The notes beneath the pieces are model-generated. The model saw nothing but the letters and a program-made list of their open reading frames with translations. It did not search any database and was not told where the DNA came from. A stretch of 64,000 bases of DNA from positions 1,178,001 to 1,242,000 of the forward strand of contig NZ_JBBOCA010000001.1 of the NCBI RefSeq assembly GCF_038002225.1. The letters are read 5' to 3'. This document shows positions 1-64,000 of this stretch, piece after piece. Origin of the DNA: Paenibacillus sp. FSL R7-0204. Its GTDB lineage: Bacteria > Bacillota > Bacilli > Paenibacillales > Paenibacillaceae. Every line of letters starts with the position of its first letter. The stretch's first letter is position 1. Made by a program: the position numbers and the translations under genes.

Positions 1-1059
1 ATCTTTATGGCTCAGCTGGTGCATTTTGAGGGACAGGGCTGGATCATGTACGCACTCGTAGCTCTTACGCTGGTCATCATCTATACGGTTCCCCGGATCA
101 CCAAGGCGGTGCCGTCGGCGCTGGTCGCCATTGTCGTAGTCTCGGTACTCAGCATTGTGCTGGGTCTGGAGGTAAGAACCGTGGGCGATATGGGGACTAT
201 TACCTCAGCTCTGCCGGTATTCCATCTGCCGAGCCTTCCCTTGACGCTGGATACGCTGCTGATTATACTGCCGTATTCGCTCTCACTCGCGGTCGTCGGA
301 TTACTGGAATCGCTGATGACAGCCACGCTGATTGATGATATCACGGGCACCGGCAGCGATAAGAACCGGGAAGCGAAGGGGCAGGGGCTGGCCAACATCG
401 TGACCGGCTTCTTCGGAGGCATGGCGGGCTGCGCGATGATCGGCCAGTCGATGGTCAATATGAAGTCGGGCGGACGGACACGCTTGTCCACTTTTGTCTC
501 CGGGATCTTCCTATTGTTCCTGATTCTTGTGCTGGGTGATGTTGTCAAAAAGATTCCTATGGGCGCACTGGTCGGTGTAATGATTATGGTCTGCATCAGC
601 ACCTTCGAATGGAAGTCTCTGACCTCCTTGCGGAGAGTTCCGCTAAGCGATGCCCTGGTCATGGTGGTCACTGTGATTACAGTAGTAGCTACCGATAACC
701 TGTCGATCGGCGTGCTGTTCGGCGTGCTGCTGAGTGCTTTGTCTTTTGCCTGGAAAATTGCGTCCCTCCAGCTGAGTGTTCATACTACGGCATCTGTAAC
801 GACTTATCGGGTATCGGGTCAGCTGTTCTTCGGAACCACGAGCCATTTCGTGAATGAATTCATGTATGATAGTGATCCGGCGCAGGTCATTATCGATTTC
901 AGCCGTTCCCATGTGTGGGATCAGTCGGCGGTAGGGGCCATTGCCAAGACGATGGACAAATACGCGGCTTTGGGCACTAAGGTCACTCTCACGGGTCTAA
1001 ATGAAGAAAGTGCCCGGCTGGTACAGCGGGTTGGATTGTCGTCTTCGGGCGGCCATTGA
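1..1059 (+). CDS. SulP-family anion permease, C-terminal part (5' end outside window)
   Basis: The reading frame is open from the first base, so the true start lies upstream; the visible 352 codons are the C-terminal two thirds or so of a normal SulP protein. It shows a series of hydrophobic membrane segments, then a soluble C-terminal STAS domain (about the last 90 residues, with the VIIDFSRSHVWDQSAVGAI stretch). SulP proteins move sulfate, bicarbonate or other inorganic anions across the cytoplasmic membrane, and the STAS domain is thought to regulate transport. The actual anion cannot be told from sequence. A strong terminator follows 14 bases after the stop, so this gene ends its transcription unit and is separate from the chemoreceptor downstream. 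Confidence 0.85.
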   Translation: MFMAQLVHFEGQGWIMYALVALTLVIIYTVPRITKAVPSALVAIVVVSVLSIVLGLEVRTVGDMGTITSALPVFHLPSLPLTLDTLLIILPYSLSLAVVGLLESLMTATLIDDITGTGSDKNREAKGQGLANIVTGFFGGMAGCAMIGQSMVNMKSGGRTRLSTFVSGIFLLFLILVLGDVVKKIPMGALVGVMIMVCISTFEWKSLTSLRRVPLSDALVMVVTVITVVATDNLSIGVLFGVLLSALSFAWKIASLQLSVHTTASVTTYRVSGQLFFGTTSHFVNEFMYDSDPAQVIIDFSRSHVWDQSAVGAIAKTMDKYAALGTKVTLTGLNEESARLVQRVGLSSSGGH

Positions 1060-1073
1060 CGGATCAAGGACAG

Positions 1074-1119
1074 AAGGCTGTTTTTGGAGCGATTGGGCTT
1101 CAGAAGCAGCCTTTTTTTG
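1074..1119 (+). terminator. Rho-independent terminator of the SulP gene
   Basis: A stem of about 16 bp beginning AAGGCTG and ending CAGCCTT, with three G-U pairs and an 8-base loop, is followed by a run of T. It lies just after the stop codon. Confidence 0.85.
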
Positions 1120-1270
1120 AAATATACAAATTTTAATAGTCCATGCGGCCTTTAGAAAAGGATTTTTGAAAAGTTTGTCGAAATTTTCCGGTAGAGGGAC
1201 ATTTGTCATTGCTTCTTCGGATGGCCCTACTATAACCACGCAATTGTGATGCGCGAAAGGGAAGGCCTCC

Positions 1271-3028
1271 ATGTTTTCTTTTATCCGAACCAGACTGATT
1301 GCCCGTATTCTCTGTGTTATGACCGTTGTGATTCTCTGCATTACAGCAGGCAATGCCGCCATTCAGTGGGTGAACACCGGATCAGCGGTCAAAGGGACGA
1401 TCAGCAGCTACAACATGAGTATTGCCAGCCATTATGTGACGCAGATTGATGCCGGGCGCTACAGTGAATTCCTGGCCGATCGGCAGGAGTCGGACCTGTA
1501 TTGGTCGCTCCGCCATGAACTGGATCAGTTCCGGAAGTCGATTGGTGCCCGTTATGTATATTTTGTGCGGATTGATGATGCCCGCCAGCCGCAGCTGATG
1601 ATTGACGGCAGGCCGGAGGGAGACCCGCTGGCTTCGGGGATTAATGAGAGTACCGATATGCCTGCGGCCGCAGTTACGGCTGTGCTTGCCGGAGAGAATG
1701 CCAGCACGCCGCTGATCAGCAATCCTGAATACGGGGATTATATCTCGGCATTCGTTCCTATGAAGGACACCGCTGGGAAGCTGGTCGGGGCGCTGGGCAT
1801 TGATACGGATGTTGCTGTGCTTAGTACGCTGACCCGTGATGTTCTGATGGAGAGCCTGCCTCTCTATAGTATTATTCTAGCTCTGTCTCTGGGAGCACTC
1901 GCGGTGCTGGCCTGGTTCGTCTCCCGGTCCTTGCGTCCGCTGAAGACGATTACACAAAGTGCAGGTGCTATGGCTGGAGGGGATCTCGCCGGGGCAGCAC
2001 TTATCCTGCAAGCCCGTCCGGTTAACTCCCGGGATGAGATTGGCAGGGCTTATCAGGCGATGCTCCAGATGTCAGGGGATTTGAATGCCAGAGTGAAAGG
2101 GATGGTATCCGGGGTATCTACCGCATCGGATAGTCTCTACGGCTCCTCCGAGACCTTCGCCAGGAATGCCGATGATGTGCTGAAGATGAGTGAGACGGTG
2201 AGCGGCAGAATCAGTGATATCCATGCCGGGGCTAACTCGCAGACGGAAGGCGCACAGAGCAGCGCTGTGGCTATGGATGAAATGGCGCTGGGCATCTCGC
2301 GCATCTCGGAGGCTTCGGCTGCGGTCTCGGAATTCGCAGTCAAGGCGCTGGACATTGCAGAGGCGTCCCAGACGGCCATGAGCCACACTAATCAGCAGAT
2401 GAAATCGATCTCTGTATCCACCGGGGAGACGCTGGATATTGTGCAGCGGCTGCAAGGGTACACGGATGAGATTGAAGGCGCGCTGGCTGCGATCAGGCAG
2501 TCTGCGGATCAGACGAAGCTGCTTGCGTTGAATACTTCCATTGAGGCGGCGCGTGCGGGGGAGCACGGCAGAGGCTTCACTGTCGTAGCCGGTGAAGTAC
2601 GCAAGCTGGCAGAAGGCTCCGCAGCCTCAGTCGAGCGGGTGGCCGAGCTGCTGATGCAGATCGGCCAGGCTTCCGCAAGCATCGGGGTACAGATGACGGA
2701 AGCGTCCGCTGAAGTGAAGGAAGGGGTGCGGATGTCAGCCGAGGCGGAGGCTGCTCTGCTGGAGGCCTCCGCCGCCTTCCGGGAGGTGGCCGGACAGATC
2801 ATTGATGTGTCGGCGACAGCGGAGCAGCTCTCCGCCGGCTCGGAGGAGGTTGCGGCAGTGGTGGGCAGCATGGCCGATATTGCCGGAGAGGTCTCGGAGC
2901 AGACCCGGGAGATCCGTGAGCTGACCGATCTGCAATTGGCGCGAATCAAAGAAGTCTATGAGGCTTCGCTGAGCGTCAGCGCGAGTACAGGTGATCTGCG
3001 GGAGGCCATCCGGCAGGTGAATGTATAG
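1271..3028 (+). CDS. Methyl-accepting chemotaxis protein
   Basis: This 585-residue transmembrane chemoreceptor has an N-terminal membrane segment (about residues 9-35), an extracellular sensor region (about 38-195) and a second membrane segment (about 197-222). A HAMP linker (about 222-280) and a long cytoplasmic coiled coil follow. The conserved signalling tip is seen as [20 protein letters not shown], the part that contacts CheA and CheW. Family knowledge says ligand binding outside controls CheA phosphorylation and flagellar behaviour. The ligand is unknown; the extracellular part could be a Cache-type domain, which is inference. No NWETF-like tail for CheR docking is present. The ATG at 1271 follows a GGGAAGG ribosome binding site. 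No che or flagellar gene is near. Confidence 0.9.
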
Positions 3029-3102
3029 GGCTAGAGGGCCGATGGGCTTGATCTATACTGCCCGGAGTAGATACAGAATTACCAGATGTTATGCCCTCCA
3101 GC

Positions 3103-3131
3103 TTTCAAAAGCGTCCGACTATTGGTATGAT
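3103..3131 (+). promoter_or_regulatory. Candidate deoC promoter with extended -10
   Basis: TTTCAA and TATGAT are separated by 17 bases, and the -10 is preceded by TGG, giving an extended -10. It lies about 50 bases upstream of deoC. The -35 match is weak. Confidence 0.4.
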
Positions 3132-3178
3132 TACAAGGGATGTGAACATCTATTACCGATTATATGGAGGAATTGAAC

Positions 3179-3856
3179 ATGAGTGAAACTACAATATCCG
3201 GGATTATTGATCATACGCTGCTGAAGGCGGATGCCCGGAAAGACGATATTATCAAGCTTGCCGAAGAGGCTAAAGCCTACAAATTCGCCTCTGTGTGCGT
3301 GAATCCGGCTTGGGTAGCTACTGCGCATGCCGTGCTGAAGGATACACCAGAAGTGAAGGTGTGTACAGTAATCGGCTTCCCGCTGGGAGCATCGACTCCG
3401 GAGGCTAAGGCTTTTGAGACGAAGGATGCCATTGCGAACGGTGCCGGTGAGGTAGATATGGTCATTAATATCGGTGCACTGAAGGACGGCAATGACGAGC
3501 TGGTGAAGCGCGATATGGTTGCTGTAGTCGAAGCCGCGCGCGGCAAAGCATTGACCAAGGTCATTATTGAGGCCTGCCTGCTGACTGAAGAGGAGAAGGT
3601 CCGTGCCTGCAAGCTTGCTGTAGAAGCGGGCGCAGACTTCGTGAAGACCTCAACCGGCTTCTCGACCGGCGGGGCAACAAAGGAAGATATCGCCCTGATG
3701 CGGGCAACGGTCGGCCCTGAGATCGGCGTGAAGGCCTCCGGCGGTGTCCGCAGCGCGGAAGACGCGCTCGTGATGATCGGCGCAGGCGCCAGCCGGATCG
3801 GAACCAGCGGCGGCGTAGCGATTGCCAAGGGCGAGCAGAGCCAGAGCGGCTACTAA
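3179..3856 (+). CDS. deoC: Deoxyribose-phosphate aldolase
   Basis: DERA is a class I aldolase that cleaves 2-deoxyribose 5-phosphate to glyceraldehyde 3-phosphate and acetaldehyde in deoxynucleoside salvage. The protein is 225 residues, normal for the family, and a single TIM barrel. Visible motifs are [30 protein letters not shown] (Asp93), [10 protein letters not shown] with the Schiff-base lysine at Lys156, and [10 protein letters not shown] with the second lysine at Lys185. The ATG at 3179 is chosen because GGAGG at 3166-3170 sits just ahead of it; an in-frame ATG at 3164 overlaps that site and is unlikely. It appears monocistronic, without deoxynucleoside kinase or phosphorylase neighbours. 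Confidence 0.95.
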
Positions 3857-4013
3857 GCTGAACACAGATATATAGATTGTACTTGTAATTTTTTTGTCCC
3901 GGGAATGGCGTGACTCCAAAGAATGTTTGGCCCTCCGGCCGCTGTTGTCCCCGGATTTTTTGATTTAACTCGCTGTTTGCGGGAGAAATCCGGTGACAAA
4001 GGCGGACGCTGAC

Positions 4014-4037
4014 GCTCCTACAGTTCCAAAATTCTCT
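4014..4037 (-). repeat. Interspersed repeat family C, divergent copy
   Basis: Read on the minus strand this is a relative of the GGGGAAATTTGGAGCT core seen at 19306-19321 and 54783-54798. The shared part extends into CTGTAGG, as in the 54783 copy. Similarity is by eye only. Confidence 0.4.
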
Positions 4038-4088
4038 TCCGTCACGTTTCCCCTGTCTGTATTCCAAGTTCAATCTACATAGACCAAT

Positions 4089-4134
4089 AAACGGCTGCGG
4101 CCTCCTTGATGTCAAGGGGGGACGCAGCCGTTTT
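4089..4134 (+). terminator. Strong hairpin terminator downstream of deoC
   Basis: Arms AAACGGCTGCG and CGCAGCCGTTT pair perfectly, with an inner stem CTCCTTGA/TCAAGG. T-rich sequence follows. It lies about 230 bases after deoC, so it may end a long deoC transcript. Confidence 0.7.
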
Positions 4135-4323
4135 CTGTTTAGAAGAAGTATAATAGATGGATTTCCTCCATCTGCTGATGAGTGAATGAACGCTGCCGAA
4201 CCAGTAGTTGGATAAACAACACTTAAATTCTCCCTATTCGTGCAAAGTAGCATAAACTAACTATATTAGTTGCTGTTTTTCCACCTGTTACCGGTAACTC
4301 CGTTCATATCGGCGAACTAAGAT

Positions 4324-4332
4324 ACGTTATTC
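4324..4332. repeat. Left target-site duplication of the IS4 element
   Basis: ACGTTATTC directly abuts the left inverted repeat and is repeated exactly at 5563-5571 after the right end. This is a 9-bp target duplication. Confidence 0.9.
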
Positions 4333-4348
4333 TAAGCCTGTTGATTAC

Positions 4349-5467
4349 CTATATTTTGGTGATAATGTCAGTAACATGAGCTAAATAAATCTTCCACTCC
4401 ACAGGTAGCTTTTGCAGCGTAAATAATCGATCAAACTCGGCGAACGTTAATCTAGCGCTAACATGCACAGTACTATTTCCCTGTTCAAACAGAAACTTTA
4501 GCAACACATACACCAATAAAGCCACGTATAGCTGCCCATATACTGCATTTTCTGTGGTTCCAAATAACTTGGGAATGTTTAAATGCTGCTTAATCCAACG
4601 AAAAAATACTTCAATCTGCCAACGTTTCTTATAGATGTCTGCTATGGCTTCGGGGGAGTGCCAGTGCAGATTTGTCGCAAGAATGACGGGATTCCCTTTA
4701 GGATCTTTAAGAATCACCACCCGAAACTGATTCTTGCTGAGCGCCTTAACCTTTCCTAATTGGCACGTCAAATCCTGCTCGATACTTCCCTCAAATGGGC
4801 GATTTCGCAGGCGCGGGACCGGATTCACGAGCGTGGTGTTATCCTTAAGCCGAATGACAAAATATTGCCGCTCTTTCTTCTCTTGATAGCTGTCAAACAG
4901 CTTGTGCTTCCCGTAAGCGCGGTCTGCCACCAAAATATATTGGCTGTCGAGCAGGAAGGCGCAACTGTTTAAATCATGCTGTACAGCCGGGGTCTCCGTC
5001 ACTTTGTGCAATTCATTCGAGTCCCCAAGTAATCCGACATGCAGCTTAACGCCTGCTTTTCTGCCTTTAATTTGTGCCCAAGGCAAGCGGCCTTGACCGA
5101 CCGAAATGGTGGTTGAATCCACGATTAACAGTTCTTTCGGAATACCGAGTGACCGCTTGGCCTTCCGATTACAGAGCCCTATCATGAGTTTCAATAGACG
5201 CTTAAATAAGGAGAAAGGAACCTCTTTAGCCTTTTTGGAAAGCGTCGAATAATTCACCGCACGTTGTCCCTGAAGGGACATCCGTTGCGCGCCGTCTCGG
5301 TACCCGTCCCACTGCTGAAACGCTGCTTCAGCTAGAAACAAAAACAAATCATACACGGTAAATTTACGCGCAACATCAATATAGTTTAATTCTTCCAGAA
5401 TCGGACGTAGTTTTTCCTCGGGAATCACCAATTGCAGAATGTTTGAAATTGAAGTAGACTTTTTCAT
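4349..5467 (-). CDS. IS4-family DDE transposase
   Basis: This 372-residue transposase carries out cut-and-paste movement of its IS by two-metal DDE chemistry. The first Asp is in IVDSTTI, the second in VADRAYG, and the Glu is in the family signature YKKRWQIEVFFRWIKQ. An N-terminal domain of about 100 residues and the beta-strand insertion region are complete, so the gene looks functional. The ATG at 5467 has a GAGG ribosome binding site that lies inside an inverted repeat (5469-5527). The sequence resembles IS4 members common in Bacillaceae; I cannot name the exact element without a database. Confidence 0.93.
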   Translation of the reverse strand: MKKSTSISNILQLVIPEEKLRPILEELNYIDVARKFTVYDLFLFLAEAAFQQWDGYRDGAQRMSLQGQRAVNYSTLSKKAKEVPFSLFKRLLKLMIGLCNRKAKRSLGIPKELLIVDSTTISVGQGRLPWAQIKGRKAGVKLHVGLLGDSNELHKVTETPAVQHDLNSCAFLLDSQYILVADRAYGKHKLFDSYQEKKERQYFVIRLKDNTTLVNPVPRLRNRPFEGSIEQDLTCQLGKVKALSKNQFRVVILKDPKGNPVILATNLHWHSPEAIADIYKKRWQIEVFFRWIKQHLNIPKLFGTTENAVYGQLYVALLVYVLLKFLFEQGNSTVHVSARLTFAEFDRLFTLQKLPVEWKIYLAHVTDIITKI

Positions 5468-5468
5468 G

Positions 5469-5527
5469 AGGCCGCCTCGTTTCGGAAGGTTTGTAGGGGT
5501 ACAAACACTTTATCGAAATGGCGGCCT
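5469..5527 (-). promoter_or_regulatory. Inverted repeat that can hide the transposase ribosome binding site
   Basis: On the transposase strand, AGGCCGCC near the IS end pairs with GGCGGCCT directly before the ATG. An inner TTTGTA-CCCC-TACAAA stem continues the fold. The downstream arm contains the GAGG ribosome binding site. A transcript entering from outside the IS would form the hairpin and translate poorly, a known control theme in insertion sequences; its use here is inferred. Confidence 0.6.
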
Positions 5528-5562
5528 TTTTGCTACCTTTTTTTGGGTAATCAACAGGCTTA

Positions 5563-5571
5563 ACGTTATTC
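5563..5571. repeat. Right target-site duplication of the IS4 element
   Basis: Second copy of ACGTTATTC, directly after the right inverted repeat. Confidence 0.9.
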
Positions 5572-5677
5572 CACTTGCTTGCTTGTTGCAGGATGAGCTA
5601 ACCGTTCAGGGTTCTCCGGGGGATAGAGGAAGCTTACCCGCATACCCGAGCAGGCGTCTGCTTTGGAACGTAGGCTT

Positions 5678-5762
5678 AATTGTATTCGGTACAATTAAAA
5701 ACAGCGTTTAGCCGTCTTTTGCGTAAAATGGGGAATTATAGCTGTACAAACTACAACTAGAG
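5678..5762. repeat. Palindromic repeat family A, short form with two cores
   Basis: The first core is AATTGTA-TTCGG-TACAATT (5678-5696). The second is AGCTGTACAAACTACAACTAG around 5740-5760. Both match the TGTA-n5-TACA type cores of the four-core elements at 20435, 32507 and 51125. It lies just downstream of the GH125 gene. Confidence 0.55.
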
Positions 5763-5797
5763 TCTGCGCGACGACGAAACTGCCCCTAAATCAGGCC

Positions 5798-7078
5798 CTA
5801 AACCAGCCCCTTATCCATCGCCTTGCCGATCAGCGTAGCGAACAGGCTGTTGGACCAGGCGAACCATTCGCGTGAGAAGTCAGCAGGGTTATCCGGGTGG
5901 AAGCCCTCGTGCATGTAGCCGGTATCGGCGTCGGTGCGGATCAGCATGTCGATCAGCTCCTTGATCTCCTCATCGTTGTCCGCCGTCAGCGCCTGCATGG
6001 ACAGCGCCATATGCCATACGTAACCGCCCGGGGTGTGCGGACTGCCGATGCCCTTGGCGTGCTTGCCCTCGAAATAGAAGGGGTTATCGAAGCTGAGCGC
6101 GAACCGGCGGGTGTTCTGATAGATCTCATCCTCTACGCCCACGTAACCAATGTAAGGAATAGAGATCAGCCCTGGGGTTCCGGCATCGTCCATCAGCGAG
6201 TAATTGCCGTAACCGTCCGTCTCATAGGCGTAGATTCTGCCGTATTTCGGATGGGTCACGATGCCGTAGGTACGGATGCCGAAGTCGATCTCCTTGCGCA
6301 GCTTCGCCGCTCTCGCCGCCAGCCGCTCGTCCTGGTATACCTCGCTTGCCATCTCGCCGATATACCCCAGAATGACCACAGCGAACATATTCGAGGGAAT
6401 ATTGTAGCCGAATTCGCAGCTGTCATCGCTCGGGCGGAAGCCCGACCAGCTCATCCCGGTGTAGTTGACCGGCATCCCGCGTCCGTTATTGTGCAGCGTC
6501 TCCGTATCCTGGAGCGTCTGCCGGATGAAGTGGTATGGGGATTTCTCCCCGTGATGCTGCTCAGTCTCGATCGTGTTCACGATGGAGGTCAGTGCCTGGT
6601 AGCAGGCGGCATCGAAGATATCGGTTTGCTCCGCTTCCTTCCAGTACATATAAGCCAGCTGAACGACGAAGCAGAGGGAGTCCAGCTCATATTTGCGCTC
6701 CCACATCCACGGATTCAGATTACAGTCGTCCGTATCGCGGTAATGCTTGTCGCTTGCCGTCTCGTTGAAGGCATTGGTGTACGGATCAATATTCACATAG
6801 AACATCTGGCGGGCAATCAGGCCGCGGAGAATCCGCTGCAATTCAGGGTCCTTTTTGGCAAAAGGAATATAGTGCCGCACCTGCTCCGTCGAATCGCGCA
6901 GCCACATGGCCGGGATATCGCCGGTGAACACGAAGGTCGTGCCGTCTTCCAGCAGCTTGGTCGTGGTCTCCAACGTGTTCGGGAAGCAGTTGCGGAACAA
7001 CTGCTGCAGTTTCGGGTGGTGGGCAAGCCGTTCATCGGCCTCATTCAGATAGGCGGTAATGGAAGCTGGCAGATTCAT
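5798..7078 (-). CDS. GH125 exo-alpha-1,6-mannosidase
   Basis: The 426-residue protein is a metal-independent inverting alpha-mannosidase of family GH125. Known members release alpha-1,6-linked mannose from N-glycan or mannan cores. Visible hallmarks are AMWLRDSTEQVRHYIPFA near residue 58, GFRPSDDS with the likely catalytic acid at Asp218 or Asp219, and SREWFAWSNS with the likely base Glu404. No signal peptide is seen, so it should act in the cytoplasm on imported oligosaccharides. The start overlaps the GH38 stop codon (ATGA) and a GGAGG site lies inside the end of the GH38 gene, so translation of the two is coupled. Confidence 0.9.
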   Translation of the reverse strand: MNLPASITAYLNEADERLAHHPKLQQLFRNCFPNTLETTTKLLEDGTTFVFTGDIPAMWLRDSTEQVRHYIPFAKKDPELQRILRGLIARQMFYVNIDPYTNAFNETASDKHYRDTDDCNLNPWMWERKYELDSLCFVVQLAYMYWKEAEQTDIFDAACYQALTSIVNTIETEQHHGEKSPYHFIRQTLQDTETLHNNGRGMPVNYTGMSWSGFRPSDDSCEFGYNIPSNMFAVVILGYIGEMASEVYQDERLAARAAKLRKEIDFGIRTYGIVTHPKYGRIYAYETDGYGNYSLMDDAGTPGLISIPYIGYVGVEDEIYQNTRRFALSFDNPFYFEGKHAKGIGSPHTPGGYVWHMALSMQALTADNDEEIKELIDMLIRTDADTGYMHEGFHPDNPADFSREWFAWSNSLFATLIGKAMDKGLV

Positions 7079-9861
7079 GGTGTAACTCCTCCTGGCATAG
7101 TGAATTTAGGGTTGTACGGTTGCAGGGCATAGGTGACGATTTGAGCGGGGCCGGCAGAGCGGCGGAGAGAACCTTCATCCAAGGCTTCCCGCTGTTTGCG
7201 CCGTTCCAGAATATCACTGGCATGGACAGCCTCCACCGGAAAATGCGGCGTAAGCGCGAGCTCCTGCTCTACTCCCGCCAGATTATACCAGCGCAGAATA
7301 ATGTCCTCATGGTCTGCGGACATTTTGAAGGCGGACAGCACCAGGGTGCGGCCCTGCCACTCCAGCGGCTGATAGACCGCAGGGAGGGAACCCTCCTGCC
7401 AGCCGGTCTGAACCGTGAACCAAGGTACCTGATACTGGTATGCCCAGGCACAGGCCTCCGTCCAATCCGCATCCCCGGCGAATGGACGGACCGCGAACTC
7501 AACGGTCTGCTCACCGAGGCACTGGGCTTCCGGTGTAGGGAACACGCCCCAGTCGCCCAGCTCCGATACGCTGCGCAGCAGGGTGATAGCAATCGTTTTG
7601 CTGCCGTCCCGCAGCACCTCATATTCGTTCAGCCCTTTGTTGGCCACCAGCAGTCCGGCGCTGCCGTCCGACACACTGACGTAAGCCTGCTGGTGCTGGG
7701 CATTGCTCGGATTGATCCAGTCCGCAGCCGGCTCGATCTCACGCTCGGCGGCTTCAAAGATAGAATCGGCCCGAAGGGTGGATGCAGCCAGCCCGGTAGG
7801 GACAAGCACGCGCAGACGGTGGTCCTTAGCCTGATTATTGAACGCGGCAGAGACCTGAACGCCGGTCCCGCCAGTCTCCAGGCTGATCCGTGTCACGATC
7901 CGCAGCGGAGCTTGCTCGGTTGAGCGTCCGGCCTTGCGCTGCCGGAACGGCACCATTCTGCGCTTCTCGTCCTCGAACGAAGCATCGGCGGAAGCGGGAA
8001 TAGCCCATTCATGCACGATTTCATACGTGATGCGGTAAGGCTCATGCTCGGTAAGCGAGATCCGGGCGGCAAGGCCCTTGGTCGTCAGTGCAGCATCGCC
8101 CTCCGGCTGGCGGAACACGTATTCATTCCCGATATCGCCGCAGTTCTCATAGACGCCGAGTCCGGTGAAGCTGCGGCCCGTCCGCTTGTCAGCCACATCG
8201 TAAGAACCGTCCTCGCGGATCTGAACGGCCAGGAAGTCATTCTCCATCCCACGTTCCAGCAGCTTAAGCGGACCTTCAGCAGCAGCCCAGGCAGACTCAT
8301 CCGCCGACTCTACCCAGGCGTAGGTGCTGTAGCCTAACGGCGGCACCTGTGCAGCCTCGAAGGTCAGCCGGACGATCCGGGCCATATAGGGCTTGCGGAA
8401 CTGGTCGTCCGGCAGCTCATAGCCGAACCGGGTGCCCAGATCCTCCGCCCGGCAAGCCACATGCCGCCCTTCAGCATCCAGCAGCCGCCCTTGCTCAAGC
8501 GCAAGCGGAAGCTGATCCAGTGCTGCGGCAATCGCCGCCGGATTCGGTCCTTCCTTGAAGTAACGCTTGGCGAAGATGACCTCCACGCTTACTGTTCCGC
8601 TGCGTTCCCAGCCGGTGGTATTGAAGACCGTCACCGGCCGGGCCGCTTCGCTCCAGGCCGCAACACTCCGGGTTCCAATCTGTGCGGAGACCGCTCTCAG
8701 ACTGTCTTCAATAATAGCTTCGCCTACATGGCGGCTCTTCTCGAAGCGGCTGATCATCTCACGGTGGACCTCATCCACACTGCAGCCGCAGATGCTGTCA
8801 TGCGGGTGATTCTGCATCAGGGTCTTCCAGGCATAGGTCAGCAGGGCATGGGGGTAGGCCTGCCCGCTGACCAGATAAGCGAGTGCCGCCAGCGGCTCTG
8901 CGCCCTTCTCCAGCAGCGTCTGGCCCTGCTGGTTGAGCTGCTTCAGGTAGACGCGGGCGGAAGCGGTATTCACCAGCGTCCCCCAGCCGTCCGTATGCTG
9001 GCTGCGCAGCTCGCCGTGCACGGTGACCAGATCCTCAGGCAGCGAGGGTGCCAGCGCCTTCAGATACTGCTCGAAGCTGGAGTGGACGAAGTCCGTGTCC
9101 GGATACAGCTTCCGGGCCGTCTCCAGCGCATCCGCGAGATCACGCTGCACCGGCTGATGATCACAGCCGTTCATGAACAGCAGCTCCGGGGTGGAGGCAT
9201 ATTTGCCGGCATCCGCGATTTTTTTGTCCCAGAAGACCTTGGCTTCCTCTGCATCCACCGGCACCTCGTTGCCGTTGCTGTACCAGTTCGCAAACAGCAG
9301 CCCCAGCACAGTAGAGCCGTCTGGAGATTCCCAATACATCTCGGAGTAGGGGGATTCATAGCTGGTGCTGTTCAGCTCGCCGACCATATTATCGAAGCCC
9401 GTCGGCTTCACGCCGCGGCCGAACACCGCAGTCCCGATGTCAGCCTGCTGGAGCAGCTGGGGGGCTTGGCCCATATTGCCAAAGGAATCGGGGAAGTACC
9501 CGAGCTTCGAGATCACGCCATATTTCGCTGCATCCTGATGGCCGATCAGCAGATTGCGCACATTGGCCTCGGAGCTGGTCAGGAATTCATCCTGGAGCAC
9601 ATACCAGGGGCCGATGACAATCCGGCCTTCGCGGATGAACCGCTCCAGCTGCTCTCTCCGCTCAGGATGCACCTGCAGATAATCTTCAATAATGATGGTC
9701 TGTCCGTCCAGGTGGAAGTACCGGTAGCGCTCGTCCTGCTCCAGCGTCTCCAGCAGCTCGTTCATCAGCTTCGCCAGCAGCACATGGTGACGCTCGTAAG
9801 GCATATACCATTCCCGGTCCCAATGAGTGTGTGAGATCAGGTGGGCAGTTGTACGGGTCAT
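7075..9861 (-). CDS. GH38 alpha-mannosidase
   Basis: The 928-residue retaining, zinc-dependent alpha-mannosidase is of bacterial MngB-like type. The N-terminal SHTHWDREWYMPYE motif supplies zinc ligands His13 and Asp15, and GYFPDSFGNMG carries the nucleophile Asp125. A further metal-ligand region, NHPHDSICGC, lies near residue 350. The rest is the usual helical and beta-sandwich C-terminal half. There is no signal peptide. It is first in a two-gene operon with GH125, transcribed away from the ABC transporter operon. The ATG at 9861 is preceded by TAGGAGG. It probably trims alpha-linked mannose from oligosaccharides before GH125 acts; linkage preference is inference. Confidence 0.92.
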   Translation of the reverse strand: MTRTTAHLISHTHWDREWYMPYERHHVLLAKLMNELLETLEQDERYRYFHLDGQTIIIEDYLQVHPERREQLERFIREGRIVIGPWYVLQDEFLTSSEANVRNLLIGHQDAAKYGVISKLGYFPDSFGNMGQAPQLLQQADIGTAVFGRGVKPTGFDNMVGELNSTSYESPYSEMYWESPDGSTVLGLLFANWYSNGNEVPVDAEEAKVFWDKKIADAGKYASTPELLFMNGCDHQPVQRDLADALETARKLYPDTDFVHSSFEQYLKALAPSLPEDLVTVHGELRSQHTDGWGTLVNTASARVYLKQLNQQGQTLLEKGAEPLAALAYLVSGQAYPHALLTYAWKTLMQNHPHDSICGCSVDEVHREMISRFEKSRHVGEAIIEDSLRAVSAQIGTRSVAAWSEAARPVTVFNTTGWERSGTVSVEVIFAKRYFKEGPNPAAIAAALDQLPLALEQGRLLDAEGRHVACRAEDLGTRFGYELPDDQFRKPYMARIVRLTFEAAQVPPLGYSTYAWVESADESAWAAAEGPLKLLERGMENDFLAVQIREDGSYDVADKRTGRSFTGLGVYENCGDIGNEYVFRQPEGDAALTTKGLAARISLTEHEPYRITYEIVHEWAIPASADASFEDEKRRMVPFRQRKAGRSTEQAPLRIVTRISLETGGTGVQVSAAFNNQAKDHRLRVLVPTGLAASTLRADSIFEAAEREIEPAADWINPSNAQHQQAYVSVSDGSAGLLVANKGLNEYEVLRDGSKTIAITLLRSVSELGDWGVFPTPEAQCLGEQTVEFAVRPFAGDADWTEACAWAYQYQVPWFTVQTGWQEGSLPAVYQPLEWQGRTLVLSAFKMSADHEDIILRWYNLAGVEQELALTPHFPVEAVHASDILERRKQREALDEGSLRRSAGPAQIVTYALQPYNPKFTMPGGVTP

Positions 9862-9912
9862 GAGAGAAACCTCCTATATCTTCAGTCGGGTGTTGTAGTG
9901 TCGGCATTCGTA

Positions 9913-9924
9913 GCAAATGTTTGC
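9913..9924. promoter_or_regulatory. Palindrome GCAAATGTTTGC, candidate operator or weak cre
   Basis: A perfect 12-bp dyad about 50 bases upstream of the GH38 start. On the minus strand TGCAAACATTTGCT resembles cre but lacks the central CG. It could bind CcpA weakly or another regulator. Confidence 0.35.
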
Positions 9925-10095
9925 ATACCTGCCGGAGGATCACAATATGTAACTTTTGCAGGGGGGGAGGAGGGTTCATAATTCACACATTTACGGCAGT
10001 CAGCCAGCAGCGGCCCGTAGAAGTTATTCAGCTCATAAGCCCCGTAGCAGCGCGGTTTTACACTCTTTTAACATGACAATGCACAACCTACATAT

Positions 10096-10124
10096 TTACG
10101 ATGTCAGCTTAGTTTCTCTACAAT
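10096..10124 (+). promoter_or_regulatory. Candidate promoter of the mannoside transporter operon
   Basis: TTACGA and TACAAT are separated by 17 bases, about 100 bases before the first permease start. Confidence 0.45.
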
Positions 10125-10130
10125 TTGGGA

Positions 10131-10144
10131 TGTAAGCGTTAGCA
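10131..10144 (+). promoter_or_regulatory. cre site (CcpA)
   Basis: TGTAAGCGTTAGCA matches the TGWAANCGNTNWCA consensus at 13 of 14 positions. It begins 6 bases after the -10, where bound CcpA-HPr would block the start of transcription. Confidence 0.6.
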
Positions 10145-10220
10145 GGAAAGGCCATAGCAAGAATGCGAAGCGGATACAGATTTATGTGTAATGAAAACTA
10201 ACATAGAGAGGAGTGGGAGA

Positions 10221-11135
10221 ATGAAGGGGAACAAGTCCCTTGGCAAACGAATCTGGCAGAATTGGGAGCTCTATCTGTTCATGCTTCCCGCGTTACTGTA
10301 TTTCTTCATCTTTCATTATGGTCCGATGTACGGCATTCAGATTGCCTTCAAGAACTTCGTACCCTCCAAAGGAATTACGGGCAGCGACTGGGTAGGCTTC
10401 GACCATTTCGAACGGTTCTTCAATTCTTATTTCTTCTGGGATCTGCTGTGGAACACGTTCAGCATCAGCTTCTATGAGCTTGCCATCGGGTTTCCGCTGC
10501 CGATCATTCTGGCCCTGGCCTTCAATGAGGTCCGCAACGGCCCGTTCAAGAAGTCGGTCCAGACGGTTACCTATGCGCCGCATTTCATTTCTGTAGTCGT
10601 AATGGCGGGGATGATTATTACCTTCCTGTCGCCCTCCAGCGGAATGATTGTCCGGGCGATTGAATTCCTGGGCTTCCAGCCCGCACAGTTCCTGACCGAT
10701 CCGGCCTGGTTCAAAACGGTGTATGTCTTCTCGGGCGTCTGGCAGAGCACCGGGTGGGGGACGATCATCTATCTCGCGGCCCTGTCGGGCGTAGATCCAC
10801 AGCTGCATGAAGCGGCCATCGTGGATGGAGCCAGCCGGATCAAGCGGGTGCTGCATATCAATCTGCCGACGATTATCCCTACGATCACAATCATGCTGAT
10901 TCTGAACATGGGTAACATTCTGGGCCTGGGCTTCGAGAAAATCCTGCTGCTGCAGAATTCGCTCAATATGGAAGCCTCCGATGTCATATCCACCTATGTC
11001 TACCGCGCCGGTCTGGTGAACGCCCAATACAGCTTCTCGACGGCTGTCGGATTGTTCAACTCGGTGGTCAATGTAATACTGCTCGTTACCGTGAACCGGA
11101 TTGCCAAACGCACCAGTGAGAACAGCCTCTGGTAG
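10221..11135 (+). CDS. LplB-type sugar ABC transporter permease
   Basis: The 304-residue integral membrane subunit belongs to a CUT1-type carbohydrate importer, with about six hydrophobic segments. The cytoplasmic EAA loop, HEAAIVDGASRIKRVLHINL, contacts the ATPase. The ATG at 10221 is chosen because GAGAGGAG precedes it; an in-frame ATG at 10191 has no ribosome binding site. It is followed after 16 bases by a second permease and then the lipoprotein. No ATPase gene is present, which is usual for this LplB/YtcP type; a shared ATPase (MsmX/MsmK-like) probably supplies energy. Context suggests a mannose-containing oligosaccharide as substrate. Confidence 0.9.
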   Translation: MKGNKSLGKRIWQNWELYLFMLPALLYFFIFHYGPMYGIQIAFKNFVPSKGITGSDWVGFDHFERFFNSYFFWDLLWNTFSISFYELAIGFPLPIILALAFNEVRNGPFKKSVQTVTYAPHFISVVVMAGMIITFLSPSSGMIVRAIEFLGFQPAQFLTDPAWFKTVYVFSGVWQSTGWGTIIYLAALSGVDPQLHEAAIVDGASRIKRVLHINLPTIIPTITIMLILNMGNILGLGFEKILLLQNSLNMEASDVISTYVYRAGLVNAQYSFSTAVGLFNSVVNVILLVTVNRIAKRTSENSLW

Positions 11136-11151
11136 AAAGGAGTTGAAGTCT

Positions 11152-12063
11152 ATGGTTACTGCCATGAAAGAATCCAGGGGAGATAAGCTGTTTCTGATCA
11201 GCACCTACATCTATTTGTGCCTTGCGCTCGTAGTGGTCCTCTATCCGCTGATCTATATCCTCAGCGCGTCCATCAGTTCGCCGCAGGATGTCAATTCGGG
11301 CGCGATGTGGCTGTTCCCGAAGAATGTGACGCTGGACGGCTATAAGCTGGTGTTCGAGAACCCGAAGATCTGGAACGGGTATCTCAATACCATCATCTAC
11401 ACAGCGGTGGGCACTCTGCTGAATTTGGCGGTTACGCTGCCTGCTGCATATGCGCTCAGCCGGTCTGATTTTGTCGGACGCCAGTTGTTCATGGGCCTCA
11501 TTCTGTTCACGATGTTCTTCAGCGGCGGGCTGGTGCCGACGTATCTGCTCGTCAAGAACCTGGGCCTCATTAACAGCATGGGGGCGCTGATCCTGCCGGT
11601 GGCCGCATCGGTATGGAACATCGTGGTCGCCCGGACCTTTTTCCAGTCCACGATTCCAAAAGAATTACAGGAAGCGGCCCACATCGACGGCTGTACGAAT
11701 CTGAAGCTGTTCATCCGCATTATCCTGCCGCTGTCCGCGCCGATTGTCGCCGTCATGGCCTTGTTCTACGGGGTTGGACACTGGAACAGCTACTTCCCGT
11801 CCCTGATCTATTTGAACGATGAAGCCAAGTATCCGCTGCAGATGGTGCTGCGCCAGATTCTGGTCCTGCAGGAAATGTCGGCCGAAACTACAGGCGCTGC
11901 GATCAACGGCGAGGTAGCTATGGCCATGAATAATAAGGCAGAGACGGCATCGCTGGTCAAATATGGCGTCATCGTTGTCTCTACACTGCCGATTGTGGCG
12001 GTCTACCCGTTCCTGCAGCGTTATTTTGTCCAAGGGGTCATGATTGGCTCTGTAAAAGGCTAA
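11152..12063 (+). CDS. YtcP-type sugar ABC transporter permease
   Basis: The 303-residue second permease of the importer has six predicted membrane segments. Its EAA motif, QEAAHIDGCTNLKLFIRIIL, is followed by the usual PLSAPIVAV region. The ATG at 11152 follows AAAGGAG at 11136-11142. An upstream in-frame TTG inside the preceding gene is rejected because it lacks a binding site. It pairs with the LplB-type subunit to form the membrane channel and shares its operon, promoter and presumed catabolite control. Confidence 0.9.
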   Translation: MVTAMKESRGDKLFLISTYIYLCLALVVVLYPLIYILSASISSPQDVNSGAMWLFPKNVTLDGYKLVFENPKIWNGYLNTIIYTAVGTLLNLAVTLPAAYALSRSDFVGRQLFMGLILFTMFFSGGLVPTYLLVKNLGLINSMGALILPVAASVWNIVVARTFFQSTIPKELQEAAHIDGCTNLKLFIRIILPLSAPIVAVMALFYGVGHWNSYFPSLIYLNDEAKYPLQMVLRQILVLQEMSAETTGAAINGEVAMAMNNKAETASLVKYGVIVVSTLPIVAVYPFLQRYFVQGVMIGSVKG

Positions 12064-12100
12064 AGGTTAAAATGTAATGAACCTAAGGGAGGAATTATTA

Positions 12101-13711
12101 ATGCAGATCACACGTAAACCATGGAAGATTCTGCTGTCTTCGGCTGTGATTGTTGGACTGCTGGCAGGCTGCGGGAGCTCCAATGAAGGCACCGCGAATA
12201 AGAGTACCGGAGAGGCCACGGTGAACAAGGAGGGCTTCCCGATTGTTAGCGAACCCGTTACCCTGACGCTGATGGCGCCGGATGTGGGCATTCAGAACTG
12301 GGAGAACATGCCGGTGCTCCAGCAGATGAAGGAGAAGACCGGCATTACGATGGAATATAAAAATGCGCCGAAGGACAGCTTCGATACCAAAAAGAATCTG
12401 GTGTTCGCCAGCGGCGATTACCCGGATATCTTCTATGCGGCCGGTCTGACGACTGCCGAGCAGATGAATTACGGCGAGCAGGGGATTCTGATCCCGCTGG
12501 AAGACCTGATCGAAGAATATGCCCCGAACTTCAAGGCTTTGCTTGCGGAGAACCCGGATGTGCGCAAATCGATTACCGCTCCGGACGGTCATATCTACTC
12601 CCTGCCGGTGGTGGAAATGAGCCAGCACTGGTACCGCAACCCGATGTGGTATAACGGGGACTTCCTGAAGGCCCTGAACATCGATAAGCTGCCGGAAACG
12701 ACCGAGGAGCTGTACACCTACCTGAAGCGCGTGAAGGAGGAAGATCCGAACGGCAACGGGACCGCCGATGAAATTCCGATCTCTTCGGTGACCACAACTG
12801 CTGCGAACCTCCGCGATATCCGCACCTGGCTGCTGGGCGCTTTTGGCATCTATGAAGAAGAAATCTATGTAGACGATGCGGACAAGGTCCACTATACACC
12901 GCTTGAAGAAGGCTATAAGGAGTATCTGACCTATATGAACCGTCTGTGGTCCGAAGAGCTGCTGGATCATGAGAGCTTCTCGCAGACGGCAGAGCAGAAG
13001 AAGGCCAAGGCGCAGAATAACCGCGTGGCGCTCTTTTCCGACTGGCATGCTTATATGACTAAGGGCGGAGAGCCGTCCACGGCAGATCCGATGTTCGCCC
13101 CTGTGCGCAGTGAATCGGTGTCCGCTCCGGCGATTGCCAAGAACAGAGGAATTACGACAGGCGCATTCGCCATTACGAACAGCAATCCTGCACCGGAAGC
13201 CTCACTCCGCTGGGTGGATTACCTCTATTCCTATGAAGGCGCTCTGTTCTTCAACAAAGGACCGGAGGGTACGCTCTGGGAGTACACCGACAAAGACAAC
13301 CGCGTGAAGCAATACCTGCCTGTACCGGACGGCAAGGAGATGGAGGATTTCCGGGCCACCTTGACGCCGAACTACGGTATTCCTGCACCAACTCTGTCCA
13401 TGGACGATATCAACAAGGGGCTGAAGACAGACTTTGACCTCTGGGTAGAGCAGGAGACCAAGCAGAAGCTGCTGGATAAAGGCGCGCGGATTCCATTCCC
13501 GGCCCTGTTCCTCACTGTGGAAGAGCAGACGGAGATCAGCAGTCTGAATTCGGATTTGAGCACTTATGTCAAGCAGATGGAAGCGAAGTTCATTACCGGA
13601 GCCGAGCCGCTGACCGGCTGGGATAATTATGTGGCAACAGTCAAGAAGATGGGCGGAGAGCGAGTGGCTGAGATCAACCAGGCTGCTTATGACCGCTGGA
13701 AAACCAACTAA
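12101..13711 (+). CDS. Extracellular sugar-binding lipoprotein (YtcQ/LplA type)
   Basis: The 536-residue substrate-binding protein of the CUT1 importer starts with a lipoprotein signal and the lipobox LLAGC (Cys24), so it is anchored on the outer face of the membrane. A low-complexity linker follows, then a two-lobed binding fold. The GGGAGGA site precedes the ATG at 12101; an in-frame ATG at 12077 is less likely. It is the third gene of the transporter set and would capture oligosaccharides made by secreted enzymes. Binding specificity cannot be read from sequence, but the flanking GH38, GH125 and GH130 genes point to mannosides. Confidence 0.9.
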   Translation: MQITRKPWKILLSSAVIVGLLAGCGSSNEGTANKSTGEATVNKEGFPIVSEPVTLTLMAPDVGIQNWENMPVLQQMKEKTGITMEYKNAPKDSFDTKKNLVFASGDYPDIFYAAGLTTAEQMNYGEQGILIPLEDLIEEYAPNFKALLAENPDVRKSITAPDGHIYSLPVVEMSQHWYRNPMWYNGDFLKALNIDKLPETTEELYTYLKRVKEEDPNGNGTADEIPISSVTTTAANLRDIRTWLLGAFGIYEEEIYVDDADKVHYTPLEEGYKEYLTYMNRLWSEELLDHESFSQTAEQKKAKAQNNRVALFSDWHAYMTKGGEPSTADPMFAPVRSESVSAPAIAKNRGITTGAFAITNSNPAPEASLRWVDYLYSYEGALFFNKGPEGTLWEYTDKDNRVKQYLPVPDGKEMEDFRATLTPNYGIPAPTLSMDDINKGLKTDFDLWVEQETKQKLLDKGARIPFPALFLTVEEQTEISSLNSDLSTYVKQMEAKFITGAEPLTGWDNYVATVKKMGGERVAEINQAAYDRWKTN

Positions 13712-13806
13712 ATCCTACAGGCGCTATCCGTCTTCTTCGAAATTTCATCCTCTGAAGTGCCGAGAGTGAGCGGCATGAATGACTGATGCAGAAAGGTGCT
13801 GTGAAA

Positions 13807-16110
13807 ATGATCTATAAGGATAAAACACAATCTGTGGCGGATCGGGTACAGGACCTGCTGCAGCGCATGACGCTTGGAGAGAAGGCTGGACAATTAGTCC
13901 AGCCTTTCGGCTGGCAGTGCTATGAGAAGCACGCGGACGGAACCACAGGCATGACAGAGGCCTTCAAGCGTCAGGTTGCCGCCGGAGGCGTCGGCTCCCT
14001 GTATGGGACGCTGCGTGCCGACCCGTGGACTGGCGTTACGCTGGAGACCGGTCTGTCCCCGAAGGAGGGGGCGGAGGCTGTTAATGCGATTCAGGCTTAC
14101 GCCATGCAGGAGAGCCGGCTCGGGATTCCGATTCTGTTCGGCGAAGAATGCTCCCACGGGCATATGGCTATCGGCGCCACTGTATTTCCGGTGCCGCTTG
14201 CATTGGGCAGTATGTGGAACCCGGAGCTATACCGGGAGATGTGCCGGGTGGTAGCGCTGGAGACCCGCAGCCAGGGCGGAGCGGCGACCTACTCGCCGGT
14301 GCTTGATGTGGTGCGTGATCCGCGCTGGGGCCGTACGGAGGAGACCTTCGGCGAAGACCCGTTCCTGATTGCGGCGATGGGTGTAGAGGCCGTGAAGGGC
14401 TTGCAGGGAGAGCGGCTGGATGCGGAGGATTCCGTGCTGGCCACCTTGAAGCACTTCGCCGCCTACGGCAGCTCGGAAGGCGGGCGCAACTCCGCGCCCG
14501 TGCATATGGGACTGCGCGAGCTGCATGAGGTTGATCTGCTGCCGTTCCGTAAGGCGGTAGAAGCCGGAGCGCTGTCCATTATGACAGCGTACAACGAGAT
14601 TGACGGCGTGCCTTGTACGACGAACCGCTATCTTTTGCAGGATGTGCTGCGGGAGCAATGGGGCTTCGAAGGGTTCGTGATCACAGACTGCGGAGCGCTG
14701 GGCATGCTGACGAATGGTCATAACACCGCAGATAGCGGAGAAACGGCTGTAGCCCAGGCACTGCTGGCGGGCATCGATATGGAGATGTCGGGCGAGATGT
14801 TCGAGAAGCATATCGCAGACGCTATCGAGCATGGGCGGCTGCAGGAATCCGATCTGGACCGCGCGGCGGCGCGGATTCTGGAGCTGAAGTTTAAGCTCGG
14901 TCTGTTCGACCGGCCCTTTGCCGATCCTGAGCAGGCAGAGCAAATCATCGGCAAGCCGGAGCATCGGGAGCTGGCCCGGCGGATCGCCGGTGAGAGCATC
15001 ATCATGCTGAAGAATGAGAACACAGCGCTGCCATTAAGCAAGGGGATTCGTAAGCTTGCCGTAATCGGTCCCAATGCGGATGCTCCGTACAACCAGCTTG
15101 GCGACTACACCTCGCCGCAGCCCGCAGGCGCGATTGTCACGGTGCTGGAGGGTATCCGGCAGGCGCTGGGCGGCGGAGCGGACAAGGTCCTGTATGCACC
15201 CGGCTGCCGGATCAAGGGCGATTCCCGCGAAGGCTTCGCCCCTGCGCTGGCCTGTGCGGCTGAAGCTGATGCGATAGTGCTGGCGATCGGCGGCTCCAGC
15301 GCCAGAGATTTCGGTGAGGGGACGATTGATCTGCTCACCGGCGCTTCTGTCGTGACGGAGCATTCCTGGAGCGACATGGAATGCGGGGAGGGCATCGACC
15401 GGTCCACATTGAATCTGATGGGTGTGCAGCTTGAGCTGGCGCAGGAGCTTCACAAGCTGGGCAAGCCTCTGATTGTGGTCTATATTAACGGCCGCCCGAT
15501 TGCCGAGCCTTGGATTGTAGAGCACGCGGACGCCATTCTGGAGGCTTGGTACCCGGGGCAGGAGGGCGGACATGCGATTGCCGACATTCTGTTCGGCGAG
15601 GTGAACCCTTCCGGGCGGCTGACGATCAGCATTCCGAAGCATGTCGGCCAGCTTCCCGTGTATTACTACAAGCGGCGGACGAGAGGCAAACGGTATCTGG
15701 AGACAGACTTCCACGCCGGATATCCCTTCGGCTATGGTCTTAGCTTCACTGAATTCGGTTACAGCAACCTGAAGGTCGAGCCTTCTGTAATCTCTGCGGA
15801 TGAAGAAGCGCTTGTCTCCGTGGATGTGACTAATAGGGGCAACCGGGCAGGCAGCGAGGTGGTACAGCTGTATATTTCCGACTTGGCCTCTTCTATTACC
15901 CGGCCCGAGAAGCAGCTGAAGGGCTTCCGCAAGATCAGCCTTCAGCCGGGAGACACGCAGACGGTGACGTTCCGTGTAGGCCGGGAGGAGCTGGAGTATG
16001 TATCAGCAGATCTGACGCGGATCGTCGAGCCAGGAGAATTCACGGTGATGGCAGGCCCGCACTCCGCAGAGTATCTGAGTGCCCCGCTCCATGTCAGAGA
16101 GGAGGGCTAA
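13807..16110 (+). CDS. GH3 beta-glycosidase
   Basis: This 767-residue retaining exo-beta-glycosidase has three parts: an N-terminal TIM barrel (about 1-340), an alpha/beta sandwich (about 360-590) and a C-terminal fibronectin III-like domain (about 650-760). The nucleophile is Asp294 in FVITDCGALG. KHFAAYG in the barrel and FGYGLSFTEF at the start of the last domain are family hallmarks. There is no signal peptide, so it acts inside the cell. GH3 enzymes of this architecture are beta-glucosidases or beta-xylosidases; activity on a beta-linked GlcNAc or mannose residue is possible but not shown. AGAAAGG precedes the ATG at 13807. It is in the same run as the transporter and the next GH38. Confidence 0.88.
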   Translation: MIYKDKTQSVADRVQDLLQRMTLGEKAGQLVQPFGWQCYEKHADGTTGMTEAFKRQVAAGGVGSLYGTLRADPWTGVTLETGLSPKEGAEAVNAIQAYAMQESRLGIPILFGEECSHGHMAIGATVFPVPLALGSMWNPELYREMCRVVALETRSQGGAATYSPVLDVVRDPRWGRTEETFGEDPFLIAAMGVEAVKGLQGERLDAEDSVLATLKHFAAYGSSEGGRNSAPVHMGLRELHEVDLLPFRKAVEAGALSIMTAYNEIDGVPCTTNRYLLQDVLREQWGFEGFVITDCGALGMLTNGHNTADSGETAVAQALLAGIDMEMSGEMFEKHIADAIEHGRLQESDLDRAAARILELKFKLGLFDRPFADPEQAEQIIGKPEHRELARRIAGESIIMLKNENTALPLSKGIRKLAVIGPNADAPYNQLGDYTSPQPAGAIVTVLEGIRQALGGGADKVLYAPGCRIKGDSREGFAPALACAAEADAIVLAIGGSSARDFGEGTIDLLTGASVVTEHSWSDMECGEGIDRSTLNLMGVQLELAQELHKLGKPLIVVYINGRPIAEPWIVEHADAILEAWYPGQEGGHAIADILFGEVNPSGRLTISIPKHVGQLPVYYYKRRTRGKRYLETDFHAGYPFGYGLSFTEFGYSNLKVEPSVISADEEALVSVDVTNRGNRAGSEVVQLYISDLASSITRPEKQLKGFRKISLQPGDTQTVTFRVGREELEYVSADLTRIVEPGEFTVMAGPHSAEYLSAPLHVREEG

Positions 16111-16113
16111 GCC

Positions 16114-19100
16114 ATGAAGCGTATGGAGCGGTTCACCGGATGGCTGGCCAAGCGGCAGTGGACTGAGAAGATAGAGCTTGCGGAATGGAGGATGCGTAAG
16201 TCCCGTTACCTCACTCCGGGCTGCTATGAGCATGAGGAGGAAGTGCATCAGGAATACAATATTTCTCTGCTGGACGGCGGGTATGGAACCACCTATTTCC
16301 TTCAGCGGGAGATCACGGTTCCGGGAGACTGGGGACCGGAAGAGGCGGCGCTGCTCTATCTGGGACGCGGGGAAGGCCTGCTGAAGCTGGACGGAGCGCC
16401 GTATCATGGCCTGGACAGCAATCACTGGTTCATTCCGCTGCCGTCCGGCGCTGCGGGCGGGCGCCTGGACCTGGAGATTGAGCTGTATGATCCTGTGCCG
16501 GAACCGGAGGACCCGCTGAACCGGCAGGCGGTGATTAAGCCCCCGCTGACGGGCATTGAAATTAAGCTTGTGCGCGTCAATCGCCCGGTATACAGCCTGC
16601 TGTATACGGTGCGAATCGTACACGAAGCAGCCCTCCTGCTGACGGAGGGTGATATGCGCCGCATCCGCAGCTTTAAGGCGCTGGAGCGGGTAATGGACGC
16701 GCTCTATATGAAGGAGGAGCTGCTGCTGGACGGCGGAGCTGTACCTGCGGCGGAACAGCAGCTACGGGCTGCTGCTTCGGCGGAACGGCCGGCAGGGCTG
16801 GACCCGGGGACGATGCATATGGTCGGCCAGTCCCATATTGATGTGGCCTGGCTGTGGCCGGTCCGGGAGACGGTGCGCAAGGTCAGCCGGACCTTCTCCA
16901 CCGTCTGCACCCTGATGGATAAGTACCCCGACTTCCGGTACTCCCAGAGCCAGCCGCAGCTCTATGCCTTCGCCAAGGAGCATTATCCGCAGCTCTATGC
17001 GCGGATCAAGGAGCGGATTGCCGAAGGCCGGTGGGAGCTGGTCGGCGGCATGTGGGTAGAGCCGGATCTGAACATTCCCGGCGGGGAGTCGCTGGTCAGG
17101 CAGATGCTGTACGGGCAGGACTTCTATATGAAGGAATTCGGCAAGCATTCCACGATTGAATGGCTGCCGGATACCTTCGGCTATTGCGCCTCCCTGCCGC
17201 AGCTGCTGAAGCAGGCGGGCATCGGTTATTTCATGACCACCAAGCTGGGCTGGAATGATACCAATCCCTTCCCGCATACCTTATTCCATTGGGTAGGAAT
17301 TGACGGGACGAAGATTGTGGCCTATCAGAACCATGGGGTCAATGAGCATACCCACCCGAAGGATGTGCAGGAGCACTGGCAGGCCTACGCCCAGAAGGAA
17401 GAGCATGATGAGCTTATGCTGCTCTATGGCCACGGAGACGGAGGCGGCGGAGTCACTCATGAGATGCTGGAATATGTGGCCCGTACTGATCTCGCGCCGG
17501 GTCAGCCGGTCAGCGGATTCTCTACGGCCGAAGCCTTCTTCTCGGAGATCGGTGCGCGTCAGCCGGAGCTTCCGGCGTGGCACGGCGATCTCTATCTGGA
17601 GCTGCACCGGGGCACCTTCACGACCCATGCCTTCAATAAACGCAGCAACCGCAAGGCGGAGGTCTTATACCGGCAGGCGGAGATCTGGAGTGTGCTGGCG
17701 GAGAAGAACGGTGCTCTGGAGCTGGAGCAGCCGGATCAGCCGGATGTGCAGCGTCTGCTGCCCGCCGGGGAGCTGGCCGAGGGCTGGAAGCTGCTGCTGC
17801 TCAACCAGTTCCATGACATCATTCCGGGGACTTCCATCCCGGAGGTGTATACAACCTCGCGGGAGGAATACGCCGAGATCTTCCGTCTGGGCGGGCAGGT
17901 GCTGGACCGCTCCCTGCATGCTCTGGCGGCTGAAGTGAATACATCGGGTGAGGGCCGTCCCTATGTGGTCTTCAACAGCCTGGGCTGGGAGCGGACGGAG
18001 CTGCTCCGGCTGGAGGGCGGTCCTGAGCTGGCTGAGGTGCAGGTATTCGATGAGGACGGCCTGCTTGTGAGCGAATGCTGGAACACGGAGGCTGGCGGGA
18101 ACAGCTACATGCTGGCTGTACAGGTCCGTAAGGTTCCGGCCTTCGGCTGCCGGACGATCTGGCTGCGGGAAGCTGCGGAGCCAGCCGGAGTAGGGCCTGA
18201 GCCGCAGGATGAATCCGCCGCCGGAGACGAGTTCCCGGAGCAATGGGAGACGGACCATTATATCCTGACATTCAATGAAGACGGCGAGATCAGCCGCTGG
18301 TATGACACAAGCGCGGGCCGTGAGCTGCTCCAGCCCGGCCAACCCGGCAACCAGCTCCAGTTCTATCATGACACCCCGACGCTATGGGATGCCTGGGATA
18401 TAGACCCGCGTTATGAGCAGCAGCCTGCGGGCAAGGCGAAGCTGCTGGACCGCAGGGTGGTCAGCAGCGGCCCCGTGCAGACCGTGCTGAAGTTCCGCTG
18501 GCAGCTCGGTGAATCACAGATTGAGCAGGAGATTGTACTGCCCCGGAACAGCCGGAGAGTGGACTTCCGCACCAGCGTAAGCTGGAGGGAGCAGCATAAG
18601 CTGCTGAAGGTTGCTTTTCCGGTGGATATTGTGGCAACGAAGGCTACGTATGAGATCCCGTTCGGCGCGCTGGAGCGCCCGACCCACCGCAACACCAGCT
18701 GGGAGCAGGCACAATTCGAGGTCTGCGGACACCGCTGGGCCGATCTGTCAGAGGGCGGCTATGGCGTCAGCCTGCTGAATGACTGCAAATACGGCTATGA
18801 CATCCATGACGGGGTGCTGCGGCTCTCGCTGCTGCGCTCTCCGCGCTGGCCGGACCGTAATGCCGACCAGGGGGAGCATGAATTCACGTATTCGCTCTAT
18901 CCGCACAGCGGAGAATGGCGGCAGGCCGATGTGGTACGGGAAGCGGCGGAGCTGAATGAGCCGCTGCTGGCGGTCAGCGAAGCCGCACATTCCGGCTGTT
19001 ATCCAAGCACCCATGCCTGGCTGGCCTTCCAGAGCAGCCACGTCATGCTCGACACAATCAAGCAGGCAGAGGACGGCAGTGGAACGATTGTACGTCTGTA

Positions 19101-19287
19101 TGAAGCGGCGGGCAGCAGAGAGTCGGCCACACTGGACTGGAAGGACGAGGACGTCCGCGCCTGCCGGGTCAATCTGCTGGAGAGCGAGACCGGCTCAGTG
19201 GATACCACCGGCGGCGTGATCCCGCTGTCCTTCCGGCCTTATGAGGTCCAGACGTTTAAGTTATATAAGAAGCACGAAAGAAATTAA
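16114..19287 (+). CDS. GH38 alpha-mannosidase, MAN2C1-like class
   Basis: The 1057-residue zinc-dependent retaining alpha-mannosidase is of a different subclass from the one at 7075-9861. It has an N-terminal all-beta region of about 230 residues before the catalytic domain. The metal motif HIDVAWLWPVRET places ligands at His241 and Asp243, and WLPDTFGYCASLPQ gives the nucleophile Asp353. This layout is typical of cytosolic mannosidases related to eukaryotic MAN2C1. No signal peptide is present. It starts 4 bases after the GH3 stop, with GAGGAGG inside the end of GH3, so the two are coupled. Two GH38 subclasses in one locus suggest that different alpha-mannosyl linkages are handled. Confidence 0.9.
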   Translation: MKRMERFTGWLAKRQWTEKIELAEWRMRKSRYLTPGCYEHEEEVHQEYNISLLDGGYGTTYFLQREITVPGDWGPEEAALLYLGRGEGLLKLDGAPYHGLDSNHWFIPLPSGAAGGRLDLEIELYDPVPEPEDPLNRQAVIKPPLTGIEIKLVRVNRPVYSLLYTVRIVHEAALLLTEGDMRRIRSFKALERVMDALYMKEELLLDGGAVPAAEQQLRAAASAERPAGLDPGTMHMVGQSHIDVAWLWPVRETVRKVSRTFSTVCTLMDKYPDFRYSQSQPQLYAFAKEHYPQLYARIKERIAEGRWELVGGMWVEPDLNIPGGESLVRQMLYGQDFYMKEFGKHSTIEWLPDTFGYCASLPQLLKQAGIGYFMTTKLGWNDTNPFPHTLFHWVGIDGTKIVAYQNHGVNEHTHPKDVQEHWQAYAQKEEHDELMLLYGHGDGGGGVTHEMLEYVARTDLAPGQPVSGFSTAEAFFSEIGARQPELPAWHGDLYLELHRGTFTTHAFNKRSNRKAEVLYRQAEIWSVLAEKNGALELEQPDQPDVQRLLPAGELAEGWKLLLLNQFHDIIPGTSIPEVYTTSREEYAEIFRLGGQVLDRSLHALAAEVNTSGEGRPYVVFNSLGWERTELLRLEGGPELAEVQVFDEDGLLVSECWNTEAGGNSYMLAVQVRKVPAFGCRTIWLREAAEPAGVGPEPQDESAAGDEFPEQWETDHYILTFNEDGEISRWYDTSAGRELLQPGQPGNQLQFYHDTPTLWDAWDIDPRYEQQPAGKAKLLDRRVVSSGPVQTVLKFRWQLGESQIEQEIVLPRNSRRVDFRTSVSWREQHKLLKVAFPVDIVATKATYEIPFGALERPTHRNTSWEQAQFEVCGHRWADLSEGGYGVSLLNDCKYGYDIHDGVLRLSLLRSPRWPDRNADQGEHEFTYSLYPHSGEWRQADVVREAAELNEPLLAVSEAAHSGCYPSTHAWLAFQSSHVMLDTIKQAEDGSGTIVRLYEAAGSRESATLDWKDEDVRACRVNLLESETGSVDTTGGVIPLSFRPYEVQTFKLYKKHERN

Positions 19288-19330
19288 CGAAAGCAAAGAA
19301 GCGGAGGGGAAATTTGGAGCTTCTTATATA
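19262..19330. repeat. 12-bp inverted repeat around a family C repeat at the GH38-GH130 junction
   Basis: TATATAAGAAGC at 19262-19273, inside the last GH38 codons, is the exact complement of GCTTCTTATATA at 19319-19330. Between them lies GGGGAAATTTGGAGCT (19306-19321), repeated at 54783-54798. In mRNA this would form a hairpin spanning the GH38 stop codon and ending about 15 bases before the GH130 ribosome binding site. It may tune downstream expression or mRNA stability. Confidence 0.6.
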
Positions 19331-19360
19331 CCACGAACATCATTCGCAGGAGGAATAGAC

Positions 19361-20377
19361 ATGCAAATTACAAGACATCCCAATAATCCGATTGTCGTCC
19401 CGGGCGGCTATGAGTGGCGCAAGGTGACCGTGTTCAATCCTGCGGTTATCATCGATAACGGCAAGTTCTATATGATCGAGCGCACCGCCGGTTCCCTGAC
19501 CCCATGCAAGAACTATCTGGGCTTGCTGGAAAGCGAGGACGGTGTGAACTTCACCCATGTGAAGGATGAGCCGATTGTTACACCGGATATGCTGGGCTTC
19601 CCGTACGGTAGTGTGCAGGACCCGCGCATTGTGAAGATCGACGGAACCTTCTACCTCAACTACGCTCTGCGCCCTTGCGCCATGAGCTATTATCCTACCG
19701 GGGCCGGCGTTCCTGAGCGCTCCATTCCCGAATACCCGGACGGCTGGGGGGAAGAGGAGGGCCACTGGCTGACCCGTTCCTCGATTCTGAAGTCAACCAA
19801 TCTGCTGGACTGGGAGTTCGTGGCGGACACCACGCCGCTCCACATCAACGACCGGGACAACATCCTGTTCCCTGAGAAAATAAACGGCAAATTCGTGCTG
19901 CTGCGCCGCCCCGAAGAATACGTGGGTGAGGCTTATGGAACGGAGAAAGCCGCCATGTGGATTACCTATTCCGAGGATCTCGTGCATTGGGAAGAGCCCA
20001 AGCTGCTCGCCACCGCCGGGAACCTGTCCTGGGAATCGAGGAAGATCGGCGGCTCTACGCCTCCAATCCGTACAGACAAGGGCTGGCTGGTGCTCTATCA
20101 CGGCGTCGATGAAGAGATCGTCTACCGCGTGGGGGCGATGCTGCTGGATCTGGAGCAGCCGGAGAAGATCATTGCCCGGACCCATAACTTCATTATGGAG
20201 CCGGAGACGTATTACGAGAAATTCGGCTTCCAGATTCCGAATGTCATCTTCCCGACCGGCAATGTGGTCAAGGACGGCCTGCTCTATATCTACTACGGCG
20301 TAACCGACACAGCGATCGCGCTCGCCACGGTGCCGCTGGATGAGCTGGTAGAGCATATTTTGCAGGAAGCGGAGTAG
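19361..20377 (+). CDS. GH130 beta-mannoside phosphorylase
   Basis: The 338-residue protein is of family GH130, inverting phosphorylases (some hydrolases) acting on beta-1,4-linked mannosides such as Man-GlcNAc from N-glycans or mannosyl-mannose. Visible features are NPIVVPGGYEW at the start, FNPAVI, SVQDPRIV with the likely proton donor Asp87, and repeated five-bladed propeller motifs. There is no signal peptide. AGGAGGA precedes the ATG at 19361. In this locus it would release mannose 1-phosphate from the beta-linked core disaccharide left after the alpha-mannosidases. The exact acceptor (GlcNAc, glucose or mannose) cannot be told by eye. Confidence 0.88.
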   Translation: MQITRHPNNPIVVPGGYEWRKVTVFNPAVIIDNGKFYMIERTAGSLTPCKNYLGLLESEDGVNFTHVKDEPIVTPDMLGFPYGSVQDPRIVKIDGTFYLNYALRPCAMSYYPTGAGVPERSIPEYPDGWGEEEGHWLTRSSILKSTNLLDWEFVADTTPLHINDRDNILFPEKINGKFVLLRRPEEYVGEAYGTEKAAMWITYSEDLVHWEEPKLLATAGNLSWESRKIGGSTPPIRTDKGWLVLYHGVDEEIVYRVGAMLLDLEQPEKIIARTHNFIMEPETYYEKFGFQIPNVIFPTGNVVKDGLLYIYYGVTDTAIALATVPLDELVEHILQEAE

Positions 20378-20559
20378 CCGGGAGGCAGCCCGTATGGTGG
20401 AATGTGGCGGGGGCTTCGGTGATGGACTATTGCGCTATTGTACTTAGTGCAACAGACTGAGGTTAAATTCACTTGAAAAAAGAACCTAATGTATTTTATA
20501 CATTAGATTCTCAGGTTTCAGGCACTTTCACTTCATTTCAGTGATATCTATTGTACAGA

Positions 20560-22219
20560 GGAGACAATTTCATAATTCAAAACCCTTGCTATACCTGGCT
20601 TTTTTGAGCACAGAAAAAGGAGTACCTCCCCACATTCTCGAAGTGATAGGCGACGAAACCAACACCCGAGAAGAAAAGAGGTAATCCCTATCTATTCTAT
20701 TCGACAAGAAGAACTGTTTTCCTTTGAGGAATTGCTCCAGATGGGTCCAGAAGATAAATACAGCCAAATCTTTGAACACTTACATTTAGCTCCAGTTCTG
20801 TCCGCACTGGGGAAAAAGAACCATCGCGGACGGCCTGAGCAATTAAACGTACCTGCCATGATCTACTCGCTGCTGATTGCCAAAATGGAGAACATTGAGT
20901 TTATTTCTGCCTTGGTCCGGCGACTGAATCATAGCCACGAATTTCGAGTCCAGTGCCGGTTTACGGGCTCGGACAACATTCCAAGCCAGGCTTCCTATTC
21001 CCGTTTGATTCATGCGCTGGAGCAAACGGGAATGCTGGAACAACTTCAGGATCGCCTAGTCACATCTGCCCTAGAAGAAGGTTTTGTGAGCGGCACCCAT
21101 CTTGCTGTGGATTCCTCCATGGTCGAGGCGTGGGATTGCCAATTTAGCGAATCGGCTTCCAAGCGTCGTGCGGCTCGTCGGGAGCAAAAGAAAGGCGAAG
21201 CTCCGGTGGCCGAGCAACTTCAGCTCGAACCTCCCGAGCCTGAGCCGAAGGCGGTGAACGAGCCGCTGAAGAAACCCAAGTACAGCAAGCCAGGTCGTCC
21301 ATCCCAGGCCGAAAAGGAACGTCGGCGCGAGGAAATGGAAGCCTATGAACAAAGTCTCGGACCGTTCCAGAAAACCATTGAAGCGATGTTGCCTTACACG
21401 TACAATGAACTGCTGACCGCGTTGCCCCGGCATGCTGCGCGTTGTGACAAGAAAAATACGAAGGGGCGAATGACCAGCTATTACGGGTTCAAGGCGAATC
21501 TGCTGGTCGACACGGACAGCCAGTATATCCTCAGTGGCCTCTTTAGTTCGGCCAATCCGAATGACCAGCGGATGGCGGTCGTCCTTCTCAAAGGCCTGCT
21601 CCTGAAGTTTCCGGGGCTAAAGGTCAAGCATATCTTGGGCGACAAAGGCTACGACTGCGCGGCGATCTACCAGTTGATTCATTCGCTCGGCGCCTATCCT
21701 GCGATTTCCCTGATTCACCACAAAGACCCGCCTGCAGGAATGAATCTGGAGTACACGCCGGTGTGCGCTCAAGGACATGCGTACCGTTACGACAGTTTTG
21801 ATGCCAAGTATGAGACCCTGAAGTACACCCGGCCTAGCGAATGCAAAGGCTGTGCGCTCTCCGGTACCGATTGCCAAAAAGTGTTTAAAATTCGCATACA
21901 AACGGATTTGCGTTTACACACCTATCCCGCAAGAGGTAGCGAAAGTTTTACCACGCTGTACAACAAGCGTACGGCGGTGGAGCGTGTGTTTGCCTATCTC
22001 AAAGAGTATTTCGGCATGAAACGAACGCGTCACCGCGGTGTCCGGGCAAGTGTTGATTTCCAGCTCAGTACATTAGCGTACAATTTGAGTAAATTTGCGT
22101 TAGACAAGTTGAACCAGCAGGTGAAAAACTCCCAGCAAGTCGCCTGATTTTTTAAAAACATGACCTTAGACTTTGGCCCAGTCTTGCTTTTCAGTAAACT
22201 GAATTATGAAATTGTCTCC
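20560..22219 (+). mobile_element. IS1182-family insertion sequence, 1660 bp
   Basis: Perfect 19-bp inverted repeats mark the ends: GGAGACAATTTCATAATTC at 20560-20578 and its complement at 22201-22219. AGA flanks both sides (20557-20559 and 22220-22222), which fits a 3-bp target duplication. The element carries one transposase gene and sits in the centre of a palindromic core of a family A repeat. The perfect ends suggest recent movement. It separates the mannoside operon from the AraC regulator gene without disrupting either. Confidence 0.92.
20732..22147 (+). CDS. IS1182-family DDE transposase
   Basis: The protein has the IS1182 layout: an N-terminal helical region with VPAMIYSLLIAKMENIEF, the first catalytic Asp in LAVDSSMVEAWD, a charged insertion at about 140-200, the second Asp in GDKGYDC, and the Glu in KRTAVERVFAYLKEYFGMKR. 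The first conventional start is TTG at 20732. However, similarity to the family seems to continue upstream as SIRQEELFSFEELL, and the best ribosome binding site, AGAGGT at 20677-20682, points to an ATC codon at 20690. So translation may begin at a rare start codon, or the original ATG was lost. No stops interrupt the gene. Confidence 0.9.
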   Translation: MLQMGPEDKYSQIFEHLHLAPVLSALGKKNHRGRPEQLNVPAMIYSLLIAKMENIEFISALVRRLNHSHEFRVQCRFTGSDNIPSQASYSRLIHALEQTGMLEQLQDRLVTSALEEGFVSGTHLAVDSSMVEAWDCQFSESASKRRAARREQKKGEAPVAEQLQLEPPEPEPKAVNEPLKKPKYSKPGRPSQAEKERRREEMEAYEQSLGPFQKTIEAMLPYTYNELLTALPRHAARCDKKNTKGRMTSYYGFKANLLVDTDSQYILSGLFSSANPNDQRMAVVLLKGLLLKFPGLKVKHILGDKGYDCAAIYQLIHSLGAYPAISLIHHKDPPAGMNLEYTPVCAQGHAYRYDSFDAKYETLKYTRPSECKGCALSGTDCQKVFKIRIQTDLRLHTYPARGSESFTTLYNKRTAVERVFAYLKEYFGMKRTRHRGVRASVDFQLSTLAYNLSKFALDKLNQQVKNSQQVA

Positions 22220-22356
22220 AGAGTACAGTAGAAGGGATTATTTGATCGTTTTGCACGGATTCTATTGTACGTAGTACAATTACTCCAATTTTAGCAGTTA
22301 TCGCCCATTAGCGATTAGAGGTTTCAACTCAAACTGTAGGCGGAGGCTCCGCCCAA

Positions 22357-24693
22357 TCAAACCGGTCTTTTCGCAGCGGTCCCCTTCAAGGCATGTTCCT
22401 TGCGGTATTGCCCTGGCGTCAGGCCGGTTTCTTTTTTGAACTTGCGGATGAAATTGGGCGCATCCAGGTAACCGACCTGCTCGATGATCTCCTTGAGCGG
22501 TGCGCTGGTGTTCTCCAGCAGCCGGATGACCTCGTCCACACGCCGCTGCCAGATATATTGCGAGAAATTGCTTCCGGTCTTCTCCTTGAAGCTCCGGCTT
22601 AAATAAGAGGTCGAGATGGCGAACTTCAGCGCTACATGCTCCAGGCTGAGGGTGTAGTCGGCGAACTGCTGGTCCACATAGGCCAGAATGTCATCCATTA
22701 GGGAAGACTCGCTGGTCTCTGTATTCCGCTCGACCTGGGCGCATATGGCGGAAGCCAGCGAGAGCAGCCGGCTCTCCAGCTCCTCCAGCGTCTCGAAGGA
22801 GGTCAGCTCCGGCATATTGGTGAACACCTCGTCCATACCCAGCTCCGAGGCGGTGCGCAGAAAAGCGTTCAGCAGATCGAAGCAGATACACCGCAGCAGA
22901 TGAACCTGCAGCGGCTCGTCCTTGATTGTGTCAATGGTATCGGCAATCATCTGGGCCGCTACCGATTCGTTGCCCTGCTTCAGACTCTGCTCCAGCTTCA
23001 GCATGGATTTGCGCGGAATCCAGAAGCTCTCGGCAGCGGAGGGGTTCAGCTCCGCAAGCTGTTCGAAATAGGTGACCTGACCGCTGCGGCGGATCATCCG
23101 GTGCTCCAGCGCGGCAGCGGCTTCAATGAACGACTGGTTCACCCGGGCGAGATCGCGGTAGGCCATGCCGACACCGATACTCAGCGCAAGCTGCGAGTGT
23201 TCACGGATCACATCCTGAATCCCTTCAATCACCTGCTCCATCCGGCTCTGAACGGGCAGTTCCCCCTCACCTGGCAGGGAGATGATCAGGGCGAACTGGT
23301 CCTTGACCGAGAATTCGATCCCGAAGATCTGCGCATCCGGGCCCGGCAGGCAGATATTGCTGAGCATCTCCTGCAGCAGATGGCGTTCCTGCCAGGACTT
23401 GCCGCCCGGCGCTGCATCATCCCAGGACAGGATGGCTGAGAAGTAGAGGCCTTGTCCCTGCGGATGCCTGAAGCCTGCGCTCAGAATCATCTGCTCAATC
23501 TCGGGATCATCCGGCTGGCCGTGCTTGAGCAGCAGCAGCATACACTGGTTGCGGACAAAAGGCTCCTGGAGGTCAATCCGGGCACTGTAGTCATGAAGCG
23601 TCTGCCGGATGGACTCCCATTCATCGCGCAGCTTAGGGGCTTCATTACTACTGCCTCTCGGCTTGGCGAACTCCATCAGATCGCGGATCGGGTGGTATTG
23701 CCGCTTGGCCAGCAGCAGCGCGGCCGCTATGCCGGTAACGACCGTAATACAAAAGACAATCAGAATTAGCGTCTGGACATGGGCGACCCGGCTGAAGAAC
23801 TGGAAACTGGGCATCGTGGTGACGTAGGTCCAGCCATTCTCCTCGGACTTCACGGACACCACGGAGTACTGTTCCCCGTCCAGCTCCAGATTGTGAATCC
23901 CCGGCTTTAGAGCGGATAGGGTCTGCAGCTCGTTTTGGGGAAAGCTGACGCCATGGCTGTTCGCGGTCAGCACCTCGCCGGAAGGGCCGAAGATATAGCT
24001 GCTGCCCGAGAAATCGCTCAGAACCGAGTCCATGACGCCGGTAAGATTGGATTCCTTCATCAGATAGACGACTGTTCCGTAAGGGAACGGGTCATTCGGC
24101 TTCACCGGGACGAGCATGGCGAGCATCGGCTCCATCCGGGAATTGACGGTCACATTCTCGGCCGGACGCACCAGCGGCTGACGGGCCTCGTTCAAGTCGC
24201 GCCGCAGTTTCTCCGGGGTCCAGCGCTCGAACTGATAGAGGGTATCGAAGGTGACATGAAGATCAGCCAGCCCACGGTAAGAATAGATATTGGAATCGCC
24301 GTGGAAGTAGAGGAACAGATCCTCCGCGATGCTGCTGCTGGCCTTGTAATTCGCCAGTGCCTGAATCGCCTCCAGACTGTAATAAGGATGCCGGACCATA
24401 TAAGGAGTCAGATGCTTGTCATAGGCGATTCTTCCGGCGATCTCCTGAAGCTCATTCATCCGGCCGTCGATGGTGCTTTTCACTTGATTAAGCTGATTAA
24501 CATTGGATTGTTCAATTTCGACCCGCAGGCCCTTGACGGCGTTTTCATAGACGAAGATGGTAACGCCGGTGAGCGGGATCAGGAACATGAGGATATAGGA
24601 AAAAGCGTATTTCAGCAGCAGCCTTGACTTGAAATGATTCCAGGTCAGCCGGAACCGGTTCAGCAAGGATGGCTGGGGTGCGGGATTGGCCAT
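22357..24693 (-). CDS. Membrane-anchored AraC-family regulator (YtdP-like)
   Basis: This 778-residue one-component regulator joins an outside sensor to DNA binding. A membrane segment lies at about 26-48, an extracellular Cache-like region at about 50-295, a second membrane segment at about 300-325, a cytoplasmic linker, and two AraC helix-turn-helix motifs in the last 100 residues (FAISTSYLSRSFKEKTGSNF and IIEQVGYLDAPNFIRKFKK). Such proteins commonly sit beside LplB/YtcP/YtcQ transporters and activate them when the sugar or the loaded binding protein is sensed. By position it probably controls the mannoside operons to its left. GGAGGT precedes the ATG at 24693. The IS1182 insertion separates it from GH130 but leaves its 3' end intact. 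Confidence 0.88.
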   Translation of the reverse strand: MANPAPQPSLLNRFRLTWNHFKSRLLLKYAFSYILMFLIPLTGVTIFVYENAVKGLRVEIEQSNVNQLNQVKSTIDGRMNELQEIAGRIAYDKHLTPYMVRHPYYSLEAIQALANYKASSSIAEDLFLYFHGDSNIYSYRGLADLHVTFDTLYQFERWTPEKLRRDLNEARQPLVRPAENVTVNSRMEPMLAMLVPVKPNDPFPYGTVVYLMKESNLTGVMDSVLSDFSGSSYIFGPSGEVLTANSHGVSFPQNELQTLSALKPGIHNLELDGEQYSVVSVKSEENGWTYVTTMPSFQFFSRVAHVQTLILIVFCITVVTGIAAALLLAKRQYHPIRDLMEFAKPRGSSNEAPKLRDEWESIRQTLHDYSARIDLQEPFVRNQCMLLLLKHGQPDDPEIEQMILSAGFRHPQGQGLYFSAILSWDDAAPGGKSWQERHLLQEMLSNICLPGPDAQIFGIEFSVKDQFALIISLPGEGELPVQSRMEQVIEGIQDVIREHSQLALSIGVGMAYRDLARVNQSFIEAAAALEHRMIRRSGQVTYFEQLAELNPSAAESFWIPRKSMLKLEQSLKQGNESVAAQMIADTIDTIKDEPLQVHLLRCICFDLLNAFLRTASELGMDEVFTNMPELTSFETLEELESRLLSLASAICAQVERNTETSESSLMDDILAYVDQQFADYTLSLEHVALKFAISTSYLSRSFKEKTGSNFSQYIWQRRVDEVIRLLENTSAPLKEIIEQVGYLDAPNFIRKFKKETGLTPGQYRKEHALKGTAAKRPV

Positions 24694-24798
24694 GCAGCAG
24701 TACCTCCAGTGTTAAGATATTCGGACTAGAAAACTAGGATGAAACCTCTTGAACTAGAAATTGCAGTTCTCTTCTGGATTACACTTGTGCTACTATGA

Positions 24799-24814
24799 AC
24801 ATTATAACATTATA
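24799..24814. promoter_or_regulatory. Tandem direct repeat ACATTATA x2 overlapping a TATAAT
   Basis: It lies in the 260-bp divergent gap between the AraC regulator and the amidohydrolase operon. It could be a promoter element or regulator site for either side. No matching -35 was convincing. Confidence 0.3.
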
Positions 24815-24964
24815 ATCTTTGGAGTGAAGCAGCTTTATATTTTTCTAACAGGACGGCACGGCCGTTACTACTTGTTAAATATAAGGATGTATGGAGTTCA
24901 TGTCATTAATCATTTTTTGTAATTCCCCTGTAAATCTGTAATTGAGAAAAAGGAGATGGGACGA

Positions 24965-26065
24965 GTGGGCACAGAAAACGTGCTGCGCAATTTGCGGCTG
25001 GTGGACGGCCGGACGGTGGATATCTCCATTCAGGGTGGGATCATTACCGCGATTACCCCGCCGGCCCAGGCGGAAGGCAGGACCCTACTGGACTGCTCCG
25101 GATTATATGGCTCCAGCGGATGGATTGATCTGCATGTACATGCTGTGCCGGAGTTTGACCCCTACGGCGATGAGATCGACGAGATCGGGGTGAAGCAGGG
25201 AGTGACGACAATGGTGGATGCGGGAAGCTGCGGGGCAGACCGGATCGGAGCTTTTTATAGTGCCAGTCTTCTGGCCGATACACGGGTGTTCGCGCTGCTC
25301 AACATCTCAAGAATCGGCCTTGCGCGGACCGATGAGCTCTCGCAGCTGGAGTGGATTGACCGGGCCAGAGCGGTGGAAGCGGCGGCAGCCTACCCGGAAT
25401 TCATCGTCGGCCTGAAGGCACGCATCAGCCAAAGTGTCGTCAAGGACAGAGGCATTGAGCCGCTTAAGCTGGCACGCGCGCTGTCGGAAGAATTGAAGCT
25501 TCCGCTTATGGTGCACATCGGCTCAGCCCCGCCTGCCGTCTCCGAAGTGCTGGAGCTGCTGCGGGCGGGCGATGTCATTACCCACTACCTGAACGGCAAA
25601 GCCAATAATCTGTTCCGGGCGGACGGCACTCCGCTGCCGGGGCTGCTGGCTGCTGTAGCCCGGGGCGTCCGGCTGGATGTAGGACACGGCACCGCAAGCT
25701 TCTCCTTCCGGGTGGCGGAGCAGGCGAAGGCGGCTGGTATCGGGCTGAATACGATCAGCACAGACATCTACCGGGGCAACCGGCTGAACGGTCCGGTGTA
25801 CAGCATGGCGGATGTACTGACCAAGTTCCTCTATCTCGGCTATAGCCTGGAAGAGGTAATCCGTGCCGTCACCAGCAGCGCCGCAGCGTGGCTCGGCAAG
25901 CCGGAGCTTGGGCAGATCCGGGTAGGGGAGCAGGCGAATCTGACTTTATTCTCCCTGGAAGACGGTGAGAAACAGCTTATGGACTCAGAGGGTGAGGTCC
26001 GGACCGCGCACCACTATATTGAAGCAAAAGGAGTCTTTATCAATGGATCACTCATTACAAGCTAA
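24965..26065 (+). CDS. Amidohydrolase/deacetylase (EF_0837/AHA_3915-type)
   Basis: The 366-residue metal-dependent hydrolase is of the dihydroorotase-like amidohydrolase superfamily. The N-terminal metal motif is GWIDLHVHAVPEFD. A carboxylated-lysine candidate lies in FIVGLKARISQ, then histidines in LPLMVHIGSAP and VITHYLNGKA, and the final Asp region in LDVGHGTASF. This subfamily is typically encoded beside SelA-like and DgaF-like proteins, as here. It would remove an acyl group from an N-acyl amino-sugar acid or open a related ring; the true substrate is unknown. The GTG at 24965 is chosen because AAGGAG lies 9 bases ahead; the ATG at 24956 is too close to that site. It is the first gene of a five-gene operon. 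Confidence 0.8.
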   Translation: MGTENVLRNLRLVDGRTVDISIQGGIITAITPPAQAEGRTLLDCSGLYGSSGWIDLHVHAVPEFDPYGDEIDEIGVKQGVTTMVDAGSCGADRIGAFYSASLLADTRVFALLNISRIGLARTDELSQLEWIDRARAVEAAAAYPEFIVGLKARISQSVVKDRGIEPLKLARALSEELKLPLMVHIGSAPPAVSEVLELLRAGDVITHYLNGKANNLFRADGTPLPGLLAAVARGVRLDVGHGTASFSFRVAEQAKAAGIGLNTISTDIYRGNRLNGPVYSMADVLTKFLYLGYSLEEVIRAVTSSAAAWLGKPELGQIRVGEQANLTLFSLEDGEKQLMDSEGEVRTAHHYIEAKGVFINGSLITS

Positions 26066-27149
26066 ATATGGATTGAAGCGTGTGATTAATGCCAGCGGAA
26101 GAATGAGCATTCTCGGCGTATCCGCGCCCACCGATTCGGTGATGGAGGCAATGAAGCAGGGCGGACAGCAGTATGTGGAGATTGCCGATCTGGTGGACAA
26201 ATCGGGAGAGTACATCGCCCGCCTGCTCGGTTCGGAGGGGGCTGCTGTCGTGAACTCGGCCTCCAGCGGCATTGCGCTGTCGGTCGCAGCCATTGTGACC
26301 GCCGGAGATCCGCGCCTTAGTCTGCGCCTGCACCAGGAGCCGGTGCTGAAGAATGAGATTATCATGCTGAAGGGTCATAATGTACAGTATGGAGCGCCGG
26401 TGGAGACGATGGTCTTCCTCGGCGGCGGCCGGGTAGTTGAAGTGGGATATGCCAACGAAGGCCGCGCAGAGCATATCGAACAGGCCATCGGGGAACGTAC
26501 CGCAGCGATCCTCTATGTGAAATCCCACCACGCCGTCCAGAAGAATATGATCTCGGTGGAGGAGGTCTGGGAGGTGGCACAGCGCAGGGGCGTGCCGATG
26601 ATTGTCGATGCGGCTGCGGAGGAGGATCTGCGGAAGTACGTCCAGTATTCGGATCTGGCTATCTATAGCGGCTCGAAGGCTGTGGAAGGTCCAACTTCGG
26701 GCATTGTAGCGGGCGGGAAGAAATATATTGAGTGGCTCAAGGTACAACTGCACGGAATTGGCCGCAGCATGAAGGTCGGCAAAGAGACCACCTTCGGACT
26801 GCTCCAGGCGTTGGATGAATACCAGGACAAGCCGGACAACAGCCAGCAGGAGAAGCAGGCACTGGAGGCGCTTCAGCCGCTGGCCGGTCTTCCCGGAGTG
26901 TCGGTCCGCACCGTGCAGGATGAAGCGGGCCGGGCGATTTACCGGGGACGCATCCAGATTGATGCCGCTGCTGCGGGAATGGATGCAAGGGAGGTCAATG
27001 ACCGCCTGCGGGAAGGCGGGATTGCCGTGTATACCCGGGACTATGGGGTGAAGCAGGGGTATTTCGATATTGATCCAAGGCCGCTCCAAGGAGATGATCT
27101 CCAGGTTATCGTCAGCAGAATTCAAGAGATTATAGGGGGCAGATCATAA
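26043..27149 (+). CDS. SelA-like PLP enzyme, DgaE-type ammonia lyase
   Basis: This 368-residue fold-type I PLP protein is related to SelA. The characterised relative is Salmonella DgaE, D-glucosaminate-6-phosphate ammonia lyase, which forms a 2-keto-3-deoxy sugar acid and ammonia. The internal aldimine lysine is probably Lys212 in YSGSKAVEGPTSG, and VDAAAEEDL holds the ring-contacting Asp. The ATG at 26043 follows AAAAGGAG and overlaps the amidohydrolase end by 23 bases. The gene following is DgaF-like, supporting the pair. Whether the substrate carries a phosphate is open, because the operon also has a kinase. Confidence 0.8.
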   Translation: MDHSLQAKYGLKRVINASGRMSILGVSAPTDSVMEAMKQGGQQYVEIADLVDKSGEYIARLLGSEGAAVVNSASSGIALSVAAIVTAGDPRLSLRLHQEPVLKNEIIMLKGHNVQYGAPVETMVFLGGGRVVEVGYANEGRAEHIEQAIGERTAAILYVKSHHAVQKNMISVEEVWEVAQRRGVPMIVDAAAEEDLRKYVQYSDLAIYSGSKAVEGPTSGIVAGGKKYIEWLKVQLHGIGRSMKVGKETTFGLLQALDEYQDKPDNSQQEKQALEALQPLAGLPGVSVRTVQDEAGRAIYRGRIQIDAAAAGMDAREVNDRLREGGIAVYTRDYGVKQGYFDIDPRPLQGDDLQVIVSRIQEIIGGRS

Positions 27150-27904
27150 TGAGCAAGATTCAGGAGCGTTTCTATAAGAACAGAGCGGCATTGAATGTGC
27201 TGGCCGGCAGTATCGCGAACGCCAAGGACATCTACGAGGCTGCCGAAGGGCATGTACTGATAGGCGTATTATCCAAAAATTACGCCAATGCCCGCGAAGC
27301 GTCCGCCGCTATGACGGAGTACGGACAGATGATCCAGGATGCCGTATCCATCGGGCTTGGCGCCGGGGACAACCGCCAGGCGGCGGCGGTCGCAGAGATT
27401 GCTTCAAGCTATGCGGGCAGCCATATCAATCAGGTATTTCCGGCTGTAGGCGCGACCCGTGCCAATCTGGGAGCGAAGGATAGCTGGATTAACAGCCTGG
27501 TCTCTCCCTGCGGACAGACCGGCTATGTCAATATATCCACCGGACCGGTCAGCTCGGGGAATGCTTCGCAGGCCATCGTTCCAGTTCATGCTGCCATTGC
27601 TCTGGTCCGGGACATGGGCGGCAATGCGCTCAAATATTATCCGATGAAGGGGCTGGAGCTGGAAGAAGAGTATCGTGCGGTAGCCAAGGCCTGCGGAGAA
27701 GCCGGATTTGCCCTTGAGCCTACGGGCGGCATCGATCTGGATAACTTCGCACCTATTCTGGAGATTGCCCTTCAGGCAGGCGTGCCTCAGGTCATCCCGC
27801 ATGTCTATTCCTCCATCATTGATCCCCAGACCGGGAACACGAACATCCAGGATGTCCGTACACTGCTCGGCACGATGAAATCGCTGGTGGACCGCTATGC
27901 CTAG
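27149..27904 (+). CDS. DgaF-like 2-keto-3-deoxy-phosphogluconate aldolase
   Basis: The 251-residue TIM-barrel protein is of the DgaF type, distinct in sequence from classical Eda. The expected role is cleavage of 2-keto-3-deoxy-6-phosphogluconate to pyruvate and glyceraldehyde 3-phosphate through a Schiff base. The lysine is probably Lys162 in ALKYYPMKGL, an analogue of the KxFP motif, and LEPTGGIDLDNF forms the phosphate-binding turn. The start codon overlaps the stop of the PLP enzyme (TAATG). Its neighbours make the ammonia lyase, aldolase and kinase one unit. Substrate assignment rests on the Salmonella Dga proteins. Confidence 0.8.
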   Translation: MSKIQERFYKNRAALNVLAGSIANAKDIYEAAEGHVLIGVLSKNYANAREASAAMTEYGQMIQDAVSIGLGAGDNRQAAAVAEIASSYAGSHINQVFPAVGATRANLGAKDSWINSLVSPCGQTGYVNISTGPVSSGNASQAIVPVHAAIALVRDMGGNALKYYPMKGLELEEEYRAVAKACGEAGFALEPTGGIDLDNFAPILEIALQAGVPQVIPHVYSSIIDPQTGNTNIQDVRTLLGTMKSLVDRYA

Positions 27905-28910
27905 AATCGCGGCCTTCGGCGAAGTGATGATGCGGCTGCAGGTTCCGGGGGTGGAGACGCTGGCCCAGAGCAGCAGGCTGGAGTACTCTTTTTCGGGCAG
28001 CGGGGTAAATGTAACGGCGGCGCTGGCCAGATACGGCCATAACGGAGCATTAATCACGACCTTGCCGGAGACGCCGGTAGGGGAAGCAGCGATTGCTTAC
28101 TTGCGCAAGCTTGGGGTAGATACCTCACTGATCCGCCGGGGCGGCAAGCACCTCGGAATGTACTTCCTGGAGAACGGGTTCGGTGCCCGCCCCGGAAGAG
28201 TTACGTATACCGACCGGCTGGGCAGCAGCTTCAATACCGCTGAGGCCACTCAATATGATATGGCGGCGCTAGCTTCCCGGGTGGATGTGCTTCATCTATG
28301 CGGCATTACGCTGGCAATGAATGACGGGGTACGCGGGCAGATGAAGCAGCTTGCGGCGGAGGTGAAGCGTGCGGGGGGCAGGGTGGTATTCGACTGCAAC
28401 TACCGTCCGGCGTTATGGGGCGAGGAGGGGTATGCCAAAGCCCGTCCGCATTACGAGGAGCTGCTTACGCTTGCCGATCTGGTGCTGATGAACGAGAAGG
28501 ATGCACTGTACATTCTTGGCACCGCAGCGGCAGATTATGATAGAATAACACAGTTGAAGCAAGCGGTTCCCGCCGTGGCGGAGCGCTTCGGAATCGCAGC
28601 GGCAGCGGGCACACACCGTGAGATTAATGCGGACAATACGCATTCCCTGACAGGCTACATTTACCGTCAAGGTACATTCGCGTTCTCCCGTAAGCTGACC
28701 TTCCCGGTGTATGACCGGATTGGTGCCGGAGATGCTTTTGCCAGTGCCATTATTCATGGTGAATTGCAGGATTATCCGCAGCAGCAGACGGTGGATATGG
28801 CAGCGGCTGCAGCGATGCTGGCCCATACCATCCCGGGCGATACAGCGTTGTTCACCGAGAGTGAGGTGCTCCGGGCGCTGTCAGACTTTACCCTAGATGT
28901 TGAAAGGTAG
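27897..28910 (+). CDS. PfkB-family sugar kinase, KdgK-like
   Basis: The 337-residue ribokinase-fold kinase resembles 2-keto-3-deoxygluconate kinases. FGEVMMRL lies at the N-terminus, a substrate-binding segment YSFSGSGVNVTAALARYG follows, and the ATP/catalytic motif is DRIGAGDAF with base Asp279. The predicted reaction is phosphorylation of 2-keto-3-deoxygluconate at C6, giving the DgaF substrate. It overlaps the aldolase gene by 8 bases. In phosphotransferase-linked dga systems a kinase is not needed, so its presence here suggests an unphosphorylated sugar acid enters the pathway. Specificity is inferred from position and motif only. Confidence 0.82.
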   Translation: MPRIAAFGEVMMRLQVPGVETLAQSSRLEYSFSGSGVNVTAALARYGHNGALITTLPETPVGEAAIAYLRKLGVDTSLIRRGGKHLGMYFLENGFGARPGRVTYTDRLGSSFNTAEATQYDMAALASRVDVLHLCGITLAMNDGVRGQMKQLAAEVKRAGGRVVFDCNYRPALWGEEGYAKARPHYEELLTLADLVLMNEKDALYILGTAAADYDRITQLKQAVPAVAERFGIAAAAGTHREINADNTHSLTGYIYRQGTFAFSRKLTFPVYDRIGAGDAFASAIIHGELQDYPQQQTVDMAAAAAMLAHTIPGDTALFTESEVLRALSDFTLDVER

Positions 28911-28920
28911 TGAACGTAAG

Positions 28921-29643
28921 GTGTCACTGAAACGCAAGCAAGGCCCCTTATACCAGCAGATCCAGAAGATCCTCAAAGACCGGATTCTGCACGGGGTATA
29001 CCCGCTCGGCAGCATTATCCCCTCCGAGCCTCAGCTCGAGAAGGAGTTCGGGGTCAGCAAAATGACGGTTCGCGGCGCGGTCCAGGAGCTAGCCCAGGAA
29101 GGCTATGTGCAGAAGAAAAGCGGCGTCGGAACCATTGTCATGCGCAATACCGCCTACCAGAAGCTCTCCAAGGGCAAGCGGTTCACGGAGCTGCTGGTCG
29201 AAGCGGGCCATAAGCTGGAAAAGAAACTGCTCGCATCCCAGCGTCTCGCGAATGAAGCAGGAACAGAGGAATACAGCCGCTTCGGGCCGTATTGCCAGCG
29301 GATCGAACGTCTGTATATTCTGGATGGCCAGCCCTATATACATCTGGTGCATTTCCTGACGGCAGCAGCTCTGCCCGGCGGGGGAGCGGCAGAGATGGGG
29401 GCAGACATCCAGTCCCTGTATGACTCGCTGGAGGAGAATGACATTGTGCTGGAGAACTTCAGGGACCGGTTTTTTGTGGAGTCGGCACCACCCGAGGTAT
29501 GCGAGCTGCTGAACCTCCCGCCCGGCACGTATGTACTCAAGCGCCTGCGCAACTCCTATGACGGGGAAGGCAGGCTGATCGAACACAGCATCGGCAGCTA
29601 TAATACGGAGCTTCATCATTATCTGGTCAGCTACGATACTTGA
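28921..29643 (+). CDS. GntR/HutC-family transcriptional regulator
   Basis: The 240-residue protein has an N-terminal winged helix (YQQIQKILKDRILHGVYPLG, then PSEPQLEKEFGVSKMTVRGA) and a C-terminal UTRA ligand-binding domain. It is probably the repressor of its own operon, sensing an intermediate of the amino-sugar acid pathway. The start is uncertain. The GTG at 28921 has GAAAGG upstream and begins with the canonical region; an in-frame ATG at 28897 inside the kinase gene has no clear binding site. A strong terminator 12 bases after the stop closes the operon. Confidence 0.85.
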   Translation: MSLKRKQGPLYQQIQKILKDRILHGVYPLGSIIPSEPQLEKEFGVSKMTVRGAVQELAQEGYVQKKSGVGTIVMRNTAYQKLSKGKRFTELLVEAGHKLEKKLLASQRLANEAGTEEYSRFGPYCQRIERLYILDGQPYIHLVHFLTAAALPGGGAAEMGADIQSLYDSLEENDIVLENFRDRFFVESAPPEVCELLNLPPGTYVLKRLRNSYDGEGRLIEHSIGSYNTELHHYLVSYDT

Positions 29644-29654
29644 GATTCTTCATA

Positions 29655-29701
29655 TGCTACGGTTGCACACAAGCTCGCTTGTGGGTAGCCGTGGCATTTT
29701 T
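29655..29701 (+). terminator. Terminator of the amino-sugar acid operon
   Basis: Outer arms TGCTACGGTT/AGCCGTGGCA and inner arms CACAAGC/GCTTGTG form a long stem ending in TTTTT. Confidence 0.9.
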
Positions 29702-29705
29702 AGTA

Positions 29706-29738
29706 CATATTCGGTTCATATTCAGTTCATATTGTCGT
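29706..29738 (+). promoter_or_regulatory. Three direct 11-bp repeats, candidate OmpR/PhoB-type response regulator site
   Basis: CATATTCGGTT, CATATTCAGTT and CATATTGTCGT follow each other without gaps. One repeat per helical turn is the usual arrangement for OmpR-family regulators such as PhoP, whose boxes are TTMACA-like hexamers every 11 bases. It precedes the alpha/beta hydrolase gene by about 85 bases. Confidence 0.5.
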
Positions 29739-29823
29739 CATAGAGAGGACATCTCCGTCCGGTAAGCTTGTATTAACGGAATTGAAGCAAGCTTACTACC
29801 AGCTAAGACAGGAGAAGATGAAC

Positions 29824-30822
29824 ATGAGACCATCGGCGGATAAGACAGCGGGAAAGCAATCGGGCTTCAAGAGAGTGCGTAAGATTCTGCTTAAAGTATT
29901 GGGAGCGATCCTAGTCGCTATCGTGCTTTTTGTGGGGATTGTGTATATCACGAATGTAATCAGCAGCAATGCGGAGGCCAAAAGGATAGAGCCTTACGGC
30001 CAGCATGTATCCGTAGACGGCAAGAATATGAATGTGTTCATTCAGGGCGATGGCCCGGACACGGTCGTGCTGCTTCCCGGCTTCGGAACAGCTTCACCGG
30101 CGCTTGATTTCAAGCTGCTCATCGATGAGCTGTCTCCACATTACAAGGTTGTAGTGGTTGAGCCCTTCGGCTACGGCTTAAGCGACGCAACGAAGAAAGA
30201 ACGAACCTCAGAGAATATCGTAAGTGAAATCCATGAAGCGTTACAGCAGCTCAATATTGACCGTTATATCCTTATGGGCCATTCCATTTCAGGAATTTAC
30301 AGTCTGGATTATGTGAACAAATATACTGATGAAGTCAGCGCATTTGTCGGACTGGACAACAGTGTACCCTCGCTGAGCGAGAAAAAGATTGAGTCTTCAG
30401 AGACAACCATGGTTAAATGGTTCCGTGACTTGGGCTTTGCCCGGCTGCAATTGAAGCTGAGTGCTGACCCTTATGAGGGACTGGCATATGATGAACATAC
30501 CAAAGAACAATTGAACCTGCTGATACAGAAAAATATGTACAACACGACGCTGTTAAATGAGGCGGAGAGCATGTACTCCAGCTTTAAAGGGGCTGAACAG
30601 CGAGGGGTAACGTTCCCTCCTAATCTTCCTGTCCTTCTTTTTGTTCAAGCAGAGCATCCGGCCACCGATCAATGGATTCCTGAGCATGAGAAGCTGATCA
30701 AGAATTCCGTACATGCAGACATGGAGCTGCTGGATGCCAACCATTATTTGTACCGTTCCCATCCGAAAGAAATTGCTGAGAAATTTATGAGCTTCATGAG
30801 GGGGATAGAGCAGCAGCCCTGA
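29824..30822 (+). CDS. Membrane-anchored alpha/beta hydrolase
   Basis: The 332-residue protein has a single N-terminal membrane anchor (about residues 20-43, LLKVLGAILVAIVLFVGIVYI) and then an alpha/beta hydrolase fold facing outside. The nucleophile is Ser154 in MGHSISG, the oxyanion segment is LLPGFGTASP, and the catalytic His is in LDANHYLYRSHP near the C-terminus. The substrate is unknown; family members include esterases, lipases and peptidases. The ATG at 29824 is chosen because AGGAG lies 9 bases ahead; the ATG at 29818 is too close. It is transcribed alone, with the 11-bp direct repeats upstream. Confidence 0.8.
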   Translation: MRPSADKTAGKQSGFKRVRKILLKVLGAILVAIVLFVGIVYITNVISSNAEAKRIEPYGQHVSVDGKNMNVFIQGDGPDTVVLLPGFGTASPALDFKLLIDELSPHYKVVVVEPFGYGLSDATKKERTSENIVSEIHEALQQLNIDRYILMGHSISGIYSLDYVNKYTDEVSAFVGLDNSVPSLSEKKIESSETTMVKWFRDLGFARLQLKLSADPYEGLAYDEHTKEQLNLLIQKNMYNTTLLNEAESMYSSFKGAEQRGVTFPPNLPVLLFVQAEHPATDQWIPEHEKLIKNSVHADMELLDANHYLYRSHPKEIAEKFMSFMRGIEQQP

Positions 30823-30932
30823 GGCTTTGCAGGGGATTTGTTAAACTTAATAAAACACAGTGAATTAATAAGAATTTTATCTTTTCAAATGACATGGTTT
30901 GTGAGAGAATAGGTACAATCTTGTAGAGTTAA

Positions 30933-32264
<1,332 letters not shown>

Positions 32265-32416
32265 GCTGGATTAGCGGGAGCGGGCTGTGCTGGGGAGTGA
32301 GAGGTTGAGCCGCTGAGCTGCCGGAGAGTTGTAGCTGGATAGACGGTGAGCAGAAGCAGTGTACTCCCCCCAACTGGTTTCAATTAAGCACAGTTCCTTG
32401 CGGCTATAGGAGTTAC

Positions 32417-32467
32417 AGACCACTGTTTGATGCAGAATGTTACTGTATCAGGCGGTGGTCTTTTTTT
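32417..32467 (+). terminator. Terminator downstream of metY
   Basis: AGACCAC pairs with GTGGTCT, and the stem continues through TGATGCAG/CTGTATCA. TTTTTTT follows. It lies about 150 bases after the metY stop. Confidence 0.85.
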
Positions 32468-32506
32468 AGCGGAAGCAGGGGGTGGGTTGGGGAGAAGTCC
32501 CGCCGA

Positions 32507-32691
32507 ATGTATTTTGTGCAATAGATTAGGCCATATCCGGCGTTAAAATCCGTTCTGATGTATTCCATACAACAGATTTCCGGCATACGTCTCCAAAACA
32601 CCCTTTCTGCGAAAATCTGCTGTACAAACTGCAACAGATCGCTTTTTACAGCTTCTAAAGAGAAAATCTGCTGTAGTAAATACAATAGATC
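32507..32691. repeat. Palindromic repeat family A, complete four-core copy
   Basis: Cores begin near 32507 (TGTATTTTGTGCAATAGA), 32557 (TGTATTCCATACAACAGA), 32615 (TCTGCTGTACAAACTGCAAC) and 32666 (TCTGCTGTAGTAAATACAAT). The spacing is about 50, 58 and 51 bases. The minus strand contains an accidental open frame that should not be annotated as a gene. Confidence 0.8.
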
Positions 32692-32981
32692 ACCCAAACG
32701 TCAAGCCGAACCCGAAGCCGAACCCTAAATCCATTCGAAGTCTATAGAAATTAACAACAGAATATGTAAAGGTTACTTCCCACCTGCTTCAGCTTGCCCA
32801 CCCATTGAAGCTCGTCACCCGACCGTCTGCCCACTACCCATCCGGGTAAGATGCTGCTGCATTCATTTGATACCGTTTGCATATTTCAGTGCCTTTGCCA
32901 GTATTTATAGATTGAAGCCTCTTAAAATGCTGGCAGCTTCTCCTCAGGGGGAGCGGAGCGGCAGTAATTCAAAGGTAAAGG
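32692..32981. other. Intergenic stretch without recognisable content
   Basis: About 290 bases with CCGAACC short repeats at the left and A/T-rich sequence in the middle. No promoter or fold was convincing. Confidence 0.4.
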
Positions 32982-32993
32982 GTGGGTGCGAGG

Positions 32994-34052
32994 ATGAAGG
33001 GTGAACGCCAGCAGAAGGATGATCCAAACAAGGAAGAGCGCCCGTTCAAGTATAACACCGGCGACCGGACCATTGGCATAGAGATGAGCCAGTCCGCATC
33101 TGTAGCTTCCGCCGCAGCGGAATTTCTTGCTGAAGGGGAGCCGCGTAAGGGAAAAGTGAACCGGGAGCGGACTTATTCCCGCCGCCCGGGGGAGCGTCAG
33201 GCATTTCTGGTCCTGCGTGATGGAGCGGGCGAGCGGTCTCTTCAACGCGCAGAGCCGGGTGTCTACCCTGCGGGCCCTTGCCTGATCCGGGGCGAGGAAT
33301 GGCTGCTTGCGCCGGAGGTCGCAGCACTCTATTCAAGCTGGATGTCATGCAGTGATGAGGAGCAGGCGGAGCGTATCCTGCAGCGGATCTATCACCGGCT
33401 GCGGGCTGCTGCTGCCGACCTCCTGGAGTCGGCGGACGGCGTCTGGGCCGCAGTTGCTCTGCTCTATACGCCGGAGCTCGCTGCCCGCCCGGCCAGACTC
33501 GCTGCGCTTCAGGATGCGCAGCTTGACGCGCTGTTCGCCGCCGCGCTGCAGAGCCAGCGGCTGGGCGGCGACAGCCGCATTGACTTGCTGGCGCCGTACC
33601 CCGCCAGCCTGGAGGAATTCGCGGCGCAGCGCGAATTCATTGAGGGCGTGGCCGAGCAGACCCTCGGCCACGCTTATGCGGCAGCCTGCCGCATCGGGGC
33701 GCTGCTCGCGCCCGGTGTGGGGCAGGCTGCCGCCGGGGAAATCGCGCGTATCGCTGATTTCCTGGTGCTGGACGGCGCGGCGGCGGAGGCCGCGCCCAGG
33801 GAGAACGCCGCCGAGGGCTTCGCGCAGGCGGCGGCTGGGGTGCTGGCCGCCGTGCGCCGGGTCCGGCCGGCGGCGGCAGTGCTCGCCGCGGGGGCACCGG
33901 CGGCGTATGCGCTGGCCGATCTGTATGAGATCGGCATGAGCGGGGTCTTTTGCAGCGCGGCCCAGCGGACCGAAGCGCTGCTGCGGGCGGCCTGCCTAAC
34001 CTGGATAGCGAGGCAGAAGCATCCCGATGCTGCCGCCGGAGGCTGGCAGTAG
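32994..34052 (+). CDS. Unrecognised GC-rich gene with a PEP-utiliser-like C-terminal region
   Basis: I do not recognise this 352-residue protein with confidence. The first 60 residues are charged and low in order. The rest is strongly helical and alanine-rich. The last third (about 210-340), with AYAAACRIGALLAPGVGQ and ADLYEIGMSGVFCSA, faintly recalls the TIM barrel of PEP-utilising enzymes, but the phosphohistidine and metal motifs are absent, so any such kinship would be a degenerate one. The third codon positions are visibly richer in G and C than in neighbours. The start is ATG at 32994 or GTG at 32982; both have an AAAGG-type site. No partner gene suggests a role. Confidence 0.6.
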   Translation: MKGERQQKDDPNKEERPFKYNTGDRTIGIEMSQSASVASAAAEFLAEGEPRKGKVNRERTYSRRPGERQAFLVLRDGAGERSLQRAEPGVYPAGPCLIRGEEWLLAPEVAALYSSWMSCSDEEQAERILQRIYHRLRAAAADLLESADGVWAAVALLYTPELAARPARLAALQDAQLDALFAAALQSQRLGGDSRIDLLAPYPASLEEFAAQREFIEGVAEQTLGHAYAAACRIGALLAPGVGQAAAGEIARIADFLVLDGAAAEAAPRENAAEGFAQAAAGVLAAVRRVRPAAAVLAAGAPAAYALADLYEIGMSGVFCSAAQRTEALLRAACLTWIARQKHPDAAAGGWQ

Positions 34053-34491
34053 GTGGCAGTATCTGGCGGTAACGGCGGCCTGGCCTGCCTACACTGTCTA
34101 GTCTGCCGCGAGTAGCCGGATCGGCCAGGCAACGACCGGTACAGCGCTCTATTCTCCACCATCTGCACAAACGTATGCCAACGAAATACCCGCAAAACAC
34201 TCGAAAACCCGCAACAACCCACAACAACCCGATTTCGCCAAGCCCTGGGGCTGCGCGGAATCGGGTTTTCAAACTAACTTATAGGTGTGTTTTATGTCGT
34301 ATTACTCGGGCATGGCACGGTTATGGTTATAGCTGGGGCTGTGCTGAGGACTCTTGTGGCGGCTCGGTGGGGGCTGACCGGGATTGATACTTGTTGAGTG
34401 CATTTGTCACAGCTATAACCCCAGCCCCAGTTTCCCCCGAGTTCTCTCTCTATTCAGCTCCCGATCCCTCATACCAGCTCCTGAGCCTTAC
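34053..34491. other. Convergent intergenic region with hairpins
   Basis: It lies between the rightward unknown gene and the leftward deacetylase. It holds a terminator at 34226-34269 and an imperfect inverted pair, GGTTATAGCT near 34318 and AGCTATAACC near 34412. Nothing else is seen. Confidence 0.5.
34226..34269 (+). terminator. Terminator hairpin in the convergent region
   Basis: Arms AACCCGATT and GAATCGGGTT flank a G/C-rich centre; TTTT follows on the plus strand. It may serve the GC-rich gene. Confidence 0.65.
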
Positions 34492-35292
34492 CTACCCCAG
34501 CTTCACCGTCCCCCCGCCCGGAATGCGGCGGGCTTCATCCCCCACAGAGACCCATACCTCCGTTGCCGACGGGTTATAGACCATCTCCTGCGAAGCGGAG
34601 AAGCGCAGTCCTTGCACAGCGGACAGGTAGTCCACGATCTCGATGTTGGTCGCGTACCAAATGTCTTCATGGCCGCCCATCATAGCGGCGAACTGCTCCA
34701 GCTCCTGCCAGTTATCATCGTCATTGAACTCATAGCTGTGTCCCCAGACATAGAGCAACTGCATGTATGAGAAGCGGGGCTTCTCCTCAAGGAATTTCTT
34801 GCCCAGGGCGAGCATCTCCTTGTGGTGGCAGGTGGGGTGCCAAGCCAGCAGGTTGTCCGGCAGGCTGAAGCTGTGGTGGGAATTCACCGTGCGGGAATAT
34901 TCAATGCCCAGGGCAGGGAGCAAGCCGATCACCTGATCATTGTAATTGCCGAACGGATAGGACATGCCCCTTACAGGATAACCGGTCAGCTCCTCCAGAG
35001 CCTTGCGGTCTGTCAGAATCTCAGCGGCGATCCCCTCGCGCGGGGTCATGGTAAGAAAGGGATGAGTGCTGGTATGCGCCGAAATCTCATGCCCCTCATA
35101 GAGCGCAGCCACCTCGTCCCGCGAGATGTAGCCCTCATTGCCGAACAACCCCGAATTGAGATGAAAAGCCCCCTTTAGCCCATGCTGATTCAGAATCTCT
35201 ACGAGCTTCCGGTCGTAGGTTCTTCCATCATCCCAGCTCGTTGTTAGCGCTTTAGTAACACCGCCTGGAAATAGATCGAATTTGACTCTCAT
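34492..35292 (-). CDS. Polysaccharide deacetylase family protein (CE4/NodB), no signal peptide
   Basis: The 266-residue protein has the NodB fold: LTTSWDDGR with the catalytic and metal Asp21/Asp22, HTSTHP with zinc ligands His73 and His77, and RGMSYPFGNYN as the third motif. CE4 enzymes remove N- or O-acetyl groups from chitin, peptidoglycan or xylan. There is no signal peptide or membrane segment, so this one appears cytoplasmic and may act on small imported acetylated sugars; that is inference. GGGAGG precedes the ATG at 35292. It is transcribed alone and divergently from the next operon. Confidence 0.85.
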   Translation of the reverse strand: MRVKFDLFPGGVTKALTTSWDDGRTYDRKLVEILNQHGLKGAFHLNSGLFGNEGYISRDEVAALYEGHEISAHTSTHPFLTMTPREGIAAEILTDRKALEELTGYPVRGMSYPFGNYNDQVIGLLPALGIEYSRTVNSHHSFSLPDNLLAWHPTCHHKEMLALGKKFLEEKPRFSYMQLLYVWGHSYEFNDDDNWQELEQFAAMMGGHEDIWYATNIEIVDYLSAVQGLRFSASQEMVYNPSATEVWVSVGDEARRIPGGGTVKLG

Positions 35293-35782
35293 TGCTGTTA
35301 TCCTCCCTGACTATGAAATATACCAAATTTGCATGTGAGCACAGATCCCGCCTGAGACGAATACGGCTCCACCAAAAACAATGCCAGAATAGAGAGCGAT
35401 TAGCAAGATTCTTGTTAACGGACGGTATTCCGCCGCTTGACTATACTGAGGTGGCGAACAGTGCGTTCGTGCAGCAGCAAGCGCTGGCCAGGACATTCAC
35501 ACATCATATTCCCGCCAATCCCCCGTTGGTGAACAATTAAGTGTGTGTATCTATCCCTCGCATTTTTCTCCCGGAACAAGCTTCTCTTTATATTCCTGAA
35601 CCATCGGCGGGCAGTCTGCACTGCGCTATGAGTAAGCCGGATTCCGCTGCCGCATCATGTGCACCTTTGGCTGCATTTTTGCATGTCGTTATTATGCTAA
35701 AGAAGGGCATGATCGTCAAGGAATCGGCCCGGTGGATACGCTACTCTAGAAGGGTAGATGACATAAGGTTGGAGGGACACGG
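35293..35782. other. Divergent intergenic region upstream of the GH2/GH94 unit
   Basis: There is no convincing gene; an 82-codon open frame at its left end has no ribosome binding site or family resemblance. A candidate promoter lies at 35667-35695. Confidence 0.45.
35667..35695 (+). promoter_or_regulatory. Candidate promoter of the RhaM-like/GH2/GH94 unit
   Basis: TTGGCT and TATTAT are separated by 17 bases, about 90 bases before the first start codon. Confidence 0.4.
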
Positions 35783-36448
35783 ATGCAGCGTTGTTTATAT
35801 AGAACCGAGTGCAGGGAGGATGCTAATCCGTCAGCGTTCTGGGGCGCACAGACCGGACTGCTGAATGAACGCATGGACAGGCTGGGCCTTGCACGGCTGA
35901 GTATTTTTCAGGATGGCAAGGAGCTGTTTCTGTACTATGAGTGCACCAGCCGGGAGGTGGAGCCGGAGCAGTTATTCCAGGGTGCGGCAGAGATTCTCAA
36001 GAAATGGCCGGGAGGGGGGCAGTCCCGGTTGTGGGTGCCTATGATGGATATTTTTCATTATCAGCAGCCGGTCTCCGCAGAACATTGGAAGCGCAGTCAT
36101 ACGGCGGGAACCCCCCACGGAAGAGTGGCGGCGCTGAAGCCGGAGCAGGTCGCAAGCTATGTATATCACCATTACCAGTATCAGGAGGAGCGCCCGGGAG
36201 ACGGCGACAAGTACGGGATCATTGGGCTGCATGAGAACCTGCTGTTTTTTTATTCCGAGCTGCCTGCAACGGTGGAGCCTGCCCCGTACAGCGGGAAGCT
36301 TGCCACGAATCTCCGGCCGGAGAACTGGGGTGAGGTGATGGAGCCGCATTTCAGGAAATGGAGTGAGATGCAGCCGGATCAGGCCATTTGGAAAAAGCTT
36401 GCGCTCGTTCTATCCATCCCCCGCCCCCATGCAGGAAAAGGAGAATGA
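35783..36448 (+). CDS. Duplicated RhaM-like (L-rhamnose mutarotase-like) protein
   Basis: The 221-residue protein appears to be two tandem ferredoxin-like modules. The first (about 1-110) has LGLARLSIFQDGKELFLYYEC and the second (about 120-215) has KYGIIGLHENLLFFYSEL; both resemble the I-x-L-DG-ELF-Y-E pattern of L-rhamnose mutarotase, a protein of about 104 residues. The predicted role is sugar anomer interconversion or sugar binding, but this is a weak, fold-level inference. GGAGGG precedes the ATG. The GH2 gene begins 2 bases after the stop, so they share an operon, which fits a helper role in sugar breakdown. Confidence 0.55.
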   Translation: MQRCLYRTECREDANPSAFWGAQTGLLNERMDRLGLARLSIFQDGKELFLYYECTSREVEPEQLFQGAAEILKKWPGGGQSRLWVPMMDIFHYQQPVSAEHWKRSHTAGTPHGRVAALKPEQVASYVYHHYQYQEERPGDGDKYGIIGLHENLLFFYSELPATVEPAPYSGKLATNLRPENWGEVMEPHFRKWSEMQPDQAIWKKLALVLSIPRPHAGKGE

Positions 36449-36450
36449 AT

Positions 36451-39400
36451 ATGCTACGTACAGCCATTTGTCTTAATGGTGAGTGGGATTTCATGCCGCT
36501 CTATGACCAGCCGCGCAGCCGCGCGCTTCCAGAAAGATTGCAATACGAGGCCCGCAAAATACAGGTTCCCTCGAGCTGGCGTTACAGCTATACTGCGCCT
36601 TCGGGCAGCAAATTCGGCGAAGTCCCCGAGTATCAGTTCCAGCCCTTCGATGTGTACAGATACCCGGAGGAATGGAATGCAGCCGAAGCCGGGGTGCTTC
36701 ACCGCAGCTTTCAGGTGCCGGAGATGATGCTGGAGCAGCGGGTCATTCTGCGATTCGATGGCATTATGCAAAAAGCGGCCATCTATCTGGACCGCGAGCG
36801 GATTGCCGTCTGGGAGGACGGCTTCCTGCCCTTGCGGCTGGATATCACCGCGCTGGTGAAGCCCGGCCGGGAGCAGCATCTGCATGTGGTCTGCGGCAGC
36901 TTCGACACAGCGGTGCTTCCCTCCGGGGAGACCAAAATCACCGGGCTCTCCGGCTCCTGGTTCGGCAGAATTGCCCGGGGCATCTGGCAGGATGTCTTCC
37001 TGGAGGCCTATCCGCCAGTATGGCTGGAGGATCTTACGATCCGCACCTCTGTCCGGCAGGGAAGGCTGGAAGTGGATGCTCTGATCAGCAGCACAGAAGA
37101 GGGGCTCTCACCCGAAGGCTTGTGTGTGCTCCTGCAGGTCAGGGAGCGGAAATCCGGCGTTCTGTCCGCATTGGCAGAGCCGCCGCACCTGTCGCAGCCA
37201 CTGTCGGCCGACCGGCCGCTGCCCGTGCTTGAAGCGGAAGCCGCAGTGGCGCTTCGCCCTGCGGAGGCTGCGTCAGGGCGGCAGTTATGCGTCAATACCG
37301 GCAGCCGGGAGTGGGGCGGGGCAGCATTCAGCCTGCCCTGGCAGGAGGCCAGGCTGTGGAGCCCGGATTCCCCTGTCCTGTATGAGCTGGAGCTTGTGCT
37401 TCAATCGGACGGTGAGATTCTTGACCGCCGGAGCGAGACCTTCGGCTTCCGGGAGTTCTGGTGCGAAGGGCCGCAATTTATGCTGAACGGGATTCCCGTT
37501 AATCTGCGTGGGGACTCCTGGCATTTTCAGGGGGCGGCCCAGCAGACAGAGGACTATATCCGGGGCTGGTACCGGATGTGCCGGCAGGCGGGCATTAACA
37601 GCATCCGGCTCCATGCGCAGCCGTATCCGTCCGATTATCTGCGGATTGCCGATGAGGAGGGGATGCTGATTGTCGATGAGACGGCCATCTACGGCTCCAG
37701 CAAAAGCATGGATGCCGCCCATCCCGACTTCATCGCCAATTGCCGCGCGCATGTGCAGCGGCTGGTGCAGCGGGACAAGAATCATCCTTCGGTCATTCTG
37801 TGGAGTGTGCAGAATGAGATGCGCTGGGTGGACGGACGCGATCACTACAAGCAGCATATCCCCGGCCTGATCGGACTGATGAAGGCGCTGGATGCCACCC
37901 GCCCGGTCATGGTGGAGGGAGATAACCGTCTGGTCTCCAAGCAGCAGACCGAGGTGGAAAGCCGTCATTACAACATTGACGGCACGATCGCGCAGTGGGA
38001 CAGGAAGGTTCCGCTCACCTTCGGCGAGCATGGCGGCTGGTGGTACATTTGTCCGCAGAACAGCAGCATGTATACAGGGCTGGACGCCTACCGTGACTCA
38101 GATGCCAGTGCTGCCGGGCTGGCCCACAAGGAGCGGCTGTTCGTGGAATATGCACGGCGGCAGGGTGTCTCAGGCATCTCTACTTTTAATTTTGTTCATT
38201 ACTTCATGCGGGCGATGCCGGAGCAGGAGCTCAAGCTGCCGCAGGCTGACCTGACCACACCCGGCCCTAAACCAGCTGTAATTCCAGCCTACTCGCTTTC
38301 GCTGAACAACGGGCTGTTGCCGGAGGAGTATCCGGTCTACAGGCCTAATCCGGCTTTTGCCATTATGGCCGCGGCTTTCAAGCCGGTCACGCTGATTACT
38401 GCCGAATACAACCGCTGCTTCTTCGATGATGCGCCGGTCTCCCGCAGCTTCGATGTCTATAACGATACGCTGTCAGCGCAGCAAGTAACGGTCGAATGTG
38501 AAGTTATGCAGGGAGGGCGCAGGGTACACAGCGAGACCTTCCGCTTCCGTCATGAGCCTGCTCAGCGCCGGAGCATCCGGCTGGAGTGGATGCCGGAGCC
38601 GGTAAATGGCGAAGGAGTTGGAGCAGAAGCTGGGGCCGGAGTAGGAGCACCAGTAGGTGAAGGTGAAGCCATGCTGTCCGCCCGGCTGTTCCATGGCAGC
38701 GAGCTGATGCATGAGCTTAATGTAAGCTACCGCCTGCTGTCCGGGCGCTGCCGGACCGAGCCGGTAGAGATCGCCTTGCCCGCAGCATATATCGGCTCTG
38801 ACCGGGACTTCCAGGCGATTCACGCGCTGGTGCCCGCACTGGTCCGGGCAGAACCGGAAGCGGTAGATAAGCTTGCGGCTGGAACCCTGCTGATTGCCGG
38901 CAGCAAAATGCAGGATAAGGACGGGTCGCTGGACCGGAGACTGAGAGGATTCGTGCAGCGGGGCGGCAGGCTGCTGCTGCTGGAACAGCTTCATCTCTCT
39001 CCCGGCAGGCTGCCGCTCACCCGCAGGGAATTCATCCGCGCACATAGCGGGGATTACGGGCATCCGGTGCTCCGGGGATTAGGCGCGGAGGACCTGATGT
39101 ACTGGCATGAGGAGCTGCGCGAGGACGGGCCGCTGCCTATCATCCGGGCGGCGTTCGAGAAGCCGGTGACCGGCGACTTCACCCTGCTGCTGGAATGCAG
39201 CGCAGGGGACTTCGGAGACGGCGGCGATCTGTGGTCGCCGCTGCTGGAATACCGCAGCGGTGCGGGCATGCTCCTGGCGAATCAGCTGGAGATTATGGAT
39301 CATCTCCAGCGGGTTCCCCAGGCGCAGTTGCTGCTGCGCAGCCTGCTGCAGTATGCGGGCCGCGCGGCAGCACCGGCATCAGCCGCCATATCCGGGCCCT

Positions 39401-40812
39401 CCGCCGCTGCGGCGGCTACCGCCCCGGCTACCGACGCCGGGCCTATCGCTGCCGCCGCCGTCAAAGCTAGCGCCGCAGCCCGGCACGCAGCCCCGGCTAC
39501 CGACGCCGGGCCTATCGCTGCCGCCGCCGTCAAGGCTAGCGCCGCAGCCCGGCACGCCGCGCCGGCTACCGTATCCGCGCTGGCGCCAGCCGCGGCAAAA
39601 TCCGCTGCGGTCTGGGTCCGCAGCGACAGTCCGGCGGCAGCCTTGCTCGGCAAGCTCCGCCTGAAGGGCCACAGGCTGGACAGCGCCGCAGGCTTGTCCG
39701 GCCTGACCCCCGGCCTCCTCGTCGTGGAGGCCGGACTGCTGGGCGCGCCGGGCGCGGCGGAAGCCGTGCGCCAGGCGGCCCTGGCCGGCGGCAGCGTGCT
39801 GGTGCTGCCGGCGGAGCCCGGCGGGCAGGAGGCCCTCGCCCGCCTGCTGGACGCTCCCGTGCGTATCGTGCCGCACGGGACGTATCATCTGGCGGCGGAC
39901 TATGCGCACGCCGCCGTGCAGGGCATCAGCCCGGTCGACCTGTTCGGCTTCGACAAGGTGCATCTCTCGCCCCGGGATGTCGTCAACCGGGAGCTGGCCG
40001 GGTGCAGGCTGGAGGTGCCGGACGCGGAGGTGCTGTGCACCAGCGTGGAAGGCACAGCCTGGAAGGACTATTTCGCCGGGCAGCATACGGCGGAATACAG
40101 CCGGCTGGCGCTGGTCGAGCTTAACCGCAGCAAGGCGGCTGCTCCGGGAGCTTTTGTAATCCGGCAGGAGGCCGGAGCGGGAGAGATTCTCTGCTCGCAA
40201 CTGCTTGCCGACCCGGACAGTGACAAGAGCCTCAGGCTCTACACCCGCCTGCTCGCCAATCTCGGAGCCGCGTTTGCAGATGAGCTGCTGCTCCATGACA
40301 AGGGGGATGCGCAGTGGGCGGTGGAGGCTGCAATGACGCTGTTCTGTCCGCCGCACATCGACTACGAGGCGATGAAGGCCTACTATACAGACCCCGAATT
40401 CTCCCTGAACAATCTGGGGGAAGGCCTATATGGCTGGATGAAGAAAAAAGAACGCCGCCCGGACGGAACCTTCCTTATCCCCGCACTGGAGGGACGCCTT
40501 CTGTTCCTGAGCTGCTTCGTGCATCTGCCGGAGACGGCGGATACATCTGGAGGCGGCGGACGCCCGGGCGGAATAAGGACCGGCAGACTCCGGGTGAACT
40601 CGGCTTGCGCTTTTGACATCTATATGAACGGCAGGCTGGTGCCGGAGCCTGAACAGGAGATTACGCTGGCCAGCGGGATCAACCGCCTGATCGCCATCGT
40701 CCGGGGAGCGCAGGAGGATATCACCTTTGGCATGGTGTTCCTGAATACGGACGGCACGTATATGAATGATCTTGAGTTCCGCCTGACGATGGATGAGGTT
40801 GAGCCCAAATGA
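36451..40812 (+). CDS. Very large GH2 family glycoside hydrolase
   Basis: The 1453-residue enzyme starts with a GH2 sugar-binding jelly roll (about 1-190), an Ig-like domain (about 190-330) and a TIM barrel (about 340-640). The acid/base is Glu456 in SVQNEMRW and the nucleophile Glu526 in TFGEHGGW. An unusually long C-terminal extension of about 800 residues follows. It includes a glutamine-amidotransferase-like stretch, an Ala/Pro-rich linker with a 23-residue tandem repeat (DNA 39421-39558) and a further alpha/beta region. There is no signal peptide. GH2 covers beta-galactosidases, beta-mannosidases and beta-glucuronidases; substrate cannot be assigned. The ATG at 36451 has AAAAGGAG 7 bases ahead. 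Confidence 0.85.
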   Translation: MLRTAICLNGEWDFMPLYDQPRSRALPERLQYEARKIQVPSSWRYSYTAPSGSKFGEVPEYQFQPFDVYRYPEEWNAAEAGVLHRSFQVPEMMLEQRVILRFDGIMQKAAIYLDRERIAVWEDGFLPLRLDITALVKPGREQHLHVVCGSFDTAVLPSGETKITGLSGSWFGRIARGIWQDVFLEAYPPVWLEDLTIRTSVRQGRLEVDALISSTEEGLSPEGLCVLLQVRERKSGVLSALAEPPHLSQPLSADRPLPVLEAEAAVALRPAEAASGRQLCVNTGSREWGGAAFSLPWQEARLWSPDSPVLYELELVLQSDGEILDRRSETFGFREFWCEGPQFMLNGIPVNLRGDSWHFQGAAQQTEDYIRGWYRMCRQAGINSIRLHAQPYPSDYLRIADEEGMLIVDETAIYGSSKSMDAAHPDFIANCRAHVQRLVQRDKNHPSVILWSVQNEMRWVDGRDHYKQHIPGLIGLMKALDATRPVMVEGDNRLVSKQQTEVESRHYNIDGTIAQWDRKVPLTFGEHGGWWYICPQNSSMYTGLDAYRDSDASAAGLAHKERLFVEYARRQGVSGISTFNFVHYFMRAMPEQELKLPQADLTTPGPKPAVIPAYSLSLNNGLLPEEYPVYRPNPAFAIMAAAFKPVTLITAEYNRCFFDDAPVSRSFDVYNDTLSAQQVTVECEVMQGGRRVHSETFRFRHEPAQRRSIRLEWMPEPVNGEGVGAEAGAGVGAPVGEGEAMLSARLFHGSELMHELNVSYRLLSGRCRTEPVEIALPAAYIGSDRDFQAIHALVPALVRAEPEAVDKLAAGTLLIAGSKMQDKDGSLDRRLRGFVQRGGRLLLLEQLHLSPGRLPLTRREFIRAHSGDYGHPVLRGLGAEDLMYWHEELREDGPLPIIRAAFEKPVTGDFTLLLECSAGDFGDGGDLWSPLLEYRSGAGMLLANQLEIMDHLQRVPQAQLLLRSLLQYAGRAAAPASAAISGPSAAAAATAPATDAGPIAAAAVKASAAARHAAPATDAGPIAAAAVKASAAARHAAPATVSALAPAAAKSAAVWVRSDSPAAALLGKLRLKGHRLDSAAGLSGLTPGLLVVEAGLLGAPGAAEAVRQAALAGGSVLVLPAEPGGQEALARLLDAPVRIVPHGTYHLAADYAHAAVQGISPVDLFGFDKVHLSPRDVVNRELAGCRLEVPDAEVLCTSVEGTAWKDYFAGQHTAEYSRLALVELNRSKAAAPGAFVIRQEAGAGEILCSQLLADPDSDKSLRLYTRLLANLGAAFADELLLHDKGDAQWAVEAAMTLFCPPHIDYEAMKAYYTDPEFSLNNLGEGLYGWMKKKERRPDGTFLIPALEGRLLFLSCFVHLPETADTSGGGGRPGGIRTGRLRVNSACAFDIYMNGRLVPEPEQEITLASGINRLIAIVRGAQEDITFGMVFLNTDGTYMNDLEFRLTMDEVEPK
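39421..39558 (+). repeat. In-frame 69-bp tandem repeat, two copies, in the GH2 linker
   Basis: Copies at 39421-39489 and 39490-39558 differ at about two bases and encode 23 residues beginning APATDAGPIAAAAVKA. A partial third unit follows. Confidence 0.85.
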
Positions 40813-43349
40813 GCAAGAGCAATGGAGAGGAGCTGACCGATATGAACGCCAATGAACCAGTATCATCTGCATCATCCGTACCGTCCACATCATCCACGCC
40901 ACCCGCAGGCCCTTCCGGCCGCGCACAGAGTAACAAGGCTGTAGAACCGCCTTATGGGGTCAGTCTACTTGCGCGCACAAATGAGCTGGACCAGTATTTT
41001 ACCTTCAACGATGACGCGAGGGAGGTAGAGTTCAAGCGGCATGATATGCCGACCCCCTGGCTGAACTATTTATCCAACGGCACCTTCCATACCATGCTGT
41101 CCCATGCGGGCGGGGGGTTGTCCTTCTACAAGTCTCCGCAGATCTGGCGGATTACCCGCTACCGTTTCTTCCATCTGCCCACCGACCGCTCCGGCCCGTA
41201 TATTTACTTGCAGGATGCCGGAACAGGCAGCTACTGGTGTCCCACGTATGAGCCGGCCTTCCGGAAGCCGCAGGAGTGGCGGAGCAGCCATGGCATGGGT
41301 TATACCCGCTTTGAAGCACAGGCAGAGGAGCTGGCGGCGAAGACGGTTTATTTTGTCGGGCCCTATGAGAATTCCCTGATCTGGAATCTGACGCTGACGA
41401 ACCATAGCAGCGAAGCCAAGGAGCTGAACGTGTATGCCTACGCCGAGTTTGGGATGATGGAATTCATGCGCGAGCTGCAATGGCAATGCTATAACAAGCA
41501 TCAGGTCTCGGCGCAGTACCATGAGAAGGAAGCGCTGATCTACAAATACGGGGTGGAAAATCAGCCCAAGCCGGACGAAACCCCGCTGGTCTATATGATG
41601 TCCGATGCACCGCTCGCCGGATATGACGGAGACCGTGAAGAATTCATCGGCAGCTACCGCAGTGAATCCAATCCGGCCGCTATTGAGCAGGGGGGCTGCA
41701 CTGGATCAACGATTCTGGGAGGCGACCCCTGCGGCGCACTCCAGGTCCGGGTAAAGCTCGCGCCCGGCGAGACCCGCACCGTGAACTTTTTTCTCGGGAC
41801 AGCCATGAACGAAGCCGAGATTGAACGGGCCATCGACCATTCGCGGGAGGCGGATTTTGTCACCCGTTCCTATGCGGCGCTTCAGGAGAACTGGGAGCAT
41901 TATCTCGGGGCCTGGAATTGTGAGCTGCCGGATCAGGATGCGCAGCGTATGCTCAACACCTGGAATCCGTACCAGTCGCAGCGGAATTTCCTTTTCTCGC
42001 GCAATATTTCGTATTATGCCACCGGCACCTTCCGGGGCGTAGGCTACCGGGATACCGCTCAGGATATTCTGGCAGTCGTACCGTACGGTCCCGAGGCAGC
42101 CAAGGATAAAGTCCGCCTGCTCCTGGGGCAGCAGTATCAGGACGGGCATGTGAATCATTACTTTTTCCCTAATGAGGGCTGGGACCCGGTCACCAGCATC
42201 CATTCGGATGATCACCTGTGGACAGCGCTGGCCGTATGGGACATTCTTGCCGAGACCGGAGACGCGGCATTCCTCCAGGAAAATATTCCGTTCTATGACG
42301 GCGGTGAAGCGCCGCTCTATGATCATTTGAAGCGGGCGGTGGACTTCACCGTCTCCAATCTGGGGCCGAACGGCTTCCCGCTGATGCTGCGCTCGGACTG
42401 GAATGACCAGCTTTTCCGCGTATGCCGTGAGGGCAGAGGGGAGAGCATCTGGACAGCGATGCAGTTCGGGACGGTGCTGCTGCGCATGAAGGATTTGGCG
42501 GCGGCCTCCGGTTACCCGGAGCATGCGGCGGACTATGACCGGCTCTACGGGGAGCAGAAGCAACTCGTGAACACGCTGGGCTGGGACGGGCAATGGTTCC
42601 GGCGGGCGGTGATGGATGACGGGCGGTATCTGGGGACCGCTGAGCATGAGGAGGCCCAGATCTGGCTCAATGCCCAGACCTGGGCGACCCTGTCCGGGAT
42701 GGCCGAGTCTGACAAGGGACTGAAGGCGATGGACAGTGTGCGTGACATTCTCGATACTGAGCTGGGCATCCGAAAACTGCACCCGTCCATCACCACCTTC
42801 CCCGATCCCGCCGATCCGCTAACCAACTATAACAAAGGAACCGGGGAGAACGGGGCCGTCTTCTGCCACGCCAATACCTGGGCAATTATTGCGGAGTGCA
42901 TGCTGGGCAGAGGGGACCAGGCGTACAAATATTACCGCCAGCTCATCCCGAACATCGCCATGGAGCAGGCCGGAATCTGGCGCTACAAAGCGGAGCCGTA
43001 TGTCTACGCCTCGAACCTGTTCGGGCCGGAGTCCGACAGATTCGGTCTGGCGAATGTATCCTGGCTGACGGGGACCGCCGCGTGGATGTATGTAGCCGCT
43101 ACGCAGTACATTATGGGCATCAAGCCGGTGCTGGCCGGACTGTCCATTAACCCGTGCATCCCGTCTTCCTGGGAGGGCTTCTCGGTCACCCGGCGCTTCC
43201 GGGGCTGTGAGTATGAGATTACCGTGAAGAATAACAGCCATGTCTGCTCAGGCGTCCGGGAAATCCGGGTTGACGGCGAACGGCTCGAAGGAACAGTCAT
43301 ACCCGCGTACCCGCACAAGCAATCAGTGAAAGTGGAGGTCATATTATAA
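40809..43349 (+). CDS. GH94-type inverting glycoside phosphorylase
   Basis: The 846-residue protein has the GH94 layout: an N-terminal beta-sandwich (WLNYLSNGTFHTMLSHAGGGLSFYK, TRYRFFHLPTDRSGPYIYLQD), a linker helix region and an (alpha/alpha)6 barrel. The barrel holds TFRGVGYRDTAQDIL and the catalytic Asp in LRSDWNDQL. GH94 enzymes phosphorolyse beta-linked disaccharides such as cellobiose, chitobiose or laminaribiose to a sugar 1-phosphate. There is no signal peptide. The ATG at 40809 overlaps the GH2 stop (ATGA); a second ATG at 40842 has a better GGAGAGGAG site and would shorten a Ser/Pro-rich leader that family members lack. Paired with GH2, it implies intracellular breakdown of a beta-linked oligosaccharide. 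Confidence 0.88.
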   Translation: MSKSNGEELTDMNANEPVSSASSVPSTSSTPPAGPSGRAQSNKAVEPPYGVSLLARTNELDQYFTFNDDAREVEFKRHDMPTPWLNYLSNGTFHTMLSHAGGGLSFYKSPQIWRITRYRFFHLPTDRSGPYIYLQDAGTGSYWCPTYEPAFRKPQEWRSSHGMGYTRFEAQAEELAAKTVYFVGPYENSLIWNLTLTNHSSEAKELNVYAYAEFGMMEFMRELQWQCYNKHQVSAQYHEKEALIYKYGVENQPKPDETPLVYMMSDAPLAGYDGDREEFIGSYRSESNPAAIEQGGCTGSTILGGDPCGALQVRVKLAPGETRTVNFFLGTAMNEAEIERAIDHSREADFVTRSYAALQENWEHYLGAWNCELPDQDAQRMLNTWNPYQSQRNFLFSRNISYYATGTFRGVGYRDTAQDILAVVPYGPEAAKDKVRLLLGQQYQDGHVNHYFFPNEGWDPVTSIHSDDHLWTALAVWDILAETGDAAFLQENIPFYDGGEAPLYDHLKRAVDFTVSNLGPNGFPLMLRSDWNDQLFRVCREGRGESIWTAMQFGTVLLRMKDLAAASGYPEHAADYDRLYGEQKQLVNTLGWDGQWFRRAVMDDGRYLGTAEHEEAQIWLNAQTWATLSGMAESDKGLKAMDSVRDILDTELGIRKLHPSITTFPDPADPLTNYNKGTGENGAVFCHANTWAIIAECMLGRGDQAYKYYRQLIPNIAMEQAGIWRYKAEPYVYASNLFGPESDRFGLANVSWLTGTAAWMYVAATQYIMGIKPVLAGLSINPCIPSSWEGFSVTRRFRGCEYEITVKNNSHVCSGVREIRVDGERLEGTVIPAYPHKQSVKVEVIL

Positions 43350-43415
43350 CAGCAGGCTTCCTGTATAGACAGAGTCTAAGTTAGATTCAGAGTATACAAG
43401 CAGTATATAAAAATC

Positions 43416-43456
43416 GTCCCGCTAACGGCCTTAGCAGCGCCCCGGCGGGACTTTTT
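43416..43456 (+). terminator. Terminator of the GH2/GH94 operon
   Basis: GTCCCGC and GCGGGAC arms are followed by TTTTT. Confidence 0.85.
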
Positions 43457-43729
43457 GTTAGTGTTCAACGACAGCCGGTTGATGCAACCAGGAACTACGC
43501 AGCTTGGAACTGGCCCTATGAAACCGTTGGATCAATGAAGTGCAGAAGTGCACCTGATTTCGCAGGTGAACCAGAAGTTACTGTTAATGACGTTAAACAA
43601 ATTCATCCTTCTATTAACCTCAGTAACCTTAACCTCATTAACTCCACCTCTTCCCAAGCACGTTCAATAACCTCCCTAACCCTTTCTCCAGGCCAACCCT
43701 CTTTCCCGAAAATCAGGCTTGCCCCCGGG
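43457..43729. other. Intergenic stretch without recognisable content
   Basis: About 270 bases after the GH94 terminator. It has runs such as TTAACCTCAGTAACCTTAACC but no gene or convincing element. Confidence 0.4.
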
Positions 43730-43757
43730 TTTACTTTTACGCCTTGCGTGGTATAGT
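43730..43757 (+). promoter_or_regulatory. Weak candidate promoter upstream of the P1B4 ATPase
   Basis: TTTACT and TATAGT are 16 bases apart. If used, the Fur-like box and hairpin lie in the 5' leader. Confidence 0.3.
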
Positions 43758-43804
43758 ATAGGTATAAGTTGCATGAAGGAAATATAGTTGCTCTATTGCA
43801 ACAA

Positions 43805-43819
43805 TGATTATCATTCTCA
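43805..43819 (+). promoter_or_regulatory. Fur-family box
   Basis: TGATTATCATTCTCA matches the 7-1-7 Fur consensus TGATAATnATTATCA at 12 of 14 positions. A related half-site, CATTCTCA, recurs near 43923. A PerR or Fur protein could bind; Fur fits better by sequence. Confidence 0.55.
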
Positions 43820-43860
43820 TTTATCTCCAGTCATTATCCTCAACAACCATACCTATTCAA

Positions 43861-43891
43861 CATGCTGTCCCGGCGATGCCGGGGCAGCATG
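43861..43891 (+). promoter_or_regulatory. 14-bp leader hairpin before the P1B4 ATPase
   Basis: CATGCTGTCCCGGC and GCCGGGGCAGCATG pair over 14 bp with one G-U and a 3-base loop. TGTCATTTT follows. It is about 80 bases upstream of the start codon and could act as an attenuator or as a terminator of upstream transcription. Confidence 0.65.
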
Positions 43892-43970
43892 TGTCATTTT
43901 AAGGGTGTTAATAATGGCTCTCATTCTCAAGTGTGCGCTTAACCAAAACCATTCAGGAAGGTGATTTATT

Positions 43971-45926
43971 ATGCAAGCAACCTCGAAATCAATGCCCAAA
44001 TCCATAGCGCGTCAAGGAGGGGCGCAGCAGCCCCGGACTCCGGGACCGCGCCGCTTCGATCCGTTGGCGATGCTCAGCAACTCCGAAATGCAGGCCGCTC
44101 TGGGGAGCGGGCTGATTATGCTGGCAGCCTGGGCTACCAGCGGCTGGTCGGAGGTCTTATCCGTAATTCTCTACGTGATCTCTTATACACTGGGCGGCTG
44201 GATGAAGGCGAAGGAAGGCGTGGAGACGCTGGTCAAAGAGCGTGACCTGGATGTCAACCTGCTGATGATCGCTGCAGCGCTGGGTGCCGCCTCCATCGGG
44301 TACTGGAATGAAGGGGCGATGCTGATCTTCATCTTTGCCCTGAGCGGAGCGCTGGAGAGCTACACGATGGAGCGCAGCAAAAAGGATATCTCCGCCCTGC
44401 TGGCCCTCAAGCCTGCTACCGCCGTGCGCATTGAGCAGGGAGCGATGAGTGAGGTTACCATTGATCAGCTCGTGTTGGGCGATCTGCTGCTGGTCCGTCC
44501 GGGTGAGCTGGTTCCCGCTGACGGTAAGGTATGCCGGGGGGAATCCTCTGTGAATCAGGCCTCCATCACGGGAGAATCGCTTCCCGTAGACAAAGCTGCC
44601 GGCAGTGAAGTATTCGCAGGTACCGTCAATGGAGAAGGTCCCCTCTATATAGAAGTGACGAAGACTGCCGAGAATACACTGTTCGCCAAAATCATCCGCA
44701 TGGTGGAAGAGGCGGAGAACGAAGTGCCGGATTCGCAGCGTTTTATCAAACGGCTGGAATCCGTATATGCCCGGGTTGTGGTGGCTGCCACAGTACTGCT
44801 GATCACCCTGCCGCCGTTTGTGCTGGACTGGAGCTGGAGCAATACGTTCTATAAGGCAATGGTCTTCCTGGTTGTGGCGTCCCCGTGTGCGCTGGTATCC
44901 TCAATCATGCCCGCCATGCTGTCGGCTATCTCCAAGAGCGCCCGCAAAGGCATCCTGTTCAAAGGCGGGGTTCATCTGGAGAATATGGCGCGGACCTCGG
45001 TCGTTGCTTTTGACAAAACAGGTACCCTGACGGAAGGCATTCCGCAGGTCACGGACTTCATCGCCGGAGAAGGGTATGTGCGGGAAGAGCTGCTGGCCGT
45101 GAGCGCCTCGATCGAGAAGCTGTCGGGGCATCCGCTGGCAGAGGCCATTGTCGCGCTTGCGGAAGCGGAGCAAATCGGACTGCGGGATATTGAAGAGAGC
45201 CAGTCGGTTACCGGCTGGGGAATTGAAGGCGTCATAGACGGCCAGCTGTGGCGGATCGGCAAGTCCAATCTGCTGGATGAAGCGGCAGGTGCGGCTACGG
45301 ACCATTGGATGGCTCTGCGCAGCAGTCTGGAACAGGACGGCAAAACGGTATCGCTGATCCTTGCCGGAGAGACCATCGCCGGAATGATTGCCCTGCAGGA
45401 CACCGTTCGCCCCCAGGCGGCGGCTGCCGTGCGCAAGCTGCATGATCTGGGGATCAAGGTAGCGATGCTGACCGGAGACCGCGAGGCTACAGCCCGGGTA
45501 ATCGCGGGGCAGAGCGGCGTTGATCTTGTGTTCGCGGGACTTTTGCCGGAAGATAAGGTATCGCACGTCAAGGCGCTTCGGGAGCAATACGGTCATGTCA
45601 TCATGGTAGGCGACGGGGTGAATGATGCACCTGCACTCGCTACCGCAACGGTTGGCATGGGCATGGGGATGAAGGGCAGCGGGGCTGCCCTGGAGATTGC
45701 CGATGTGGTGCTGATGAATGACAACATTGAAGAGATTGCCGGGACGATTGCCCTGGCGCGCCGGACACAGCGGATTGTGAAGCAGAATATGATTTTTGCG
45801 GTAACGGTCATTGCCACCTTGATGATCAGCAACTTTGTGCAGGGGATTGCGCTGCCGTTCGGGGTCGTCGGGCATGAGGGAAGCACGATTCTCGTCATCC
45901 TTAACGGCTTGCGTCTGCTGCGTTAG
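43971..45926 (+). CDS. pfeT: P1B4-type metal ATPase, probable Fe(II) exporter (PfeT-like)
   Basis: The 651-residue heavy-metal P-type ATPase has no N-terminal metal-binding domain. The metal site in membrane helix 4 is SPC (Ser304-Pro305-Cys306) instead of CPC, the mark of the P1B4 group. ITGESLP, DKTGT with phosphorylated Asp348, SGHPLAE and GDGVNDAPAL are all intact. The Bacillus subtilis homologue PfeT exports ferrous iron and is PerR-controlled. GGAAGGTGA precedes the ATG at 43971. The Fur-like box and the redox genes downstream fit an iron/peroxide role; cobalt or zinc export cannot be excluded. Confidence 0.82.
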   Translation: MQATSKSMPKSIARQGGAQQPRTPGPRRFDPLAMLSNSEMQAALGSGLIMLAAWATSGWSEVLSVILYVISYTLGGWMKAKEGVETLVKERDLDVNLLMIAAALGAASIGYWNEGAMLIFIFALSGALESYTMERSKKDISALLALKPATAVRIEQGAMSEVTIDQLVLGDLLLVRPGELVPADGKVCRGESSVNQASITGESLPVDKAAGSEVFAGTVNGEGPLYIEVTKTAENTLFAKIIRMVEEAENEVPDSQRFIKRLESVYARVVVAATVLLITLPPFVLDWSWSNTFYKAMVFLVVASPCALVSSIMPAMLSAISKSARKGILFKGGVHLENMARTSVVAFDKTGTLTEGIPQVTDFIAGEGYVREELLAVSASIEKLSGHPLAEAIVALAEAEQIGLRDIEESQSVTGWGIEGVIDGQLWRIGKSNLLDEAAGAATDHWMALRSSLEQDGKTVSLILAGETIAGMIALQDTVRPQAAAAVRKLHDLGIKVAMLTGDREATARVIAGQSGVDLVFAGLLPEDKVSHVKALREQYGHVIMVGDGVNDAPALATATVGMGMGMKGSGAALEIADVVLMNDNIEEIAGTIALARRTQRIVKQNMIFAVTVIATLMISNFVQGIALPFGVVGHEGSTILVILNGLRLLR

Positions 45927-46032
45927 AAGCCGGTACAATGGAGGGAGCAGCAGAATATGTGCCCCCGCTTATTTTAAATTGCTTAAAATTGAATTGTTCA
46001 CAAAAAGGAGCGTTTACAACGGTTCTGGCATA

Positions 46033-46061
46033 TTGACAACTCCCCTTGAGGTGATCATAAT
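46033..46061 (+). promoter_or_regulatory. Promoter of the thioredoxin reductase gene
   Basis: TTGACA and CATAAT are separated by 17 bases, about 70 bases ahead of the start codon. Confidence 0.65.
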
Positions 46062-46071
46062 AAATACTAGA

Positions 46072-46086
46072 TTATAATTATTTTAA
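46072..46086 (+). promoter_or_regulatory. PerR box
   Basis: TTATAATTATTTTAA differs from the PerR consensus TTATAATnATTATAA at one position. It lies 10 bases after the -10, over the expected transcription start, where PerR would repress until peroxide oxidises it. Confidence 0.65.
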
Positions 46087-46131
46087 ATAAGGAATGGCGT
46101 CTTTTCCGTCCATCTCAAGGGGGATATCATC

Positions 46132-47073
46132 ATGTACAAATCAATTATTGTCGGTACTGGACCGGCCGGATTGACAGCTGCTATATATTTGGCCCGGGCG
46201 AACCTGAACCCGCTCGTTATCGAAGGTCCGCAGCCAGGCGGACAGCTTACAACTACAACAGAGATCGAGAACTTCCCGGGATTCCCGGAAGGCATTTTGG
46301 GTCCTGATCTGATGGATAATATGCGCAAGCAGGCAGAGCGTTTCGGTGCACAGTTCGTGACCGGCTGGGTGAACAGCGTGGAACTGGGCGACCGTCCGTT
46401 CAAGCTGAACGTGGAAGGCATGGGCACGCTGATTACGGATACGCTGATTATCTCCACGGGTGCTACAGCCAAGTATCTCGGGATTCCCGGGGAGCAGGAT
46501 AACATCGGACGCGGGGTCAGCACTTGTGCTACCTGTGACGGATTTTTCTTCCGCGGCAAAGAGATCGTGGTGGTCGGCGGCGGCGATTCCGCGCTTGAAG
46601 AAGCGGGCTTCCTGACACGTTTTGCTTCCAAGGTAACCCTGGTGCACCGCCGTGAAGAGCTGCGGGCCTCGAAGATTATGCAGGACCGTGTCCGCGATAA
46701 CGCCAAAGTGACCTGGGGACTGAACCGTACTCCTGTAGAGGTGATTGCCGGAGACAAGGGCGTAACTGGCCTGAAGGTAATTAACAACGAGACCGGCGAA
46801 GAAGAGTTCATTGAAGCCAGCGGAGTATTCGTGGCGGTCGGCCATCATCCGAATACGGCATTCCTGGGCGGACAGATCACTACAGATGCGAACGGTTATA
46901 TCGTATCGAATCCTGGCACCTCCGAGACGAACATTCCCGGCGTATTCGCTTGCGGCGATGTGCAGGATACCCGTTACAGACAGGCCATCACGGCTGCAGG
47001 CAGCGGCTGTATGGCGGCTATGGATGCCGAGAAATATATCGAGAGCCTGGAGCACAGCGCAGTAATTATGTAA
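46132..47073 (+). CDS. trxB: Thioredoxin-disulfide reductase
   Basis: The 313-residue flavoprotein passes electrons from NADPH through FAD to thioredoxin or a related small redox protein. The FAD motif is VGTGPAGLTAA, the redox pair is CATC (Cys132 and Cys135), the NADPH motif is GGGDSALEEA with HRREELRASK, and the second FAD motif is GVFACGDVQD. AGGGGGA precedes the ATG. The next gene, a glutaredoxin-like protein with CPHC, may be its partner. Because of the PerR-like box this may be a peroxide-induced second copy and not the essential housekeeping enzyme; that is inference. Confidence 0.93.
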   Translation: MYKSIIVGTGPAGLTAAIYLARANLNPLVIEGPQPGGQLTTTTEIENFPGFPEGILGPDLMDNMRKQAERFGAQFVTGWVNSVELGDRPFKLNVEGMGTLITDTLIISTGATAKYLGIPGEQDNIGRGVSTCATCDGFFFRGKEIVVVGGGDSALEEAGFLTRFASKVTLVHRREELRASKIMQDRVRDNAKVTWGLNRTPVEVIAGDKGVTGLKVINNETGEEEFIEASGVFVAVGHHPNTAFLGGQITTDANGYIVSNPGTSETNIPGVFACGDVQDTRYRQAITAAGSGCMAAMDAEKYIESLEHSAVIM

Positions 47074-47157
47074 GTATGGCATTTGGAGAAGCAAGGATTC
47101 CGGTGCTAGAATAGATTTTAGAGTCTAATACTTTAGATACGAGGAGGAAATCATACT

Positions 47158-47394
47158 ATGGAGAATGTAATTGTATACACATCGACGAATTGCCCGCATT
47201 GCCGTCAGGTGAAAAGCTTCCTGAGCGATAAAGGGGTAGTGTACGAAGAACGCAACATTGAGCAGAACGAAGAGTACGCCCAGCAGGTGTGGGATATGGG
47301 CATGAGAGCCGTGCCGATTACGGTGATCGGGGATATGAAGATCGTTGGTATGAACAAGACCAAGTTCGACAAGGCTTTGGCTGCAACGGAATAA
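47158..47394 (+). CDS. Glutaredoxin/NrdH-like protein
   Basis: The 78-residue thioredoxin-fold protein has the active site NCPHCRQ near the N-terminus and the cis-proline in AVPITVIGD. It probably serves as a small dithiol carrier reduced by the adjacent thioredoxin reductase, as NrdH proteins are. GAGGAGG precedes the ATG and the gap from trxB is 84 bases. No ribonucleotide reductase gene is present to confirm an NrdH role. Confidence 0.88.
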   Translation: MENVIVYTSTNCPHCRQVKSFLSDKGVVYEERNIEQNEEYAQQVWDMGMRAVPITVIGDMKIVGMNKTKFDKALAATE

Positions 47395-47418
47395 TAGCCG
47401 GCAATCCTGAAATATATA

Positions 47419-47448
47419 GAGCCGCTTCCCGGTGGGAGGCGGCTCTTT
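47419..47448 (+). terminator. Terminator of the trxB-glutaredoxin unit
   Basis: GAGCCGCTTCCC and GGGAGGCGGCTC pair closely around GGT; TTT follows. Confidence 0.85.
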
Positions 47449-47450
47449 GC

Positions 47451-47546
47451 AAATATAAGCATTTATATGTTTCACACTATAAATGATCCTTCTATTTCTC
47501 GCTGAAACGGTACCGTCCTTTAAAAGGACGGTACCGTTTCCACTTG
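47451..47546. repeat. Interspersed repeat family B, copy 1 with perfect palindrome
   Basis: A left part AAATATAAGCATTTATATG and the shared TTCTATTTCTCGCTGAAAC are followed by an 18-bp-arm palindrome (47504-47540, GAAACGGTACCGTCCTTT and its complement). Close copy at 53042-53140; partial copies near 47981 and 49268. Confidence 0.8.
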
Positions 47547-47664
47547 GTGCGGAGGAAAAACAACATTTAAATCTGCCCATTGGTCTGGCCTGCTTTAACG
47601 AATATGAACAATCTTAAATGCTGCTTCTCCACTTGCTTACGTGATTACTGTCTGCTAGCAGGCC

Positions 47665-47859
47665 TCAGGTAAGAGACATGAACATCTGAAAGACAGCATA
47701 AACGGCAATGCCGCTGGCGATAAGGAGGAATCCCGATTTCTTCCGCGACTGGAACAGACGCAGGACACCGAGGCTGACGAGCGGAGCAATGATGAGCAGC
47801 AGCAGCAGCACTGCGATGAACATCTTCGCCGAAATATCAGACGTATCAACATAAGTCAT
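47665..47859 (-). CDS. Small two-helix membrane protein, unknown function
   Basis: The 64-residue protein has a short N-terminus (MTYVDTSDISAK), a hydrophobic helix (about 13-34, FIAVLLLLLIIAPLVSLGVL), a basic turn RLFQSRKKS and a second helix (about 43-62). I do not recognise a family. The ATG at 47859 follows GGAGAGA, a good ribosome binding site; an ATG 15 bases upstream is possible but less likely. It stands alone between two family B repeat copies. Confidence 0.6.
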   Translation of the reverse strand: MTYVDTSDISAKMFIAVLLLLLIIAPLVSLGVLRLFQSRKKSGFLLIASGIAVYAVFQMFMSLT

Positions 47860-47980
47860 GGATTCTCTCTCCATTTCAGAAAAAAGGGTATGGTGACAAA
47901 TGTCACACAAGTATCCTTATTATATAGGATAGATACTCCTTTTAGAGCAGGAAATGCAGATAAAAATGCGGCGATTTTAA

Positions 47981-48031
47981 GAAATATAAGAATATATGCC
48001 GTAGACCCGAAGTGATCCTGCTATTTCACGC
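47981..48031. repeat. Interspersed repeat family B, degenerate copy 2
   Basis: GAAATATAAGAATATATG followed by GATCCTGCTATTTCACGC keeps the family order but lacks the palindrome. Confidence 0.5.
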
Positions 48032-48049
48032 AAAAACAAGCCGCATCAT

Positions 48050-48081
48050 AAAAAAGCATGCCGCAGCCGTTCCGCTTGCGG
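48050..48081 (-). terminator. Terminator of xylR
   Basis: On the minus strand CCGCAAGC and GGCTGCGG form a stem with a bulge, then a T run, starting 8 bases after the xylR stop. Confidence 0.6.
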
Positions 48082-48088
48082 GTGTGTT

Positions 48089-49249
48089 CTATAGGGTCAC
48101 GCGAATGTTGCCCAGAAAATGCATCACCGCTGAAAAACCCGCTCCAATCATAGTTCCCCGGCTTCCCAGCCTGGAGAAGGTGATTTCGAGCTGCTGCTTG
48201 TGGTAGGGGAGGGTACGCTCCGCTACAACCCGGCGCAGCGGCTCGCCGAGCCACGGCTCCGCCTCCGATAGAGCGCCCCCGATAACGATCAACTCAGGGT
48301 TGAAGCTGTTGATCAGATTGGTAACTCCGATTCCCAGATACTCGCCAATGGAGTTGAAATGGCTTAGGGTATCGGGCTGCCCCTCAAGCGCATACTTGAC
48401 CAGTCCGGTCGTTGTGCGGGCCGGGAGAGAGAGGCCGGGGTTATCATAGGTTTTCTCGGAGGCATACAGCTCCCAGCAGCCCCGGCTGCCGCAGCTGCAA
48501 GGCTTGCCTTCTGCTTCAATCGTCATATGTCCGGTCTCTCCCGCATAGCCGCGCGCGCCCTTATACAACTCTCCGCCGATAATAATCCCCGACCCGATCC
48601 CCGAGCCTGCGCTGATATACAGCAGATGGCGCACATCACGCGCCGCTCCGAAGTTCAGCTCACCCTGGGCGCCTGCATTGGCCTCATTATCAATGGTGAC
48701 CGGCACCGCGAAGGCGCTTTCCAGAATCGAACGCAGGTCGACCATCTCCCAGCCCAGGTTGGGCGCGAACAGGACAACGCCGTGCTCATCGACCATTCCC
48801 GGAACGCCGACACCAATGCCCACGAGTCCGTAATGAGAAGGCGGAGCCGTAGCGATCAGCTCCGAGATCATCTGCTGCATCTGTCCGAGCACATAAGGGA
48901 AGTCGTGATTCTCGAGCACACTGTCCCGTTCATGAAGAATGCCGCCCCCCAGATTGCAGAGTACGGCCTTAAGCTGTTTTACGCGCAGCTCGATCCCGAT
49001 TACAGTTCCTGCCATTTCGTTAAAATGCAGCATCAGCGGCTTACGCCCGCCGCTGGATTCTCCGGGTCCAGCCTCAGTAACCAGCTGCTGCCCGCATAGC
49101 TCGGCTACCAGATTGGAGACGGTGGCTTTATTAAGGCCTGTCACCTCGGATACCTTGGCCCGCGAGATGGGGGAATGCATACGGATGGTATGTAAAATAA
49201 TCGATTTGTTTATTTTTTTGACCAGCGCCTGATCACCGGTAACTTTCAA
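48089..49249 (-). CDS. xylR: Xylose repressor (ROK family)
   Basis: The 386-residue ROK repressor has an N-terminal winged helix (about 15-70, SRAKVSEVTGLNKATVSNLVAEL) and a sugar-kinase-like C-terminal half. The ROK zinc motif is CSCGSRGCWE. In bacilli XylR blocks xylAB until xylose binds. The TTG at 49249 is chosen because AAGGAAG lies 8 bases ahead; a GTG at 49258 sits on top of that site. It diverges from xylA, and the dyad at 49515-49539 is its likely operator. Loss of repression by xylose and extra control by CcpA are expected from the sites seen. Confidence 0.9.
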   Translation of the reverse strand: MKVTGDQALVKKINKSIILHTIRMHSPISRAKVSEVTGLNKATVSNLVAELCGQQLVTEAGPGESSGGRKPLMLHFNEMAGTVIGIELRVKQLKAVLCNLGGGILHERDSVLENHDFPYVLGQMQQMISELIATAPPSHYGLVGIGVGVPGMVDEHGVVLFAPNLGWEMVDLRSILESAFAVPVTIDNEANAGAQGELNFGAARDVRHLLYISAGSGIGSGIIIGGELYKGARGYAGETGHMTIEAEGKPCSCGSRGCWELYASEKTYDNPGLSLPARTTTGLVKYALEGQPDTLSHFNSIGEYLGIGVTNLINSFNPELIVIGGALSEAEPWLGEPLRRVVAERTLPYHKQQLEITFSRLGSRGTMIGAGFSAVMHFLGNIRVTL

Positions 49250-49267
49250 GCAGCACACTTCCTTTTA

Positions 49268-49350
49268 CAATATAAGAATTTATATGTTTCACACCATAAC
49301 TTATCGTTCTATTTCTCGCTGACACGGGAGCGTGAAGACGCTCTCCGCTG
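49268..49350. repeat. Interspersed repeat family B, copy 3
   Basis: AATATAAGAATTTATATG, TTTCACAC and TTCTATTTCTCGCTGACACGG are kept. The following hairpin is replaced by GAGCGT-GAAG-ACGCTC. It lies just upstream of xylR. Confidence 0.7.
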
Positions 49351-49514
49351 CGCGGGTATGCCCCCTAGTCTAGAATGAAGAGCGCAAAAATGCAACTGCA
49401 TCCATTGAATTAGGACGATCCGGATGTTACATATTTTTTAATAAAAGGAATTTATAGAGGTGGGAACAGGCATCAGGATCAATGCATAACAACGGGAAAA
49501 ATAAAAATAAAAAA

Positions 49515-49539
49515 ACTTTGTTTAACCAATATACAAAGT
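49515..49539 (+). promoter_or_regulatory. XylR operator
   Basis: ACTTTGT and ACAAAGT arms flank 11 bases. It lies between xylR and xylA and overlaps the xylA -35 region, the expected place for a XylR site. Confidence 0.65.
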
Positions 49540-49558
49540 CAAAAAGATGTGTTAAGAT
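49530..49558 (+). promoter_or_regulatory. Candidate xylA promoter
   Basis: TATACA and TAAGAT are 17 bases apart. The -35 overlaps the right arm of the operator. Confidence 0.45.
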
Positions 49559-49563
49559 GATGC

Positions 49564-49577
49564 TGTAAACGCTTGCG
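49564..49577 (+). promoter_or_regulatory. cre site (CcpA) of xylA
   Basis: TGTAAACGCTTGCG matches the cre consensus at 13 of 14 positions. It begins 5 bases after the -10. Confidence 0.65.
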
Positions 49578-49609
49578 GGCGAAGCAAAATATCGAGGAGG
49601 ATTTTACAA

Positions 49610-50929
49610 ATGGCTTATTTTGAAACAGTGAGCAAGATCTCTTACGAGGGAAGCCGTTCCACTAACCCTTATGCATTCAAATTCTACAACCCTACAGAAA
49701 TCGTAGCCGGCAAAACAATGGAAGAACACCTGAAATTTGCAATGGCTTACTGGCATACATTAACAGCTGGCGGTTCCGATCCGTTCGGCGCTGAAACTGC
49801 AGTCCGCGCTTGGGACAAACTGAGCACGCTCGACAAGGCTAAGGCCCGTGCTGAAGCAGCATTCGAATTCATGGATAAGATGGACCTGCAGTACTACTGC
49901 TTCCATGATGTGGACATCGCTCCTGAAGGCGCGTCCCTGCGTGAATTCTACAGCAACATCGATACCATCGTAGACATCCTTGAACAAGGCATGAAGGCTT
50001 CCGGCAAAAAATTGCTGTGGAACACTGCCAACATGTTCACCAACCCGCGCTACATGCACGGTGCAGGCTCTACCTGCAACGCTGACGTATTCGCACACGC
50101 TGCTGCACAAGTGAAGAAAGGTCTGGAAGTAGGTAAACGTCTGGGCGCTGACAACTATGTATTCTGGGGCGGCCGTGAAGGTTATGAGACTCTGCTGAAC
50201 ACCAATATGCAGCTGGAGCAGGACAACATTGCCCGCCTGTTCAGCATGGCTGTTGATTATGCGAAGGAAATCGGCTTCGACGGCCAATTCCTGATTGAGC
50301 CTAAGCCGAAAGAGCCTACCAAGCACCAATATGACTTCGATGCAGCAACTTGCATCGCATTCCTGCAGAAGTACAACCTGGATAAGCACTTCAAGCTGAA
50401 CCTTGAAGCGAACCATGCTACACTGGCTGGCCATACTTTCGAGCATGAACTGCATGTAGCCCGTATCAACGGTATGCTGGGATCACTCGATGCGAACCAG
50501 GGCGATCCATTGCTCGGCTGGGATACAGATGAATTCCCTGCAAGCATCTACGATGCTACACTGACTCTGTATGAAGTACTGAAGAACGATGGTCTGGGCA
50601 AAGGCGGAATCAACTTTGACTCCAAGGTACGCCGTCCTTCCTTCGAGCCTGAGGATCTGTTCCTGGCACACATCTCCGGTATGGACGTATACGCTAAGGG
50701 CCTGAAGGTAGCTGCTAAGCTGCTGGAAGACGGCGTATTCGAGAACTTCATTGCGGATCGTTACAGCAGCTTCAACGAAGGCGTTGGCGCTGACATCGTA
50801 TCCGGCAAAGCGACACTGGCTTCGCTGGCTGACTACGCGCTGAACAACGAGAGCCCGCGTCCGAACAAATCCGGACGTCAGGAACTGCTGAGAGCTACAC
50901 TTAACCAGTACATCCTGACTGCTGAGTAA
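49610..50929 (+). CDS. xylA: Xylose isomerase
   Basis: The 439-residue class II (long N-terminus) xylose isomerase converts D-xylose to D-xylulose using two divalent metals. [12 protein letters not shown] holds the catalytic His/Asp, [18 protein letters not shown] the metal Glu and the active Lys, [14 protein letters not shown] the second metal site, and [11 protein letters not shown] the final Asp. GAGGAGG precedes the ATG. Codon use looks like a highly expressed gene, with many CTG and GGC codons. It is likely repressed by XylR and by CcpA. A terminator and a long gap separate it from xylB, so the two may be transcribed separately. Confidence 0.97.
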
Positions 50930-50984
50930 GACGCTGCCGGATTTGCGGGATTGCCCGCAGATTCATTAGAGAATACACGCAACG

Positions 50985-51024
50985 GGGGTTGCTGAAGAGA
51001 GCATTCTTCGGCAGCCCCTTTTTT
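50985..51024 (+). terminator. Terminator of xylA
   Basis: GGGGTTGCTGAAGA and TCTTCGGCAGCCCC pair with one G-U; TTTTTT follows. Confidence 0.9.
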
Positions 51025-51124
51025 AATGCAGACTCGCGGAGTTTTCTGCGGAGTAGGGCATCGGAAGTGCAATAGTGTATGTATTTCATAAATGCGATAA
51101 ATCTTGAGGTGCTGGGCTGTGTGA

Positions 51125-51306
51125 GTGTATTTTGTGCAGTAGAATGATCTAATTTGGCTGGGAAATAGCATTCTGCTGTATTCCATACAACAGATATTTG
51201 AGGGTACCCTACAAAACAGCCTTTTCAACAAATTCTAGTGTACAAAGTGCAATAGCTTGCGATTTTTGGCCGATTTATTGAGAATCTATTGCAGGAAATA
51301 CAATCG
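51125..51306. repeat. Palindromic repeat family A, four-core copy upstream of xylB
   Basis: Cores start near 51125 (TGTATTTTGTGCAGTAGA), 51173 (TGCTGTATTCCATACAACAG), 51234 (CTAGTGTACAAAGTGCAATA) and 51286 (CTATTGCAGGAAATACAAT), spaced about 48, 61 and 52 bases. A weaker core may precede it near 51075. Confidence 0.8.
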
Positions 51307-51349
51307 CAGCCGCATGTTCAGTGGAAGCGATTCCGGTCATACGGAAGAG

Positions 51350-51430
51350 GCTTACGAAGCGAGTTTTGCTAGAAGAGAATACAGGATGCGGAACCCCGCA
51401 AAACTTAAGATTATGCTTACGAAGCGAGTT
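51350..51430. repeat. Direct repeat with internal hairpin in the xylB leader
   Basis: GCTTACGAAGCGAGTT occurs at 51350-51365 and 51415-51430. Between them GTTTTGC and GCAAAAC can pair. It lies about 60 bases before xylB. Confidence 0.65.
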
Positions 51431-51488
51431 ATATTGCGGAGATGTTCCAAGAGATGTAATGCTTTATATAACTTTTAGGAGGATAACT

Positions 51489-52985
51489 ATGAAATATGTA
51501 ATTGGTGTCGATCTTGGAACCAGCGCGGTAAAGACTGTGCTGGTTGATCCTCAGGGCAAGGTGGCTTTTGAGCATTCTGAAGCGTATCCGCTCAGCAGAC
51601 CCCAGCCGAACTGGAGTGAGCAGAACCCGGAGGATTGGGTGGAGGGAACCATCGCCAGTCTGAAGCGTCTGATGGAAGTATCGGGCGCTAAGCCTGGACA
51701 GATCGACGGCATCAGCTTCTCCGGCCAGATGCACGGGCTTGTGCTCGTTGACGGCGAAGGCAAGGCGCTGCGTCCCGCCATTCTATGGAATGATACGCGT
51801 ACGACTGCGGAATGCCGCAAGATTGAGAAGAAGCTTGGCAGCAAGCTGATTGATATCGCCAGAAACCGTGCGCTCGAAGGCTTCACGCTTCCGAAGATTC
51901 TGTGGGTCCAGGAGCATGAGCCGGAGGTGCTCGCGAAGGCTGAATTATTCCTGCTGCCGAAGGATTATGTGCGCTACCACCTGACAGGTGATTACGCCAT
52001 GGACTACTCCGATGCAGCCGGAACCCTGCTGCTCGACGTTGGCGCGAAGCAGTGGAGTGCGGAGATTGCCGGAGCGTTCGATCTGCCGGTCTCCCTCTGC
52101 CCGAGACTCGTAGAATCCTTCGAGCAGACTGGAACCCTGCTTCCGGCAGTTGCCGAAGCCTCCGGCCTGCTGCCTACCACCAAGGTGTTCGCCGGCGGGG
52201 CAGACAATGCTTGCGGCGCACTAGGCGCCGGCATTCTGGGTGAAGGCCGGACGATGTGCAGTATCGGGACTTCCGGCGTGGTATTGTCCTACGAGAGCAA
52301 CAAGGATCTTAACCTTGAAGGCAAGGTGCATTTCTTCAACCACAGTGAGAAGGATGCCTTCTATATCATGGGTGTTACCTTGGCGGCAGGACACAGCCTG
52401 ACCTGGTTCAAGGAGACCTTTGCAGCAGAAAAGAGCTTCGACGAATTGCTGCAGGGAGTGAACGAAATCCCGGCTGGCAGCAGCGGGCTGCTGTTTACCC
52501 CTTACATCAGCGGGGAACGTACACCGCACCCGGATGCGAGCATCCGTGGCAGCTTCATCGGGATGGATTCCGGACATACTCTGTCCCACTTTACCCGCGC
52601 TGTGCTGGAAGGCATCACCTTCTCGCTGCGTGAATCGATTGAGATTGTGCGTGAATCCGGCAAAGAGATTACCGAGGTTGTGGCGATCGGCGGCGGGGCC
52701 AAGAATGAAGCCTGGCTGCAGATGCAGGCTGATATCTTCGGCGCTACGATCATCAAGCTGGAGAGCGAGCAGGGTCCGGCTATGGGCGCAGCTATGCTGG
52801 CAGCCTATGGCGCAGGCTGGTTCGAATCCCTGGGTGCATGTGCGGAAGCCTTCATCCGTCCGGCAGAGACCTATACCCCTAATGCAGATCAGGCAGCGCT
52901 ATATGACGGGATCTTCGCTTTGTATCAGGATGTATACGGCCAGACCCGTGAGCTGAATGAGAAGCTGGCTTCGTACCGTAAATAG
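51489..52985 (+). CDS. xylB: Xylulokinase
   Basis: The 498-residue FGGY-family kinase phosphorylates D-xylulose to D-xylulose 5-phosphate with ATP, feeding the pentose phosphate pathway. IGVDLGTSAVKTVLVD is the N-terminal phosphate loop, FSGQMHGLVLVD the substrate region with the catalytic Asp nearby in VFAGGADNACGALGAG, and SIGTSG and VAIGGGAKNEAWLQMQADIF the C-terminal ATP motifs. The ATG at 51489 has TTAGGAGGA upstream. An in-frame extension of 56 codons overlaps the leader repeats and has no binding site, so it is rejected. The 560-base gap from xylA holds a terminator and repeats. Confidence 0.95.
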   Translation: MKYVIGVDLGTSAVKTVLVDPQGKVAFEHSEAYPLSRPQPNWSEQNPEDWVEGTIASLKRLMEVSGAKPGQIDGISFSGQMHGLVLVDGEGKALRPAILWNDTRTTAECRKIEKKLGSKLIDIARNRALEGFTLPKILWVQEHEPEVLAKAELFLLPKDYVRYHLTGDYAMDYSDAAGTLLLDVGAKQWSAEIAGAFDLPVSLCPRLVESFEQTGTLLPAVAEASGLLPTTKVFAGGADNACGALGAGILGEGRTMCSIGTSGVVLSYESNKDLNLEGKVHFFNHSEKDAFYIMGVTLAAGHSLTWFKETFAAEKSFDELLQGVNEIPAGSSGLLFTPYISGERTPHPDASIRGSFIGMDSGHTLSHFTRAVLEGITFSLRESIEIVRESGKEITEVVAIGGGAKNEAWLQMQADIFGATIIKLESEQGPAMGAAMLAAYGAGWFESLGACAEAFIRPAETYTPNADQAALYDGIFALYQDVYGQTRELNEKLASYRK

Positions 52986-53041
52986 AATATCCGCACGGAA
53001 TGACTGCCATCCTGTAAAGGGTGGCAGCTTATTTTCTTTTA

Positions 53042-53140
53042 AAATATAAGAATTTATATGTTGCACACGATAATTTATCCTTCTATTTCTCGCTGAAACG
53101 GTACCGTCCTTTAAAAGGACGGCAATGCCGTTTCCACTTG
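53042..53140. repeat. Interspersed repeat family B, copy 4
   Basis: It matches copy 1 over about 95 bases, including CTTCTATTTCTCGCTGAAAC and the hairpin (53095-53133), whose right arm has a short ATG insertion. It lies between xylB and the response regulator. Confidence 0.8.
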
Positions 53141-53202
53141 TATAGGTTATGGTATAAGCTTGCTGTAAAGTTTGTAATAAGCTCTGTGAAGGGAGGCCCC
53201 AA

Positions 53203-54747
53203 TTGATCAAAGTACTGATTGTGGATGATGAGCCCAAGCTGAGGGAAGGGATGCGCACCTTGATTCCCTGGGAGGAAGAGGGGTATACCGTGGTGGCGAC
53301 AGCGGCTAACGGTTATGAAGCGCTGGACAAATTCCGTGAGCTGAAACCTGGACTTGTGATGGCGGATATCCGTATGCCGGGAATGACCGGACTGGAATTG
53401 ATCGCTGAGCTGCGCAAGGAAAGTCCGGGCTGCCATGTGCTGATTCTGAGCGGCTATGCCGATTTTGAATATGCGAAGCAGGCCATCTCCTATCATATTG
53501 ACGGATACTTGCTTAAGCCGGTGGATGAGGAGGAGCTGATCAGCTATCTGCAGGAGCTGCGGGAGAAGATCAGCCTGGAGGAACGGATCAACGAATGGCA
53601 GGCGCTGGAGCCGGCAAGAACCACCGAGGTGCTGGTGCGGGAGCTGCTGCAGTCGAATTCGAAGGAAGCCGCAGCTGAACTGGGCCTCACGGACAGCAGC
53701 TGCGAAGTGGTGCTGCTGGAATTGAAAGGGCTTAACAAGGGTGAGGATGCCCGCGAGGATGCAGTGAAGCGGCTGATGGAGCGGCATTGGCAGGAGCAGG
53801 AGGGGGACGGCTTCTTCTTCACCCTCCCCCCATACATGGGAATTCTGCTGAAGGAGCCGCTCCGGGATGAACGCGCCCGGGCGGCGCTCTGGCAGGAGCT
53901 GCACCATCTGATCTCGAAGGAGGGGCTGGAGTTCGTGGCCGCAGCGGGCGGAGCAGCTGTCCGGCCGCAGGAGGCAGGAGAGTCCTTCGGGGCCGCACGC
54001 GCCCGTCTGGACGATGCCTTCTTCGGGCAGAGGAATACTCTCCTTTGCGGAATGCCGGATCTGTGGGAGGAGCCTGCACAAGGCGCGATGGAACCGGAGG
54101 AGGAGCCGGACCCCGAGCGTGATATTGAGGTGCAGCTGTTACTGGCAGTGGAGGCTGGCAGCAGCGAGGTAGCCAGGGAGCTTACGCTGCAGATTATCCG
54201 CCAGCTTGTGCATACCCAGCGGGACGAGACTTATATCAAGGACCAGCTGCTGCGGATTGTCAGCAGTACGATTGCCCGGCTGGAGGCGGCAAGTCCTGAG
54301 CTGCGCCCGCTGATTGCCGGACAAGCCTCGCCGATGGGCGAGGTCTACAGCAGCAGATATCTGCATGATGCAGAGCGGCTGGTGGCGGGGTACATGGAGC
54401 AGCTTTCCCGGCTGACGGGTAGCGGAAGCGGACGCGGCGATGAGATTAAGCGGATTACAGATCTGATCCAGCGCCGGTATAAGGAGAATTTGAAGCTGGG
54501 CACACTTGCGGAGATTTTTAACTACAATAGTGCCTATTTGGGTAAAATGTTCAAAAACCAGGTGGGCGAGCACTTCAACACGTATCTGGATAAGGTACGG
54601 ATTGAGAAGGCCAAGCAGCTGCTGACCCAGGGCATGAAGGTCTATGAGGTGGCTGAGCAGGTTGGATACATGAACTCCGATTACTTCAATGCCAAATTCC
54701 GCAAATATGTCGGCGTCTCCCCAAGCGCATACCGCAAGGAGAACTGA
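53203..54747 (+). CDS. YesN-type response regulator with AraC DNA-binding domain
   Basis: The 514-residue regulator has a receiver domain (about 1-120), a middle region of about 270 residues and a C-terminal pair of AraC helix-turn-helix motifs (LGTLAEIFNYNSAYLGKMFKN and EVAEQVGYMNSDYFNAKFRK). The acidic pocket is Asp8 and Asp9, the phosphorylation site Asp55 in VMADIRMPG and the lysine Lys105 in LLKPVDEEE. The start is TTG at 53203, with GGGAGG 6 bases ahead. Its partner kinase follows after 176 bases. By position the pair controls the transporter and alpha-fucosidase genes at 56.8-63.2 kb. Confidence 0.9.
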   Translation: MIKVLIVDDEPKLREGMRTLIPWEEEGYTVVATAANGYEALDKFRELKPGLVMADIRMPGMTGLELIAELRKESPGCHVLILSGYADFEYAKQAISYHIDGYLLKPVDEEELISYLQELREKISLEERINEWQALEPARTTEVLVRELLQSNSKEAAAELGLTDSSCEVVLLELKGLNKGEDAREDAVKRLMERHWQEQEGDGFFFTLPPYMGILLKEPLRDERARAALWQELHHLISKEGLEFVAAAGGAAVRPQEAGESFGAARARLDDAFFGQRNTLLCGMPDLWEEPAQGAMEPEEEPDPERDIEVQLLLAVEAGSSEVARELTLQIIRQLVHTQRDETYIKDQLLRIVSSTIARLEAASPELRPLIAGQASPMGEVYSSRYLHDAERLVAGYMEQLSRLTGSGSGRGDEIKRITDLIQRRYKENLKLGTLAEIFNYNSAYLGKMFKNQVGEHFNTYLDKVRIEKAKQLLTQGMKVYEVAEQVGYMNSDYFNAKFRKYVGVSPSAYRKEN

Positions 54748-54758
54748 ATTAAAGCACT

Positions 54759-54798
54759 TAACGAAAAGATAAAAGAAGCGAAGGGGAAATTTGGAGCT
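54759..54798 (+). repeat. Interspersed repeat family C, copy directly after a stop codon
   Basis: TAACGAAAAGATAAAAGAAG then GGGGAAATTTGGAGCT (54783-54798) matches the 19285-19321 copy, which also lies directly after a gene end. Confidence 0.6.
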
Positions 54799-54846
54799 GT
54801 AGGTCACGGCAAGCTTGCAGAGAATTCGGTATGAGGCTTATGATAT

Positions 54847-54890
54847 ACAGGCTGTTCCCCTTCTTGCAGAAGACCGGGAGCAGCCTGTTT
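54847..54890 (+). terminator. Hairpin between the response regulator and kinase genes
   Basis: ACAGGCTGTTCCC pairs with GGGAGCAGCCTGT, with an inner CTTCT/AGAAG stem; TTTG follows. It could partly terminate transcription and lower kinase output. Confidence 0.6.
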
Positions 54891-54923
54891 GTATAGAGAG
54901 GGGAGATTGATATCAAGAAGCTG

Positions 54924-56708
54924 GTGCGGATGGTCAATAATATGAAGCTGAAATACAAGCTGATCTTCTTTTATATCGTAGTGGTGATGATTCCCGTGCT
55001 GATTGCAGGGATTATTCTGACGAATTATTTTCGGGAGGGAGCCTTGAACAGAGCGATAGATCAGGCCACCAACAACGTGGAAAAGATCAAAAGCCAGTTG
55101 TACAGCAAGCTGCGGGTTCCTACAGATATTTCGAATCTGCTCTATTTCGATGAGGATCTGGAGCGGCTGGTCAATACACATTATCCGAGTATCCTGGAGC
55201 TGACCAAGGCTTACTTGAACTATACCGACCTCAAGGAATATGTGCTGCGGTACCGGGAAATCTCCAATATCCGCTTTTTCATCGACAATCCCACACTTGT
55301 AGACGATATGTCTATCGCACCGGTAACGCCGGAGATCCGTACGAGAAACTGGTACACACAGGCTATGCAGAACAATCAGATCTACTGGATGTATATCCAC
55401 GACAAGGACCCTTATATCAACAGCCCCAAAGGAACCATCAACAAACTGAGTCTGATCCGACAGGTGCCCTACCCTGAATACAGCAAGTCGGGAGTCCTGA
55501 TGGTGCAGGTAAACCAGAATGAGCTGAACCAGATGCTGCATCAGGAGCCGTTCGAGACCATCATTATCGATGAGCAGGGCTATATTGTATCCGCCAAAAA
55601 TCCGCAGCTGGTGGGCAGTACAGTGGATGCTTTTGACATAGGGATTGATGTGCAGGCGCAGTCCAAAGGCGTGTTCACGACCCAGGTGAAGGACAAGGAT
55701 TCCTACGTCATCATCGATGAGATGATCCCTGAGCTGAGTGTCAGCAAGCTGAAGATTATCTCGGTATTTGAGACCAAAAGCATTCTGAGCGATGCCAACA
55801 AGGTGAGTCAGCTGGGCCTGCTTATCGTAATCGGGGTGCTGCTGGTTGCGCTTGTACTGGTCTATACTATCTCGCTGCTGACGAGCAACCGCCTGCTGCG
55901 GCTGAGCCGCCAGCTTAATCAAGTGGCCCTCGGGAATCTGAATGTGGTCTCCCACATTGACGGAACAGACGAGATCGGCCAGCTGTCGCGCCAGTTCAAC
56001 TACATGGTAGCCAGCATCAACCAGCTGATTACCCAGGTGATAGAGAGCAATGAGAAGAACAGCACGCTGGAGATCGCCCAGCGGGAGATTAAGCTGAAGA
56101 TGATGGCCAGCCAGATTCATCCGCATTTTCTGTTCAACGCACTGGAGTCGATCCGTATGAACGCCCATCTGCGGGGAGAGAAGGAGATCGCCAATATTGT
56201 CCGGCTGCTGGGCAAGCTGATGCGCAAGAATCTGGAAGTAGGCCGGGAGAGAGCGCCGATCAAGGAAGAGGTTGAGATGATCCGCTCCTATCTGGAGATA
56301 CAGAAGTTCAGGTATGAGGACAGGCTGGAATATGAGATTGCCTTCGATCCAGCCGCCGCTGAGGTGATGATTCCGCCGCTGATTATCCAGCCGCTGGTGG
56401 AGAATTCGGTCGTTCATGGTCTGGAGAACAAGGAAGGCACGGTGCATGTCAGCATCGCTGTTACCCTCATGGAGAATCAGGAGATTCAGGTGATTGTATT
56501 GGATGACGGGATCGGCATGAAGGAAGGAAGGCTGTCCGAGATTATGGAGGTCATCACCAAGGCAGAGGAAGAAGAGCAGGGCCGGATCGGGCTGCGCAAT
56601 GTGCAGCAGAGACTGACTCTGTATTACGGAGCGGAGCACGGGCTGAACATCTCAAGCCGGGAAGGAGAGGGGACCCGGATTACATTTTCAATCCCGAAGG
56701 GACAGTGA
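54924..56708 (+). CDS. YesM-type sensor histidine kinase
   Basis: The roughly 594-residue membrane kinase has a first membrane helix at about 14-35, an extracellular sensor region, a second helix (about 290-318), HAMP (about 320-372), a His kinase domain with SQIHPHFLFNALES and an ATPase domain with QPLVENSVVHG and DDGIGM. Autophosphorylation is on the His of HPHF. The partner is the regulator just upstream. The start is unclear: GTG at 54924 is the first conventional codon, but GGGGAG lies 19 bases further up, so translation may begin upstream at a rarer codon in ATTGATATCAAG. It senses an unknown outside sugar signal. Confidence 0.9.
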   Translation: MRMVNNMKLKYKLIFFYIVVVMIPVLIAGIILTNYFREGALNRAIDQATNNVEKIKSQLYSKLRVPTDISNLLYFDEDLERLVNTHYPSILELTKAYLNYTDLKEYVLRYREISNIRFFIDNPTLVDDMSIAPVTPEIRTRNWYTQAMQNNQIYWMYIHDKDPYINSPKGTINKLSLIRQVPYPEYSKSGVLMVQVNQNELNQMLHQEPFETIIIDEQGYIVSAKNPQLVGSTVDAFDIGIDVQAQSKGVFTTQVKDKDSYVIIDEMIPELSVSKLKIISVFETKSILSDANKVSQLGLLIVIGVLLVALVLVYTISLLTSNRLLRLSRQLNQVALGNLNVVSHIDGTDEIGQLSRQFNYMVASINQLITQVIESNEKNSTLEIAQREIKLKMMASQIHPHFLFNALESIRMNAHLRGEKEIANIVRLLGKLMRKNLEVGRERAPIKEEVEMIRSYLEIQKFRYEDRLEYEIAFDPAAAEVMIPPLIIQPLVENSVVHGLENKEGTVHVSIAVTLMENQEIQVIVLDDGIGMKEGRLSEIMEVITKAEEEEQGRIGLRNVQQRLTLYYGAEHGLNISSREGEGTRITFSIPKGQ

Positions 56709-56835
56709 TTTGAAGGCTTAAGGGGATGCAGGCGGGGAGAATGTCTAATTTCTATAGGTTTTTACGTGAAATCTGTTGGGTATTCTCGCCCCCGGCGCTG
56801 GGATAAGATAAAGCTATCAAAGCGAAGGGGGAATA

Positions 56836-57822
56836 ATGATCGTGAAAGCGCTCACTGAAAGCGGTGTTACAGCAAATGAAAGCGTAACCCCCCGCCCACC
56901 TGCGAAACGGAATAGTGGATTTTGGAAAAGCGTACTCCAGCAAAAGTACTTATACCTGATGTCCCTTCCATTCGTAATCTGGGTATTTATATTCAGCTAT
57001 GTGCCCATATGGGGATGGCTAATGGCCTTCCAGAATTATAAGCCGGTCAGGTCGTTCAGCGAGCAGAAATGGGTCGGACTGGACAACTTCCGGGAGCTGT
57101 TTCAGGATGAACGCTTCTACCTCGTATTAAGAAATACACTGGCGATGAGCATGCTGGGACTGATCTTCGGCTTCGTGGTTCCTATCCTGTTCGCCGTGAT
57201 GCTCAACGAGCTGCGCGGGAACATCTTCAAGAGATCGGTTCAGACGATATCATACCTGCCCCACTTTGTATCCTGGGTCGTTGTTGGCGGGATTGTCTAC
57301 AAGACGCTTGCCATCGATGGAGGGATCGTGAATGATCTGCTGCTCTGGACGAATGTGATTGATGAGCCGATTCAGTTCATGGCCAAAGGGAAATACTTCT
57401 GGGGAGTCTTAACGGCTGCTGACATCTGGAAGGAAACGGGCTGGAATGCGATTATCTATCTGGCAGCGATTACAGGCATTGATAAAGAGCTGTATGAAGC
57501 GGCCAAAGTGGACGGTGCAGGACGGGTCAAGCAGATGTTCAACATTACGCTGCCGGGTATCCGCACAACGGTGATGGTGCTGCTGATTATGAATATCGGC
57601 CATCTGGTCGGCATCGGCTTCGAGAAGCAATTCCAGCTGCAGAACAACATGGTTACCGATTATTCGGAAGTGCTGGATTTGTATGCGCTTAAATACGGGA
57701 TACAGATTGGACGGTTCTCCTATGGTACCGCGATAAGCATGTTCACCTCGGTAGTCAGTGTCATCCTGCTGTTTACCGCCAACGGTCTAATGAAGAAATT
57801 TGCCAAAGAAAGCATTATGTAA
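56836..57822 (+). CDS. LplB-type sugar ABC transporter permease (second system)
   Basis: The 328-residue CUT1-type permease has a soluble N-terminus of about 35 residues, about six membrane segments and the EAA loop YEAAKVDGAGRVKQMFNITL. AAGGGGGA precedes the ATG at 56836. With the next two genes it forms a second binding-protein-dependent importer without its own ATPase. It lies directly after the YesN/YesM pair, which commonly controls such transporters. The neighbouring GH95 gene suggests a fucosylated oligosaccharide, by context only. Confidence 0.9.
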   Translation: MIVKALTESGVTANESVTPRPPAKRNSGFWKSVLQQKYLYLMSLPFVIWVFIFSYVPIWGWLMAFQNYKPVRSFSEQKWVGLDNFRELFQDERFYLVLRNTLAMSMLGLIFGFVVPILFAVMLNELRGNIFKRSVQTISYLPHFVSWVVVGGIVYKTLAIDGGIVNDLLLWTNVIDEPIQFMAKGKYFWGVLTAADIWKETGWNAIIYLAAITGIDKELYEAAKVDGAGRVKQMFNITLPGIRTTVMVLLIMNIGHLVGIGFEKQFQLQNNMVTDYSEVLDLYALKYGIQIGRFSYGTAISMFTSVVSVILLFTANGLMKKFAKESIM

Positions 57823-57836
57823 GGAGGGGATCATCC

Positions 57837-58736
57837 ATGGGTGGCAAAGCATTTCAAATGTCAAAAGGTGAACGTGTCTTCGATATTTTTCTCTACATCG
57901 CTCTAATCCTGATTATGATTGTGACGTTATATCCCTTTCTGAACGTGCTGGCGATTTCTTTCAATGAATCTACAGATACGGTCCGGGGCGGCATCTATAT
58001 CTTCCCGCGGGTCTGGACTCTGGAGAATTACCAGCGGATCTTCAGCTATACGGGGCTGATTCAAGGCTTCAAAATATCGATTCTGCGTACTATTTCCGGT
58101 ACCCTTCTGGGTCTGATCAGTGCTTCCATGCTGGCCTTTACCCTCAGCCGTCCGGAGTTCAGAGCCAGAAGATTCGTCTCGGTATTCCTGGCCCTGACCA
58201 TGTACTTCTCCGGCGGTATGGTGCCGATGTACATTCTCATGAAGGACCTGAATCTGATCGGAACGTTCTGGATCTACATCCTGCCGGGTATGGTATCCGC
58301 GTTCAACGTCTTCATTATCCGCTCCTTCATGGACGGGCTGCCGTTTGCCCTGCAGGAATCCGCCAAGCTGGACGGCGCGAATGACTTTATGATTTTCTAC
58401 AAAATCATTCTTCCGCTCTGTAAGCCGGTGCTGGCGACTATCGCCTTATTCCTGGCCGTGGGGCAATGGAATGAGTGGTTCACCACCTATCTCTACAACG
58501 GCAACAAGCCGCATCTGACTACGCTGCAGTTCGAGCTGATGAAGGTCCTGTCTTCGACCAATCAGGGCAGCGGCATGGCAAATGCGAATGATATGGCCAG
58601 ACAGATGGCGCAGATTTCACCGGAGTCGATCAAGATGGCGATTACCATTGTCGTAACGGTGCCGATTCTCGTGGTCTATCCGTTCCTGCAAAAGTATTTT
58701 GTCGGCGGTATGACGCTGGGTGCAGTTAAGGCATAG
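57837..58736 (+). CDS. YtcP-type sugar ABC transporter permease (second system)
   Basis: The 299-residue second permease of the importer has six membrane segments and the EAA motif QESAKLDGANDFMIFYKIIL. AAGGAGGGG precedes the ATG, 14 bases after the first permease. The gene ends directly at a large stem-loop (58737-58809), which may separate its message from that of the binding protein. Confidence 0.9.
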   Translation: MGGKAFQMSKGERVFDIFLYIALILIMIVTLYPFLNVLAISFNESTDTVRGGIYIFPRVWTLENYQRIFSYTGLIQGFKISILRTISGTLLGLISASMLAFTLSRPEFRARRFVSVFLALTMYFSGGMVPMYILMKDLNLIGTFWIYILPGMVSAFNVFIIRSFMDGLPFALQESAKLDGANDFMIFYKIILPLCKPVLATIALFLAVGQWNEWFTTYLYNGNKPHLTTLQFELMKVLSSTNQGSGMANANDMARQMAQISPESIKMAITIVVTVPILVVYPFLQKYFVGGMTLGAVKA

Positions 58737-58809
58737 GCCTTAACCCAGAGCGACAGGGGGAGAAGCTGCCGGGTTCAGTGCAGAGCCAGGCAGCTAACCC
58801 GCTTAAGGC
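58737..58809 (+). promoter_or_regulatory. Large stem-loop between permease and binding protein genes
   Basis: Outer arms GCCTTAA and TTAAGGC and inner arms AGCTGCC and GGCAGCT nest within 73 bases. No T run follows. It could protect an mRNA end or weaken transcription, as at other transporter junctions. Confidence 0.55.
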
Positions 58810-58815
58810 TGAGTG

Positions 58816-58843
58816 TTAATTTATGGTAATTTATATTTATAGT
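58816..58843 (+). promoter_or_regulatory. Candidate promoter of the second binding protein gene
   Basis: TTAATT and TATAGT are 16 bases apart, 85 bases before the start codon. Confidence 0.45.
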
Positions 58844-58848
58844 AGTTA

Positions 58849-58862
58849 TGCAAGCGTTCACA
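58849..58862 (+). promoter_or_regulatory. cre site (CcpA)
   Basis: TGCAAGCGTTCACA fits TGNAANCGNTNNCA at all positions. It begins 5 bases after the -10. Confidence 0.7.
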
Positions 58863-58928
58863 ATGGTATATTCAGGTCTCACCTGATATGCATAGAGGCA
58901 ACATACTAAGATACAAGGGGGATACACA

Positions 58929-60671
58929 ATGAACCGCAAGAGTACCAAGACGATCTTCACGCTCCTGCTGATGAGCTCGATGCTGATCGCCGGTTGTGGA
59001 GGCAATGGCAATAATGCAGCCAACAATACGACGTCTAACAACTCAGGAACTACACCAGATGCTACTGCCGCAGCAGATGATACGGCTCTAGATACCTCAC
59101 CGGCTACGTTCACATTCTTCGGTGCGGATGCCAGCCCGAACTGGAACAAGATGCAGGATGATGTAGGTAAAGCGATTACGGAGAAGACAGGGGTTACCCT
59201 TGAAGCTGAATTCGATGTAGGCAGCGGCGGCGGCGACCAGAAGATTGCGATGATGGCGGCGAGCGGCGACGTTCCTGATATTATTTTCGCTAAAGGAAGT
59301 CTGAGTACCCTGGTGGATGCGGGACTGATCATTGATATGACGGACCTGATCGACAAATATGGCCCCAACCTCAAGAAAGTCTACGGCGAGAACATGAACC
59401 GTCTGAAATACAGTCTGGACGACCAGAGTATTTATCAGATCCCTACGAATATGGGTGTCGGCCAGAAATCCTTCGATGCCACAGGCGGATTTGAAATTCA
59501 GCATCGTGTGCTCAAAGAGCTCGGCTATCCAAAGGTGCGGACTGTAGCTGATTTTGAAAAGGTGCTTAAGGATTATGTGAAGCTGCATCCGGAAACCGAT
59601 GGACAGCCTACCATTCCGCTGACGCTGAATGCCGATGACTGGAAGATTATGATCACTGTGACGAACCCGGCCTTCACTACAACCGGCGCACCGGATGATG
59701 GTGAATATTATGTGGACCCTGAGACCTTCGAAGCGAAGCTTCACTACAAACGCGCCGAAGAAAAGGAATATTTCCGCTGGCTGAACGGTATGTACAATCA
59801 AGGACTGCTCGATAAGGATACCTTCGTTCAAAAGGATGACCAATACAAAGCGAAAGTGGCCAGCGGCCGTGTACTCGGTCTGATCTCCCAGGAATGGGAA
59901 TACTCTGACGGTGAGAATGCCCTGAAGGCTGCCGGCAAAGACGAGTATACCTATGGACACTTCCCTGTAACCCTGACCGAAGAGTATAAGGATCATTCCT
60001 TCATGCAGACAGGAATCGACGGCTACGGGATTGCAATCACTACGGCTGCCAAAGATCCTGAGCGGATCATCAAATGGCTGGACTGGATGTCCTCCGATGA
60101 AGGCCAGGTCCTGAGAACCTGGGGGATTAAAGATAAGCACTATACTGTGGACGCGAATGGCAAACGTGAGGTTCTGCCTGAGATCCGTGACGGCTTAGCC
60201 AATGATACAGCGAACACTCAAAAAACAACCGGGATCGGCCAGTACCTGATCTTCGGTGCACGGTATGGCGACGGAGTAAAGGATTCAACAGACAACTACT
60301 ACACCACAAGTTTCCCTGAACAGATCGTGGCTTCGTACTCAGAAGCTGAGAAGGAATCCCTTGCCGGATATAAGGCGACTACCTGGAAAGACCTGTTCCC
60401 GAAAGAGGATGAATTCCCTGTAAAAGAAACAGGTGCCCTGTACAACCTGCCGGTTCCGACAGACGGTAAATATCAGGTCATCTTCAAAAAGACCCAGGAT
60501 ATCGTACGTAAACGTATCCCGGAAGCGATTCTGTCCAAACCGGCTGATTTCGATAAAGTCTATGATGCCTTCCTGGCCGAGCTGGACAAAGCCGGCGCTC
60601 AGGATATGGAAAAAGAATTCACTGAGCTTGTGAAGAAGAGAGTATCCCTGTGGACAGGCAAAAATCTGTAA
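58929..60671 (+). CDS. Extracellular sugar-binding lipoprotein (second system)
   Basis: The 580-residue binding protein has a lipoprotein signal and lipobox LIAGC (Cys23), an Asn/Thr-rich linker, then a large two-lobed fold of LplA/YtcQ size. AAGGGGGAT precedes the ATG. It probably has its own promoter with a cre site, giving more binding protein than permease. A terminator at 60716-60743 follows, before the alpha-fucosidase gene. Ligand unknown. Confidence 0.9.
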   Translation: MNRKSTKTIFTLLLMSSMLIAGCGGNGNNAANNTTSNNSGTTPDATAAADDTALDTSPATFTFFGADASPNWNKMQDDVGKAITEKTGVTLEAEFDVGSGGGDQKIAMMAASGDVPDIIFAKGSLSTLVDAGLIIDMTDLIDKYGPNLKKVYGENMNRLKYSLDDQSIYQIPTNMGVGQKSFDATGGFEIQHRVLKELGYPKVRTVADFEKVLKDYVKLHPETDGQPTIPLTLNADDWKIMITVTNPAFTTTGAPDDGEYYVDPETFEAKLHYKRAEEKEYFRWLNGMYNQGLLDKDTFVQKDDQYKAKVASGRVLGLISQEWEYSDGENALKAAGKDEYTYGHFPVTLTEEYKDHSFMQTGIDGYGIAITTAAKDPERIIKWLDWMSSDEGQVLRTWGIKDKHYTVDANGKREVLPEIRDGLANDTANTQKTTGIGQYLIFGARYGDGVKDSTDNYYTTSFPEQIVASYSEAEKESLAGYKATTWKDLFPKEDEFPVKETGALYNLPVPTDGKYQVIFKKTQDIVRKRIPEAILSKPADFDKVYDAFLAELDKAGAQDMEKEFTELVKKRVSLWTGKNL

Positions 60672-60715
60672 ATCCTAATAGGATATAGCATGATCCAGAG
60701 TACAGCAGAAGGCAG

Positions 60716-60743
60716 AAAGGCCCGACTTAGGTCAGGGCCTTTT
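60716..60743 (+). terminator. Terminator of the binding protein gene
   Basis: AAAGGCCC and GGGCCTTTT arms with a short loop and one bulged A. Confidence 0.75.
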
Positions 60744-60780
60744 GCTGTATTCAGAACTTAGTACGAAGGGTGAGGAGAAC

Positions 60781-63161
60781 ATGGAAACTAAACAAAATAC
60801 ATCCGCATGGAAGCTCAGATACCGTCAGCCCGCAGCGGTCTGGGAAGAAGCGCTGCCGCTGGGGAACGGACATATGGGAGCGATGGTATTCGGCGGTACG
60901 GATAAAGAGCTGATTTCGCTGAATGAGGATACCTTATGGTCCGGGTTCCCCCGGGATACCAATAATTACGAAGCGCTCAGGTATTTGAAAAGAACCCGGG
61001 AGCTAATCGCTGCAGGCCAGTATGGGGAGGCCGAGGATATGGTGAATGCCCATATGCTTGGGGTCAACGCCCAGGCCTATATGCCGCTCGGGGACCTGAT
61101 TCTTACGCAGCCGGGCACAAAGAATTGTACGGCCTATGAAAGAGAGCTGGATCTGGATAGCGGAGTTGCCAGAGTGACCTATCAGACGGAGCAGGGCAGC
61201 TTCACCCGTGAGGTGTTCATCAGCACACCAGACCAGATCGGTGTCGTGCATCTGACAAGCGATCAGCCCGGAGGAATTCAGCTTGAGCTGGCACTGGACA
61301 GCCAATTACAGCATTGCGTTAGTCTAGGGGAGGGGAACCGGCTGGTAATGCGGGGACGCTGCCCCTCGCATATTGCCGACAATACTACCAGGATCATCCG
61401 CTGGCGGTACTCTATGAGGAGGGACTTGGAGTTGCGTTCGAGCTGCACCTGCATGTACAGGTAACCGGGGGAAGTATCCGGTATTCCGCAGGCAAGCCGG
61501 TAATCAGTGGCGCGGACCGTGTGCTGCTGCTGCTGGCTGCCGGAACGGACTATGAGGAGGTGCGGTCCAGAGCAAGCCATAGGACTGCTCCGGCTGCTCA
61601 GCATTTGGAAGCAGTGGTAAGCCCGGCGGAGCTGTGCGCGAGCAGGTTAAGCGCTGCAGCCGGTAAGACTTATGAGGAGCTGTTCGCACGCCACGTGGCA
61701 GATCATCAGGCGATCTTCCGCCGGATGGATCTGGATCTTGGCGGTCACGAGGCGGATGAGCGGCCCACCGATGAACGTCTGGCCGCATATCAGCAGGGGG
61801 CAGAAGACCCGGCGCTGGAGGCCCTATTGTTCCAATATGGCCGCTATCTGCTGATGGGCAGCTCACGTGCCGGAACCCAGGCAGCGAATCTGCAGGGAAT
61901 ATGGAATGCCCATGTTCAGCCGCCATGGAACAGCAATTACACAATCAATATCAACACGCAGATGAACTATTGGCTGGCGGAGGTCTGCAATCTTAGCGAA
62001 TGCCATGAGCCGCTCCTTGAGCTGATTAAGGAGCTTAGTGAGACCGGTGCCAGAACGGCTGCTATTCATTACGGGGCGCGCGGCTGGGTAGCCCATCATA
62101 ATGTGGATCTGTGGAGGGCTTCCACACCGTCCGGCGGAGATGCCAGCTGGGCCTTCTGGCCAATGGGCGGCGTGTGGCTATGCCGCCACCTGTGGGAGCA
62201 TTACGAATTCAACCCGGATATGAAGGTTTTGGCTGAGACCGCTTATCCGCTATTGAAGGGAGCTGCCCTCTTCTGCCTGGATTGGCTGGTGGAAGGACCG
62301 GAGGGCCGGCTGGTTACCAGTCCGTCTACTTCGCCGGAGAACCGGTTCATCACGGAGGACGGCAGAGCGTGCAGTATATCTATGGGTTCGGCTATGGATA
62401 TGAGCCTGATCGCTGAGTTGATGCAGCACTGCATGGAGGCTGGGCGCATTCTCGGCGTGGATTCTGAGCTTCAGGAGGAGCTGGAGCAGACACTTGCCCG
62501 TCTATCTCCGCTGAAGATCAGCAAGGACGGAAGGGTGCAGGAATGGCTATATGACTTCGCCGAAGCGGAGCCGGGGCACCGCCATGTCTCCCATCTGTAC
62601 AGCCTGTATCCGGGCAGCCGGATTAACAGGCGGGACACGCCGGAGCTGCTGGAAGCCAGCCGCATCACGCTGGAGCAGCGGGTTGCTTCCGGCGGGGGGC
62701 ATACCGGCTGGAGCTGTGCTTGGCTGATCAACCTCTATGCCCGGCTCGCAGACGGCGATGCGGCTTACGGCTATGTGCGCACGCTGCTAACCCGCTCCGT
62801 CTACCCCAACCTGTTCGATGCCCATCCGCCGTTTCAGATTGACGGTAATTTCGGTGTGGCCGCCGGCATCGCAGAGATGCTGTTGCAGAGTCATTTGGGC
62901 GAGCTTACGCTGCTTCCGGCACTTCCGGGAGCCTGGAAGAACGGCCATATCCGCGGTCTGAAGGCGCGCGGAGGGTATGAAGTGGACCTGGAATGGGCCG
63001 CCGGAGTTCTGGTATTCGCGCGGATTACAGCCCGGTTCGATGGAACGCTGCGCCTCGGCTATACGCAAGAGCTGAAGCTGCAGCTAGCAGACGGCCGCCG
63101 CCAGGCGCTGAATGGTGTGCTTCAGGTTACGGCTGGCGGGGTTTACTCGGTGGGGGTGTGA
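60781..63161 (+). pseudogene. GH95 alpha-L-fucosidase gene broken by one -1 frameshift
   Basis: The first frame (60781 to the stop at 61464) encodes the GH95 N-terminal domain (WEEALPLGNGHMGAMVFGG). The rest continues in another frame to 63161 and holds the catalytic (alpha/alpha)6 barrel: NWNSN-type WNSNYTININTQMNYW with the catalytic Asn pair, HRHVSHLYSLYPG, and the QIDGNFGVAAGIAEML region. Family-like sequence switches frame at about 61380-61386, reading SHIADN then YYQDHPLAVLYEEG, as if one base were lost. No other damage is seen, so it is a recent mutation or a sequencing error. A restored protein would have about 793 residues, cytoplasmic. AGGAG precedes the ATG at 60781. Confidence 0.85.
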
Positions 63162-63362
63162 TCAACTAAAGGTACAAGTGACTTGGGGAGGGGGAGAATT
63201 GCTTATTATGCACGGAGAGGGCAGAGCCGATATAATGGATAGCATAGACAACAACCCCTGCTTATTCTTCAGGTTCGGGTTGTAAACAGGGGATTATTGG
63301 CATTTAATAAAGAGTATACGGCTATAGCCGATGATATAGATTGCAGGAGGCGTGCGGATCAT

Positions 63363-64000
63363 ATGGGGAAGAGACAGGGATCGCTGATGAAGACAGCGGT
63401 TGGACTTATGCTTGTGTTTGCAGCTATACCGCCTGCGACGTACTGGGGATACGAGCATGCGTATGCTGCAGCGGATTCGGCAGTGGTGCAGACCACACAA
63501 GGAATGACGCAGAAGCTGACCGGTGCGATGAGTAACCGCAGAGAGACAATTACCTTCACTTATCAGGGCAAGACCGCCAAGCTGAAGAGTGAGATCCAGA
63601 CAGCGATCAATCAGGCGATGGGGAGCGACCCGTACCTGTATTATATTATTGACAGCTATGCCTTCTCATACCGTGGAAGCACGCGGGCTGTTCATGTGAC
63701 GGTTCAGGTGGAATACCGGGAGACGCTGCAGCAGACAGCATATGTTAACAAGCAGGTGAAGGCTATTCTGCAGCAGATCATAACACCGGGAATGAACAAT
63801 CACCAGAAGGTAAAAGCGATCCACGACTGGGTCGTCCTGAATTTTGAATATGATCACTCGCACCGTAAATACACCGCTTTTGAGGGACTTCAGACCGGGA
63901 GTGCGGTCTGCCAGGGCTATACGCTGCTAACCTATAAGCTGCTGCTGGGGGCGGGGATTCCGAACAGAGTTGTGGAAGGAACGGCCAGGGCCGCAGACGG
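63363..64000 (+). CDS. Secreted transglutaminase-like protein, N-terminal part (runs off window)
   Basis: At least 212 residues are visible and the frame stays open at the window end. A signal peptide with hydrophobic core MKTAVGLMLVFAAIPPAT and AYAADSA-like cleavage region is followed by an extended N-terminal domain. The transglutaminase-like core begins with HQKVKAIHDWVVLNFEYD and TGSAVCQGYT, with catalytic Cys183. The His and Asp of the triad would lie downstream. Such secreted proteins act as cysteine proteases or crosslinking enzymes in the wall or medium. AGGAGG lies about 13 bases before the ATG at 63363. Confidence 0.8.
   Translation, partial: MGKRQGSLMKTAVGLMLVFAAIPPATYWGYEHAYAAADSAVVQTTQGMTQKLTGAMSNRRETITFTYQGKTAKLKSEIQTAINQAMGSDPYLYYIIDSYAFSYRGSTRAVHVTVQVEYRETLQQTAYVNKQVKAILQQIITPGMNNHQKVKAIHDWVVLNFEYDHSHRKYTAFEGLQTGSAVCQGYTLLTYKLLLGAGIPNRVVEGTARAAD

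Follow-up and report, generated by a model that had tools for sequence, protein, structure and literature searches.

Four 23-bp dyads, spaced 51/62/51 bp from start to start, make up the 187-bp array described here. It is best read as a DNA element, which probably carries four protein dimers on one face of the helix and is itself bent or wrapped. The letters of the cores are constrained, their spacing is rigid and phased with the helix, the linkers carry a wave in AT content and hardly tolerate insertions and deletions, arrays keep their places across species, and the two halves of the dyads do not covary as they would in an RNA. Binding of a protein, assembly of four dimers, and wrapping of the DNA are suggested by these features. 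The initial annotation of the window (the whole stretch of 64,000 nucleotides that was analysed) knew of no named family with this layout, and none was matched here either.

Architecture of the arrays

The consensus of a core is TCT-NN-TGYA-N5-TRCA-NN-AGA. The outermost half-sites, the left one of core 1 and the right one of core 4, are more degenerate and frequently read TGATTGTA or TACAATCA. The polarity of the cores is forward-forward-reverse-reverse, with the N5 being pyrimidine-rich in cores 1-2 and purine-rich in cores 3-4. Because the layout of the array is approximately its own reverse complement, the models match on both strands.

The window contains three four-core arrays and one two-core form (Table 1). 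All of these had been proposed in the initial annotation, and their signal is stronger than noted there. The claim of a fixed spacing also stood, but its exact figures (51/60/52, 50/58/51, and 48/61/52) had to be corrected, because the start-to-start spacing is 51/62/51 in all three arrays. In array 1 this spacing is obtained by removing the inserted insertion sequence (IS) and one copy of the 5-bp duplication (cores at 20434, 20485, 20547, and 22261). The two-core form is nearer to the TTA class introduced below, scoring 45.5 bits with model R2 (model positions 41-144) versus 19.2 bits with model R1. The window corresponds to positions 1178001-1242000 of contig C1 of a 7.7-Mb genome (G000).

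Table 1. Positions of the arrays and of the inserted IS in the window.
Feature	Position	Strand	Details
Two-core form	5676..5760	.	Cores 5676-5698 and 5738-5760, 62 bp apart, equal to the two inner cores
Array 1, left part	20434..20560	.	Core 1 20434-20456; core 2 20485-20507; core 3 left half 20547-20555 and N5 CAGAG 20556-20560
IS1182-like IS	20561..22218	+	Ends GAGACAATTTCATAATTC and its reverse complement
Transposase of the IS	20732..22147	+	471 aa; best NCBIfam model NF033551 (IS1182)
Array 1, right part	22219..22283	.	Duplicated N5 CAGAG 22219-22223; core 3 right half 22224-22232; core 4 22261-22283
Array 2, complete	32503..32689	.	Cores 32503-32525, 32554-32576, 32616-32638, 32667-32689; spacing 51/62/51; model score 115.3 bits on +, 94 on -
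Array 3, complete	51121..51307	.	Cores 51121-51143, 51172-51194, 51234-51256, 51285-51307; spacing 51/62/51

Copy number and tests against chance

Genome G000 contains 35 complete arrays, if a complete array is defined by four sites above 14 bits and if IS-split and partial arrays are kept outside the count. Exactly 51/62/51 is the spacing of 32 of them, and the others are spaced 51/61/51, 52/62/51, and 52/62/52. This strongly contradicts the absence of further copies with the same spacing, which the initial annotation had named as the outcome speaking against its element.

Spacing and dyads are confirmed to be more than chance. Two samples are free of any spacing condition. The single-core pattern, with no spacing imposed, was found at 25 loci in G000, several of which cover one and the same array; every one of the 25 is accompanied by a phased core, and 23 are complete with four cores. 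When the genome-contig collection was scanned for exact copies of the inner-core sequence, 48 loci were obtained, 46 of them from Paenibacillus; a phased neighbour accompanies 44 of these, and the full set of four cores is present at 39. The two remaining loci (L146 and L165) were excluded as chance matches in apparent coding sequence. Three further results are partly conditioned, because most of the 20-kb regions were picked with a model into which the spacing is built: in 844 kb of G000, 154 of the 157 sites above 15 bits lie within phased arrays, and two of the three solo sites represent core 4 of an array that is split by an IS; the histogram of core distances has peaks at 51, 62, 113, and 164 (79, 39, 73, and 36 pairs, respectively) with at most 4 pairs at all other distances; and a letter-blind scan, in which four dyads at 51/62/51 only had to resemble one another, found 48 non-redundant places and none at three wrong spacings. 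Half-sites of the TGNA type are present at 40 of these 48 places, and the other eight are either singletons or tandem repeats of 51 bp that belong to other families. The G000 regions were mostly selected by model R1, and counts within them do not represent a random sample.

For the alignment, the 25 single-core loci of G000 were reduced to 19 elements by dropping duplicate loci, the IS-split array, and one half array. The gapless tally was made without L007 and L020, whose spacings differ from 51/62/51, and the gapless profiles without the three arrays having 1-bp spacing shifts.

Distribution and half-site classes

Model R1 is a sequence-only model that was built from the 19 copies. At a cut-off of E<=1e-4 it has matches in 53 of the 100 genomes surveyed within the genus and, at the level of the order, in 64 of 198 genomes from 16 of the 43 genera sampled. 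Because both surveys applied stricter filters and scored only a limited number of candidates per genome, they give presence per genome and not copy numbers, and they missed a few weak cases (G005, for example, has one match at 9.7e-4). A second class with the half-site TTA-NN-TGYA and the identical 51/62/51 spacing is also present in G000 (for example at C1:6818930, 2113924, and 5606896). The profile of this class was derived from 18 of 54 candidates, a list that also had TCT-class, TGGA-type, and doubtful rows. Model R2 matches 61 of the 100 genomes, an upper figure for the TTA class because R2 cross-matches the TCT class; these are all 53 R1-positive genomes and another eight, in each of which it has between 1 and 7 matches. 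One class can dominate a genome, as in G016, where R2 has 34 matches and R1 two among the candidates scored. Neither model has a match in the remaining 39 genomes of the genus (E<=1e-4). In two genomes of other families the spacing of the arrays deviates by no more than 1 bp. One of the two, G033, has half-sites of the TTA-NN-TGGA type (TGGA/TCCA) spaced 51/62/52.

The dyads and RNA pairing

The initial annotation had offered a structured RNA as one reading and compensatory base changes as the check. A structured RNA or a series of transcript hairpins would be in line with array 3 folding far better than shuffled sequence (z -4.75) and with the z of -2.55 obtained for array 2. These good folding energies are caused by the dyads. 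Across 388 cores, the halves of the dyads vary independently: the Watson-Crick fraction is within 0.06 of the column-frequency expectation at all nine dyad pairs, as for example at the TGYA/TRCA position with 51% observed versus 53% expected. Mirror pairing along the full length of the element does not exceed what independent variation would give (0.710 versus 0.717 in the cores, and 0.358 versus 0.383 in the linkers), and 17 arrays that could be oriented by flanking tandem genes have 58 G·U versus 54 A·C mismatches. Rfam has no match in the window at gathering scores, and none for array 3 at E<=1. The halves thus do not covary beyond chance, an outcome that the initial annotation had named as refuting, and G·U mismatches are as common as A·C mismatches, so that the data do not support a structured RNA. 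The helical AT wave described below also speaks against it, so that this reading is already contradicted and extremely improbable.

The resemblance to BIME/REP-type repeats, which had been noted as well, held only for the lifestyle as intergenic palindromes and IS targets. It did not extend to the protein, because a Y1_Tnp/RAYT-type match is absent from 24 of the 53 array-bearing genomes (G011, G043, G066, G101, and G110 among them); in total, PF01797 was found in 56 of the 100 genomes. A REP/BIME-like single-strand hairpin was rejected since the 388 cores do not have compensatory pairing. Unlike REP/BIME, the arrays comprise 187 bp with rigid 51/62/51 spacing, free linkers, and a 10.1-bp AT wave, have no dyad covariation, and can dispense with a Y1_Tnp protein. 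We know of no REP with such a wave. REP/BIME repeats with RAYT transposases (PMC2817692, PMC3116915) share with the arrays the intergenic palindromes, the many copies, the regular spacing, and the role as targets of dedicated ISs. In comparison to CRISPR, the arrays consist of 23-bp repeats and linkers of 28/39/28 bp, and these linkers are homologous among orthologues and AT-phased.

Conservation, spread, and loss

Selection on the dyads and their spacing, as the initial annotation had proposed, is borne out by 17 orthologous pairs of G070 and G000 arrays, in which the core letters are constrained and gaps in the linkers are rare. The pairs represent those of 20 G070 arrays, a subset of the known G070 places, that have a flank match on at least one side to an array-bearing G000 region; for the other three there was no flank-matching G000 array among the fetched regions. 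Differences affect 4.0% of the key core letters, 6.8% of the letters in whole cores, 12.1% in linkers, and 13.8% in flanks, and the gapped positions amount to 0.1%, 0.1%, 2.1%, and 23.6%, respectively. The share of gapped positions in the flanks is about eleven times that in the linkers, and two of the 17 pairs account for 28 of the 34 gapped positions in linkers. With gaps being few and substitutions near the level of the flanks, the letters of the linkers drift, but their lengths hardly do.

Array 3 has orthologues in G070, G101, G073, G088, G104, G102, and G110. When its locus (51121) was compared across 12 genomes, the array could be aligned in eight of them, and the immediate outside sequence is common to only some of these. 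Core 1 is all that is left in G103, and a still shorter remnant was seen by eye in G081. No core was found at this locus in G067 and G043. G073 and G102 have an additional TTA-class array in the gap of this locus. In G000, a young subfamily of about 11 arrays exists in both orientations, with 34 pairs having linkers that are 80-89% identical and with ragged shared flanks. One member is located on the 106-kb contig C2, and a blastn search with this copy against plasmids and phages gave no match. In viral contigs there is one locus, where no second core was seen by eye.

Some of these findings would fit a miniature transposon with two tandem transposase sites per end, a 39-bp interior, and the enzyme encoded elsewhere. 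The forward-forward and reverse-reverse polarity and the symmetry resemble transposon ends, the subfamily of about 11 copies has been amplified recently (linkers up to 89% identical, one copy on C2), presence and absence of arrays vary between species, and certain copies begin with TG and end with CA. However, dead MITEs are expected not to keep cores and spacing while their linker letters diverge, and this is what the divergent arrays do, which retain cores and spacing and lose the letters of the linkers. In addition, the ends of the young subfamily are ragged, the two losses (G103 and G081) are remnants and not clean excisions, and the 97 arrays investigated have no significant excess of target-site duplications over shuffled flank pairs (16 5-mers versus a null mean of 10.8 and a maximum of 18; four 6-mers versus a mean of 2.5). 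We therefore regard a miniature transposon as unlikely.

A helical AT wave in the linkers

The AT content of the linkers alternates between about 0.1-0.4 and 0.8-1.0 once per turn. In G000 (n=32) the highest power of the periodogram, 2.33, falls at 10.1 bp, compared to a maximum of 0.083 in 500 shuffles and 0.13 in the flanks. The power at 10.1 bp is 2.02 for 62 arrays from other genomes (maximum of 500 shuffles 0.039; flanks 0.04). The phases of AA/TT/AT/TA are at most 13 degrees from the array centre, and those of GC/CC/GG/CG at most 6 degrees from the opposite phase. In-phase A/T and antiphase G/C dinucleotides are a pattern familiar from nucleosomal DNA. The linker AT profile of the 18 TTA-class arrays is the same as in the TCT class (r=0.81; the best of 1000 rotated nulls reached 0.47). 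Changes from A/T to G/C account for 143 of 191 substitutions in the linkers versus 328 of 430 in the flanks and are thus not depleted in the linkers overall. Either this speaks against a strong constraint on the wave at this divergence, or the test is underpowered.

A periodic composition could also indicate a strong wrapping site of gyrase (topoisomerase), comparable to BIME-2 or Mu SGS, to which dyads have been added. According to an excerpt of PMC6379681, the gyrase motif of E. coli shares with the arrays the periodic GC content and the A/T minor groove toward the protein, BIME-2 is intergenic like the arrays, and the authors themselves compare the motif with nucleosomes. However, the period given in this excerpt is 10.75 bp, at which the power of the arrays is 0.002 versus 2.12 at 10.1 bp. 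The 36-bp central part of the published motif is without periodicity, whereas the AT wave runs uninterrupted through the array centre, and the motif as described in the excerpt is without four specific dyads (PMC6379681). To our knowledge gyrase is universal, yet neither model has a match in 39 of the 100 Paenibacillus genomes, and the half-site classes differ; both facts also argue against gyrase. We consider a gyrase site very unlikely.

Genomic context

The element is interspersed, as already stated in the initial annotation, and mostly intergenic: a simple ORF caller placed only three of 44 array places inside an ORF. Based on the same simple ORF calls, the 44 places comprise 17 convergent, 23 tandem, and four divergent ones, while the background of gaps longer than 250 bp has 36 convergent, 71 tandem, and 30 divergent ones. 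Divergent promoters are not significantly depleted of arrays (4 of 44 versus 30 of 137, p=0.075). Chromosomal position bias was assessed for 36 places in eight bins, which are compatible with an even spread (p=0.18). Segregation and replication sites typically contain clusters of dyads at helical spacing, and one copy of the array is found on the 106-kb contig C2, so that arrays might be centromere-like sites distributed genome-wide. Against this stand the 36 chromosomal places without significant bias and the gain and loss of copies between species, and a segregation or replication site is highly improbable. With a divergent depletion at p=0.075 and an even spread at p=0.18, the cellular role is a guess, for which a chromosome-architecture or transcription-boundary site may be the most likely candidate.

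The neighbouring genes do not point to a binding protein. In an all-against-all comparison of 373 ORFs near arrays in G000, nothing was recurrent except ABC transporters and orthologous neighbours, and the same two groups were again the only recurrent ones among 426 ORFs from 117 array places in several genomes. Ten array-adjacent ORFs (from G033, G027, G016, and C2) were compared to Pfam, which revealed ordinary enzymes, one transporter, and one sigma factor, and no match for two of the ten.

Possible mechanism and significance

The array would act as double-stranded DNA, with each 23-bp core serving as the putative site for one protein dimer and the half-site TCT-NN-TGYA being read independently on each side. 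Because 51 bp correspond to five and 62 bp to six helical turns, the four dimers would share one face. Contacts between dimers may require 51 bp if they are head-to-tail, and 62 bp for the central head-to-head contact. Between the cores the letters would be free, yet A/T would be directed toward the complex in every 10.1-bp turn and G/C away from it. A/T inward and G/C outward in each turn fit the needs of DNA that is bent or wrapped round a protein core. Copies have occasionally spread, probably through duplication, and would then have been retained via selection on cores and spacing. The TCT, TTA, and probably also TGGA classes could be read by paralogous proteins of differing specificity.

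Among the DNA-wrapping proteins, those of the Lrp/AsnC type such as LrpC of B. subtilis are multi-dimer proteins that prefer curved DNA and wrap it. The known spacing of their sites is shorter than that in the arrays. The likeness would consist in the wrapping of DNA by several dimers, which the phasing and the AT wave suggest for the arrays.

REP/RAYT, structured RNA, MITE, and gyrase site each fail a tested feature, and we therefore rate the array as a new kind of element. In the loosest sense it is of an old kind, an interspersed palindromic repeat. Our search of the open-access literature, with subscription journals mostly outside its scope, did not provide a description of it. A tentative generalisation, which might hold but to which we would not commit, is a bacterial 'nucleosome-positioning' family, in which one four-dyad geometry is combined with several mutually orthogonal alphabets of half-sites (TCT, TTA, TTA/TGGA, and related families spaced by 51 bp), each with a dedicated multi-dimer spool, under selection, and exploited by ISs. 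Bacterial DNA-wrapping proteins are mostly thought to have little sequence specificity, and we know of no family that covers a sequence-coded DNA-wrapping system in bacteria. If true, bacteria would possess something akin to programmed nucleosome sites, each of which would fix four dimers and, along its 187 bp, a bend signal with a period of 10.1 bp; such arrays number in the dozens in G000 and occur in 16 of the 43 sampled genera. A new protein family would be predicted, which should be recoverable biochemically. Several half-site classes on one geometry would in addition provide a clean test of how specificity diverges under a fixed assembly architecture.

An IS that targets the cores

The IS in array 1 is separate from the array itself and has inserted precisely into the central 5 bp of core 3. 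Because its transposase reaches only 201.3 bits with NF033551, which is below the cut-off of 270, we name it only IS1182-like. G000 encodes three identical copies, and all three are located exactly in the N5 of a core, which forms the 5-bp duplication (CAGAG, GGAAA, and ATTAG). Relatives in other genomes were read for 20 of the 24 near-full-length copies among the matches listed, of which there were at most three per genome and which are 79-97% identical to the query; 15 of the 20 are exactly in TGYA-N5-TRCA, with several types of outer half-sites, and the other five are inexact. Thus, 18 of the 23 copies read are exactly in a core centre, which is not chance (binomial P ~7e-59) given that TGYA-N5-TRCA has a frequency of 3.3e-4 per base in the array-rich sample. 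Targeting of REP palindromes is known for IS1397. It is also described in an excerpt of PMC1525189 for ISPsy8, ISPa11, ISPpu9, and ISPpu10, which likewise insert specifically into a repeated extragenic palindrome. Unlike these, as far as the excerpt of PMC1525189 goes, the Paenibacillus IS duplicates precisely the central 5 bp of TGYA-N5-TRCA as its target. By landing in core centres, the IS is a candidate tool for site-specific insertion. Another core is present at a phased distance beside 17 of the 23 IS copies.

Other arrays with a 51-bp period

The 51-bp spacing is not confined to the four-core arrays. A dyad of the type TGTAATCG...CGATTACA, which is unrelated to the four-core dyad, forms tandem arrays with a period of exactly 51 bp, so that both kinds of array have the 51-bp ruler in common, and additional tandem arrays with a period of 51/52 bp are built from the dyads AGGTGCAYTAWTGCACCT and AGAGGGATTTATCCCTCT. 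In the 844 kb of fetched own-genome sequence, most of which was chosen by the array model, Tandem Repeats Finder reported 12 rows, some of them overlapping, at period 51 and at most three rows at each of the other periods from 30 to 130. The outlier in the autocorrelation is likewise lag 51 (95 versus a mean of 5.4), although this excess is largely due to the four-core arrays themselves.

Further half-site types and neighbouring repeats

Arrays of the TCT (TCT-NN-TGYA) and TTA (TTA-NN-TGYA) classes are neighbours within a single gap at several loci. The half-sites of a third type read ATTGTTGYA...TGCAGGAA and are found in same-direction arrays spaced by 51-52 bp; these arrays are also targets of the IS1182-like insertion sequence (region L192). 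Another genome, G015, contains arrays of the type TTA-NN-TGGAAAAAG... with a 51/62/51 spacing, which possibly represent an additional, less symmetric half-site class.

Features beside or related to the four-core arrays (L, fetched region; C1, contig)
Feature	Location
TGTAATCG...CGATTACA arrays	L057:2538-2894 (C1:1150537), L064 (C1:2348033), L071 (C1:4077547), L070 (C1:3710031), L083 (C1:6822350)
AGGTGCAYTAWTGCACCT and AGAGGGATTTATCCCTCT arrays	L076 (C1:5735126, 5735377), L077 (C1:5909929, 5910241), L082 (C1:6802780, 6803048)
ATTGTTGYA...TGCAGGAA arrays	L074 (C1:5182237), L077 (C1:5917363), L071 (C1:4095677)
TTA-NN-TGGAAAAAG... arrays, G015	L125:7137-7323, L141:8079-8265, L122:5566-5752, L129:9616-9802
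TCT/TTA pairs in one gap	L083 (C1:6818654/6818930), L063 (C1:2113598/2113924), L087 (C1:7435560/7435763), L217, L221
GCTTACGAAGCGAGTTTTGC...GCAAAACTTAAGATTATGCTTACGAAGCGAGTTATATTGCGGAG repeat	window 51350-51441
CCAGCGCTCAATCC...GGATTGAGCGCTGG inverted repeat, examples	C1:6026963 (reverse strand), C1:2021502
Lone site	L081 (C1:6533480)

The separate repeat GCTTACGAAGCGAGTTTTGC...GCAAAACTTAAGATTATGCTTACGAAGCGAGTTATATTGCGGAG is present in the window and in the orthologous gaps, and in some relatives more than one copy adjoins array 3. On the right flank of some copies of the young subfamily lies CCAGCGCTCAATCC...GGATTGAGCGCTGG, a large inverted repeat that immediately adjoins the array. The only site above 15 bits in the 844 kb that lies outside phased arrays and is not explained by the insertion sequence is located 69 bp from a complete array.
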